Assembly: GCF_021155765.1 (NCBI RefSeq)
Contig: NC_060114.1
Location: 12,243,001 to 12,307,000 of the forward strand
Direction: 5' to 3'
Source of the DNA: Diprion similis
Lineage: Eukaryota > Arthropoda > Insecta > Hymenoptera > Diprionidae
DNA: 64,000 nt
In this document: positions 1 through 64,000 of the stretch, one piece after another
How positions within the stretch are numbered: the stretch's first letter is position 1
Layout: each line of letters starts with the position of its first letter
The notes under the pieces: model-generated
Told to the model about the DNA's origin: nothing
Seen by the model: the letters and a program-made list of their open reading frames with translations, nothing else
Database searches by the model: none
Translations under genes and position numbers: made by a program

Positions 1-1157
1 TAAGATACAATTTAGTTCGTACATACATTTTCAGAAGTTAAATACATACACCAGATTGAAAACTACGGCACATCACCTATGCTAACAATAAAATATATCT
101 GTATCTTATGAATTACAGTACCTATCTTGTAGTGGCTAATATTCGTAATCATATACCTATTTTTCTACCACAATGAAAAAAATATATGATCTAGTTATTT
201 TTATTTCCTCTGCTTTTTTGCACACATGAGAATTGAAATTTTCCTCGTCCGAACGGGGACTCTACTGAAACTTCGATAATGCCGAGTTTTTAATTTTTGA
301 AATCATTAGAAATAGATTTACTGAAAAATTCCGTCAAGATTTAGATTACGCTAACATGTGTCCGAAAGTTTCAACCTTCTTGCGATGAATTGTATACGCA
401 AGGAATTTTTAGTAGACTGCAGCCGTACGCATACACTTTCCGCGTAGATGACTGAAATTTTTTCTAAATAAAAGTTAATTAACTAATTGTTAACAAAATT
501 TCACAAGAGACCCGGTGATTAGAACATGTGGCATAAGTAGAACGCCTGTGAGACCCGCTGAACACTACAAGCTATACATAGTTCAGTGGCGAGACCCCTC
601 GCCACCGTCTAACTATCGAAAATGAGCTTCCTTTTATACCGACAACGCCCAGATGGGTATCCTAACCCTAGCCTTTCGATAGGGCGGTTCATCTTTTCAC
701 GGTATATAACCAATGTCTGCCGTCCGCGACCGATGTCCGTGAAATCGGAACCTGCATCCCTCCGTAAAGAATTTTTTTACTTGAGAGCACTGGCCTACCC
801 GGTACCTCGTCGTCCGGTGCTTAGGAAAATTAAGAGGTCCGTGAGCCCACCAAAAGTATCATCAGAAAAAAGAAAGACCTCATGTCGTGAACGATATGAG
901 CCTAGGTTGACAATTTGGCACATCGCAGACAGAGAATTTACATGCAGATACAATCGTGGGTTAGCGTGGATCGTCTGTCAAGTCTTGAACTGGGGATGAA
1001 GATGTTTTCCTCGCGCCGTCTTCGTCAGTTTGTGAATTATGGGCCCTGAGCGGATGCAAAGTCGGCTCTCGTTCCTGGTTCGTAGCCCGAGGACTGCGAC
1101 AAGCGCAACGTTGAGAGGTCTTCCGAAGGAATTTCGTGTCTTGGTCTCTTGGTCAAC
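1..1157. other. Upstream region of the ZAD gene, no gene supported
   Basis: AT-rich to about position 520, then more GC-balanced up to the start codon at 1158, as expected for a promoter and 5' leader. An open frame of 125 codons (622-999, +) has an Arg/Lys/Pro-rich product with no domain I recognise, and I do not call it a gene. A perfect 8-bp inverted repeat with a 4-nt spacer lies at 586-605. I cannot place a transcription start. Confidence 0.5.
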
Positions 1158-4115
1158 ATGGCCGTGATCGAGGAATTCAGCGAGCTTTGCCGGCTCTGCG
1201 CTGGTAAGACGAGCCTCAGCCTCGGTCTTCCGATTTTCGAGACTGAAGGTGAGATGCGGCACATAGACGAAAAGATCTCCGCCTGTCTTCCTGTCCAGGT
1301 AAGTGGCGACTTTGGCCGACCTGACTTCGCATTAGCGCCTAACCCAACTCTGAATTGCCCTAATTGCCCCACTCTCCAGATCTCCATGACGGACAAGCTG
1401 CCAAAATTGGTTTGCCAGGAATGCGCCTACAAGCTGGATCAGCTGTACAACTTCAGAGAGAAATGTCTTCATACAGAGGGGATGTTCGTCGCCATGCTCA
1501 AGGGTGTTCATGTCGACGAGAGTCATTTCAAGGAGGGTTGTGGAGAATCGGATCAAATGCAGGCCATGCAAGTGATGGATGATATGGATCTCGCCGGCGG
1601 AGAACAGGTAGTTTCTCAAGAAGAGATGTGTCAGCATGGCGGGGAAATTCAAGTTGCTGGTATAGAGCTAGACGGTGATACAGTACGAATGGTTGACCAG
1701 CACATACGTGACATGCAGGATGAGGTAGGTAGGAAAACATTATAACATTGAAATGCTCAAAACAGCTTGAAAAAGAAGTGGTTCACATCGAACAGAACTC
1801 TGAGCTATGCACTTTTTTCATCACTAATCACTTGTTGTATAAAATACACTTCCAGAAGTTGATTTCAATGTGAAATTTATTTACAATGACAGAGTAAATT
1901 ATGGAACCACTCTGTTCCAAAATCCAAGTTTACATATTCCTCAACTTGTACTACTTATTATCAATGCCATTACTTAAGAAGCTACTAATAGGATTTCAAG
2001 AATTAGTTCGTTATTTTTTTTCCAACTAATGTTTTTCCTAGGATTAATTATTATTCTACAGATGCATATACAAAGAAATAAGGAAATAGTTTCAGAGTTC
2101 ATTACGTAGCTCATACAACTTTTTTTTTAAATTCTGCAAATTTAAAGCTCCAACTCCCTACAACTACTATTTTTTTTTACTGATGAGCCAACTTCGTACT
2201 AATATTTGTTCAAGAAGCTTGGCAATCTTAAAACTACCCATTACAGGTCTCTAGTCAGCAGATTACGATGCATCTGGAAGGAGATGTGACGGTTGTGAGT
2301 AACCTGACTGTTGGGACCGACCTCAGCCAGCTGGACATAAACTATGTGACATCAATCAGCCCACAGAATCAAGACTGTCAGGATACATGCCAAATGGAAC
2401 GGGTACAATTCTGCAAAGATATAAAATTTGAACCTGTTATTGTGAAGGATGAATATCACAGGCTGCAAGAACGACTCTCTACAGAATGTTCGACAGAAGC
2501 TAATGAGACTGACGTTAGTGTCAATAACATGGATGCACCATTATATGTACAGAAAAACTTCTCAAAACTTATATTAAATTTCAGTAATAAATGATTTTTA
2601 GAATCAATTGAAAATTTTCGAAACTTCATAAAAATTTTATAATTACAGGAAAGAGAAAATGGCATGCACCAACCAGAAAGTGATAGTGATAGTGAGGTGG
2701 ATGCATCGGTCGAGAACGAGAACGAGATGGAGACACGAACTGAGGATGGAACTGAGGATCCCTTGCAATCCGGAATAGCCCCGTCAACAAGTGGACATAG
2801 TAATCTAAGTAGCAATGCAAGTGAAACGCCTGTGGAATATACTAAATCAGCTAAAGCATCACTGCTACAAGCAATTCTGACCAATCCTAGTATAGATGAG
2901 ACAGGTAACAGTTGGTATGTCTGTCGTTTGTGCAACGAAGCAGCCACCGAACCTTCCAGCCTTGCGCAACACTTTGAGGTTCATTTTTGCAGCTGTGCAT
3001 GTGGTATATACTACACAAGCGTCGAGGCTCTGAATATCCATAAGCAGCACTGCCAGATGAGTAAGAGCAAAGAGGTATTATGCACAACTGAGCCATGCAG
3101 TGATATTGCAACAAATCCGGAGGAACAAAAAAAGCCTGGAACAACAGCTAGGCAAAAATGGACGCCAAAAATTTGTACAGAGTGTGGAAAACAGTACAGA
3201 ACTAATTACAAACTTCAAGAGCACATGCGAAAGCACACTGGTGAGAAACCGTTTCAATGCCTACTCTGTGAGAAGGCGTTTCGTAGTAAAATTGGTCTCG
3301 CCCAGCACACGGCAACACATACGGGACAGTTTGATTATACTTGCTCAACTTGTGGCAAAGGATTCCAGTGCAAAAGCTACCTCATAGTACACCAGCGTGT
3401 GCACTCAGACCTAAAACCCTATCCTTGCAGTACATGTGGTCAAAACTTCAAGACGAAACAGTCGCTGCTAGATCATCAAAATCGACACCTGGGTGTCAAA
3501 CCGTACATGTGCGACATATGCGGTAAGGGATTCATAACGAAAGGACTGTGCAAAAGCCATCAGAAAATTCATTCAGGAAAGGATAATCGTCAGTATCCTT
3601 GCATGGTCTGCAACAAACTGTTTGTTAGTAAAAGCTACCTGAATACTCACCTTCGTATTCATACTGGTGAAAAGCCGTATAAATGTGAGGTATGCGGAAA
3701 GGGTTTCCTCACGCGGGTTGACCTCAAAATTCACTCCACAATGCACACCGGTGAGAAGAGTTTCGTATGTGAGATGTGTGGCAAAGCGTTTGCTCGTCGT
3801 GCGGCTCTCCGATGTCATCGCCGATCGCATACCGGTGAGCGGCCCTACAGATGCGACGTATGTGGAAAAACATTCACTCAGTTCAGTCCTATGGCGATAC
3901 ACAAACGTCTTCACACTGGTGAACGTCCATACGAGTGCGATATTTGTCGCAAAGCATTTGTATCCAGGTCTACTATGATGTGCCATCGCAAGAAGCACCA
4001 TCTTCCATCGACTACAGATCAGAAGGAGGAGGTGTCTGACCAAGTCATGGAAATTATATCGACTGAGATTGTGGTCAGAGGGTCCCACGATGGAATACAG
4101 ATAACTGCTGATTGA
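1158..4115 (+). CDS. ZAD-domain C2H2 zinc-finger transcription factor
   Basis: Four coding exons: 1158-1298, 1380-1724, 2247 to about 2513 (or 2546), and 2649-4115, all joined in phase 0; about 739 residues with the first choice of exon-3 end. The N-terminus is a zinc-finger-associated domain: CRLC near residue 9, then LVCQECAYKLDQLYNF after the first intron, giving the four zinc-binding cysteines. ZADs dimerise and are typical of insect transcription factors. An acidic linker with KFEP and VKDE follows. The last exon carries one early finger (CRLC...HFEVH), one degenerate CSCACG segment, then ten regular C2H2 fingers with TGEKP-type linkers. The Met at 1158 is chosen because it directly precedes the ZAD; the frame also opens upstream from a TTG. 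The donor of exon 3 is weak and uncertain (GTTAGT at 2514 or GTACAG at 2547). Nuclear DNA-binding role is inferred from the family. Confidence 0.92.
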
Positions 4116-4528
4116 ACCTGTGTACAGATAAACTGTAAAAAAAATGATACAAAAATGGGGGTGATGAGGGCAACAGCAAACTCATTGTCAGAGTCAACTC
4201 CATGTTGGAATCATGTCTCTAGAAGACTTCAGTATCTGAACGGAATTTTCTAGTAACGTGACTTTGCTACAATATGAACTATCATTGAAAATATCATCAT
4301 GTTCAAAATAAGGAATTTGTAAAATATTGTCCTCATGTTTCTGCCAGAGTTTAAAGGTACTGATATTTTGGTTAGCCAATACTGAACAGTAAAAACTTAT
4401 GCATATAACTTTCCAGATTGAAAATTTTTCTCTCTTGAGATACATATGTTGGCGATACTGTGTCCCATGTTCTTAAAAAATTATTTTACGAGAGATGTGA
4501 CTGACGAATAATTGGCAATGGTTTTAAT

Positions 4529-4628
4529 ATACCGTGAATGTCTGTTGAAACAGATCCTGTTAAGTCACACAGTCACCGCAGTAACCGTGTGGCTTGGAAT
4601 GGTCTATTCCAACAAACATTCACGGTAT
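4529..4628 (+). other. Long imperfect hairpin, precursor-miRNA-like or MITE remnant
   Basis: Two arms of 44 nt pair around a 12-nt loop (tcaccgcagtaa), with six mismatches and several G:U pairs. The outer 13 base pairs (ataccgtgaatgt) are perfect. It lies about 410 bp beyond the stop codon of the ZAD gene, on its sense strand, possibly inside the 3' UTR. I match no known insect miRNA to either arm. A degraded foldback transposon would look the same. Confidence 0.5.
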
Positions 4629-4842
4629 GCATAGAATGTTGCAGGAGTGGAGCTTAAAATTGGTAAACCTACCGCAAACCGAACACAAATTTCCCTGCCA
4701 AGTCTGCTTATTTTTATAAAAACCAAGTTGTGTGTATTTTCTACCTTCATATTATTAAAAAAAATTCTTATAATTGGACCTCAAACGTATACATATGTAT
4801 AGTATGTATCGTAAATAACTCAAAGTAGTGAGAGAGTAAAGT

Positions 4843-4870
4843 AACAATAATAATAACAACAATAACAGTA
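4843..4870. repeat. AAT/AAC trinucleotide microsatellite
   Basis: Runs of aat and aac units, read as a leucine run on the minus strand by chance. No function suggested. Confidence 0.6.
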
Positions 4871-7800
4871 ATTTTGAACTTGCACATCTAGCGATAATCT
4901 CTAATATTACTATGGTTCTGAAAATCGAAAACATGATAAACAAAATAATCATAAAACATAAATGGCAAAACTACTGCTTATGGTGTGATAACTATCCACA
5001 TTCATTATTTACTCAAATGATGGTGAATTGTTTCAGAAGACAAAATGAGATTCACTACATTTGAATACATAGGAATCTGTATACGTAAATTCCTTGTACG
5101 TACATACATACTGTGTACAAATGATTTGCTACACAAGCAAACAAACTCATCATAATACCTAATAGCAAATATAAATTCATAGAAATGGCTTCACAGATTT
5201 TATACTAGTAGATATTTTTTGCGCATATTCCCCGTTTGTTATCTTGCTAACAATATAATACAGTAGATTGTGTACCAAGGTGGCAAAGTAGGATTGTTAA
5301 GGCCAAGCATATGTTTACAATATCAGTGGTAGGTGAGCGTGTGCGCAAGCCGAAGACGAATATTGCAAATATATATGGCGAACAAGACTTTACCTCCATG
5401 GTGCTCACATTATTTTACGTAGCAAAAGTATGGTTTACAAATTGTTTTTTTTTTCATAGCGGGGTACAAGAAAGAGCACTTTCTAGTATTAGAACGTAAA
5501 AGTGCACTTTTCTGTACTCCAATGCATTTTTTTTTGGACTGTTGCTGAAACGATTATTTTACGTACGTAATGCAGGAAAAAAAACCGTGTAAACAATACT
5601 GTGTTACATAAAATAATTTTCATACGTCTATACAGTTAACGATATCACCTAAAAATTGGTCCCTTCAGGCATCGCGGTAGGATTTCTTTAGATTTTTTTT
5701 CTTTTTTCCATTGTTATCGTTATTTGTAACGCCAAATTTACGAATTGTAAGATTACCCAAGGCACAAATACACGGCTAATACCTGGGGCACTATATAAAT
5801 TTTACGAACCAGTTCTACACTTTTTTCTGCTATCGCAAATTATGTAGCAGACATACATTTAAAATTGATAATGAAAATAAAGACTCGACCATGTACTATT
5901 TTTAAAACTACCACTGGTTTTTCAATCTTGTTCATTTGGTACATTCAATTAATAAAAGTTGCATTTTGTCTTTTTGTTCGAATTACAGATTCATCATATT
6001 CAGCGTAACAATATAGACGTATAGTAATGGAGATGATCAAATGTTCATAAAAAAATATGCAACTAACGAGAGAAAATGATGCTGAAAAAAATAGCTTCTC
6101 TCAATAAATTATGTTTATTTGGTGATAAAACTCAATGAACTACACTAACTAATATATTGATTTAATAATCGTCAACTTCTGGTCATACTTATCTACATTA
6201 TCTTTAGGCAATGCGATGCTTTGTACAATGCTTTTTCTTTCTTTTTTCATTAAACATACACATGTATATGAATACATTTATGCCGCGTGTATGTATGTGT
6301 ATAGGTGTCCATATGCATATTGTTATATATATAACATTTGTGCCACACGGTAATGAAGTGAACATCATATCTGAATAGGAGCTTTTAGCATCCAGCAACG
6401 CGATTCTGGTTTTCACTCTGGAGTTAACAAGTAATATTGCTAGTACGTAACATGCATTGTGGACTTGAATTAACATCGCTCACTATAGCATTAGTGTGAT
6501 CCAGAGTCACAATCCAGAGATTGATGTTTGAAGGGTAGCTACTGTTGTTAAAAATATACAGGCCCAAAAATCCTTGCAATTTTCAATGATTTTCGTTGAA
6601 TTGTTGAACAACCCCTGCGGCCCCTAAACATTCACGAAAATTTTTTACTACACTGCCTAACTGCATCGGTAGAACGAGTGTACATAGTCTCGTCCAATGG
6701 TGCAAAGTGCGCATAACTAATCACACTACAATGTACGACTTCCGCTTCTGATTAGTTTTGCGTGATGTAATGGGAAATGTGAAATTACGAAATTTGGTGT
6801 AAAACATTTCACCATTCTTTCTGGATATATAGAACGTGCGAGTCTTGATATCATATGTATATGCTCGTTTGTTGGTCCAGAAAAATAAATATCCTCACGT
6901 TGTCATTATTGATTTAAAAGTGGCAGATATTCATATTAAAATAGTAAATACTACACCCGGTATTGCAATTATTTAAAAATACGACGTAGAAAAGAAATTA
7001 CGAATGTTTTGTACACTGGCGACAGTATGTTGGTAATCTTGTTGTTGAAGACCTTGATCAATATTTACTGAAACATGTTATGTTATAATCGTGACGCAAC
7101 AACACAGCAATAACGTACACAAGGCAACACAAATGAATTTAAATACGTTACGCGAATCAACCGCGGGGTATGTAATCGGTAACGCAACATTAGCCCATCA
7201 GTCTTTCTCTCATTTCACTCATCTGTCATGGTTCATTTCCTTTTAGTACTCAGTCATATACCTAATACACGCGTATTTTATGAAAACTTCTATCTACAGC
7301 GACACTTGCCTCTTGCATACCTACATAAAAAGCTCCAGATAGCAGTGTTGCTCATGCTAGATTATACATATATCTATAAACTACTATGTGACACCGAATA
7401 TATAAAATGATAAATCAACGCGGAGTAAATCTGACCGCGTATCACGACGACGGTGTATTAAAATATCCTAAGGATAATTGAATCTAATATAACATACCGG
7501 CGGCAAACACTGCTTTCCTGTTACTTTTCTCCTATACCTAAGTTTATGTCAAAGTATTACAGTCAATAGTCTTAATTTTCTATAACATGAATAATATTTT
7601 TACCTGAACTTAAACGTCTTATAATAACAGACAGTGAATACTAGTATGCAACAGTAGCGTAAAGTTGAAGGCGAGACTGAAAAAAGACTGTAAGTTGCAT
7701 TTTTCGTTAACTGGCACTTACAGCCTTTTCAATTTCCTTTTCAATTTACAAAAGTCGTTGATATTACGTGTATTTGCTGATAGATACCTATCTTAATCAA

Positions 7801-8773
7801 TGGATTGAAATGAGATTGTTTTACTTCATTCATATCATTTCAAGATTTATCAAATAGATTCTTCATAACGAACGCGTACCGTTTTATCGAAGATTGAAAG
7901 GATGCAGAAAAAAAACGTAATCTTATTTTTGAACGGCTTTCGTCCGCAATCGTAGTTATCGCTATAATGCATCGTAAATGTAGATAATTGAAACGTCAAT
8001 CAATAGCAAATGAACTATGTTCTAAGGGAATGAAAATTGTTGACCTGTGTATGTAACTTAAGACATGCAGCTAACTGAAAAGCGATAAGCCAGTGAATTT
8101 TTTCATACGAACGGTACCGATCCTTGAAAAGATATTTATTTATTTAACGAATCAGCTTTAGTTATTTCAACCATTTCATTTTGTAATCTATAACCTCGTT
8201 CGAATGTCGAATTAGAATCTTTGAAAATATTCAATATTCCTCGAGTTGGGAGGATTCACTTCACTTGCGATCACCTACAACCATATTGTACAAATTATCA
8301 TTATTACACCCAACCCGCATAAACAAATAAAGCTCCTACAAGTGATAATAACAATATTTAACTAAAACGACACAATTCCAAAAAAATTTCTGTCAATAGC
8401 GTCGCACCATAGTCTATCACGTTTCATCGAATCATTTTGTGCCCCGAGGATGAGGCACTCTACACATACATTTGATTCAATTTTTTTTGTTTTCATCGAT
8501 ACGATCAGAGAACCCGTGGACTGAGGTTGAAATCATTGATCTCAACGTGCAATGAACATTTAGTACTACATAACGCCCCGAATTTCATGATATGACGCAA
8601 CAGCGTCACACGTCATTGGGCACCATTTTTATTGCTTGGAGAATAGGCCAGCAGAAATAGGCATTTACCGACGTGAAGTAGAGCGAGGTACGTGTTCCTT
8701 CTTCAATTCAGCAGTGGGGGATACTGGTGATTATATTGAGCGTGCTACCCTGAAATAAATGAATATAAATTCA

Positions 8774-8779
8774 TTTATT
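8774..8779 (-). terminator. Poly(A) signal AATAAA, TMCC gene
   Basis: TTTATT on the plus strand reads AATAAA on the minus strand, about 75 nt beyond the TMCC stop codon. Confidence 0.5.
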
Positions 8780-8853
8780 GCATTTCGATCATGGTCTACT
8801 TAGTCTTTTCATTGCTAGATCGACCATTGAATTAAATTAATCAACTTACAATG

Positions 8854-11800
8854 CTACTTTACCGCCAAAGTTTGTTTGAGGCGTCGCATTAGATGACTAC
8901 CAACATCGTGGACCTCTGGCCACTGCTTTAGTACGAATACAATTCCGAGAACGACGAGCGTCGTAGTCAGTATGCGCACCCTGCACATGAAACAATGAGG
9001 CTTAGTACAGCTGGAACAGACACGTGAAAATATATAGAAAATGGTAAAGGCAATATTCTAAGGTATACGACTGACGTTGAGTAGAGCTGTTGTTCTTGTT
9101 TTTTTTTTTTTTTTTCAATTTGCATTACAGTAGAAATTCTATAATTCAGGGACTATTAGGTTCATGATCAAAACACTTCATATTTTATGGGGATAGAGTA
9201 TTAAGTAGGAACTGTTTAGTACTTAGTAAATGTATTTTTTAATTATTGATCTTCAATTTTTTGAACACAGACATGCTCTGTTTTTCTGCACCAGAACAGT
9301 AACTAGATTGTAATAAAATTATTGTCAGATGAAGCAGAACAGAGCAGAACAGTGCAAGCTGAAAATGCTATGAATGACGTACATGCATAACAGAGAAAAT
9401 TTGGGTAACGATAATAGCAAGTTCTCTACAAGTTAAATTTCAAAGGCTTTTTTAAAGTACAGTGTCAGACTGAGAAGATGAGAATGATAACAATGAGGAC
9501 GTAATTCAATTTAAAAAATATTTCTAATTAGTTTACCTGGTCCTCAGGAATGGCATCATTATGCCAGCACCTGTCGCAACGAGAAGTAAGACAACTTGTA
9601 GGACTGTAAGAACAACGTTTATCAATTTGACCACCAAAGCTCGTGCGTTGCTGTTGTCAAGCCCTTCCAGTGTGACGTACTGTTGGTGCTGTTGTTGCTG
9701 GTGTTCCATCTTCCAAATTTTCGTCTGACAACTTTCCAACATCTCGTGAATATCCCGCAACCGGTCTTCACTCTGATACTGAACCTTTTCTTCCATATCA
9801 GTTATTGTCTGCTTTAAATTCTCAATTTCGTTCTGATGGAGCTCAGTGAGGTCGTTAACTTGTTCTTCCAACCGCTCACATCTGAAGCGTTCCTCTTGAA
9901 GTGCATGCGATAGATATGCCACTTCTTGCTGAAGAACCTGTCAAATGAAATAAAGCTCACTATTACAAATGATCGAATCCCTGCATGAGAGAGTGTAAGG
10001 TTCACAAAATAGAAGCGCACCTTGAATCCTTCAAGCTTTTCTCGCAGCCTATCATAATTTTCTCTGTTTTCTTGAAGCTCGGAGAAAATCGGCTTGAGAC
10101 TGAACGCAGCACTGTTGCTGTGGCAAGCATGTGGCTGCCCTCTGCTGCCGGGAGCGCTTTCACTGGTAACGCTAGAACACTCCGAGCCTTCTTCAGATGG
10201 GAATTTAATAGCAGCGGCACTATGCGTAGAACCCAGACTGCATCCGCCGGGAAGTGTTGCCGAACCATGGTGTGTCTTCTCTTCTTCGACACTACCGTTG
10301 TCATCGTTACCTGCACGTGGTGTATCGTTTACATAAAAAGTTGAGCCATCTGTAGACACAGAGGTCGACAGTTAAAATCTTATCATACACTAAAGGTCAA
10401 TTTAGAAGATACAGTGTAAGAAAAGTACACAAGACAATTTACGAAACTTCTATACAGTCTGTTGACACGAGATGGCATGATCATGTAATATGATTAAAGA
10501 AGCGAATCAAACAATTCTAACATCAAGTCACTATACCCAATCGGATGGTACTTACTAGTTTCAACTGCCATGAGCAGCAAGAAACAATTATAATATATTT
10601 TAACGAACATTAACACACATTTAAAGCCGTAAAATCTATATTTTGAAGATATTACAATAAAGAAATATATGTACGCTAGTATAGAGTAGGAGAGTAAGAG
10701 ATATAATCAAAAATGTGAGTCAGAAAGTTGCACATCAGCAGGTATTACTTACGTGATAATGTGTTTATGTTGTCTGCACTGCCAAACTTGTTTTTTATAA
10801 GATGTGCAAACTCCCGAGGCTTGGACATGACACTCCTTAAACAAAAACGAATAATTGAAATTATAGTAAAAATTTATAGATGAATTGAAAACAGCAGTGA
10901 GAAACTTAATGCATATTCGGATTGTAAATTTGAAGAAAATGCGACATAATATATCAAAAAGGTACCCATAATAAAAGGTCATAGTAATTTTGTGGGTCAT
11001 GCAAAACCAGGTATCGTAATCTCGCGATTACCGTACTCACCCTGAAAAACCAGTGATTCCATCTCTAATATTACCACCCACATTTCTGAAAGATATTAGA
11101 TCTCAAATTAGAAGCTATAAATTGAAATCAAGGAACTGCCACAGACGGGATCACAGTATCATGGATATCAGCCTAACAAATGCTGAATTGAAAGTAAAGA
11201 TCTATGACTTACTTAAGCCCCTGTCCCATATCACGGAGAACTTCTCTAGGTTGTCTATGACTGGTCGGAGCACCATGAACTTCGTAATCTTTCAACTTCT
11301 TTGTATAACTCTCCAATTTCTTTTGCAGCTGTGATATACTATGCGCTGACTTTTGATTTTTCTTCTCAAATACAGCCTTGATTCTCATCAGCTGCTGCTT
11401 GTCCGCATTAGCAGCTAATTTTAAATACTCGTTTACATTGTCTGAAACAAGTGTGAAAGAAAAAAATTTATTACACTAATCGGTGTGCGCCTTCTTCACA
11501 ATATACCGCACTGCATAATTCTTGTTTAATGACCAATTATGCTTAGCGTAAAGGATTCTAAGAAGCTCACCGTCTCGCGTCGTTTGTTCTATTCTTATCA
11601 ACTCTCTGGTTCTTACAATTTTGTTTTGCAAATGCTCCATGGCTTGACGGCCACGGGTGCCGCTTGAGTCAACATCGTCGCTGATTAACTCCGATGATCC
11701 GTTCGAAAGGAAGGACTGCGTAGCATGGTACGCCTCCTAAAATTCAACGGAGACCGTCAGAATTGTATATTCTACATGCCTCTCTGGTAAATCTTCAGCC

Positions 11801-13165
11801 ATATTTATCTATATCAATTTCTTACCCCTTCGTCGTCTGTTGGTGGATTAACATTCGATACAAAATCTTCTAGATCAGCTATGGTTCCGGTTGTCCCAGG
11901 ATCATCTGTACCATCTCCCGAACGTGCAACCGCACCGGGAGATCTTTGCCGTACGCTGCCTTTCATGCCTCCGCCACCGCCACTACTGCCACTGCCTGTG
12001 CTTCCTTCACCCGAATGATGTCTGAATAAAAATGAATCTTAGTCATGACTATGAATGCTTTTCATGATTAATTCTTATTCAGTTTGTATCATTTCGATTT
12101 CCACGTTACTCTTGTTTTTTGTCCCTGATCAGATTAATTCGTCAACATCGTCTTGGATTTTGTGTATGAAAAAAAAAAATCCCCAGCTAGCACAAATTGA
12201 TTTGGGAGTAAAATATTACAGCATTTACTACAAAATTAATAACACTTTGATGTTGCTTTTTGCCATGTTGCACCAAACCATTTCGCAATTGGAAGTTGAA
12301 ATCTATAGTGTTTGTTTACAGTTTCAATTTAAGTTACTTAGAAAGTAGCTTGAACATTATCTATTGCTTAAATATATGTCTAAGTAGAGAAAAATGAGTA
12401 TCTATGACGATTTCAACAAGTGATAACCACAGTTTCTATATAGATAAGAAATTGAATTTTCCCATCTGCCATATAATATCGCTGTTCTTATCTCAACGCC
12501 AAATTATATCTGTTAAGATTTTTTTTTAGTCTAGTAATACGCCGGGAGAGATGCCAAGAGACATATGCCAGCTTTAGCTCAAGCGTGTAAATGAAACATA
12601 TATTCAAGTTAGAATACTTCCATTGTACAATGTTGAAAAGCGAAGAAAGACAACAACTAAATGAAAATATTTACAAAATCAAGTCTATTACAAATTTGGT
12701 GACTTTTCCAGATTTTATGGAAGCATATGAATGTAACAAACGCATTTATGCACATTTTGACAGAGAATATTCTACCGAAAGTAAGATTATAACACAGAAT
12801 TATACGATCAATGTTTTAGTTTCGTGCTCAATATCACAGGAAACTATAAGATGATCTAAATATCATGACATAATTAAATTTTATCATAGAGCACTGCTCA
12901 GAAAGCATGTTTTTGCCGAATAATAGAAACAGTCTAAACTATAAACTGTGAACCAAATTTTCTGTGTACTCTTCGCTCGCCAAGTTTGCAACAACCTTGA
13001 AAACATTATCAACCAAAGCAAGACTCACGCAGCGACATTTCGAGACTTTGAAACAGGATCCAGGGTGACTGGGAGATGGTGACGCTGTGCTTGAGTAGTG
13101 CTTCGACTTGGCGAAGTGCTTCGGGAGCTGTTCTTGCTTGATGGGGCTACCGAGAGGCTAGCCAT
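8854..13165 (-). CDS. TMCC: Transmembrane and coiled-coil domain protein (TMCC1-3 / Dementin family)
   Basis: Nine coding exons on the minus strand: 13165-13029, 12021-11826, 11736-11571, 11441-11213, 11085-11041, 10835-10753, 10349-10021, 9937-9537 and 8980-8854. All have GT..AG borders and compatible phases; 1713 nt, 570 residues plus stop. The N-terminal third is Ser/Gly-rich. The family core follows: [10 protein letters not shown] near residue 190, QLQKKLE, then [19 protein letters not shown] near residue 260. A coiled coil follows ([14 protein letters not shown] near 406), then a Gln/His run. Two membrane segments lie near residues 500-520 and 531-548, a C-terminal ER hairpin typical of TMCC proteins. 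Vertebrate members sit in the ER and affect ER organisation; Drosophila Dementin is the fly relative. The ATG at 13165 is the first in frame. A 5' UTR acceptor at 13237/13238 and a donor CGAG|GTGAGC at 13704 suggest a leader exon right of 13705. Exon 5 is only 45 nt. Confidence 0.95.
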
Positions 13166-14249
13166 TCCTTTTTTCTATCAACGCAATCCTCGCCCATGGA
13201 AAGTTCATCGGGCCAAAATCGCGGGTACAACGACAACCTGAAATAACAAACAAAGATTACCCTCAGAGAAAGATGAAAAACAATACATAGCTAAGACACA
13301 ACGTAAAAATACCGAATGCGGAATACGAGCAGTTCTCTTGCATCCGGATGATGATGATCGCGGCTCTTTAGCTGCGTGACAAGCCGCGATCTGTCATTAC
13401 TCACAGCCTATTAGTCTTAGCAGCTCATAGCTCATTACTCATTTGTCAAATGCTGCGACAAGGGCAGGGGGGCGACTAAGGGGCGTAGGAATGTTTCGCG
13501 CACTCACAACGGTTCGTCCATTGTGGCAGTGCCCGTACACACATGCGTAAGTCTATACGATGCACGCATGCATTTGCGGAACGACGAGTACGCGTACATG
13601 GATGTATGATGACACGCATACGCGTGGTAAATTGATACCAGCGAGCAGAGAAACAAACAACGATAGTAGAGACCTACAAACTGAACGAACAACCAAGTGC
13701 TCACCTCGTATACTTTTGTCGCGCGCAGTAAATTTTCCTTCTGCCTACTTCAGGTTGGTGGACCCTTCCTTCCTTCCTTTCTTTTCTTGGGACGTGAAGT
13801 TCGCAACGAAATTAAATCACACTTACGAGTGTCAACGCAAACAACGCCCGCACAAAACAACGCCAGCCATATCAGAAACTGCAACAACACTAATGACACG
13901 CACACGCGGAAGGTTTTCACCCGCGCCCTCCGCGCCGCGCCCCGCACAAAAACACCGAGATATTATTTAGCCCTACCGATTACTTTGACATACGGCTTGA
14001 CAGTTTATTGTTACTATTATTTGTATTGTTATAACTATCGTTTTCTTATCAACATATCGTCACTGTCACACCCCCGTTCAAGACGAAACGAGCACGAGTC
14101 TTATTTTTCTCGTCTTATTTTTCTTCGTCGTCTGTTTTTTCGCGTTTATATTTAATGTATGAAGATGTGTATGCACATAGTATGACACATACCAACCGAG
14201 TCCTCTTCTTGAACAGCCGATTCCAAACTTTACTACCGACAATCTAGCC

Positions 14250-14335
14250 ACCTCTTCCTTTCTCTCTTACTTTATCTCTCTCTCTCTCATTCTCCCTCCC
14301 TTTCTTTACGTCTCTCTTTCCTTGCCTCACCTTTC
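14250..14335. repeat. CT-rich tract (GAGA on the minus strand)
   Basis: Pyrimidine-rich run with a (tc)n core around 14275-14288. On the TMCC-coding strand this reads GAGAGAGA, the site type bound by GAGA factor in insects. It lies about 1.1 kb upstream of the TMCC start codon. Regulatory role is inference. Confidence 0.45.
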
Positions 14336-14534
14336 GATCAGATTTCGACGAACTGCCGGTATGATTACGACTACTGATAGTGAGTGCGTTGAAGGTTGGA
14401 TTCGAAATCGCAGTAGAGAGGGAGAACCGCAAAGTAGGCGGCAAACAAAGACGATCGACTCTATCGGGTTGGGGACAGTTTGAACAGAGAGGAGATCTAA
14501 ATAAGAGGGACTGCCCTATTGGAAAATGTCCTCA

Positions 14535-14542
14535 TGACGTCA
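14535..14542. promoter_or_regulatory. CRE-type palindrome TGACGTCA
   Basis: Exact 8-bp match to the CREB/ATF consensus in the non-coding interval right of TMCC. One such match can occur by chance in a window this size. Confidence 0.3.
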
Positions 14543-15301
14543 GAGCCTGGTTATCAGCGCCACTTTATCACCACACAACCTAAGTTTTTGATTTCAATGG
14601 AGGTAAATCGTGATTAATGCGCGTAAATGAATGAAATGCAATCCATGATATACCTGTTCTATCATCCACACGCGAAAATACACGGTCAGCTGTTAGCCTG
14701 TTGGCATTAGTTTGATTTTTTTCTACCTGATAAGGCATCACTAAGTGACATTCCAAACACTCCCCGTGTCAAGTTCTGTAATTATTTTACCAAAATCCTC
14801 TGGCTCTCCGTCGGACGGCTCACGTGACGAAAAACCAGAATCTAATCTCAATTGCCCCGTTGTTGCAATATTATAAAGTGGGAAAGTGCTGGTGTTACCC
14901 GAGTACCAGCACGGATATCGGCATCCGGAAACACCAGTATCAAAGTTCGATGCTCCCAAAGACCATAATTTATTCAAAAAATGATCTTGACGAATTGTAT
15001 GTGGGCTGTAACTCTTGCGTGGACACAAAATATTCAAAAAGACGCTTTAAATTTTCGCGGGCCGTGGCCTTTCGGCACATCCGACATCTGGACTCGACTT
15101 GTGAACTTTGGTAAAATAATCACAGCATCCAGCGCGAGTCAGACCGCCTGATTCTTACACCATGGATCGGGGAGATCTGCATTCTGTACCTTGCTTTTGA
15201 GGTTATGATCGACATGCTAACTAGTTATGACAAGGTTATGATGTAATTATCAAAGATTGTAATTGAATCAGCTTTGGACAATATATTCGAATATGATAGC
15301 T

Positions 15302-15307
15302 TTTATT
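15302..15307 (-). terminator. Poly(A) signal AATAAA, GSKIP gene
   Basis: TTTATT on plus, AATAAA on minus, about 30 nt beyond the GSKIP stop codon. Confidence 0.5.
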
Positions 15308-15336
15308 TCGTACGACGGTACACGGTGTTTAATGCA

Positions 15337-15687
15337 TTATTTATGCTGGATTTTGTCAAGTTTTTCGTGGAGCAGTAATCCAAAGGAACGTGTATATCCG
15401 GGGCTGATGTAGTTCAGCAGGCTGTAAGGGGTTTCGTAATATTTAGCTTCACGGTTCAAATCGCTGTCGTATGTAGTATCAACGATGCAAAAACCGAGGG
15501 GCGACAGTTCTATGCAATATTTTACGTCTTCCAGCGTCGTCAAGTTTAGATACACCCTGTTGTTCGTATTCGGTAGTTTGTCTGATAATTTCAATTCCTT
15601 AACGTGGCACTTAACGTCAGCTGTGACCGCTTCTGCCTGAAGTTTCCACTGCTCCTTATCAAATACTCTGTCGTCCCTACTTTCCAT
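15337..15687 (-). CDS. GSKIP: GSK3-beta interaction protein homologue
   Basis: Single exon, 116 residues. The middle and C-terminus match the GSKIP fold: KLQAEAVTADVKCHVKEL near residue 15, VYLNLTTLEDVKYCIEL near 45, and the signature ETPYSLLNYISPGYTRSFG near 85, followed by LLLHEKLDKI. In vertebrates GSKIP binds and inhibits GSK3-beta through its C-terminal helix and anchors PKA type II through an N-terminal helix; it is cytosolic. Length is close to the vertebrate form (139 residues) with a shorter N-terminus. The first Met of the frame fits the family start. It is transcribed away from the FBXO33-type gene. Confidence 0.93.
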   Translation of the reverse strand: MESRDDRVFDKEQWKLQAEAVTADVKCHVKELKLSDKLPNTNNRVYLNLTTLEDVKYCIELSPLGFCIVDTTYDSDLNREAKYYETPYSLLNYISPGYTRSFGLLLHEKLDKIQHK

Positions 15688-15785
15688 TTTAGCTTGTACC
15701 TACTTATTTTTAATTTTTCGCCTCCGCAAACGGAACAACAAATTTGACCAACAGACTACGCAACGACCATTGAGGTCAATATGGA

Positions 15786-15805
15786 TTAGGTTAGGTTAGG
15801 TCAGG
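15786..15805 (+). repeat. Interstitial TTAGG telomere-type repeat
   Basis: Three TTAGG units in tandem and a TCAGG variant, 100 bp upstream of GSKIP. TTAGG is the ancestral insect telomere unit. Confidence 0.8.
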
Positions 15806-16070
15806 TTACTCTCCGGAGTTCCGATTGGTGAAGAAATACGAAGATTTTGCTGATTTTTCTAATATACGAATTACTGAAATAAAATTACTAATAAATTAGT
15901 ACAATGAAAAAGAGTGTATCAACAGATATAAGACTTTATCCTCTAAGACTTTATCTTACTGATAAAAACTTAATAAAGCTATAACATAGTTTACTGATAT
16001 TACTTTTTTTTAAACCCTTATCCTGCATTGCCTTATTTATCTGATGATAAGTGAAGAAGGTGAATCTAAT

Positions 16071-16544
16071 AAGTTGATCTTTAACGGCGAAAGTTGTTAA
16101 TAATGAGTAATAACTATGCAATGAAATTATTTACATTGCAGTCGTATCAGAGGGGTTCCCTGGTTGATTTGGTCGTTGACGTATACGGTATACATCTCAA
16201 AATATCGAAGTCCACGTATCTCAGCCGCGAAAACGGGCTCACATCCTCATTCTATATGCAATTCTCAACAAAAACAATCGAATGCATTTCCATTCGGCGC
16301 AAAAATAAAGAAATGGCACGAATTCTACGAAATTCCAATTGTAAATTCGGAAAATTCATGCCATTTCTTTATTTCTGCGTCGAATGAAAATGTATTGGAG
16401 TTTTTTCCTTGGGAATTGTATATGGAATGGGGCTGTCCGATCTTTGGAGACATACCTATAGGTCCGTGTCGAAATCGACGAGGACACCCCCTTAATGTAG
16501 ATTTTCTCTTGTAAATCGTTAATTATAGTCGGAAAGATCAACTT
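16071..16544. mobile_element. Palindromic foldback (MITE-like) element
   Basis: The ends are exact inverted copies (aagttgatcttt at 16071, aaagatcaactt at 16533-16544). The interior keeps matching inward on both arms, most clearly cattcggcgcaaaaataaag on the left and its near complement around 16363-16390. The axis lies near 16340. No transposase is encoded and no clear target-site duplication is visible. Most of the element is imperfect inverted repeat, as in foldback MITEs. Confidence 0.7.
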
Positions 16545-16953
16545 TACTAAATGCAGTTTTATTCGAAAAAACGCTATTGCATTTCTAACCGCAAGAAAGT
16601 CGCATTGAATTATAAATTTACGTTCTTGTCGTATTTTTTACTTCACAATAACTATTAAAAAAGATAACAACTTAATAACTTGCCGATCGCTTCCTGTACC
16701 TTCATATTCATGTATTTTACTTGACATCACCAGCTACGTAATTACTTCTTTTTTTAGCAACATACTACTGAGTCACACTAATGTTTTTACGTCAAACTAT
16801 AATTTCGTTCTAAGATTGAATTGCATAAAATTTAAGACACCTGGTACAACGAAGTGAGTAGATACAAATAGCAATGATAACCGATGACAGAAAAGTACTT
16901 CAGATGTAACGACGATGAGATGAGATGAGGTCAAGACAGATTGAAGCTGGGAG

Positions 16954-18777
16954 ATGTGGGATCAGCTGCCGGAGCTGATACTTACAGAAATATTCAGGCA
17001 CCTAAATAGCAGGGACCGGGCAAATTTGGGAGAGGTCTGCAAATCATGGAAACACGCCGTATCCTCTCCTATTCTTTGGCGCTCAGTGACAGTCCTCATA
17101 GATCGTGATCTGCGTGGTGAATTACCACTGGCAAAAGAGCTTGCGGTGCTTACCTTGCGCAATGACAATTTTTCTCAGAATTTTAGCCATCCCAATAATA
17201 CATAAAAACATCTTCAATTTTTGGTCTCAAGGTCAAGTATGGGCAGCACATGCGTCGCCTGGAGCTCGCTTGGTCTAGGCCATATGTAATTCCAAGGGAG
17301 ACACGGTTTGCACGTAACATTCAGGCAGAAGCGGGTGCAGATTTCCTCAATGTCATTAGAACAAAAGACGTGCAACTGAAGGAGCTCATCCTGGCTGACT
17401 GGGTATTCAGTTGCAAGTGGGGTAATCGAGGAAAGCTTTTATGCGCATTAGCTAATTTCTTAGGGTGAGCAGTGTAAAGAACCAATGGCAGGAATAAGAA
17501 ATAATAAACCGTCTGTCACGAGACATTTTTCATCATCACAGCTGCCAGCACAAACTTGAGACTCTGGACCTGATGAATGCTAATTTAGGAGTCAGTGACG
17601 TTTTGAGAATTTTGGGTTCTGCGGTCAGAGCATCTGGGGATCGCCTAGCGTCATTGGATCTTCGAGGTGCTTTCAGGGAGTGGCAAGCACCTCACAGCAA
17701 CCCCAGGTGATTCTTTTTCACCAGGTAATATAGAAGTGTCGTAAATTCGTTACGTCATATCTACTTTCCAGGTATCTGCGTCTACTTGGTCGACTGGGAG
17801 CTTTGGCCACCCTCAGACTAGATTATCCAGCTTTATCGGACAGTGTACTCAATGCTTTAACCAGTGCTGCACCGTCGGCCCTTCGCATACTTCATATATC
17901 TGTTCGAGACTCTGATTCCAGGCAACACACAATCACTAACAGAGCTTGGCATGAACTTGCCGTTGCATGTCCTAAGCTGACAGTCTCTTACACGATAGGT
18001 ATGAAACATAATTAAAACATACATTTTTAAAATATACATTTTTAAAATATACATTTCTGATCTGATACATGATAAACAAAGTAGCGACTAGTTTGTTGCT
18101 CGCTCAGCATGAACCCAGTACTTGAATTTTCAGTGAACATCTCGCACTATGAGGACATGTGCTATTTGCTACTGCCCAGTGTTCCACTTGGGAGTTTTCA
18201 AATGTTTAGCGGCCATGTCTGGGATCAGAGCAGATCTCGTAACTTTCGGAGTACCGTTGGACTACTCATAACTCACTATACTGACACATTGTGTGCGTTT
18301 GATGTGGATAAAATGTTGTGAAATTCAGTTTAACTCACCTTTGAACACAATTTATTTAAATTATGTAAATTTACAGCGGAAGTCATGCTCCAGTTGCGAA
18401 ACAATCGAGAATTGCTAGATGATTTATTAGTATCTCTTTTGGTTCGCTGCAAACAATTAACACAGTTGCAATACGACGGTGTTCTCAGGAGCTTGGACAC
18501 CCTGCGAGATATTTGTGAACTTCAGACAGCCAGCAAGACTTGTATGCTTAAAAATGATTTTACGAATTTCATATATATGTGTTTTATTAATTTCTTATCA
18601 CTATTTTCTTCACTGACGGGTGTAGGTTTTCAACGAATTCATGTGAAACCACGTAATGTAAGTTCACACAATCGTGCAATCTTGGATGACATCGGCTATC
18701 AGTACGATCATAAAATGGTGCAGCAAGGAGTTGATTTCTGTATTGAAGACCCTGCTTCAGTTTTGATATTTCACTGA
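16954..18777 (+). CDS. FBXO33: F-box protein of FBXO33 type
   Basis: Seven exons: 16954-17145, 17232-17464, 17542-17706, 17772-17998, 18134-18292, 18377-18541 and 18626-18777; 1293 nt, 430 residues, phases consistent. Residues 1-45 are an F-box (WDQLPELILTEIFRHLNSRD, VCKSWKHAV, ILW), the Skp1-binding part of SCF ubiquitin ligases. Leucine-rich segments follow (KLETLDLMNANLG, LASLDLRGAF, LATLRLDYPALSD). The later part RAWHELAVACPKLTVSY...EDMCYLLLPSVPLG resembles vertebrate FBXO33, an SCF subunit reported to act on YB-1. The first donor (GTGCTT at 17146) is weak, so the exon 1-2 joint (ELA|VKYGQH) is the least certain. FBXO39-like is the other candidate. It converges with the zinc-finger array. 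Confidence 0.82.
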
Positions 18778-19459
18778 AAATTTCTGTCTCTGTTAAATCT
18801 AATATCATTATGCTTTCCAACATCCAACAAAAAGTGCTAAACTACAAATTTGGCACACAAATGATATCTGAATCTGAATTGCAAAATTAGGTTGTCCGGA
18901 GTTTATCAGTGCCACAGTTGAACAATTATGTAAATTTAATACCTTCCTTGTATTGCAGTAATTAAACGTTTTTATTAACCGCATAACACATTATTTTGGA
19001 ACAGTTCAAGTCTCACCACACATATCATGTAATGATAAAAAAATACATTCTACTATGACATTAGAAAAATTAAGTTAAATTAAAGAAATAAAAATAAAAT
19101 AAAATTTAATGGAATAATGGAATGGAATTAATAAAATGTATGGAAGATTAACGGAAAGCTTTTACTGATAATAAGAACATCATCTGAGAAAATGTAAATA
19201 TCGGATACATTGATACTAATGTCTTGTATGAAATATGCAATACATATGGAATTACAATAGAAACACATATATTGTTTACAACAAATCAGCTATATGACTT
19301 TTCTGATGTATGTATCAGAGTTTAAATAAAGGGAAAGCAAACATCGAATAATGAAAGAAACTCACACAAACTAGATATATAATATTAGTAATAACGTGAA
19401 ATTGAAATGCAATAAAATTATTATATGAACTCGTTGAAATGAATATCATCTTCTTTCAT
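18778..19459. other. Convergent 3' region of FBXO33 and cassette V1
   Basis: AT-rich non-coding sequence holding the 3' UTRs of two converging units. Overlapping AATAAA copies at 19087-19105 (+) fit the F-box gene. TTTATT at 18971-18976 could serve V1 on the minus strand. No other feature seen. Confidence 0.55.
19087..19105 (+). terminator. Clustered AATAAA poly(A) signals
   Basis: Overlapping aataaa units about 310 nt after the F-box stop codon. Confidence 0.4.
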
Positions 19460-20501
19460 CTAATGACGACGACTTTTAAGATGAAGATTAAGAATAGTTC
19501 GTGTTACAAATCCTTTGTTACATTTGATGCAGACATAAGGCCTTTCACCACTGTGATAACGTTTATGAACAACCAATGTTGATCTCTGTGTAAAAGTTTT
19601 ACCACAGTCATCGCAGGTGTGCTTTCTTTCCCCGGAATGGGTAATATTGTGAGTTTTCAACAGACCCATAGATGCAAAACATTTTCCGCACACTTCACAT
19701 GTGAATGGCTTCTCCCCGGTGTGAATTCTTCTGTGTACTTGCATGCTTGCAAGGCTAGTCACCGCCTTGCCACACAAATCGCAGAGGAACAATTGCTTCT
19801 TTCTGCGACAATTTTTTTCACCGTGTTCATCCTGCTTATGCCTATAGTACAATGGTTTATGGGAAAAACTTTGGCCACAAATTTCACAAGAATATTTCTT
19901 CACTGTATTGCTGGAACACATCTCGGGATGCAATGTTCTGACGTGACCCTTGACGTGATCTTTACTTTTAAATGACTTTCCACAAGTCGTGCACGCAAAC
20001 GGTCTAGCAACTTCGTGCGATACCAGATGAGCCTTGAGCTCCCCCTGTGCTATGAATCCCTTCTCACAAATCTCACAAAACACTGAGTAATCTTTCCAAT
20101 GATGTCGTTTCTGGTGAAGGCCGATATTCACCTTGTGCAACGACTTGTAATCGCACTCGTCGCAGCTGTAAACAATCTGGGCTTTGTGAATCTTTACATG
20201 CTGCTTTAGCTGCCGTGGTGTGCTGAAACTACGAGAACATTCATTGCATTCAAATGCCTTCGCAATTCCATGCACTATGTTGAGATGCTCTATCATTCGT
20301 ATTTCATAATTCAGCTCAATATCACAGATGTGACACTTGGTCGACTTTTTCGCATTCTTGGACGTTTCAACTTTTGGCACTGATGTTGCGTTCTCCGGTT
20401 TCTCAATTCTGCTCACAGTCAACTGATTCACAACTACCTCCCCAGCTGCTTCGTCTTCAAGTAGCGCTAACTTCTCATTATTTGCCAGTGGCAAGAAACT
20501 T
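19460..20501 (-). CDS. Zinc-finger cassette V1 (10 C2H2 fingers)
   Basis: Last cassette of the array in transcription order. The acceptor TTTTACAG ends at 20502, and the exon adds 346 residues after the split codon. A linker of about 55 residues (SFLPLANNEKLALLEDE, mildly acidic) leads to ten C2H2 fingers running almost to the stop. The last four have canonical TGEKPF/SGERPY linkers and FTQRSTLVVHKRYH / FVTRTILNLH helices, nearly identical to V2 and V16. The spacer to V2 is only 341 bp. There is no in-exon Met before the fingers in a convincing start context, so it should need an upstream exon. Confidence 0.93.
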
Positions 20502-20781
20502 CTGTAAAACGACAATTACTATCAAACTCATTTGCACTAACATTCAAAATGGTGATAGTTTTGAAAATGCTGGTCCTGTATTTGCGATGTTGTCATTACG
20601 TAGACTGATTGAATAGGGTGGAGGTCAGAAGTTGTTGACAATTTGGATAGAGCTCTACTTAGGGTGTAAGACAAATGACAGCGCGTAGATTTTCGTAACG
20701 TCAGGTCACGATGTCATTGAAACATCAACAGAAAATATAACATAAAAGCTAAAAGATATTCACTACCCTCTAACACCAATT

Positions 20782-20787
20782 TTTATT
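20782..20787 (-). terminator. Poly(A) signal AATAAA, cassette V2
   Basis: Minus-strand AATAAA about 56 nt after the V2 stop and about 280 nt before the V1 acceptor, supporting V2 as a terminal exon. Confidence 0.55.
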
Positions 20788-20842
20788 TAAGTACTCGAAA
20801 TGGAACGCGATCTAAGTGTGTCATCGAGCTTACCTGGTATTG

Positions 20843-22273
20843 TCAGTGACAGGATTTTAGATGAGTATTTAGGACAGTGCGAGTGACAAAACCCTTATTA
20901 CATTTTTGGCAGACATACGGCCGTTCACCAGTGTGATATCTCTTATGCACAACAAGAGTGGATCGTTGGGTAAATGATTTTCCACACTGATCACACGTGT
21001 ATTTTCTTTCACCCGTATGTGTAACGTTATGTGTTCTCAGTAACGTTTCACAAGCAAAGCATTTTCCACATACTTCACAGGTATAAGGTTTTTCACCAGT
21101 ATGACTTCGGTTGTGAATTTGAAAGCCCTTCGCTGTTTTCAACTCTTTTCCACATAGCGCACAGAGATACCTACGCCGGGGTCTTTCATAATTAGGAATA
21201 CCATGAACATCAAGCTTATGTTGCTTCAATACGGATTTAAACTTGTAAGCCATGCCGCAAATCTTGCATTTATGCTTAGAATCTTCAGTTTCGTCCTCTG
21301 CTGGCTGATTGAAATGATACAATCTGTGATGCTCCTTGAGAGATTCAACATCATTGAAGGTAATACTACATCTGTTACATTGTTGATAGTCGATAAAGTT
21401 ATGTATAGCTGTATGCGTTACAAATTGTTCCTCATCCGTAAAAGTTTCACAACATACTTCGCAGTAAAATTTCACTTTTGGCACATGCTGTTTCTTCCTG
21501 TGCCTCTCTAGATCCGCATTCGTAACACATATGAACTTACACTGGTCACAGGAAATATTCTTCGGAGTGTGAGACTTTTTAACATGAGCATTCAGCATGA
21601 ATTGTTGTGCGTATGTTCTCCAGCATGACGTACATTTAAAAGGTTTCTGAATGCCATGCGCTATTCTGAGATGTGCAACTAGCCGTGTTACAAAGTGAAA
21701 TTTTTCATTACAAATTTCACACGCCTTAATGTTGCTCTCTGATCTGAAAATTTACATGAATATAAATAGACTAGGACGCATGTTAAGGAAATTGTAGAGA
21801 AACTAAATACATTTGGACAAGGATTGCTCTAGTATAATGTGAACTATAAGCATAATGCAAACACACGTTCAATTTCAATTTTGAGCATAACAACTAAACG
21901 GTCCGCTTCTCAGTAACCTGATTTTCTTTGCGATTTTCTTTTTTGTATATTTCGATGCAAATGAAATTGGTGTTAGAGCGCAGGTGATGCGCACGACTAA
22001 CTTTTTACTTTCTAAATTAATCTGGAGAATTCTCAATTCTTCTTACACCCTCTGAAAATGATTGAATCCTCAAAATTGCCTACTAAAATTTGTACTGAAG
22101 TATAATGCTAAAGAAGGGTTGCATTTAAAAACCATTTGCAGCCCTGTATTTATCTATTATAAAGATGATGATAGGTTTGTTTTACTTACTTTACTTCGGT
22201 GGAGATAGGGTCGTTCTCGAGCTTCATCTTAAACTCGGTTTCATCAAACTGAATATGATCGGTGGACCACTGG
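20843..22273 (-). CDS. Zinc-finger cassette V2 with its own 84-nt leader exon (10 fingers)
   Basis: Main exon 20843-21743 (acceptor TTTTCAG, phase 2) adds 299 residues with ten fingers and almost no linker: the first finger (CEICNEKF) begins about ten residues in. A preceding exon at 22190-22273 (TTACAG acceptor, GTAAGT donor, phase 2 at both ends, 28 codons) encodes QWSTDHIQFDETEFKMKLEN, an acidic linker that fits the type seen at the start of other cassettes. Joining gives ...STEVK|KSESNIK. The same frame is open upstream to a Met at 22404, so this could instead be an alternative first exon. A strong donor (CAG|GTAAGC) lies 9 nt after the V2 stop codon. Last fingers pair with V1. Confidence 0.88.
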
Positions 22274-22615
22274 CTGTAACATAATTTCACGTGACTAAGT
22301 ATTACTTTTATCAACGTTACCAGAAAAAATTTAGGAATCAGTACCCTAACTCTCAAGCATATACACGTACGTTGAACGCGCATGTCATTAAAGTCTGATT
22401 TCAAGCACTCGGCTCTGAACAGCTCGCAGGTTAAACGCTTGTTCCAGATTATGAGAATATATTAGTCTCCTCTTAAAGTAAAATAGGTAACCGCTTGGCA
22501 GAAAATAAGAAAATTTAGTAACGTCTATCAATAGAGTCGGATATTAAAACAATATGTGGTAGTATACATTGGGTTGTTGTTAGTTTATTTTCATTCGACT
22601 CTATCGCCAGATATT

Positions 22616-22643
22616 TTTATTTATATTTGTGTCCACATTTATT
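22616..22643 (-). terminator. Two AATAAA poly(A) signals, cassette V3
   Basis: Minus-strand AATAAA at 22638-22643 and 22616-22621, 18 and 40 nt beyond the V3 stop. Confidence 0.55.
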
Positions 22644-22660
22644 GGACGGTGATATTTATA

Positions 22661-23573
22661 CTACGACAAAGTAAGATTAGTGCTGTGAGTTTTTTGGTGC
22701 TTCTTGAGGAATGTGTTGGAGACAAATCCTTTCTTGCAAATCAAACATTGATACGGACGTTGCCCAGTGTGGTATCGCATGTGAAATACCAAAGAAGTTC
22801 TCTGCGTGAAGCCTTTGCCACATTGCAAACAAATGTGCGGTTTTTCCCCCGTATGCGTGCGTTGATGTAGTTTTAAATTCTCTCGAGAACTAAAATGTTT
22901 TCCACATATTTCGCAACTGACTGGTTTTTCACCAGTATGCGTCCTTCTGTGTGTTACCAAAACACTTTGGGAGGATACCTGTTTCCCGCAAAAGTCACAG
23001 AGGAAAGTTTTCAAATGTTGTTCTACCCCATGACATGATTTCATATGCCGCATCAAAAGTCTTTTGTATGGAAAATTCATGGAGCAAACGGCACAATTAT
23101 ATCTGTCGACAGTTTGCATCAATTCAGGGTGATTTACTCTTTTATGAACCAGTAAGTTATTTTTATAAGGATAGGACTTTGGACAAAGCTCACAGGCATA
23201 AGGTTTTTTACCAGAGTGAACATTCTTGTGCTCAACATACTCTTTCTTAGAGAGAAAACCCTTGTTGCACAATTCGCATTTATAAGCGTAATCTTTGGCA
23301 TGTCTCCGCCTGTGGTATTCCAAATTCGATTTTTGATTACACGTGTAACTACAGAGGTCGCAACCGAATCTTTTTAGTCCAGTGTGTATTAATTTGTGTC
23401 TCTTGATGTTCATTGGACTACGAAACGCTTTGCCACACTGATCACATTTGAATGCACGTTCAATCCCATGCACATTTTTCAAATGTTCAATGAGTTTGGT
23501 CATGTGAAAAAATCCAGCATCACATTTTCTGCATTCGTGTATTGCTCGTTTGCTTGATTTACTCCATGAACTC
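22661..23573 (-). CDS. Zinc-finger cassette V3 (10 C2H2 fingers)
   Basis: Acceptor CTGTTTCAG, phase 2; 303 residues. Only 13 residues (SSWSKSSKRAIHE) precede the first finger, so nearly the whole product is DNA-binding. Ten fingers: the third (CDLCSYTCNQKSNLEYH) and fifth/sixth have non-canonical linkers, and the last four use TGEKP/TGQRP linkers. The C-terminus is short (STNLTLS). It is closest in layout to V1, V2, V16 and V17. The spacer to V4 is 373 bp, with a weak donor-like site but no open leader frame. Confidence 0.93.
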
Positions 23574-23946
23574 CTGAAACAGAAAATAAGCTGAAATGGC
23601 TGTTCTTTCTCCACGTCTGTAGAATACCCTATATAATCCCTTATACTCTAATAACTGATCGTAAATATCTAATATTACCTAAAATAACTCTTCACAATAC
23701 GTCGTGTATCTATCTGCTGCAGGATTATAATTCTCAAAATATTTTCGACAAGTTTGAAAGAGCCTAGGAAATATTTAAAATTTGACGAATTACGACTATA
23801 GGGTGTGATTTATACAGATTTTAATCATACCAAGTATATTATTACAGTGGCTTATTCGAACATGCAATTTTATAGTTATACACAATTTTAGGCAGTATAG
23901 TGATACCTCGCTTTTGCTATTAAATGAAAGATGTTGTATTTACAAG

Positions 23947-25051
23947 TCATTTAGTCTCTGGATAGTTTTTGAATTTGTTGATGCAATCTGCTTCAAACTG
24001 TTTTAATATTTCCTCAATATATAATGGCGGAAGTGGAGGTAACGGCCCTGGGTGTGTCTTTCTATGACAAATCAATCCAGGCTTTTGGGTAAAAGACTTG
24101 CCACAGATATCGCACACATAGGGACGCTGACCAGTATGAGTTAAGATATGCTGCCTTTGAGCACCAGAACGAGCAAAAGATTTCCCACACACAGGGCAAG
24201 GGTAGGGCTTGTCGCCAGTATGTGTTCTCATGTGAACCGCTAGTGAACATTTTTCAGAAAATGTCTTTCCGCACTCTTCGCATATCACTTTTTCATTATG
24301 CCACTGAACATGCTGGTCCAAATTTTCTTGAGATACCATTCGTTTTGGACAAATAGAACATTTAAACTGTGGCTTGTAGTGAGCAAACTTCTGGTGGACC
24401 TTCAAGGTGTGTTTATCAACACATGATCTTCCGCATACGTCGCATACTACAGGTGGGTTCCCGCTGTGATACTTGATCACATGCGTTCTCAGGTCATTTT
24501 TTATTTTATACGCCTTTCCGCATACCTCACAAGAGAAATTGTAAACGTCTGTATGTTTTCTTATGAAGTGGGCCTCAAGAATACGTTTATTCTTGCTGAC
24601 ATAATTGCAGACATTACAAGGATATTCCAACTTAACGTCTTCTTGTGATCCATGTGTCTTCAAATGCAGATCAAAATCAGTCTCATTTTTAAAGGGTTTC
24701 AGGCAAGTTTCACACTTGTATGTATGCATTTTCACGTGTTTAACAAACAGTGTTCGTTTTGCAAATTTAACACAGCAAATCTTGCATGAATACCTTTCAT
24801 CGAGCGACTCAACCTTTTCTCCTCCTGCATGTTCAACCAGTTTCAGTACACCGATATCTTGGGGAACGTTACTGGGTGGCTTTTCATCTGATCTTATCAA
24901 TATATATGATTTTGGCAGCACAACCGCATATTCAGGCGATAAAGGTTTTGGGAGAATCAACTTTGGCTTCGATTGTTTCCGTGTCACGACGGCTTTTGAT
25001 CTCTTCTCTTGATGTTGTTTTCTTAGTAACAGTGGGTCAGGCATAGATATC
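23947..25051 (-). CDS. Zinc-finger cassette V4 (9 C2H2 fingers, PPLP tail)
   Basis: Acceptor TTTTTCTAG, phase 2; 367 residues. A Lys/Pro-rich linker of about 85 residues opens with ISMPDPLLLR. Nine fingers follow; finger 6 is the subfamily marker CSICPKRMVSQENLDQH. The last finger is FTQKPGLICHRKTH, directly followed by HPGPLPPLPPLYIEEILKQF and a short basic end. A Met lies four residues after the acceptor (MPDPL) and could serve as a start in an alternative transcript. Confidence 0.93.
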
Positions 25052-25885
25052 CTAGAAAAACAAATTTTTTTTTATCATTTAAATCTATTTGTTGCTACTA
25101 GTAGTTGGCTCTTTAGTTGTAAATAGCTAATCAAATTTCGATCGGAATGTGGGACTGACTGCAGCTTATACCCATCCTTTAAAAATCAGATCATGGGAAA
25201 TATTGGAATTGAAAGAGCATAATTCAATGGTATAAAATGAACCGAGATACATGGTTTTAGATATATTCATTCAACGTTTTATTGTACTGTACAAGAATAT
25301 TAAGATCAAGACAAACCAAATAACCTTGGTATTGTAGCTTTCAGAATTTTTTATATTCTTCGTCGGTAAGCATGTTTTAAGCACGTGTAATTTGCCAGAT
25401 GAAACTGTCCTTAAATCTATTCCAGTAGGCGCTGAGTTTATTACACTTCTGATGTACAAAATTGAATTCGAGCAGCTTTGAAAGTCACTAAATTACGTAA
25501 AACATAGTTATGTTGACTTCAACTGAAAAACTGTGTTTTTTAATATCGATCAAATCTCTCGTGGAATGAATAAACAAAATAGTGACATGCTTCATTTGAC
25601 TGTATTGAAGAAATGATAGGTATTAGTGTTTGAAGTGTAGAGTAAATCTGGCATGCTTGGAGGTATTTCAGATAAGACTTTCAGAATCTAGATGAAAGAA
25701 AGTTTTGCTTATTGCGACCTTACTCCAAAATTGATCTTCATGAAATTAATTTTATAGATCATTTTTCACTTTGAAAAAAAAAACTTCAAAACAAGTTTTT
25801 ACTTTGAACAACAATTTTTCAACTCGTTTTCTTCATTATTGTCACCTCCTACATCTGCCAACGAGGCTATAAAAGCACACATCAC

Positions 25886-26972
25886 TCAATCTTGGACCTC
25901 TTTTGGATGATCTTTTGTATCCCTAGATAAACCCTGGAGAATGCTATCAATATAAACTCTGGGTAGTGGCGGATGAGAACCGGGATGTGATTTTCTATGA
26001 CTGGTGAGCCCTGGTTTCTGGGTGAATGTCTTGCCGCATATGTCGCATACATAGGGTCGTTTTCCAGTGTGAATGAGGAGATGCTGTCTGAGAGTATTTC
26101 TGCGAGCAAACGACTGAGCGCATACGGTGCAGGAGTAAGGTTTAATACCGGTGTGCGATCGCATATGGACTTCCAAGTCGTACGGAATGTGGAACATTTT
26201 ACCACATTGTTCACATACGACTCTCTCCTTGGTTTCGTGCCAGTGAAGGTGCTGCTGAAGCCCTTTTTGCGAGACAAGCCGTCGTTTACAAATTTTACAA
26301 ACATGCTCTGGCTTCTCGTGTATATATTTTATGTGAGACTTCAGTGCGTGTAAATTTTTACTTTCATGACCACAAACTTCACAGACAATAGGTGGATTGC
26401 CACTGTGCATCTGGTTAATGTGTTGTTTTAGATTGTTTTGTATTTTAAATAGTTTACTGCAAAATTTGCACGAGAACTGATAGTTGTCCGTATGTTTTCT
26501 GACGAAATGATCCTTCAACGTCCACTTTTTATTACTCTTGTATTCACATACGCTGCATTCGTACATTTGTGGCCCGTGAATTTCCTCCATATGAATTTTA
26601 AGGTCCCGTTTCAGCGTGAAAGTTTTTGCGCATGTTGTGCATCTGTAAGCATGCTGTTTGATGTGCAATACAAGCTTATTTTTATTAAAATATATTTTTT
26701 TGCATAAGTCACATTGCAATCTTATTCCCTTCTTTGTATTCTTACTTTGATCCAAACTCATATCAGGTATTTCAAAATTCATTTCAGCCTTTCCAAGCAT
26801 TACACTGGGCCTCTTATTACTCTTGTGCTTCTTTTGGTTTTCCATGGTGACCCGATCCATCATCCCAATCATCAATCCCGGTGTGCGCTCATTTTGCAAA
26901 AGGTGCACATTTGTAGCAGAAGACACTCGACATCGTGATAATGGAATGCTCAAGGGATCTGATGGTACCAGT
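25886..26972 (-). CDS. Zinc-finger cassette V5 (9 C2H2 fingers, PPLP tail)
   Basis: Acceptor CTGTTTTAG, phase 2; 361 residues. The linker begins LVPSDPLSIPLSR and is otherwise polar and basic. Nine fingers include the marker finger CKICKRRLVSQKGLQQH and the terminal FTQKPGLTSHRKSH, then HPGSHPPLPRVYIDSILQ. V6 and V7 are its nearest relatives (shared CSVCEYKSN.. third finger and GNPPIVCEVCGHESKNLHALK block). A candidate ATG exon at 27054-27091 ends in a phase-2 GTAAGT donor 81 nt before the acceptor. Confidence 0.93.
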
Positions 26973-28548
26973 CTAAAACAGAAAAAAGGCAGAGAGACGA
27001 ATTCAGTTATAGTAAAGAATGAGGTTTAATGGCCATAAAATTTAAATACTTACTTGATAAATACAGTAGATATAATTAATCCGACAGTCATATTATACAA
27101 ATTAATTGTTACTTCATTTGTCAACATATCGATTGATGAGCACCCATGGAAAATTGGTATTCTTAACACTGGAAGTCATATGTTCCAGGTACAGAGCTCA
27201 ATTAAGGATCAACAAAGACAATATTGATAAAGCCACGGTTTTACTACAATATCACAGAGAGATTTTACGATAAGTGCAAACTTTTTTTCGCGGTTTATTA
27301 ATAATCCAGATACTATGCCATACATTTTTTTATGGTGATAACAGTCAAAAATAAAAGTCAATTATTGTACCTTTTGCTTTTACAAATCAAGCCGGATTCC
27401 TACGTCAAAATTGATCACATGTGCTGCATGCTATTAGCAAATTACCTCTGTGAAACTGCTTCACGTTGTGCTTCAGATGGTTCACATTCGTATGAAATCA
27501 GTATTTAAAGATCCTTTCAAACTACGTAGTTTAAGTTTCACACACCACAATTGTATACCTGTGTCTATGTATTTGTTTTGTGTAAATTTCAAGTAGTGCT
27601 ATCGACTAAGTCTTGATAGGAATTCGCAACTTGCATGTATGCTGTGTTATTGTTCCACGAAACAACATGATCTTAATTATGGAATATGTCGTTCAAGTAA
27701 TTTTCCAATTCCCATTTTCAGTAGTAGACTCATTGATGTAGGGTTGGAAATTTGTGCCCTTTGCTGCCCAATTGTTGAATTTTAAATTTGTTAAAGTAAT
27801 CAATACTTTGTAGGTTCATATCGTAAGTGGAAAGGCATGTTTGAGGAGTAAGATGATTTTTGCCTAAAACAAAGTCATTTGATGATTAATGTCATTGCGA
27901 CAGATAGGGTGTTGATATGCGAAATGAATATACCGTTTAAACGATATGCTTACATACCCAATATCATACGTACAGTTTAGAGCCGTACTACCGTAAGTAG
28001 AAAGGTTGAAATTACCCTGGAAAACTATGAATATAAGTACAATCTTATCTAATAATAATACTACTACAGTAGAACAGTTGCAATGATTATACTGACTGTG
28101 TTTTCAGTTCGACAGTGATGCAATCGTCATGAATGCGTAACAAAGTGAATATTGCATAGTCTAAAGAAACTTGCTTTTCTCGATGAACATTTATTTCCAT
28201 ATATTTTTTTTTCTTAAGCATGTAGTTTCCATCATATATACAAGATACAAAAGCTAGGAATATTTAACAAAGATATTTCACTAGCCAACCACATAGCTGA
28301 TTTACTTGCGAAAAACAAACTTAAAAAATGATCATTCTCAAAATGTTAATCACATTGAATGTTTATGAATTAATGTCTATTTATGCATTGGTTCGACAAT
28401 GGCGTTGAAAACCATTCTATACGCATGGAGCTGCATCAAACGCGAGGAAGCTTGTTAGGATGAAACCTTGCGGTGTGAGAAATTGACTCCTTAATTAATA
28501 CAAAGATGAACCGGATCAATTTCATCTCGTATTTGTAGCTAGGTGCGT
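26973..28548. other. Spacer V6-V5
   Basis: AT-rich, 1576 bp. Holds the candidate V5 leader exon at 27054-27091 and a minus-strand AATAAA candidate near 28190 for V6. A plus-strand segment at 28257-28331 weakly resembles the end of a retroelement RNase H. No zinc-finger remnant recognised. Confidence 0.45.
27054..27091 (-). other. Candidate short first exon for V5
   Basis: ATG at 27091 opens a 12-codon frame (MTVGLIISTVFI) that runs into CAA|GTAAGT in phase 2, matching the V5 acceptor. Short enough to be chance. Confidence 0.25.
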
Positions 28549-29632
28549 TTATGTGTTCCCACTCAGATCTGCACTGCTGTTTTTGCCAGCATACTCTCTA
28601 GCGAATTCTGTAATGATGGTCTTAATGGAGACGGCTGGCAGTGGGGGCAAAGGGCCGGGGTGTCTCTTCCTGTGACATATCAAGCCAGGTTTTTGCGCAA
28701 ATGCCTGGCCGCAGATATCACATATGTAGGGTCGTTTCCCCGTGTGAATGAGGACATGTTGTTCCTGAGCAGTCTGACGTCTGAAGGTTTTTCCACAAAC
28801 TAGGCAGGGAAAAGGCTTGATACCTGTATGTACTCGTATATGAGAATCCAAATCACGGCCACGGAATCTTTTCCCACATGTCGGACAAACAATCTTCTCT
28901 TTATTTTCATGCCACGACAAGTGCTGCTTGAGATTCTCCTGCGTTGTCATTCCTCGCTTGCAAATATTACACTCAAACTCAGGTTTGTAGTGGCGATACT
29001 TCATATGTGCTTTGAGGGCATGTAAATTTTTACTAAAATGCCCACAGACGTCGCATACTATGGGAGGATTTCCACTGTGATTTTGTTTCATGTGGTGATT
29101 CAAAGCTTTCTTTATTTTAAACTGCTTGCCACAAGAGTCACAGGAAAAATTAAACGCACTGGTATGAAGGCGAATGAAGTGGTTTTTCAAAGTTCCTTTG
29201 TTGTTACTTTTGTAGTCGCACACACTGCATTCATACAACTGAGGTCTGTGTATTTTTTCAAAGTGTGTACTGAGGTATCGCTTCAAGCTAAAAGTTTTCC
29301 CACATTCTGTGCACTTGTGTCTATGCTGCTTCAGATGCTCTGCTAGATTGCTTTTTTTTTGGAATGTCTTCTGACAGGAATTACATTCGAACGTTTTCTT
29401 TGACCTTGTGACTCTTCTTACTGGCTTACTATTCCTTGTATCCACAATTGTATCTGGCTTTTCGGAAACAGAATCCAAATGTGTTTCCTTACTCAGCAAC
29501 TTAATGTCGTCTCTGGCTGCTTGTTTTTCAGGCCATATCATATACTCAGGAGTGCATTCAATTCTCACTATTTGTCTTTTTTCCAACACCACTCCGTCCG
29601 ATGAAACGCTCAAAGGATCGGCAGTTGATACC
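28549..29632 (-). CDS. Zinc-finger cassette V6 (9 C2H2 fingers, PPLP tail)
   Basis: Acceptor TTGTTCTAG, phase 2; 360 residues. Linker starts VSTADPLSVSSDG and contains RIECTPEYMIW, a block shared with V7. Nine fingers; finger 7 (CPTCGKRFRGRDLDSHIRVH) is one residue shorter than normal between the second Cys and the first His. Last finger FAQKPGLICHRKRH, then HPGPLPPLPAVSIKTIITEF and a polar end. Near twin of V7. Confidence 0.93.
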
Positions 29633-30055
29633 CTAGAACAAAGATATATTTATTAAACAGCATTTTCAATCACTCGAAATTACTTTCATCAAGCGGCACA
29701 AGCTCGAGCATGTCTACTAACTAGATCAGGGTTTAGTGTGTCATACTAGATTGCTAGACGATAAATGGTTCCTGAATTTCATTGAGTCAAATAAACACGA
29801 CAACTTCCAGTTTAGAGAATATATATACATATATTTCTTGAGTACATTGAATCGTTTGATTTCGATTTAATCTCAGGCAATATCACGTACGTTGTTCCGC
29901 AATTCTACTTTTATTACACAGTATTTGATAATCATATTGGTTCCACAGAATGTCTTAAAACTATTTTTAGGCAAGAGACTTACCATTGTAACCCAAGCTA
30001 AAGCACATTTCTTTGTCCAGAAAGTATTAGTAATGAGCAACCGTCGAACTAACAG

Positions 30056-31097
30056 TCATTCTGTATCATTGCGATGTCTTTTTACATAATCTCTTGTGAA
30101 GTCGTTGACAATATTTTTGACAGATACGGCAGGCAGTGGTGGTAGAGGGCCAGGGTGCCTTTTTCTATGACATATTAAACCAGGCTTTTGAGCAAAGGTT
30201 AGACCGCAGATATCGCAAAGATATGGACGTTTGCCCATGTGAATCAAAATATGTTGTTCCTGTGCAGTCTGACGTGAAAATGACTTGCCGCAGACGGGAC
30301 AAATAAAAGGCTTGACGCCAGTGTGGATCAGCATATGAACCTCCAATGAATATTTCTCACGAAATGTTTTACCACACGTAGGACAAATCACTCTTTCTTT
30401 GGTCTGATGCCGCAGGATATGCTGATCCAAATACTCTCGAGTCGTCATTCTTCTTTTACAGAGTTTACATTCAAATTGTGGCTTGTGGTGGGCGTATTTT
30501 TTATGGCACTTTAGGGCATGGATGCTCTTATTCGTATGACCGCATATGTCACAAACCAAAGGCGGATTCTCGCTGTGACTCCGGTTTATGTGGGTTTGCA
30601 AGTCGTTCTTGATTTTAAACTCTTTACTACAAACGTTACACGAAAACTTGTATTCCTCTGTGTGCTTCCTGACGAAGTGGTCATGTAGCGACCACTTGTT
30701 ATTACTCACATAGTGACACACAGTGCATGGATATTTTTCTGGCCCGTGTGAGGATGCTACATGTGCTTTCAGTTCATTCCTCGTTTTAAATTTTTCGTTG
30801 CAAGCTTCACAAATGTATTTATGAACACTCATATGCCTGATAAGTTCTTTTTTCAAAGAAAAACTAACGTTGCATGTATCGCAGGAATAACTTGTGTCCA
30901 CTAGAGCGGGTTTCACTAAGATCTTGTTACAAATTCTAGTTGCATTTCTTCTTCTATTCTTCAGATTGTGTGAATTACTTTCACCGTTACGTTTCTTATT
31001 CTTTGCTGTTTTCTCAGCAGTTGCTCGCTTCGATGAGAGTATCACATTCTCAGGGGTGCATTCAATTCTAATAGTGTTGCAAAGCAGATTTGAGATT
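30056..31097 (-). CDS. Zinc-finger cassette V7 (9 C2H2 fingers, PPLP tail)
   Basis: Acceptor GTGTTTTAG, phase 2; 346 residues. Linker carries RIECTPENVILSSKR, as V6, then a basic stretch (KNRRRNATRICNK) that could act in nuclear import. Nine fingers, marker finger CKLCKRRMTTREYLDQH, terminal FAQKPGLICHRKRH, then HPGPLPPLPAVSVKNIVNDF. The spacer to V6 is 423 bp with a GTAAGT donor near 29979 that is not in a usable coding frame. Confidence 0.93.
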
Positions 31098-31763
31098 CTA
31101 AAACACAAAATATAAATACCAAAATTAATAAGAGAATAAATATGTACCATGACCTTTCTACGTTACTTACTTTGGCTGTTTTTAACAGAATCATAAAGAC
31201 TTATGAAACATATTTTGAATTTAAACCCCAATCTTGGTATGTGAAATGTTTCACAATTATCTTAAAATTCATATTCGAAAATTATTGAAGTCCGTACATC
31301 CGTATCAATTACAGAAGAAGCACACGCACAAATTTTATCGGACAGCCAGGCCCTGCGCTACATGGTTTCTATTAGAGGAAAATTCACAAAATAACGAAAT
31401 TTATTTCAGCCATCAATTGGTACACACATTTGACAATGAACCGTCTTAAGCATCTATTTGCACTAAGGTGAGTGTATGATAATTATAACGTTTTCATGTT
31501 ATAGTTGTTACGCTATAATAGGTAGTTATGTTTTTCCCAGTGCAGTTATGCCAGACACTGAAGAAGCAATCGCGAATACCTGAGAAGATTTATTTCAGAT
31601 TCATTGAAGGAATAAGGAAGGAAGGAGTAAGTTCATCGTTATAAGTGCTCTCTTATCTTGACCTTCTTTTTCATAACTAACAAGGTATTGTCTGAGCACG
31701 CGTTAATGAAAATTGAATGACAAAATAAATTCATTTAAAGGCAACCATTATTCTGACATTGTA

Positions 31764-33135
31764 TTAGTCCTGATTGTCCTTTTTAAACTCTGCAAGTTCG
31801 TTGACGATATCACCGATTGGCATCACAGGTAGTGGAGGATGGGTTCCAGGATGAGTTTTTCGATGACATATTAGGCCTGGTTTCTGTGTAAAAGCCTTGC
31901 CACATATGTCGCACACAAATGGTCGCTTTCCAGTGTGAATCAAGAGATGTTGTCGTAGTTGAGATCGACGAGCAAATGGTTTACTACAGATAGGACAGAG
32001 GTGGGGTTTGTTGCCGGTATGAATAGACATGTGCCTCTTAAAAGAGTCTTTTTTGTTGAATGTCTTTCCGCATTCGGCGCACATGATCCTTTCCTTTTTT
32101 TCATGCTGCAGAAGCAAATGTTGGTCTAAATTCTCCTGAGTTACCATTCGTCGTTTGCAAATGTGACACTCAAACTTGGGTTTGTAGTGTGCCCACTTCT
32201 GATGGACGTATAACGAGCCGCTGTTACGGCAGGATTTGCCACACAAATCGCACATTGTAGGTTTCTCTTTATGATGAAACCTGACATGAGTCGTGAGGTC
32301 CCCTTTCACCTTAAACTTTTTGGAACAAAATTTACACGGGTACTCGTAAGAGTCTGTGTGCTTTCGAGTAAAGTGTGACTGCAGAGAATGTTTGGACCTA
32401 CAAACAAATCCACACGCCTCACAGGGAAATAGTAGTGATGATTTGGAGCGTGTTTCGTGTTGTCGCTCAAGATGAGCAATGAATGAAGATTTTTTTGAAC
32501 TCCTGAAATCACATACGGCGCACACATAAGCCCCATTTTCTTCGATGCATACTTTCTTCTTGTGCGTCCACGCGACGTGCTTGCGAAATGCTATTTCCGA
32601 GTCAAAAGTTTTTGAACAAACCTTGCACTTGAGGGATCGTGTGATGAAATCTGGCATCGGAGTAACGTGTTCAGAAAAATACTGAGTGTCGGGTTCTTCT
32701 GACAATTCGTTATCTTGATTTATAGATTCCGTAACATTCTCAGCCAATTTTTCAATAGTGACAGTATTTCCCTCCATCTTTACTTGATATAAGTCACCTA
32801 TTGAGCGGCCGTTTTGAACTTTATCGTCTGCTCTTTCTTCATCACTGAGAACAGAGAGCGGTGATTCTTGATTTTCAGTTACTTCCAACTCAGACTCATT
32901 CTCACTCCCTGGTACAGGCTCATTTGTATAGCTCTCTTCAACAGTGACATTGATATCATTATCAACTTCAGTTGGCTGCTTATCGCTTACGGTTTCAGAG
33001 AAACAGCTCGCAGGGAGAAAGGCGTAACAGGGCTTGTCATCAAATTCGATAATCTGCCACTCTTGCATAATTACAGACTCCTTGCCGAATATAAATATTC
33101 CATGGTGTTTTTCTGTGTCCTTGACTGATAAAAAT
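31764..33135 (-). CDS. Zinc-finger cassette V8 (9 C2H2 fingers, FIFGKES entry, PPLP tail)
   Basis: Acceptor CTGTTTCAG, phase 2; 456 residues. The product opens FLSVKDTEKHHGIFIFGKES, then MQEWQIIEF..CYAFLPAS, a block shared with V9 and V10. An acidic linker to about residue 170 carries VKME, a sumoylation consensus. Nine fingers, including CHICKRRMVTQENLDQH and the terminal FTQKPGLICHRKTH; the tail is HPGTHPPLPVMPIGDIVNEL. The in-exon Met (MQEWQ) is a possible alternative start. Candidate ATG leader exon at 33200-33252. Confidence 0.94.
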
Positions 33136-33199
33136 CTGAAACAGAAGTTAAGGAAGTATTATTAGGATTCACATAATTCATATAGTAAAAGCAACTTAC

Positions 33200-33252
33200 T
33201 TGTCGTATGAAAGGTACCAGCTTTGGATCAAGAGACGGTATAATATATACAT
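33200..33252 (-). other. Candidate short first exon for V8
   Basis: ATG at 33252 opens MYILYRLLIQSWYLSYD and reaches CAA|GTAAGT in phase 2, 64 nt upstream of the V8 acceptor. Confidence 0.28.
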
Positions 33253-33774
33253 ATTACCTAGTGTTGATAATTTTATTTAAAAATTTATTGGGTAGTACAA
33301 ATACCTGTGAATATTAGATCTCAGATTGGTATCCCAACTACAAAAGAGTTCAGAGTGCACCATCAATCCGGATCACAAATGTATGCAACATAAATAATAA
33401 TTCTTTGAATATTTTACAAATTTTATTATTTTCATACATCTCTATAATGCGCAGTACATATACGAATCATAAACATAACCATGAGATGTGTAGAAATAAT
33501 CCAAATGAGAAAAACAAAAAAAATTCACTGAAACATCAACGATAATGCTTGTCTATCATAAATTGTGATAGTAGCTCAGATTTAATCCAATAATGGAATC
33601 ACACAAAATTGTTATGTTTGCTATAGAAAGTATGATACGCTATTTAATTCGGTTTAATATTGTATTTGAGCACATTCATATTAATTAAGATAAGATAATG
33701 TACGATCTGAAATAAAGCGTGGCCAGGCCATAGAACTGGTAGCATATTTATAAGCTACAGCTAATAATGTTGCA

Positions 33775-35068
33775 CTATTTTTTCATGAAATCATTTATAA
33801 TATGCTCAATATGAACAACAGGCAAAGGCGGGTGGACACCAGGATGCGATTTCCTATGACAAATTAATCCTGGTTTCTGAGTGAACGCTTTGCCACAAAT
33901 ATCACAAACGTAGGGTCGTTTGCCAGTATGAATTAAAAGATGCTGGCGAAAAGCTGTACGACGAGCAAATGCTTTACCACAAATCGTACACGTGTACGGT
34001 CTATCTCCGGTGTGAGTCATCATGTGCTGTTTCAGCCTGTGATTTTCAGTGAAAGATTTACCGCACTCCTCGCACACAAAGCTTTCTCGTCTTTCGTGCT
34101 GTAGTAAAATATGTTGATCGAGATTAGATTGGGTAACCATGCGACGGTGGCAAATGTGGCACTCGTACTTTGGTTTAAAATGGGCCCATTTTTGATGAAC
34201 GTAAAGAGAGTTACTGTTCGAGCAGGTTTTTCCACAGACATCGCATATTATGGGTCCTTCTTTGTGCTTAAATCTTACATGAAGTCTCATATCACCCTTG
34301 ACTTTGAACTTTTTACCACATATCTCGCAGACGTATTTGTAGTCAGCAGCATGTTTTCTCTCAAGATGTTCCTTCAATCGACGTCTACTCTGGCACTTGA
34401 ATTCGCAGATGTCGCACAAATACTCCTCATGCTCCTTCTTACGTGTTGCATGCTTTCTTGCAATGTGTGAGTGAAGGGTCGTTCTTTTTTTGCATTCAAA
34501 TTTACAATATGTACAGACAAACACAATAGGATCTTTAGTCTTCTTGTGTTCCATATCTACATGCATTTTAAATGCAATCAACGTTTTGCAAGTTTTCGGA
34601 CATACTTTGCATTTGTACTTATGCGCTCGATGGTCGTGAACTTTTGTATTGTGCCTTCTCAGCATGATCTCGAGATCAAAATCTATGTTACACGTGTTGC
34701 ATGAATAGGTACTCTCCAGTTCAACCACACTAGGAATTGCAATCTGTACTCTCGATGGCAATTCGGTATCACTTGAATTACTTTCAACTTTGACTTGGCA
34801 GTAATCACTAGGTTCGTTGAGATCTACGTTTGCGTTGCTTTCCTGATCGTTGCTGATAGGAGTGTCTTCCTTATCTGTCAATAACTTTTGAATATCTTCA
34901 GTTTCCTCATCCAGATTATGTTCTTCTTCGTCGACCGCAACTAAGTCCTTCAAACGATTTGCTGGTAGAAATGCATAATAAAGGCAACCTTCAAATTCTA
35001 CAATTTGCCATGGTTGCATGAAGATCGACTCCTTCCCGAATATAAATCGACCACTGGTGCATATTTCC
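33775..35068 (-). CDS. Zinc-finger cassette V9 (10 C2H2 fingers, FIFGKES entry, PPLP tail)
   Basis: Acceptor GTGTTTTAG, phase 2; 430 residues. Opens EICTSGRFIFGKESIF then MQPWQIVEF..YYAFLPAN. Acidic linker to about residue 122 with VKVE. Ten fingers; compared with V8 there is one extra Cys-rich finger of the FKCQSRRRLKEH kind in the N-terminal half. Marker finger CHICHRRMVTQSNLDQH, terminal FTQKPGLICHRKSH, tail HPGVHPPLPVVHIEHIINDF. V10 is its closest relative. Confidence 0.94.
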
Positions 35069-35912
35069 CTAAAACACAAAGACAGTAATTAGTGTTTGTG
35101 TATACAATGAGAAAAATACAGATTGTTGACGATAGCGTACCTATAATTTCTCATAAACGCAGATGTTAAGATGCATCTATAAGGATACACACAATAGGAT
35201 CTTTTTAAACTTCAGACTACATTACCAATATAGGTATGTGCGTATCTTTTGAGTCAAATGGCCCGATTTGCTTATCACGTCCTATTCGAATACAAAATAT
35301 GTATTAAGCATATATAACTAATCTACTAAGAAGTACACTTGTTATTCATCAATTATATTACATACTCATCTGAATAGTGCCTGACTAGTTCAAGGAATAT
35401 GGATTCTGCTTGGACATGGGCATTTATGGAATTAATTAAATACCTACCTATTGACTCGTGAAAGACTTATCTATTTACAATCCAAATTTTATTCTTTATA
35501 AAACACTTATAATTTACAGCAATGCACGTGTGTAAAGTTCAAATGCTATTCGGAAGTGGATATTCTGTACAATCTGCGGGTGTATTGACACACTTCGCTA
35601 CAACATCCAGTATGCATTTTTCAGTTTTGCTCATTATTTGTCATTATATCAAAATACTCTAGTCTTTAGCTCCAAACAGGGTACCTGGAATACCTGAAAC
35701 TAGTGATTGTAAGTAAAGACGTTCGAAGTTCAAATATAATCTCATGAAAATTATTAATTTTCAATTGATTTTTAATCAAATAATTCAATAATTGAACTAA
35801 TGCAAGTAGCAAAACTTCTATAATACCAGTGCAAATGGTACGATGTTCATAAATAATTATGCTCGAAGGGCAAATTACGAGATTTTTATGCTGATCAAGT
35901 CTAGATGTTGGG

Positions 35913-37794
35913 TCAGTTATTCATAACGTCGTTCAAGATGTGATCTATGAGAACTCTTGGTAGAGGAGGGTGGATCCCGGGATGAGACTTGCGATGGCTG
36001 ATGAGCCCTGGTTTTTGGGTGAAAGACTTGCCGCAAATGTCACAGACATAGGGACGGATTCCCGTGTGTATTAGGAGGTGTTGTTTGAGAGCTGTTCGCC
36101 TAGCAAATGACTTGCCGCATACGTTGCAGGTATACGGTTTGTCACCAGTATGAATTCTCATGTGAACTTTCAGTCGGCTGTTCCGTGAAAACGTCTTTCC
36201 ACATTCCTCGCATACAACGTTCTCCCGTTTCTCATGTTGTCTCAGCATGTGCTCATTGAGATTTTCTTGGGTGACGAGCCGCCTCTTACAAATATGACAT
36301 TCGTATTTAGCCTTGTAATGAGCAAACTTTTGATGCACGTACAGAGAATTACTGTTCAGGCATGTTTTGCCGCACACATCACATATAACTGGTCCCTCCT
36401 TGTGATTGAACCTTATGTGATTAGTTAGGTCACCTTTGACCTTAAATTTTTTCCCACAAGTTTCGCACGAAAACTTGAAATCATCCGTGTGTTTCCTTGC
36501 GACATGCACTTTCAATTCGTACTTATTTTTATTCTTGTACTCGCACTGGTTGCAGTAAAAGTATTCGGTGACTTGTTCTATCCCGGCATCGTTTTTCGTC
36601 AGTACTTTGTGCTTCCTCTTGATGTGTGAATAGAGAGAAGTTTTTTTGGTTGTTTTGAATTTGCATTCGTTGCAATTGTAAATTTTCCCATCGATCTCTG
36701 CTTTGTGCCTACGCTTATGAGAATACATGGTGCTCTTCTTGAAGCACTTGAAATCGCAAACGTCGCATCTGAACTCCTCGGCAGCTTTATGGTTTCTCGC
36801 CGCATAAGAGGCTAACGTGACGCCTTTTTCGCACTTAACTTCGCAGGAAGTACAGGAGAGTGAAGGACCTTCGTCTACTACATCCTTGTGTCCTAATACA
36901 TGGGCCTGGAGATTTTCCTTCTTGCAGGTCTTGTACGCACAGGTGTTGCAACAATACTCCTCAGTCATCGCATTCACAGTTTCTTCTTCACTTTTACGTT
37001 TGTGCTTCCGAGTCACATGAGAGGAAAGTGTACTTCTCTTGAATGATTTGAAACCGCACATCTTGCACGAAAGAATTGAATCGCTTTGACCGTCCCTATG
37101 TCTCCACATGTGAGCGTTTAAATTGTCTTTTTTTGAGCATCTGTAGTCACACGTGGTGCATTGGTATCTTTCCGTACAAGTAGCATCACCTTGCGTCTCA
37201 TGTTTCCGCTTGACATGGGAGGACAAGGTTGTTCGTTTGTAGCATTTAAAACTGCATAAGCTGCATAAGTAAAGAACGTTTTTCTCCCTTAACCTATGTC
37301 TTTGCATATGCGTATTGAGATTATCTTTTTTCAGGAATTTAACATTGCACGATGGACAGGTATGCGTGGTCTGAGTTACATGTGAAAAATCCTTGAGTTG
37401 TGTTCCACGTCTTTTGTGAGAAATCTTATGCCTCTTTAGCATGTGTTCTACTGGAAACTTTATCCCACATTTTTCGCATGCATAAGATTCCATTGTAATT
37501 TGACACAGGTGAGCCAACGACTGTTGCAGGTATCTAGTTTCCTCGCAGGTAGGCTCAGCTACAGTTTTGGTTGGATTGACATCGACTGTGATCTCTTTCT
37601 TATCAGTCAGTAGCTCAAATTTAGAATTCTTGCTAATCCTCGCACTGTTTCCAATGACAGGTACAAGAGAATAGCATGGTTTATCTTTTACGTTTGATCT
37701 TTGCCACAGTTCCATTGCTACTGAATCTTTGCCGACAATAAACCGTCCATCAGAATCAGTTTTTATTATTCTGGGACCAGCACGTTTCTTGGAC
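35913..37794 (-). CDS. Zinc-finger cassette V10 (16 fingers, the longest array)
   Basis: Acceptor after a poly-T run, phase 2; 626 residues, the largest cassette. Opens SKKRAGPRIIKTDSDGRFIV, then GKDSVAMELWQ..CYSLVPV, the V8/V9 entry block. Sixteen finger units; unit 7 (CTSCEVKCEKGVTLASYAARNH) has lost its first His. Units 2-3, 4-5 and 6-7 form three tandem copies of a two-finger module (..KKDNLN.HM..H plus ..FKxxKRxTLSSHVxRKH). The C-terminal six fingers match V8/V9 one to one and end FTQKPGLISHRKSH, HPGIHPPLPRVLIDHILNDV. Confidence 0.94.
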
Positions 37795-38447
37795 CTAAAA
37801 AAAAAAGAAATAAATTAAATATTAATTATGGTCAGAATATTGTGAAATGGTAGAATCCACAAGCTATGACCACTCTGTGCATTTATTAAGAGGTTTCAAT
37901 GTACATAATTATACAGAAACGTACGAGCTGTAAAGTTTGTGCACAATGTAAATAAGTAAATTTAAGTACATGAATATCTAGTAGTCTGATAACAAGCATA
38001 TGTAACATTTCAAAAATACAATTTATTTACAATCACTGAACAAATTACCACTATGCTGATACGGGGCTTCTAGAAAAGGGCAAGGAGAGGTAGGTGTAAG
38101 TCCCCTTATCAATAATGAAACCAAAGTACGAACATCTGTCAAGTGACACACTTTCTGAAACATACACGGATGCAGGTATAAAGTACAAATCGTTCTGTGA
38201 TTTGGAGAAATAAAACCCACCAGCTCCACTCAATCCGAATGAATTTGTGCAGTTTTTTTCGAAGCTACAAGCCTCATTCGCTATAAGCCGAACGGAAACA
38301 AAGAGACGAACATTACATATATCAGCCCAGCTATATTTATTATACTGTACATTACATGTCATATTTCTGTATGTCAAGAAACGAATGATAAAACTATTTC
38401 TGCAGTCTTATTACGATTGTAGAGATGTACATGCACGTTAGCGTCTA

Positions 38448-39726
38448 CTAGGCCGTGGATTTCGGTGCAATATTTCCAATATTTCCTCTGTTACTACCCA
38501 GTGGTACAGGCGGAGAAGAAAGGTGAGCATCGGGATGCTTTCGACGGTGTTCAATCATGTAATATCGCCTCTTGAATGCCTGACCGCAAAGATCACATAT
38601 GTGGGGGCGTTCAGCCGAGTGAGTAAGTAAATGCGTATTCCGCATGTGCGAGGTACGAAAGTTTTTCTCACATACGTGGCAGGGATAAGGCTTGACGCCA
38701 GTGTGGGTCGTCATATGAGTAGAAAGGTACCGTTTTGAGGCGAATACTTTGGCGCATTCCTTGCAGGTGTATGTCTGGCTGTGTTGCAGCATGTGATTGT
38801 CAAGATTCTCCTGAGTCAGGAGTCTCTTGTTACAAACGTTACATTGATACTTGTAGTCATTAAGATGTGCAACTTTCCTGTGCTTGTACAGAGAGTAGCT
38901 ACTTGTATAAAATCGTCCACATATGTCACACATATGCTGCGAGCTTCCATGTGTACCTACGTGAAACTTTAGATCCCACTCCATTTTGAATCTTTTCCCA
39001 CAGTGTTCACATGAGAATTTGTAATCATCGGTGTGTTTCCTGATGTAGTGCGACTTCAGGTTATTCTTTGTCTTTGTACCATAGTCGCACTTATCACACC
39101 TGTGCAACATGCTAGAGTCAATTGTTTCATGAATCAACTTATGCGCCTTCAAGTCGCACTTGTACTTGAAAGCCTTGGAGCAAATAGAACACTTAAACGG
39201 CCTGTGAAAGCTATGTTTACTTGTTATGTGTCGCATTATTTTGCTTTTCTGTTCAAACGTCGAGTGGCATATATCGCACGTATAATTACCATCTGTTAAT
39301 TTTTTGTAAAGCACGCCTCTTGGCTTTACATCTTCGAAACATGATTTATTACTATTCTTGATAGACAACTTTGAATTAGTCACATTTGTTTCATCTTTCA
39401 CTCGAGACAGAAGACTGGTAGCATCCTCTTCCGTGGAAACATTGCAGGATCTCAATGATGGACCTTCAATTTCATTGGAATCTTTAATCGCCAATATTCT
39501 TCGCTTACAGGTCCTTTTCATTTTTATCCCTCTTCTCATGGGAATCTTTTGTAAAATTCCACTTGATTCTGACGTGTTCTTACTTGGCACGGTGCGATGA
39601 CAATCCCTTGGCGCGTATACACAATTTGACTGGCTGTTCTGAGGTAATTGTTGCTGATGTTCACCGTTTGTTTCTTCACTTGCCAGCCGTTCTTTGACTG
39701 CCTTCCTAATATGGTTATGCGTATTC
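38448..39726 (-). CDS. Zinc-finger cassette V11 (9 C2H2 fingers, diverged tail)
   Basis: Acceptor ATGTTCTAG, phase 2; 425 residues. The linker of about 150 residues is polar with a Gln-rich start (EHQQQLPQNSQ), a basic RRGIKMKRTCKRR patch and VKDE. Nine fingers; marker finger CNVCNKRLLTQENLDNH retained. The terminal finger is FKRRYYMIEHRRKH rather than FTQKPGL, and the tail is altered to HPDAHLSSPPVPLGSNRGN, without the helix. This makes V11 the most diverged member of the PPLP group that still has an open frame. Confidence 0.92.
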
Positions 39727-40255
39727 CTAGAACATCAACAACAAACATCAATAACGTCAAAAAGTTTCAGAACTAATAATCCTAACAAATACAGCAATAC
39801 GTAATACAAGTTAAAGCAACTACTGTAACATCCATGTGTATGTAGAAATGTACATCAATGAAATGATGGCGTTTTTCCAGTATGCACAACCGCCAAGGAG
39901 GAAAATTGCTCCAATTGAATGTTATTTTATTTTTCAATTGTAATAAGATCAGTGATATATTCTCGAGAATACATTATTGTATGATACAGAAATTCTTGCA
40001 TAACATTCCCTCTGCAGTCCATTTAAAAGATAACATGTTCAATAGACGGATTATAAATATCAAACAAATATCTACAGAGTACAGAAAAGATGAGAAATGA
40101 AGAAAAAACATGTAGCTCTTTGAAAATCCTGTATACCCAACTGTTTAAGTAAATAATTGAGAACTTTTTACTTCGGTTATCTGATTAATAAGTTACACTC
40201 TCTACGATTGGTCCTGTATGTATAATATGCACAAATGTTTGATATAACTCCAATA

Positions 40256-41393
40256 CTAGTCGGCATTTAGCTTTATTGTCTTCAATATGTTGTTCAGGAT
40301 GACCGGCGGGGGAGGGTCAATAGCGTCAGGGTGTTTTCTTTTCCAGTGGAGCATCAATGAAGACCTCTGGGTGAACTTTGAACCACAAACGTTGCATACA
40401 TAGGGTCGAAGGCCAGCATGCGTTAAAAAATGTACTCTCTGTGTGGCCGTACAAGCGAAGGCTTTCCCACAGACAGAACAGCCGTGCAACTTTTCCTTGG
40501 TGTGAACACGACGGTGTTTTGTAAGCCCGTGCTTTCGAGCAAACTTCATTCCGCATTCCTCGCAGACAAACGTTTCCTCGTGTTGCTTAAGATGAATTTT
40601 CAGATTCTTTTCGCTTTGAAGCTTCTTCTTACAAACCTTGCACTCGAATGACTTCAGTTTGTTTGTGTGCTTGTAGTTTCTGTGATAGTAGAGAGAACTC
40701 TTGTTCGCGTACGTCAACCCGCAAAAATCACATACAAACAATCCAGTCTCATGGTCTGCCATATGGACTTTATAATCAGTTTCAACTTTAAATTGTTTCT
40801 TACAAAAGCTACATTTGAATTTGTAATCGTTGGTATGTTTTCGTGTAAAGTGTACTTGCAAGTAAGGATAGTGTTTAGTTGAGAATTCGCATATCTTACA
40901 AGAATATACAGGTGCGGTATCGTCGTGCTGATCTCTTACGTGTTTTTTTAAACCGGATTTATATTTGAATTTTTTTCCGCACACTTTACACTTAAAAGGT
41001 CGTAACTCACTGTGTTTCCTCATATGTTTGCTATACGTTCTCTTAAGCTTATATGAAACATTGCAAAGGTCGCAGCTGTATTTTAATCCTTGTTTGCAAA
41101 TCCCAGCAGTTTCATTCGTGACATCGGCTGTGCCATCGTCAATCGCCACCTCTTCTTTTATTGCCAATAAACACTTTGATAAACATTTTTCACCGCTGAC
41201 TTTTTCATCCTTATCAAGAGAAGTAATTTGTGACGGTTGACTCATTTTCAGTACTCTTCCCGATTGCCCTCTCAATTTCCATTTCATACTGTTCTTCATG
41301 CTAGCAAGGATTGTCCTTGGACTTCTCATTTGCATGCGTGCACGATGTGTCTTGTTCACATAATTGCAGTCAGATTTTGCAGAACTGTCAGAC
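40256..41393 (-). CDS. Zinc-finger cassette V12 (9 C2H2 fingers)
   Basis: Acceptor TTTCCAG, phase 2; 378 residues. Basic linker start (THRARMQMRSPRT) and IKEEVAIDDG before the first finger near residue 105. Nine fingers: third CKICEFSTKHYPYLQVH, sixth CKVCKKKLQSEKNLKIH (a drifted marker finger), terminal FTQRSSLMLHWKRKH. Tail HPDAIDPPPPVILNNILKTI keeps the proline-helix layout. V13 is its nearest relative. Confidence 0.93.
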
Positions 41394-42006
41394 CTGGAAA
41401 TAAACATAATAGTCATTTTAAAATGAGGTTTACAATTATCACAAACCGAGGGTAATATTTTACAGTCGACATATGTAAGTATATAATAGTCAGTGACACA
41501 TGAAATTCTCTTTTACTTTTGTACAAACAATCCTGTGACACCACAGGAGCTGCAAATAATGAGATTAGAATTAAGTTAAATTCAACTTATAGCTAAATAA
41601 TAAGAACATTTTTGCGCATTGTCGACGACTTGTGCAAGGTTTTAATGATAAGACAAATACTTACGCAAGATATCGCTTTATTAATAATCAATGTTTATTT
41701 ACGTCTCAAGAGTCGAAGACTGGGAAAATTTCGAGTACAAAGTGTAATTTTTTCGTGTATAATCAACATACATGTCCGCGAATGTGGTATTGAGAAATGT
41801 AATTTAAAAAATATGTAACGAAGTGTAAGTTACTCGACAATGAAAAAGAATTTTATAGATATGTACAAATCATGATTACTCCTTCTTAAATTATATGTAA
41901 CTATCATAACGACATGGTATTCAAAAAATACATTATATGCATCAATACATGACGACAATAATAAATATTTGATCTGAAATGAATTTCCACATATGGTCAA
42001 AGTAAA

Positions 42007-43001
42007 CTATCGGACAGTACCAACTTTGTCGGTATCACCATTAATCAAGCAAAGCCCTGTCTGTAATTTGATTAAAAATTCAGTTTTAGTAATATCAAAT
42101 TTTATGGTGTGTCTCCTCCTACTAAGTGCTGACTGAGAATGGCTTTTTGACAATCTTTTTTTGCATAAGGAGATTTTGCATTTTTTTGCATCGTGTTCGG
42201 CATTATTGAGCAACACATATTGCACACAGAAGGATCCCCATCGTGTGTTGTTAGATGTTTTACATTATCTCTTTTTATTCTGCATTTTTGGTCACAATTT
42301 AAGCAAACAAAATGAAAATAATTTGCACATTTTCTTATGATGAGTACCTGAAAAATAAGTTATTCGTTATATTAATACGTATGCAAACAGACGTCATACT
42401 TGAACAATATTTGATTGATAAAGCTGTACCCTGTATTGTGTATATTGCAGAAACACCTTAAATACGTATGTTTCCATAATTTATCAACTTACATCTACTA
42501 AATCTATACCCAGTTGTTGAATATGTTAGGTTGAAACCAACTAGTGTTTCACTAGTAGATTCTTATAGAAATAATAGTTGAGAATGCAACAGCGGTGGAG
42601 GTTTCGTCAAGTGAATGGAAGATACGCATACCTACAAATAGGAGAAGTGAATAGTTGTAAAACTGCAGATTTGGTACCCATATATTGGAGCTTCTCCATG
42701 GACTTTAATTTCATGCCTTTTTGTGTTACTTTCGTGTCGTGTTTCATCTTTTGCAAACAAACGTCACGCTGAAACGCACACAAATTGTTGTACTTGAAGC
42801 ATGTGCTTGTTATATTCTGATCCTTTTACACTGAAAGTGATTTTGCAGATGTCGCAAGCGACTTTCTGCTTCTTCTTTTTCTTCAACACTTCGTTTCTAC
42901 AATACGTTTGAGATTCTGATAACTGAACACGCAGTGTCAAAAGTGTATCATATAGCACCTTCCACGCCATACTTTCATCATCGCTGTTTTGCAGTTTAGG
43001 T
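42007..43001 (-). pseudogene. Decayed zinc-finger cassette psiA
   Basis: A good acceptor (AATTTTTCAG) at 43002 opens a frame in phase 2 (PKLQNSDDESMAWKVLYDTL) that reaches a single broken finger (CDICKITFSVKGSEYNKHMLQ) and stops at 42764. Further along the same strand, near 42310-42230, another finger remnant (LNCDQKCRIKRDNVKHLTTH) is readable in a different stretch, and stops separate the pieces. Its position between V12 and V13 and its strand fit a dead cassette. A short functional exon is possible but unlikely. Confidence 0.7.
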
Positions 43002-44216
43002 CTGAAAAATTAATTGGAATATCAAAATTAGTGCATGTCTTTAAATAATAATTGATTATGAAACTTTTTTATCGACATAGCCCGTGTAAGCCCTTTGATA
43101 GACGGAACGCAAAAATATCTCGAAGAAAAAATGAGGACAGATATTATTTGACTCCAAAAATTAAGAAAACTATAAGAATGTACAAGCTTTTCGGAAAGGG
43201 AGAGAGTGATATAGCAAAGGCATCTAATATACCTATTTTAAGCCTTGTGGAACGTAACATACATGGAAGAATCTGTTGGCATTTAGCTTATCATACTTGA
43301 AAAGTTATCTTTAGCCACTGTTAAGTTTGGTATGTTGCAGTTATAGCATCAACATCTCTTCCAGCTTACAATTAGCTTTGTGGTTTCGAAGGGGCGAAAA
43401 AAATTAGTAGCACTCCAGAACTAAGCGTTAATGAAATGGCTATTCTGAAAATATTGATAAACTCTCTAAACACTCTGTTACACAAATAAAGAGGGTAACC
43501 GTAGTGTGTGAATACTTACTTAATCAACCATCGAAACCCTCACTACGTTCCGCAAAGTATATTGAGAGCTGGGTAACGATTACTTGCAGAATCTGTTTTA
43601 ACAAGCTTTATTTAAAATATAGTGCTCTCGAAAAATGCAATCAAAAATTGAAAGAAAATTAATTTTCCTTATCTGGATATTATCGACGTTGTATTAACGA
43701 GTTAGAATAGACCTGGTCTTTATTTTCTTATACACTGGTGTAGCTATTTTGAGGATTCATGGAAACTTATGGCTATTCGGTAATTGCTTATTTTACCTCT
43801 GTTTAAAATAATTTTATCCTGAACATTTAAACGTAAATTGGCTACCTTTGTCAAAGGCAGGGAAAAATTGGTGGGCAGTTATTTCTTGTGGAGTAACAAA
43901 ACGGAAAACTCGTCATGAAATTCTTTTTCTGCTATTTAAATAGAGTCTCAAATAAGGAGACATGTGCTACAGAATAATAGAATTTTCTACGAATGAAACA
44001 AATATATTTTTGCAAAATTATACCAGCAATTTCATTCAAATTGAATTTTGGTATGCTGCAGTCAATTTTTAAACACCACACCACGCCGTCCACATTTTAT
44101 TTTTTTCAGGTTCTCATTGCCATCTGGAGATTTTGAAACTTCATAGTTATTTTTTTATAAATCAAGCAATTCGAACTTACTGCAGATTGTTAAATTCTGC
44201 GTGTAATTATGTATTA
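43002..44216. other. Spacer between psiB and psiA
   Basis: AT-rich. An 82-codon plus-strand open frame at 43052-43300 shows no domain. Probably includes the rest of the eroded psiB cassette; no finger recognised. Confidence 0.4.
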
Positions 44217-44627
44217 GCTGCAACTTTGTAATTTGTTTTCTATATTCTAAAATAATTTCACCATCTTGCTCATTTTTGCCTCTACTGTCACTTCGATTTT
44301 CACTCGTTTGTGTTCACCCTCATCTGACATTTCGTCCACTTTTTTCCTCTTCTTTATTCACTTCAAATGTTCTGGAATGTCACAATCTGCCCGGCTGAGT
44401 GGTGCTCGTGTTCGATCTTGGCAATCGTTTACACCATCGCAGCTTACATCCATTATATCAATTCCTGCATGAAGGGCTATGCATGTCACTATTGATGTGG
44501 AATATACGTCATATATAAGTCATTGTTTGTTTTCTTTGTTGTACCCAGAATTTTCGAAATTGGAAACTGCTCAACGTTGAGGTGCAGTCTCAGAAAAGAT
44601 AGATCAGGTGTACAGAGTCGTTTCAAC
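44217..44627 (-). pseudogene. Decayed cassette start psiB
   Basis: Acceptor AATTTTTAG opens a phase-2 frame (LKRLCTPDLSFLRLHLNVEQ) of 45 codons to a stop at 44489. Below it, linker-like segments remain (MDVSCDGVNDCQDRTRAPLS and EGEHKRVKIEVTVEAK) broken by stops. No finger survives. Weaker than psiA and psiC; called because the splice phase and linker character match the array. Confidence 0.45.
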
Positions 44628-44950
44628 CTAAAAATTATAATTTTGTCAATATTTCCATGAAATACAGTTATGATCACTACCTGGTCTGGTCTTGTTTAGA
44701 CTAGTATAAACAAATGAATTGTCACCTTTCAAATGGTGAAAACTATAGATAAGAGATTTTGAAATCACATTAATGCTGTTTCATGATGAAATAGCATATC
44801 TTATTCATTAATTGATAACTTGAAAGATGCTACGTATGGCATATTTGAATGATTAAATATCATCGGCATTAAGAGTCGAAACCAGTGTCAGTCGACTGAT
44901 TAGTTGAAATTTCATCAAGCACACCTGTGTTATACTGCTTGAACATAATA

Positions 44951-46052
44951 TTATTTGGTATTCTTGTTGACAATGATTTTATCTTGGACTCCGTGCAACA
45001 AGTTGGTTATTTTAATAGGTGGAGGAGGTGGATGTGATCCAGGATGCTTTTTTCTGTGCAGCATCATTGGGGACCGTTGCGTAAAACTCTGACCACACAA
45101 GTCACATACATAAGGTCGTTCACCGACGTGAGTGAGGAGATGGATCTTTTGCGAGCTCAAACAGCCAAAGGTTTTACCGCAAATGGCACACAAATACGAC
45201 TTTTCACCAGAATGAGTTCTGAGATGTTTCGTCAGACCGTATTTAAACTTAAATTCCATTCCGCACTGCTCACATACGTATTTCATTTTATGAAGTTCCG
45301 AGTGGTTTTCCAAATTCTTCTGAGTCTTAAAACGTTTTCGACATGTCGTACACTCAAACTCCTTGACTCGAGTCTTGTGCTTGTAATGCTTGTGAAAGTA
45401 TAATGAACTTTTGCTAGGATAAGATGTTCCACATATGTCACATACACAACAAGATTCGGTATCATGGTCCTTCATATGTGTCGTGTAGTCGGATTGTACT
45501 TTGAACATTTTTCCGCACTGTTCGCAGTTGAAGTTATAATCCTCCGTGTGCTTTCTGATATAATGAATCTTGAGATAGGGTTTTGTGCGGGCCTTGAAGT
45601 CACACAAATTACAGGAGTGCAATTTGGATGGCTCGTCATGTATCTCCATATGTCGGGCCAGGTAGGCACTAGTCTTAAATCCTTTGAAACATACAGTGCA
45701 TTTGTGTGGCCGAGAATTACTATGCTTAAACATGTGACTGGTTAATTTACTTTTACTGTCGAATGATGTGTAACAAATTTCACAGCTGAATGATTTCTTC
45801 AGTTTCAACCGTTTCTGTTGGACCTTCTCCTCGTTGGGTTTTTTTCTGCAAACCAGAGGCGTATCGTCTAAGTCGTCTTCGTCCATTTTGACATGTGTCT
45901 CTTTGTTTTTAATACCACCGTTCGACCCTGCGTCATCACCCGGATTCGGCTCTTTCATCATAAACACGCTTAGAGACTTTGGAATTAGAAAATAGTCTTC
46001 ACCTAGCCGCACTGTCAAAAAAGATGGGCCGAGAGGGTCAAGTGGATTGTAC
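44951..46052 (-). CDS. Zinc-finger cassette V13 (9 C2H2 fingers)
   Basis: Acceptor TTTTTTAG, phase 2; 366 residues. Opens YNPLDPLGPSFLTVRLGEDY then FLIPKS, a drifted version of the entry block of V8-V10 with the DPL of V4-V6. The linker has VKMDEDDLDD. Nine fingers: CTTCRKRFKTQKNLENH replaces the marker finger, and the terminal finger is FTQRSPMMLHRKKH. Tail HPGSHPPPPPIKITNLLHGV. Pairs with V12. Confidence 0.93.
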
Positions 46053-46879
46053 CTAAAAAATTATAAACTTGTCAATTACACCGGACAAACACAACAAACT
46101 TAATAATCGCTAGTAGCAAACCATGCATGACGTTCATACATCAAATATCTATGATATTCGGTGAATATTTGTAATCCATATTTTATAATTCTACGTACTA
46201 CAATAATTCTTTCTTTGCGTTTAACTGATCAGCTGTTTAACAAGGAAATAATAATTATTAATCTCTTGTACAGTGACAATCAATAATCACCCTATGCAAG
46301 GTTTACCCCTGTCTAAAATCAACCTCACATTTCAAAATCAGATATCAAAATTAGACAGTGTGAACTGCTCAATTTCCATTAGTAACTGACATGATAACGC
46401 ATTACTTAAGAATAATACCACACGATATGTAATGAAAAAGGACTATTAGCCATGGAAGTTTTATTTCGAGATGAAGACATCTCATAGATATACAACATTT
46501 TTACAATTATCTTTGAACAAATTATAATTTACATACTTTTTAGGTAAGAATAGTGCGTTGCGCGAGTGTATCACTTCAAAGATATAATAAAGCTGAAAAG
46601 TAGCGACCTCTCTGCGTCATTTTATATCAAATGACTTCTGGTAATGTTGAGATGGTCAGTCTTATCAGCCTTTAGTACCTACCCATTGCTGAAGTTTCCC
46701 GGCAGTAAAAAAATTCCTATGGATAATTGACCCGCCTGTTCCATTGTACAAGAATCCATAGAATAAGTTCCAGGGTTTTTCCTTGAGTAATGCTTTTTTG
46801 CGAGACGGTCTAACATGTTCATTGGCGAGCAGAAAAATTTCATCTTTCTGCTCAGCTGTGTAACATCTCAAGGTTTAAT
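46053..46879. other. Spacer psiC-V13
   Basis: AT-rich. A 68-codon minus-strand frame at 46665-46871 runs into GTAGGT but in the wrong phase for V13, and its product has no domain. No gene supported. Confidence 0.4.
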
Positions 46880-47966
46880 GAATCTCGTGTCCAATATTGC
46901 TGCTATCATTCATGCTGCCCTGAATCTTTGCGAGTTCCTTAATCTTAGGTTTTATACTTTTTAATAGAAAATCAAGCTTTATCGGAGGAACCGGAGGCAA
47001 TTCACCAGGATGCTTGCGCCTGTGCAGCATCATTGAGTATACGTCGAGCCACATAACAAATATCACATCGGTAAGGCTTCACATTGTTATGTGTAAAAAG
47101 GTGAAGCTGTAGCAGACTGTGCATTTCAAATGTCTTATTGCAGACAGGGCATAAATACGGTCTGTCTTCCCTGTGTACATTGTGAATATGATGGGTCAGT
47201 GAATATTTTCCTGTAAATGATTTACCGCCATGATCGCAGTAACAGCTCTTGCCATTGTTATGCTGTTTGAGCCTATGAGCATCAACTGATTTCTGGGAGG
47301 CAAAACCGTTGGAGCAAATTCCATATTTGAAGTTTCTATTCCTCCTAGCGTCACCTACATGACGTGTTTTTTTATGATTGCATAGCGATTTGTAATTTGG
47401 AAGAATATTTCCACACTTTCGCACACCACAGCACCACAGTGAATCTGATTAATGTGAGTAGTCAGATCTCTCTTGAATCTCAACGGCATACCGCAAATAT
47501 AACAGGAAGTCACATAGATGTCTGTGTGGCGTCTTACGTAATGATCTTTGAGACGCAACTTGTCTTTAGCATTGTATCCTCAAACTTTGCATGGGATTAA
47601 TTTGTAGGATCCCTCGTTTATTATTTGCATATGCTTTTTAAGTGCGTTTTTCATTTTGAATGCCAAGGAACAAATTTTGCAGACAAAGGGAGGCGATGAC
47701 GAATGTACAAATGTGTTTCGCAAGTAGGAGTGATCGTAACTTCAGTTGGTATCCCTTTGTCGATAATGGTCTTTGCTATTTTTGCAGTACCATTCGTCTT
47801 TTCGCGTATTAGATTCTTGCTCTCTTCTATGCTATTTGGGTATTTCGAAACTGTCAGTTTACTATCTGCAGCAATCTTTTCAACCCTAAGCGCTGGAGCC
47901 CACATCGAATTTTCTCCTCGCTGAACCATAACGAAAGTTTGCATTTGGAGGGGGTCATTCGTGTTT
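46880..47966 (-). pseudogene. Frameshifted zinc-finger cassette psiC
   Basis: Acceptor TTGTTTCAG in phase 2 opens NTNDPLQMQTFVMVQRGENS, the normal entry block with DPL. After about 105 codons the frame breaks inside the finger region. Finger pieces then appear in turn in other frames: CYICGMPLRFKRDLTTHINQ around 47490, YLCPVCNKTFEMHSLLQLHL around 47130, and a terminal MMLHRRKHPGELPPVPPIKL near 47020. The order of parts matches V12-V14, so this is a full-length cassette killed by several indels. It is recent enough to read throughout. Confidence 0.85.
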
Positions 47967-49047
47967 CTGAAACAAAACAAGTCAATCAGTCCTAGTTCTG
48001 ATGGAAAACCATTTCTTCATTGACATTATCTACACAAAACTCTAAGTGAAATAATTGTAATAGATATGAAATAATATATATGGCTGGTAGCAGGATTCGT
48101 AATGTTAGTTGCGTTAGCTTTACTACAAAATTTGGTAATTTCCACTTTCTATGTTCTTATATACTTTAAAATCATATACCAATTGATGGAAAGTCGAATT
48201 GTTTCAGATGGCCTCTAAGTTATTGATAATAGTTAACATAACATTCTGACCTTCTTCAACTCCTATCGTAAATACCATTAAATGCTAGATGGACAGAGTG
48301 CTAGTATTAACAATTAATATATGATATTATATTAGAATTCTGATTTTTCTCCAGAAGATTTGGTTTTCCATGAGGCTAGCCACAGTAATCCTCAGTGCGA
48401 GATGAGTCAAGTACATTGTAGTCCAATACTAGATTCGATGTTTGTCCACCCTTGGAGTCTCCCATGTTTTGCTAGAACTATAAAACAATCAGAACGGACA
48501 GTGTAGTCAAATTTTCCAGATTCAATCACCTTAATCCGGTCTGCAATATTATTTTATAGTGCTTCAAAGGATTTTAGACTATTGGTGACGATAAATTTGA
48601 CCGTGAAATTGCGAGCACAGAAAAACAGAACGTAAACAATGTTAGAATGTTAAGTATTTTCCCATCAATGAAGCAACACTTGTGGACATATTCGATTAAT
48701 GAAGTTTATTCTAAAAATATCAACTGTGTCACAAAATTATATTGAAGTGCCTCTTATTACCACGTGGCATATATCATTTTCACATTTCTCAAATTAAAAC
48801 AATCGTGAATATATTTTTCATATCTTTTCATTGTTGTACGACCATAAATATTGTTTAATGTAAATGTTACATGTACCAGTTAATTTTCCTCAAGCATGTG
48901 AAAGCTCTTAAAAATCTTTTACCTCACTTTTAATACATGTGATGTCATACAATCTGACCAAATTCGATAGTAGAAAGAATAGTCCTCAACGTGTAGCTAC
49001 GCTTATCATGGTATTAACATTATGATTAGTTGTTCTGTGATGGTATC
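47967..49047. other. Spacer V14-psiC
   Basis: AT-rich, about 1.1 kb, no coding signal seen. Confidence 0.4.
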
Positions 49048-50749
49048 CTAATTTTTTGAGATCTCCTTCTCTTCAATATCTTTAACTATTGCGGTGATGT
49101 GAATAGGTGGGGGAGGCGAAAACCTTCCAGGATGACTACGCCTGTGTCGCATCATGCTGGATCTTTGGGTAAAGGCTTCTCCGCATAAATCACACTTGTA
49201 CGGTCTCTCTCCGGTGTGAGTAAGGATATGCGTGCGTAAGCTGCCGTTGCTCTTAAATGGTTTATGACATATGGAGCATATACAAGGCGCCGATTGTCTA
49301 TGCTTGTTGAACATGTGATAGTTGAGCCTCTTCGTGCAGTTGAATTCCATGCCGCATTCGTTGCAAGTGATTCCTTTTTCATGAACCAGCAAATGGTTGC
49401 TTAGATTATGCTCAGATTTGTATATACGCTTGCAAATATTACATTCAAATTTTTGAAAGTCCGTCCGATGTTTTCGCCTGTGAGAGCTCATCGCCGTTCC
49501 ATTTTTGCATGATTTACCACAAATTTCGCACACCAACGAAGGTGCCTCGGTATGAAGAGATTTCAAATGAGTTGAAAGATCGCTCTTTATTTTGAACTGT
49601 TTACTGCACTTATCGCAAGTGAATTGATATTCAGTGTTGTCATGTTTCCTTATACGATGATGCTTCAATGCTTGTTTCGACTTAAATTTAACCTTGCATA
49701 TATCACAAGTGTACGAAAGATTTTCGTCATGACAACTGGCATGCTTACGCTGATCGTATGCAGTTCTGAAGGTTTTTGGACAGTGTTCACATTTAAAAGG
49801 TCTTCGAGTATTGTGGCTTTTAATGTGCCTAGAGAGTTCCATTCTGCACCTAAACTCTCTGTCACATATTATACATTTAAGTTCACTCTGACTGTCCATA
49901 ATGAAGTCTGGCTCAGGCAGCGCATCAGTTGGCTTAAATCTGTGTTGTGAGATAAAATTCTCCCATTCACTATCTTTGTTTAAGTCCTTGTCATCAGCAT
50001 TGGGTGTTTTTTGCAATGCACGCAAGAGTAAACTTTTGGCACCCATGATGAATGGAGGATCAGAAGATTTGGAATCCGTATTAAGTTTCTGGTTCGAAGC
50101 TTTCTGACACTTACTTTCATCCGTAGCCAGCCGACGGCCATCTGCGTTAGATTTTTGTGGCATAGTACGAGAGCGTTTTCTTAGACTAGCCACCGAACAC
50201 AGTGAGCGCGAAGTTTTGGTTTCTGTATCAAGTTTCTGTTGGCTGATGTTCTTACCTTTACAATCTTTCTTGGCGAAGTAATCACCATCTAAATTAGATT
50301 CCTGTGGTGGGGTACAAGAACGTTTATTTGGTCTAGCCTCGACGGATTCTGTATTGAGTTTCTGATGTGTGGTGTTTTTATTGCCATCATTTTCTTTGGC
50401 CAAATGACTTCCATCTGTATTAGCTTCCTCTGTCGGAATACAGGCATGTTCACTCGAACTTGCCTTTACAAATTCGGAACTGTGGGGTTCTTTATCTGTG
50501 TGAGATTTGTGTTGGGAGGCGTTATTACTTTGATCGTCTTCTTTGGCCAATTGAACGTTACCTGTATTAGGGTGTCTGGTTTGTAACCGTGACAAAAGTG
50601 ATTTACTGATTATCACTTTTTTCCCCAAAGTCTTGCTCAATCCATTTGCAATTTGTAGCGCACAAGCAGTTTTAAAGTTAACTCCAAACTTTAGTGGATA
50701 TTCTTCCTCTGGAAGTTTCCGCCGGAATTTAACACGCCAAGAGTTGACC
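49048..50749 (-). CDS. Zinc-finger cassette V14 (9 fingers, long repeat linker)
   Basis: Acceptor ATGTTCTAG, phase 2; 566 residues. The first 290 residues are linker: a basic start (VNSWRVKFRRKLPEEEYPL), then about five degenerate tandem units of 40-50 residues with the core N.DG..LAKE....N.S.QKLNT (residues near 55-280). Nine fingers follow: CNICKRIYKSEHNLSNH at the marker position and terminal FTQRSSMMRHRRSH. Tail HPGRFSPPPPIHITAIVKDI. The Asn/Ser/Lys-rich repeat is likely disordered. Confidence 0.93.
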
Positions 50750-52704
50750 CTAGAACATTAAATACAAGGTTACTAAATTATAGACAAGATAGTCCCAAAT
50801 ATCAATACAACAAACAATATTATATTCTATTTTCAATTATACAAAGTAAAGCCCTGCCAAGGAAAAGCTACCGGGTGATGTAGTACGATTTTATTAAGCA
50901 TATATACACTTGACGTAACTTAATGCCATTCATAAATTTATAGTATAAACCGATCTATTTTCTATTTCAACATCAGCTACTGAATATCAGAATACTGACA
51001 CACCGCAGATACTAAAAGCAATCGAATCTTTCTGAAAATAATTATGTAATACATTTGATTTATCCTTTTGTACATCTGCTTCGATTATATAGTAGAGATA
51101 TTGCAGAGATCATAGCAGAGGAATCAATGAGAATTCTTGAATGTGAAACATCGCTGTCAGATGCATCTGCAAGTTTTATATCATACTTAATCGTCGACTG
51201 AAGACTTTTCCATACAATATTCATACCTGTGGAGCTATTCTATATTGTATCTTAGTGTTCTGAAAATATTTACATCACGTTAATATTTTGCTGTTGCACG
51301 ATATGAATTCAGAAAAATGTTGGCCTTGGGAATCTTTCGCCACATTCTCAACGCCCAAGTCACTCAAATCACGTAACGCTCGTAGGTTTGATGATATCAT
51401 ACGACTAGTAAAGTCGTGACTGCACCTGTAATTCACGTGGCAACCATCTGTGTTTAGCCCTGTTGAAATGAAAAGTCATTTGAGTTGAACATTTTTACTA
51501 AATTTTTCTGATGGGGATCTGTGAATGGGCTGAAACCTCCTTCAAAAATTTTATTCTGTCTGTAATCTCGAGACAATATGTGTGGGCAATCTATTTTGTT
51601 CAAAATCTTTCAATATTACGTAATAACAGAGATTTTGTCTTCTCAATTTTCAGCAGTCACAGTTGTTCAGTGGCGAAGTTGTCTGGAACATTTGCAAATT
51701 TAGAACAAATTTGTTTAATTCTATTTTAGAATCAATGTCAATTTAAAATCTAGTACAGATTCTCAAGTGCAATTAAAAATCAGCAACATGATGTTTGCGA
51801 TTTTAGCATAATAAATTTTCTAGTCGCAACATTTGAAAATTTAGATACAAGCAACGTGTAAATTCATTGCATTTGATGAAACTAGCCATAATAACTGTGG
51901 TGAGATCAGGGATAACTTGTTTAAATTCCCCTGAAAATATACAATTTCTAAGTAGCTTATGCTTATATTATTTTGGCATCAACCTGGATAGCACAAGAAT
52001 CAATTTCATTCAGCATCAAGTTCAAACATTATTCATCGTTATCACACCTTGCACATTTGAATTTACCCTGATGCACAACATATAATGCAGTGTCAGAAAC
52101 ACATTTAGTTTTGTATATTGTAGTATCTCATGGCTAGTACATAATTTTTTTAATCTTTCATCAAGTCTTTCTATGTGAGATCACTATTCAATATTCTAAC
52201 ATGGACTTTAGTGTGACATGTCTTACCAACGTGACCGTAATCCGAATTTTTCAAATTAACAACTAAATTCAAGATTGAAATTCTCAGCTATGCACCATCA
52301 TGCCAATTATGAAGGGCATAATTTTACAGCTTTTTAGTCAATTTAAAATTGAACATATCTTAAAATCTAAAAACTACTCTAATGTAGATAGTACAAAGAG
52401 CTATGTAATCCCTTGTCGTACTTCTTGCAAGTTGACGTCATTACAATCGTGAGATATACAAAATCTATTTATTATTTGAACTTCTGCTTATACATAATGC
52501 GTGTAATAGCAACGCACAAATCTCAATAACCAAGAATGATGAATTATAGGTATTTAGTAGAATGATAATAACTGATATCTATATTTATAAATCAATATGG
52601 TATGTTAATCAACATTTGAAATCAAGATTAACGAGTAAGTATACCTATAATATAATATGATTTACTTGTATAAGATTGTGATGTATGTTATATTATCATG
52701 TAAC
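50750..52704. other. Spacer V15-V14
   Basis: The longest spacer, about 1.95 kb. A strong CACAG|GTATGA donor at 51226 follows a TTTTCAG acceptor 33 nt upstream, but the enclosed 33 nt have an in-frame stop in phase 2. Plus-strand open frames at 51511 and 51867 are short and featureless. Confidence 0.45.
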
Positions 52705-53968
52705 TCAAACGCAGGTAGATTTTTGATGGGCTGTAAGATTGCCCTGGCACGAAAAGCCACGATGACATATTTGACATACATAGGGTCGTTCACCGGTATG
52801 ACCACGGCGGTGGATAGTAAGGGTTGATCTCTGGGAGAAGGCTTTGGGACATTGATCGCACTTGTACGGCTTTTCCCCGGTGTGAATGCGACGATGCATG
52901 CGCAAATTTTCCGAGTCTGTGAATCCTTTGCCACAAATGTCGCATACATAAGGTTTCTCTCCTGTGTGTATACGCCGATGCTTTTTTAAATGTTCGGCAC
53001 TGCTGAGGCTTTTGCCGCAGTAATCGCATAGGTACAACTTGGTAGGATTGTGACTCTCCTTGTGCCGAAACAGTGATCGCTTCGTCGCCAATACACGCCC
53101 ACAAATGTCACACGCAGTGCTGGTTACCTTGTTGGCCTTCATCTCCGGATGCATTCGTCTACAATGGGCGGAAAGTTGTCTCCTGAGATAAAACGCACTA
53201 CCGCAGGTGGCACAAGTAAATGGCTTGTCCCCGGAATGAATGTTGTAATGTTCCTGAAGTTCAATCGCCTTTCGAAACCTTTTATCACATTCGTTACACT
53301 TGAATGGAAGGTCTGCTTTGTCCGTGTGCCTAAGCATGTGAATGCTCAAAGCAGCTAGAACCGTTGTCTCGTAGTCACACTCTTTGCACATATAACTTGG
53401 GTAAAAGTGGGTCTTTTCGTGTCTCGTCAAGTCTCGAAATAGTCGAAACTTTTTCGGGCAATGGTTACACGTGAGATCGCCAACAGTGTGCCGCAGTAGA
53501 TGTTTCTGATAGTTACTTTTATGACCGAATACCTTGTTGCAAGTTTTACACAAAAACTCAACGTTATTCTTTTCCTTTTTCACCTTCATTGGTCGACCGA
53601 CATTATTTCGCTTACTGCCAGCATGTTTTTTCATGTGCTTGCGTAGATTCACGTATGTTCGAAACACTCTTCCACATTGATTGCACGTGTTCTTTCTTTT
53701 ACCCTTGTGTTCAATTTCGTGATTATTAAGTAGAGTTTTAGTTTTGAAAAATACGTCACAAGTTTTGCAGTGATACGCCAACGGCATGTCTTCCTCGTCA
53801 TCGTTGGCATCTCGAATTTCTTCCTTGATCGGGCCATTTAATTTTTCCGTGGTCTCATCCAAGTTTTCACCTTTCTGCGCACCTTTTTCCGGTTCGCTCT
53901 TGACCAGATCAAGCTTCGATAGCATTAGCATTCGATAATAGTCCTCGGACAATGGAAGAGACGTAAAT
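52705..53968 (-). CDS. Zinc-finger cassette V15 (12 fingers, last one C2HC)
   Basis: Acceptor CTAATTTCAG, phase 2; 420 residues. The linker has VKSEPEKG and IKEEIRDAND before the first finger near residue 72. Twelve fingers; a block of six with short linkers is followed by a run with TGEKPY linkers (FTDSENLRMH, FSQRSTLTIH). The last unit CQICHRGFSCQGNLTAHQKS ends with Cys in place of His. No PPLP tail. It sits at the border between the PPLP group and the V16-V20 group. Confidence 0.93.
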
Positions 53969-54749
53969 CTGAAATTAGAATTTAATATCGTCAGTAAGAA
54001 TGAACACATGACATTTTTCACACTCGTTCATAGTCCAGTATATCAGACACATGTACGTACATACGTAGATTATATCGGACAGTGACATATATACACGTGT
54101 ACTTAAGCGTTATAACAGCTATGATAATAAATATGCAACCAAGTTGAATTTTCTAAACATATAAATGAAACAATTCTAGCAATTCTTTGATATTTTTCTT
54201 CTACAAATTCCCTCGTTACTACATGAGTATAATGATAATTACACACAGAAGTTCTACAAGTCTTCCAAGTAATTCAGTGTTAATTATTACCTAATTTTCT
54301 TATATTTCAGGTTTTTTCCAAGCTGTAACAGTCACATGCTAGTCGCGAGGGAACTGATTTCACTAAGAATACCTAAAATTACTTAGTAGAGTTAGCTTTC
54401 TGCATCCACGATACGTAGAACGCAGTATTTTAATTTTAATAATAAATTTGACATTTTCGCAGGACTTTATTCATCATACAGAATTATAACAACGAGAATC
54501 TCAGTACTCTTCATTGCCTGTTTACACACTACAACAAACGTTTTTCACATTACAATATCGAAGGGGCATCTATACAAATCGTGACGAGTTCATTGCTTCT
54601 TTGGATTGATACTCTGTAGAGAAATCAATAAAATATGCAATGTTGCATAGAATCAAACATTTGCAACAAGTGACGTCTTGCACTCAAATGTTTATTCTAT
54701 TATCAAGCTGCCAAATAATGTTTAAATAATTGTTGACATCACATGAATA

Positions 54750-54755
54750 TTTATT
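54750..54755 (-). terminator. Poly(A) signal overlapping the V16 stop codon
   Basis: Minus-strand AATAAA shares bases with the TAA stop of V16. Confidence 0.4.
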
Positions 54756-55963
54756 GATTGGTGGGTCGCACTATCGTTATGCTTACAAGGTGAATTTTAT
54801 TATGGGCATTCAATAGAGCCCTCGACACAAATGACCTTGTGCAAAAATTACACTCATAAGGTCTTTGTCCCGTGTGGTATCGTTTGTGAATAACAAGGGT
54901 GGAATGCTGCGTGAAAGATTTTCCACAGGTATCGCAGCTGTATGGTTTTTCTCCAGTGTGCGTTCTCTTATGAACGACCAGGGTTGTGCGTTTGTGAAAA
55001 GCTTTGCCGCACACATCGCATATCAGCGACTTCTCTCCTCCGTGAAGACGCAAATGATCTTGAAGCGAACCTTTAGAAGAAACTGATTTACCGCACAAGT
55101 GGCAGTCAAATTTATTATCACCAGTGTGGGATTTCACGTGAAGCACAAGGGAATTCTTGTAGGCGAATGTTTTACCACAAAATTCACACTGGTGTTTGAT
55201 AGGCTTAAAATTTGGCTCGTGGATCTTCGTGTGACGTGCAAGAGTATGATTGTTAGGAAAGGCCTTTCCGCAACTCTTACACACATGTTCATTAGCTTCG
55301 TGTTTAACATTCATGTGCCCGTGAAGCTCAGCGTTAGTAAAAAAACCTTTGTTGCATATTTTACAGAATTTTGTGTACTTCTCAAAGTGCCTCCTATGAT
55401 GCGTTGCCAGCTGAGATGCTTGGACGAATGATCGACCGCATACATCGCATACGAAATTACGTTCATGAGTGTGAATCCTTCTGTGAACTGCAAGGGTGTT
55501 CGTTCTCTTGAAGGCTTTGCAACATATGTCACATTTGTATGGTCTGGCATCACTGTGAGCCACCAAATGTCCCTCAAATAAATTCTTGGACCTAAAAGTT
55601 TTCTTACAAATCTCGCATTCGTAAGATTTCGCCGAATGGCAAATATCGTTTGAGCATTCAGTTGATAATTCGTACTTGCGGTTCACTTCTATAGTTTCTA
55701 ATGTTGCACCTGTGCCATGTCGTGAGGTCTGCTGGGAATTTTCAAATTCTTCGCAGGTCAAGGCCAAATCATCAGAACTACACTTTTCGGCATTTGTACT
55801 TTGGTCATTATTATTATCCTGCAGTATGTCAGTTCGTACGAAAATTTTTCCCTCAGACTTTACATCGATAACGGCATCGCTGGACCCTGTGATCTCGATG
55901 TGCTGATTTTCCAACATCTCCATAGTGTCTGCGGTCTCAAACTTGGCTATCTTCAGCTTTAAT
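54751..55963 (-). CDS. Zinc-finger cassette V16 (10 C2H2 fingers)
   Basis: Acceptor TTTCCAG, phase 2; 403 residues. Opens LKLKIAKFETADTMEMLENQ; acidic linker with VKSE to about residue 118. Ten fingers, many canonical: TGEKPY linkers, FHKRTTLVVHKRTH, FTQHSTLVIHKRYH, FVSRALLNAH. Very like V1 and V2 in the last four fingers although 33 kb away, so it probably reflects an older duplication than the neighbours. The Met at 55923 (MEMLEN) could be an alternative start. Confidence 0.93.
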
Positions 55964-56864
55964 CTGGAAATAAATGTAAGGTAAAGTCAGACGTCGCATT
56001 TACTTGTAGAAAAATTATAGTATCCGTGTGGAGTCAACGGTTCATGAAAATTCATTCAATTCTTATTGGTATCTTCGTTCTCTGGAATTAAAATATATTT
56101 CAACTAAAAAAAAGCCTGAATAATATTGGTGATAAAATTTACAGCCATGGAATATAGAACTAGTGGATGAGTAGATTGCATTGCAAGCGATAATTATGCA
56201 TTAATATGCTTTCAAGCATAATAATCGTGTGTATCGAGAGAGTTGTTGTAGCAAATTTAAATAATCACGATTTACCTCGAAAATCATTTATTATAAATTA
56301 TTCCTAAGGTATCACAATAAGAAAACTATCATTACAGGGGATGGGTGTTATATAAAAGTATAAAAATATTTCAACTACATCTTACCACAACATTTGTTTT
56401 ATATATTATATATATTATATATATGTGCATAGTTTATAATATATATATAATTTATATAAATGCTGTGATCAAGCGAGCCAATGAGGCATTCGATACTCAA
56501 CTATCACTCTAGACCCAGATATAAATAACACAAATCATTCTGTTTCCACAACCTAATGAAAATTTTTGTACCAGAACAACTGCCCGAGTTTACACACTGG
56601 TATTATTAACGCTATTTTACAAGGCTTGAAATACACTAAATAATTTTTCATTTGAAAACTAATAAGTATTTAGTACGTGACAGGTTGACAAATGGCGATG
56701 AGACTTCAAGCATGTCCCATATATTCGTTTACTCAGTTTTGCTTGGATCCCCTTTGCTCCCGGAGTTTGAGTTGACCTGCAGGTGATCCACACCCTCAAA
56801 TATGTCAGGTACGAGGTCAACCATATGTGCACGGTTAACACATGGTTAGTGCTAAGCTTGAGGC
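55964..56864. other. Spacer V17-V16 with AT dinucleotide tract
   Basis: Contains a run of (at)n at about 56400-56460 and a strong GTG|GTAAGA donor near 56386. A three-codon ATG frame before that donor would create a TGA when joined to V16, so it cannot be a coding leader. Confidence 0.5.
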
Positions 56865-58059
56865 TCAACAACAGGAATTCTGATGTAGTTTTAGCTGTGC
56901 CCCTGAAACGAATCCTTTTGAACAGGTTGCACATTGGTAGGGTCGTGCCCCAGAGTGATATCGTTGGTGAATGACCAAACTTGTCCTTTGAGTGAATGTC
57001 TTAGGGCATATGTCACATTTGTACGGTCGTTCCCCGGTGTGGGTTCTCATGTGAACAGTCATTGTTGACCTCTTTGTGAACCCTTTATTGCAGTAACAGC
57101 AAATTACTGGCTTTTGACCTGTGTGTAATCGTAAATGATCCCGAAGTGAGGCCCGACTACGAACCTTCTTACCGCACGTATCACACGAGTAACTTTTCTC
57201 TCCAGTGTGCTTGCCCACATGAATTTTAAGGGATTTTTGTGTTGCATACATCTTTCCACATATTTCACACTGGTTGGGTTTTTCGGGAATATAATCCGGT
57301 TCGTGGACCTTCAAGTGTTTTTTCAGGGCATTTTTGGAACGAAAAGGTTTATTACATGTTGAGCAAACGTGCGTACTTTCACCATGCTTAGCAAATTTGT
57401 GATACTTATAATCACCCTTTGTATAGAAACCCTTGAGACAATGTTCGCAAGTAAATTCGTACTCTGTGGTATGACGTTTTTTGTGGATTGTCAACTGAGC
57501 TTTCATTTTAAACGCGGTTGGGCAAATGTTACAAGTAAAGTGTTTCTCATTGGAATGAGTGTTACGATGTACTTTTAGTTCGTTTGATCTTTTAAATTTT
57601 TTATCACACAAATCGCAGCTATATTTATATTCCTCACTGTGGACAACTCGATGTTTTCGTAACAATTCTTTGGTAGTGCATATTCTATCGCACTTGTTAC
57701 ATTTCCACTCGCGAACTGGTGCAGTTCTTTTACGAGGTCGTTTTTTGGCCTTCAGTGGATCGACATCATGAATTTTGATCACAGGCTCAGGAGGATCATA
57801 TTCATCCGGAATGGAATCCACGAATACCAAAAATCTCCCACTATTTCTCACATCAAGCTCGGGGCATGAAACATTTTCAGGTACATGTTTTTCAGAATTA
57901 AAATTATCACTTTCATTGGCTATGCTTTTATCCAAGCTGCAGGGTTCTTTCTTAAGTATTGAAGGTTCATTACGAGCCTTTGATCCATCATTTAATTCAC
58001 ACTGCACAAGTTGTGTAGCTGCGTACTCCTCGGGGTTATTCTCTTTGTGTTTTCTTGAC
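56865..58059 (-). CDS. Zinc-finger cassette V17 (10 fingers, last one C2HC)
   Basis: Acceptor CATTTTCAG, phase 2; 397 residues. Opens SRKHKENNPEEYAATQLVQC; mixed-charge linker with KKRPRKRT, a likely nuclear localisation signal, to about residue 125. Ten fingers; the last (CATCSKGFVSGAQLKLHQNS) ends in Cys instead of His. FTQRTSLVIHQRYH precedes it. Order and helices resemble V16 and V3. Confidence 0.93.
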
Positions 58060-58522
58060 CTGAAAATGAACGTACAGTAAATTAATCAACTAGCCAAGTT
58101 AAATAATCAACAGCACACATACATACATATGTACATGCTTAGAAAAATAGAGATAATAATAATGCAATAGCATCAATAACAATGTAGCTCCATGTAATGA
58201 TTTGAGAAAAAGTTATATGAATTCAAGTGCTCATATTTCTTATGGATGGGGAAAAAAAACTGAGAAAGGGTATTTATACTTGGGTATAAATAGTCACCAA
58301 TGCTAGATACAACAGTGATCGTAGTCTGCCCAGATTTCATCTGATTGAAAAAAAAATATTTTACAAACATCGGGGTCACAGATGTCGTTGTTGATGTTGT
58401 TGGGGTGAACAATTGTATAACGATCATTAACTACGAACAGAACGGATGGGGCTTACGTGTTGGCATTAGTGAATCTCGTGAGTCACCTAAGAACTACGGT
58501 ACAAGATCACAGCTTCGAAGAA

Positions 58523-59750
58523 TTAAGTGGAAACGTGTTGGGACTTCATGTGTAACTTCATGGAGCCCTTCTGAGTAAAACGTTTTGGGCATTTTTCACA
58601 CGCGTAAGGTTTCTCTCCAGTATGGGTGCGATTATGTATGTGTAAATACTTCCGCGCACTGAATGCTTTACCACAAACTTCGCAAACGTGTGGTTTTTCT
58701 CCCGTGTGAATTCTCATGTGAGTTTCAAAGGAGGCCTTGGTCGAGAGACACTTTCCGCACACCTCACATGTCATCAGGTTCTCACCGGAATGTATCTTCG
58801 TATGCGTTCTCAAAGATTTTTTCCATGTACTTTCGAAGTTGCACAACGAGCATTTATATTTCACAGGTTGTTCGTGCGACTTTTTGTGTAATTTCAAATA
58901 AGTCCGACTTAAGAATGTCTCTCCACAAATGTGACATTTGAATGGTTTGTCTCCATCATGTTCCTGCTTCATGTGATTATTCAATGCCTGTATTGCATAA
59001 AAGCCCTTGTTGCAAGTCATGCAAAACATGTTGTACTCCTTGTCGTGCCTACTGAGATGTTGTTTCAGAGAGTGCTTAGATTCCTCCACACAACCGCATA
59101 TATAGCAAACTACTCGTTGGCCATGTATCTTGGTGTGTTTGTGCAATATCGATTTAGTCTTGTAAGATTTTTCGCAAATCAAGCAGGAGAATGGTCGGTC
59201 TTTAAGGTGCATCGCTTTGACATGAAGATCCAGCTTGTCTCTATACCGGAACCATTTGTGACAAACTTGACATGCCATACGAACTCGGTTGACATGTAAT
59301 CTTCGGTGCCGTGAGAACTGTCCTTTTTTTTCAAGTTTCAGTCCACAGAAATCACATTCGTACATTGGCGGGTCAGATGAATCTTGAGAAAAGTAAGTCG
59401 GTTTGTGTGCATTTCTGTGATTGAGTAAATTTTTGGTGTTTGAAAAAGACTGATCGCATAGTCCACATGGTTTCTTGTTTTTGCCACTAGGAATATAGTT
59501 AGCATGAAGGCGCATATGATTGCGCAGGTTTCCTCTCCAGTCCGTCTCAAAGGTACAATGATGGCATTTAAATTTCTGTGGTAAGGCAGCACCATGCACC
59601 TTGGACACGTGTTGCTTCAACGACGGACCTGATTTAAATCCACAGTTGCAGATTGCACATCTAAAAGGTCCCGAAGATCGTACTCGTCTTGCAGCTCGAA
59701 GGAATGAATCCCCATTTCCATTTCTTCCAAATCCCGCGAAAAAATGAAAC
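58523..59750 (-). CDS. Zinc-finger cassette V18 (13 C2H2 fingers)
   Basis: Acceptor AATTCCAG, phase 2; 408 residues. Only about 38 residues (FHFFAGFGRNGNGDSFLRAA and a basic stretch) precede finger 1. Thirteen fingers run to the C-terminus, so almost all of the product is DNA-binding. Finger 7 (CYICGCVEESKHSLKQH) and finger 2 (CHHCTFETDWRGNLRNH) are the atypical ones. The end FSARKYLHIHNRTH, FTQKGSMKLHMKSQH matches V19. Confidence 0.93.
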
Positions 59751-60410
59751 CTGGAATTTTAAAAGTATAATCAAAAACATACGAACAAGCTAGATTCTTG
59801 AGAAACTTGACCGAAAAAAACTATACAATATTTTCGGTTTTCTACTATTTAATTATTTTAAAAAACACACACCAACATTTCATAGAAAACAATTAGAAGT
59901 TTTCATATAAATTGTACATTTATTTGTTTATTTATTGTATCCACAGTATCCGATTGATTGCTTGTTCAGATTGGGCAGTAGATATACATACACTCATGTT
60001 CGATCCTCGAATCACCTTTGTGTTATAATTAAGTATTATTATGTTTGTTTGAAAGATACAAGGTAAGCAATTTATCACTTTAAATACACAAAATAAAACG
60101 GAGTTCAGGAAATTCATGCCCAGAGACTATGAAGTTGATTCAAAGTACTCAGATGCGTAGGAGAAAAGTTTTCTAAGACCACTTTCCATATAAAAGGAAG
60201 CGTTTAATGCTTTATGTTGTTCGTGGGCAGAAAATTTGAGATACCCTGTACATAAAAATACATTAGCGTAATTTTGCTAACCACAGATTGCCCTTTTGTA
60301 ATTACTTTGAAGACAAATTTGTAAGAGCATGAATTTCACGAGTTATACAAGATGACGATGATTTCATGATACATAAAGGTATCCCACAATATGCTCAGTA
60401 AAAACGACGA

Positions 60411-61662
60411 TTATTTGTTTCCCTCGATGTGTGACTTGAAGTGAGAATTCATTGATCCTTGTTGCGTGAATCTCTTCTGGCAAATTTTACATTCATAGGG
60501 TCGTTCGCCAGTGTGTGTTCGCTGGTGAACGATGAGATACTTTCTTACGCTGAACGCCTTACCACAAACTTCGCAAATATGAGGTTTTTCCCCCGAGTGT
60601 ATTCGCATGTGAACTTGTAGATAAGTTTTGCTTGATACAGATTTTCCGCAAATCTTACACGTTATTTGATTTTCGCCTGTGTGAATTTTAGAATGAACCT
60701 TAAGAGCAGCCTTCCAAAAGCTCTCAAAGTTACATACAGTGCATTTGTGCTTCTCCCGCTTTCCATGCGACTTCATGTGCATATTTAAATAGGCTGCGCT
60801 TGCGTATGGGGTGTTACATATCTTGCATGCAAACGGTTTCTCCCCTGTATGCGTGAGCAAATGTCGCTCCAATGTCTGATTCGTATAAAACCCTTTCTTA
60901 CAAATTTCGCAAAAAGTGACGTACTCTTGATTGTGTTTTTTTTTATGAAGGCGCAAATCATACCCAGACACTTTCGATATGCCGCATATATCGCAGTTGA
61001 ATCTCTTATTATGCTGTTTTAGATGCGTCTTCAAAAATTCTTCAGTTTTGAAACCCTTTCCACACAATACACATGGAAATGGTCGATCCTCTTGATGGAC
61101 TTTCACCTTGTGCTTCTCCAATTTCTCATCGTCAGAAAAACCCTTATCACATTCTTCACAACGATTCTCTGATGATTCCCTGTCATGATTCTGCCTGTGT
61201 TTTGTGAAAAGAACGCTGTTGCGAATTTTTTTACCACACAGCTCGCACTCGTAGCAGGATGGTTGCGCAGGTAATGAAGTCGACCGGCGCTGCGAGTATT
61301 TTAACCTTCGCTTGCGGCCAGTACTTATCCTTTCAGTTTCAGTTTCTGATTTCACCTCGTCTTCTTTTAAAATAGTAAAGCCATTCTCTAGCTCTGATTC
61401 TAGTCTCAGTTCCAAATTTGTATCTACATCTGAACCTAGATCTGAATCTAGATCTAATTCTGGTTCTGGTTGTAGTCCTGGTTGTGGTTCCGTTTGTATT
61501 TTCGTAACTGTGTCTATAATCTGATGGGTTGTTAACTCGCAATATCTGTCAACGGCACATGCTTGTGTGGAAAATTCTATAAATTCATCCTGGACCAACA
61601 GCTCTTCAGACTCGTCTTTTGTAAGAACAGCCGTAACATCGTTGGCATCATTAAATTCAGAC
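60411..61662 (-). CDS. Zinc-finger cassette V19 (10 C2H2 fingers, acidic linker)
   Basis: Acceptor TATTTACAG, phase 2; 416 residues. The linker of about 145 residues is strongly acidic, with a Pro/Glu to Asp/Leu mini-repeat (QPEPELDLDSDLGSDVD) and VKSETETE, followed by a basic TGRKRRLKYSQRR patch. Ten fingers, the last three FESFWKAALKVH, VSSKTYLQVH and FSVRKYLIVH types plus FTQQGSMNSHFKSH. A candidate ATG leader exon lies at 62098-62159. Confidence 0.93.
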
Positions 61663-63099
61663 CTGTAAATAATAACAGTTGTCAATTTTTGTGTCCTCAA
61701 ACTTGAGGAAATGTTAAAACAAAAAACTCCAAAAAAGTACTCGATAAAATCAGCATCAAAGTTTACAAAATTTCATTGAAATATTATTCTGTTCATCTCA
61801 CCACATAACTTTCGGTAATTAGGCTATTATTTCATCAATCATGCACCTATTAAAGAACCGAGGACGACGACGACGCTGATGATGAGACCTTACTTACTAA
61901 TTGTTTAAAGATAAAAATGAATGGAGCCAAGAAGTTGTAAAGTGACTCATAAGTGCTTACAAGATTGCAATTAGAATGACGGAGTGAAATGATATAAGGT
62001 ACCACACGTTAATAAATTGAAAATTTCGGAGCTATTAGAAGATTTCTTTAATCAGTAGTGTCGCAATCAAGAAGAAATGACAAGACACTCAACTCACTCA
62101 CAATCAGTTGCGCTGAATGCACTATATCTGTGTTTGAAACTTTTGATACTGTTTTCCATATGATTTGGATTGTCAATGACGCATTTTTTGTGTGAAGTAT
62201 ATTTATTTCTACATATCCGAGTAAACAAGTACATATTTTCAACAGAATGTTGAGAAAAGGTCGCATCATAGGATTATATAAAAATACTTAAATTTAAGTG
62301 AGCAATTACTTATAGGTATAATACTCATATACTCGATGGAAATATTTCACAAGTTGTTTGTACGAAGATCGGTCGAGTCCCTTCACTGGACTCGACAGGA
62401 ACAACTTTCTATGTATACATAGAGATTAAAAAAATAAACATCATGTAATACAATATTGTAGTATCCAATATTGTCGTAGGAAATAAGTAAACCGGTATTA
62501 CTAGAATTCAAAACCAATAAATTTCTTGTATACACATGCATTGCACCAGCTTAACTGACTCGTGTAGCATTCAAATAAATTCTAAGGAATGATCAATAAA
62601 TTATACAAAAAATAAAACTTCACGATGTAATGAGCTCGGAATTAGATTGATATTTGTTTTCTACTTTTTCCTTGGATGTTTGTATATTTTCGTTAAATAT
62701 AAGGAAAACACGGTGGCCATCTACCAATAAATTTTTTGAGTTGAACAACCCTCAAAATAATCATAGGATTATGTCTTTCATTTTCCATTTTATATTAACT
62801 AATCACAAAATTTAATATACCTGTGTGTACACGAATGTCTAAACTAATGGGTCAAATGACGTATTCCAATGAGACTGAAGTTAGTAACGTTGACGTAACG
62901 AAACATCAGGGAAAAAATCATCATTGCGCAGTTTCAGAATGACTATCAAGGATTTGGTTTTGCAAAATAGGTGTATATTTTATTCAACATGATTTACTAA
63001 ATTTCAGACATTTTGAAGGTTCGTGGTATCGATTTTTTCTAAATACGCATCGTTGCATCGACAACTTTATTCTCATGCATTCCATCCATGTCATGATTA
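61663..63099. other. Spacer V20-V19
   Basis: AT-rich, 1.4 kb. Holds the candidate V19 leader and strong donor-like sites (GTAAGT at about 61891, GTGAGT at 62097). No finger remnant seen. Confidence 0.45.
62098..62159 (-). other. Candidate short first exon for V19
   Basis: ATG at 62159 opens a 20-codon frame, MENSIKSFKHRYSAFSATDC, that ends at TGTGA|GTGAGT in phase 2, matching the V19 acceptor. A second donor 4 nt earlier would be in phase 1. Confidence 0.3.
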
Positions 63100-64000
63100 T
63101 TATTCTCCACCTTTGTGCATGAGTTTGAGATGAATTACAAGCTTTCGTCGCAGATTGAATTTCTCGTTGCAAATTGCACACTCGAGTCGTCTATAAGTGT
63201 GAGTTTTTTGGTGCTGGACCAAAGATCGTCGAGAGCGAACGACTTTGTTGCAATATTGGCAAACTTCTGATTTATCATTAGTGTGACTACGCATGTGAAT
63301 TTTCATATAATTTTTACGGATAAGCTTCCCACACACCTCACACGATATATGTGCTTCCCCGGTGTGAGACGACATGTGTAGTTTAAAACTGTGTTTGTAA
63401 AATGTTTGAAAATTGCAAGTTTCGCAGATGAACTTCCGCCTTGTTTCTGACTCATGTTGCAACTTTTCGTGACTATTGAGGTAGAATTGATTGTGAAATG
63501 ATTTTTTACAAACTTTGCAAACATAAGGCCTTTTGTCTGCATGAGTGGTCATGTGGAGCTGCAGTGGCCACTTACCATAAAATCCCTTGTTACATATCTT
63601 ACAGAATTCCGTGAACTCCTTATTGTGTCTTCTGACATGCACTTTTAAATAGTGCTGTGACCTAGACTTATAACCACATATGTGACAAATGTGTATTGCG
63701 CTGTGCAAATCTATGTGCACTTTCAAGTACTTAGACTTTTTAAATGTCTTGCAGCACATGGGACAGGGTAGGCGATCGGAGAAATTCGAATCAGTTTTTG
63801 ATTGATTTTCAGCCTGACTTTTTGGTAATATACTGATCATGTGGTAGTTCTGACCCAAGCTTGGTGGTTTATCTAAATCAAAACTATGTGAAGAAGGTTG
63901 CGATTTGTCTGCACAGGCAATTAGGTTGATGCTTGATTTAGTTTCCTCTACATGTGCAAGATTTTTTTTGCTAGATAAAAGTGGCATTTCCGTCAAGTTC
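63100..64000 (-). CDS. Zinc-finger cassette V20, partial at window end (8 fingers visible)
   Basis: Frame open to the window edge, so its acceptor lies just outside. Visible product about 300 residues: a polar linker (LLSSKKNLAHVEETKSSINL onward) of about 105 residues, then eight fingers. Fingers 5 and 6 (CETCNFQTFYKHSFKLH; CEVCGKLIRKNYMKIH, one residue short) match the V18/V19 layout, but the series stops earlier, lacking two or three C-terminal fingers of its relatives. First cassette in transcription order within the window. Confidence 0.9.
   Translation of the reverse strand, partial: NLTEMPLLSSKKNLAHVEETKSSINLIACADKSQPSSHSFDLDKPPSLGQNYHMISILPKSQAENQSKTDSNFSDRLPCPMCCKTFKKSKYLKVHIDLHSAIHICHICGYKSRSQHYLKVHVRRHNKEFTEFCKICNKGFYGKWPLQLHMTTHADKRPYVCKVCKKSFHNQFYLNSHEKLQHESETRRKFICETCNFQTFYKHSFKLHMSSHTGEAHISCEVCGKLIRKNYMKIHMRSHTNDKSEVCQYCNKVVRSRRSLVQHQKTHTYRRLECAICNEKFNLRRKLVIHLKLMHKGGE

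Follow-up and report, generated by a model that had tools for sequence, protein, structure and literature searches.

Probable swapping of about 23 whole zinc-finger arrays behind one ZAD in a gene of Diprion similis

The locus described here raises the question of whether a long run of zinc-finger cassettes is a row of separate genes or one gene with many alternative last exons. The window we analysed is a 64,000-nucleotide stretch of the Diprion similis genome (contig NC_060114.1), and an ORF scan of positions 19460–63999 found 20 stop-to-stop frames of 299–633 codons on the minus strand and no plus-strand frame of at least 150 codons. A motif scan placed C2H2 fingers in all 20 of these, the last of which crosses the window edge and in full has 946 codons, reaching 65940. 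This agrees with the first-pass annotation, which had reported about 20 one-strand cassettes over this interval and had read them as alternative 3' exons. When the contig was extended to the right, three more cassettes were found, the outermost starting at 74712, to give an array of 23 cassettes and 226 fingers. Complete cassettes have 8–15 fingers each when non-overlapping motifs are counted, and the earlier estimate of 8–16 was fair, as overlapping matches give 16 in the largest. The whole feature extends beyond the window to about 79428 and covers some 60 kb (79428 down to 19460; Table 1). On the strength of the genomic sequence, we consider it very probable that a single ZAD gene spans the array and can end in any of about 23 alternative terminal exons. 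Each of these supplies a whole multi-finger domain, which would be joined to the constant part by splicing.

Table 1. Features of the array and its surroundings. Coordinates are on the window scale, and those above 64000 lie outside the window in the contig extended to the right.
Feature	Position	Strand	Remarks
Neighbour ZAD-ZNF gene	1.1-4.1 kb	+	one ZAD, one finger exon
Constant exon A (ZAD, first part)	79297-79428	-	outside window
Constant exon B (ZAD, second part)	78665-78838	-	outside window
Constant exon C (linker)	77676-78030	-	outside window
Constant exon D (linker)	77309-77492	-	outside window; phase-2 donor at 77309
Cassette K1	73716-74712	-	outside window
Cassette K2	70791-71844	-	outside window
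Cassette K3	67190-68375	-	outside window
Cassette K4	63100..64000 in window, start 65878 outside	-	9 fingers in whole, 410-aa leader
Cassette K5	60411..61662	-	10 fingers; no in-frame Met ahead of fingers
Cassette K6	58523..59750	-	13 fingers; no in-frame Met ahead of fingers
Cassette K7	56865..58059	-	10 fingers; no in-frame Met ahead of fingers
Cassette K8	54751..55963	-	10 fingers
Cassette K9	52705..53968	-	12 fingers
Cassette K10	49048..50749	-	9 fingers, 292-aa leader; acceptor chosen here has second best score
Decayed cassette, between K10 and K11	~46887-47967 (bounds approximate)	-	in-frame stop, homology split over frames
Cassette K11	44951..46052	-	9 fingers; acceptor chosen here has tied best score
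Cassette K12	40256..41393	-	9 fingers
Cassette K13	38448..39726	-	9 fingers
Cassette K14	35913..37794	-	15 fingers
Cassette K15	33775..35068	-	10 fingers
Cassette K16	31764..33135	-	9 fingers
Cassette K17	30056..31097	-	9 fingers; no in-frame Met from acceptor to fingers
Cassette K18	28549..29632	-	8 fingers
Cassette K19	25886..26972	-	9 fingers
Cassette K20	23947..25051	-	9 fingers
Cassette K21	22661..23573	-	10 fingers; no in-frame Met ahead of fingers
Cassette K22	20843..21743	-	10 fingers; 8 codons from acceptor to first finger, no in-frame Met between
Cassette K23 (last)	19460..20501	-	10 fingers; no in-frame Met ahead of fingers

The constant unit consists of four minus-strand exons (79428–77309) upstream of K1, with a ZAD encoded by exons A and B and a low-complexity linker by exons C and D. 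When exons A–D were joined in silico, the product matched PF07776 (zf-AD) over positions 1–73 of 75 with 47.6 bits (E 2e-12; the cut-off is 28 bits), while exon B by itself gave 23.9 bits and fell under the cut-off. The four cysteines by which a ZAD is defined in the account of PMC9810180 are supplied, by eye, by CRLC and CDDC, and exons A and B also gave weak matches to the solved ZADs 7pok, 6fp5 and 1pzw (E 0.005–0.19). The joined exons thus provide the N-terminal ZAD expected of ZAD-ZNF proteins (zf-AD plus C2H2), and at E 0.01 the constant protein showed no other Pfam domain, and so no BTB. Exon D ends in a phase-2 donor (CTGG/gtgagt), with 2.6 kb between it and the first cassette downstream, and exons B and C have weak donors. 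The first-pass annotation had looked to the minus strand right of 64000 for a constant exon (BTB, ZAD or other) with a phase-2 donor, and this is where the ZAD unit and exon D lie. No close second copy of exons B–D was found in the 269-Mb genome.

An acceptor-like site that fits the phase of exon D is present in each of the 23 cassettes, and all 23 in-silico joins from exon D, over distances of 2.6–57 kb, are in frame and open with a single terminal stop. At the DNA level, every cassette fits the arrangement in which a constant 5' unit is followed by many 3' exons that share one phase and have their own acceptor and stop. We scored acceptors with a matrix, and the top-scoring AG between the frame start and the first finger was in the matching phase in 21 of the 23; the matching-phase acceptor ties for the best score in K11 and is second in K10 (2.7 vs 2.9). 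The binomial probability of this agreement is 1.1e-8 if the cassettes are independent, which they are not, and it should be noted that because a common acceptor phase may have been inherited through duplication, the match with exon D, taken alone, would arise by coincidence about one time in three. Under a stricter filter for acceptors, a site in the matching phase was retained in 13 cassettes, a site in another phase only in two, and no site in eight, and an AG deeper inside the exon outscores the chosen acceptor in six. The earlier claim that each cassette opens at a splice acceptor and closes in a stop is confirmed as regards the terminal stop and an acceptor-like site. A poly(A) hexamer was found within 400 nt of 19 of the 23, a slight excess over the 15.0 seen in shuffles (maximum 21).

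A different reading of the same array is that of separate zinc-finger genes in tandem, all of which have a promoter and 5' exon of their own while one or a few use the ZAD exons, much as the Drosophila cucoid clade is described as clusters of separate ZAD-ZNF genes (PMC9810180). An in-frame Met does lie ahead of the first finger in 15 of the 23 cassettes, but the other eight have none between acceptor and first finger, and the 1,010 codons that run from the acceptors to the first Met or finger are free of stops, for which the stop rate of the gaps gives a probability of 10^-28.9. Upstream of the acceptor, by contrast, this frame meets a stop after 12.1 codons on average (expected 14.7), so that coding begins at about the acceptor. 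Neither a ZAD nor a repeated peptide or common exon was found in the inter-cassette gaps, so that the first-pass statement that no constant exon lies between the cassettes is borne out as far as we searched, although short first exons specific to one cassette would escape a DNA search. Together with the phase shared by all 23 acceptor-like sites, the Met-less cassettes, stop-free leaders and ZAD-less gaps led us to reject separate genes as the main reading, and we regard it as highly improbable. A mixed locus, in which most cassettes are alternative terminal exons and a few also or only produce short ZAD-less proteins from internal promoters, is better placed but still rather unlikely: K20, K1, K9, K2 and K8 have an in-frame Met no more than 15 codons from the acceptor, yet the stretch ahead of these five is also stop-free, though short.

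The architecture could also be the one we propose with a separate promoter for the transcription of each cassette and joining to the ZAD exons in trans, as reported for mod(mdg4) and lola (PMC4667647; PMC1947980). The distances from exon D and the many successive acceptors along them would fit such joining, but cis-splicing suffices because the whole set of 23 lies downstream of the constant exons on one and the same strand. There are no opposite-strand cassettes of the mod(mdg4) kind, an arrangement with which same-strand trans-splicing would still be compatible, and we judge joining in trans to be improbable.

In the gene model we favour, the N-terminus would consist of the one ZAD encoded by exons A and B, followed by a low-complexity linker from exons C and D. 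Splicing would then connect the phase-2 donor of exon D with any one of the 23 cassettes as the 3'-terminal exon, and every cassette brings its own leader, full array of 8–15 C2H2 fingers and stop. The cassette could be selected within a single pre-mRNA, by the splice and poly(A) sites that are used, or through trans-splicing, and the outcome would be about 23 proteins with a common ZAD and distinct DNA specificities. The sequence itself shows the exons and their phases, that the joins are open, that there is a single ZAD and that the cassettes descend from one another by tandem duplication. The splicing is inferred from it, as are the control of exon choice, the difference in DNA targets between isoforms and their dimerisation by way of the ZAD. 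More tentatively, and with the balance somewhat against it, the 23 isoforms might pair freely through the ZAD, which would allow as many as 23 homodimers and 253 heterodimers that recognise composite DNA targets, with exon choice specific to cell type.

Judged by their sequences, the cassettes are old tandem duplicates, the best match of each within the array being 37–57% identical, and the decayed 24th copy illustrates lost constraint. An assembly artefact was ruled out, as the cassettes differ this strongly and all 23 are open. Arms-race evolution of the fingers was not clearly evident when 12 close pairs (which are not independent) were compared: identity at the DNA-contact positions (-1, 2, 3 and 6) was 175 of 428 cells (0.41) vs 275 of 642 (0.43) at the other variable finger positions, and was lower in eight pairs, equal in one and higher in three. 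Elsewhere in the genome we examined 30 of 53 ZAD matches with 1.5-kb flanks, which are too short to exclude other arrays, and found one frame of at least three fingers at 14 loci and two at none. Two zinc-finger-rich spots (L052 and L053) differ in architecture, showing either twelve small frames that contain fingers or a pair of frames with 4–5 fingers. The K15 frame gave one weak partial match among microbial contigs (a rumen MAG; 36%, query residues 335–408, E 6e-5) and none among viral contigs, collections which are uninformative on insects.

Our literature search found no description of such a gene. If the model is true, one constant ZAD unit would serve about 23 DNA specificities through the swapping of whole multi-finger domains, which bears on the diversification of transcription factors in insect lineages and on how splicing picks among 23 terminal exons over 57 kb. 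If the dimer repertoire is also true, exon duplication would be a route to the diversity that flies gained by duplicating whole ZAD-ZNF genes.

The locus would work like lola and mod(mdg4) but is a member of neither, as its constant domain is a ZAD and not a BTB, zf-AD being all that the Pfam search gave in the constant protein. Drosophila lola is described as joining common N-terminal exons to some 20 different C-terminal exons. Most of these encode zinc fingers, so that most isoforms have 'one or more' of them, and both trans- and cis-splicing are reported (PMC1947980). The D. similis locus is alike in its shared N-terminal exons and many C-terminal exons, with alternative splicing here being predicted, and is unlike it in having a ZAD and 8–15 fingers per exon. 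In mod(mdg4), known from Drosophila, Lepidoptera and others, 31 or more isoforms begin with the same 5' exon and differ in their 3' variable exons, some of which are on the opposite strand and trans-spliced, while the homologues in two Hymenoptera are given as canonical and cis-spliced (PMC4667647). The common 5' unit with many 3' variable exons is again alike, but mod(mdg4) combines BTB with FLYWCH where we find a ZAD with C2H2 arrays, and the array here lies on one strand with no opposite-strand variable exons. The cucoid gene of culicine mosquitoes, compared by description, is also a ZAD-ZNF gene with alternative 3' ends, and its three isoforms vary in the number of five fingers retained and not in the array carried (PMC9810180; PMC6783274). 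Orthologues of cucoid are reported by PMC9810180 as not found outside Diptera, fleas and Lepidoptera, and the Drosophila clade of 27 genes as having arisen by whole-gene duplication. Unlike this single gene with typically five fingers, every cassette here has at least eight and whole arrays alternate. A further comparison is with the neighbouring opposite-strand ZAD-ZNF gene, to which the only other ZAD in 184 kb belongs: an intron apparently interrupts this ZAD at the matching position (ACLPVQ/ISMTD, compared with ACLPVK/VARED in the array gene), the first halves of the two ZADs are 52% identical and the second 32%, and the neighbour has a single finger exon.

Six frames were read across the window together with flanks of 100 kb on the right and 20 kb on the left. 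This revealed 20 stop-to-stop frames of at least 150 codons on the minus strand between 19460 and 63999, all 20 with C2H2 fingers, and no frame of this length on the plus strand of the same stretch, in agreement with the cassette array described in the first-pass annotation. The frame interrupted by the window edge (cassette K4) is complete at 65940 once the contig is extended, and K1–K3 follow on the same strand (cassettes are numbered leftward from the constant exons, to K23). Beyond K1 lies a set of small exons, A–D, again on this strand, with compatible phases (0, 0, 1, 2) that join into an open coding sequence of 845 nt; the exon B and exon C donors are weak. Against Pfam at E 0.01 the joined protein hits a single family, zf-AD, covering positions 1–73 of its 75-position profile at 47.6 bits where the cut-off is 28. 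Exons A+B match solved ZAD structures only weakly (E 0.005 to 0.19). In a genome-wide zf-AD search in which exons were scored singly (269 Mb in 60 contigs, with the window at C10:12243001-12307000), exon B alone reached 23.9 bits, under the cut-off, and exon A was absent from the matches. A minus-strand constant exon with a phase-2 donor had been predicted to the right of 64000, and exons A–D, with their ZAD and the exon D donor CTGG|gtgagt, are found there.

Constant exons, right-hand cassettes and associated features (window scale, continued beyond 64000)
Feature	Position	Strand	Remarks
Exon A	79428-79297 (coding part)	-	ATG and first ZAD half
Exon B	78838-78665	-	Second ZAD half
Exon C	78030-77676	-	Linker: Q/P-rich, then acidic
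Exon D	77492-77309	-	Further linker; phase-2 donor
K1	73716-74712	-	Extended contig
K2	70791-71844	-	Extended contig
K3	67190-68375	-	Extended contig
K4 exon	63100-65878	-	Extended contig
K4 leader	64650-65878	-	410 aa
K10 leader	49875-50749	-	292 aa
Decayed cassette	46887-47967	-	Between K10 and K11
ZAD-ZNF neighbour	1086-4115	+	ZAD 50.9 bits

The phase-2 donor of exon D requires an acceptor that leaves one lead base. A strict acceptor filter was used first and gave a matching-phase site in 13 of the 23 cassettes, a site in another phase only in two and none in eight; every AG from the open-frame start to the first finger was then scored with a simple matrix, and the best-scoring AG leaves one lead base in 21/23. 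The matching-phase acceptor ties for best in K11 and is second in K10 (2.7 vs 2.9), and in 6/23 cassettes an AG deeper in the exon outscores the chosen acceptor. When A–D were joined in silico to each cassette, the reading frame stayed open up to one stop at its end in 23/23, with the junction residue always glycine because the donor leaves GG.

Cassette coding is predicted to start at the acceptor. The stretch from acceptor to first finger lacks an in-frame Met in eight of the 23 cassettes (K3, K5, K6, K7, K17, K21, K22 and K23), and therefore no full finger array could be started in them from an ATG inside the exon. From the acceptor to the first Met or first finger, the 23 cassettes together hold 1,010 codons and zero stops (probability 10^-28.9 at the gap stop rate of 0.0637 per codon), whereas, read upstream from the acceptor, this frame meets a stop after a mean of 12.1 codons (non-coding expectation 14.7). 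The phase agreement (binomial 1.1e-8) is no independent proof, since duplicated cassettes may simply have kept the phase of their parent copy; the case is made by the open leaders and missing start codons.

Close to the window, the genome-wide search located exon B and a second ZAD, in an opposite-strand gene at 1185-1487, and tblastn of exons A–D against 184 kb returned the exons themselves and this neighbour, the remaining matches being short (E 0.2 or worse). When 616 peptides of at least 18 residues from the gaps, a set that leaves out the stretch of the decayed cassette, were each compared with all the others, no repeated exon emerged, and the matches were five short, weak ones (E 0.006–0.042). 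The earlier statement that no constant-domain exon lies between the cassettes thus holds for the gaps searched, for both ZADs and repeated exons. A genome search with exons B–D (exon A left out) gave no convincing second copy, the next best matches being at other ZADs (E 0.07). With K18 as the query and 112 of 324 candidates scored, the 15 best matches (self included) were all within the locus, as were 17 of the 21 at E 1e-20 or better.

The anatomy of the locus fits alternative terminal exons, and at the level of DNA both the observation and the main prediction of the first-pass annotation hold. Each cassette would serve as a terminal exon: it has a stop, an acceptor-like site and, in most cases, a poly(A) hexamer, which is present within 600 nt in 22/23 and within 400 nt in 19/23 (a small excess, as shuffles average 15.0 with a maximum of 21). 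Trans-splicing of cassettes to the constant unit is not needed, though it may occur; cis-splicing would suffice because all cassettes are on the same strand as the constant unit and downstream of it. PMC9810180 describes the ZAD as able to drive dimerisation, and if it does so here too, every isoform of an alternatively terminated ZAD gene could pair with every other.

The array grew long ago as a terminal exon was duplicated locally again and again: the best-matching cassette is a neighbour in 17/23 (2.0 in shuffled orders), and the cassette tree gives full support to a split between K10–K20 and K1–K9 plus K21–K23. Support is good for 8 of its 20 inner branches, and finer placings are unsure because of long branches. 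In the decayed cassette the frame is broken by a stop and the homology is spread over more than one frame. This suggests that copies not under selection are lost to decay, and that selection has kept the 23 intact cassettes.

Helix positions -1, 2, 3 and 6 carry 209 different residue sets in 226 fingers, and the cassettes should therefore differ in DNA target. Within one group of cassettes the last finger is alike, with Q-P-G-C in K15–K18 and K20 and Q-P-G-S in K14 and K19, so that related cassettes may have part of a site in common. Over 12 close cassette pairs there was no clear sign of faster change at DNA contacts (identical cells 0.41, against 0.43 at other variable positions).

By eye, the long K4 and K10 leaders apparently consist of degenerate internal repeats before the finger array. 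Minus-strand cassettes K11 and K14–K20 have leader motifs (acceptor to fingers) common to neighbouring cassettes, including GRFIFGKES in K15, with similar stretches in K14 and K16, and RIECTPE in K17 and K18, as well as a proline-rich tail after the last finger.

The ZAD-ZNF neighbour sits beyond the far end of the array and points towards it, with 10–12 fingers in one frame (the count depending on the motif). The ZADs of this neighbour and the array gene are related, and an intron apparently interrupts both at the same place; the neighbour could be a relative of the ancestor. On the opposite side of the constant exons, a plus-strand gene with a DNA polymerase lambda-type fingers domain runs from 82139 onward, with a NUP210-like gene still further right. 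Another zinc-finger-rich locus, L052 (C4:24793001-24803000), consists of twelve small frames, all with fingers and all on the same strand, and is probably one multi-exon gene with an architecture unlike the array.

Among the matches listed, a literature search of titles and abstract openings found no ZAD gene in which multi-finger 3' exons are swapped, and the passages of PMC7655104, PMC4327956 and PMC5701548 make no mention of such a gene; automated insect annotation may list such isoforms already. Passages of PMC9810180 and PMC6783274 describe alternative 3' ends that drop fingers in the mosquito ZAD gene cucoid, and according to the former, expansion among the Drosophila relatives of cucoid was by entire genes. 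The predicted plan of the D. similis gene is shared with lola and mod(mdg4), the isoforms of which mostly carry a FLYWCH or at least one finger each, in passages of PMC1947980 and PMC4667647. Their constant domain is a BTB, and because the array gene has a ZAD instead, it would work like lola and mod(mdg4) yet belong to neither.
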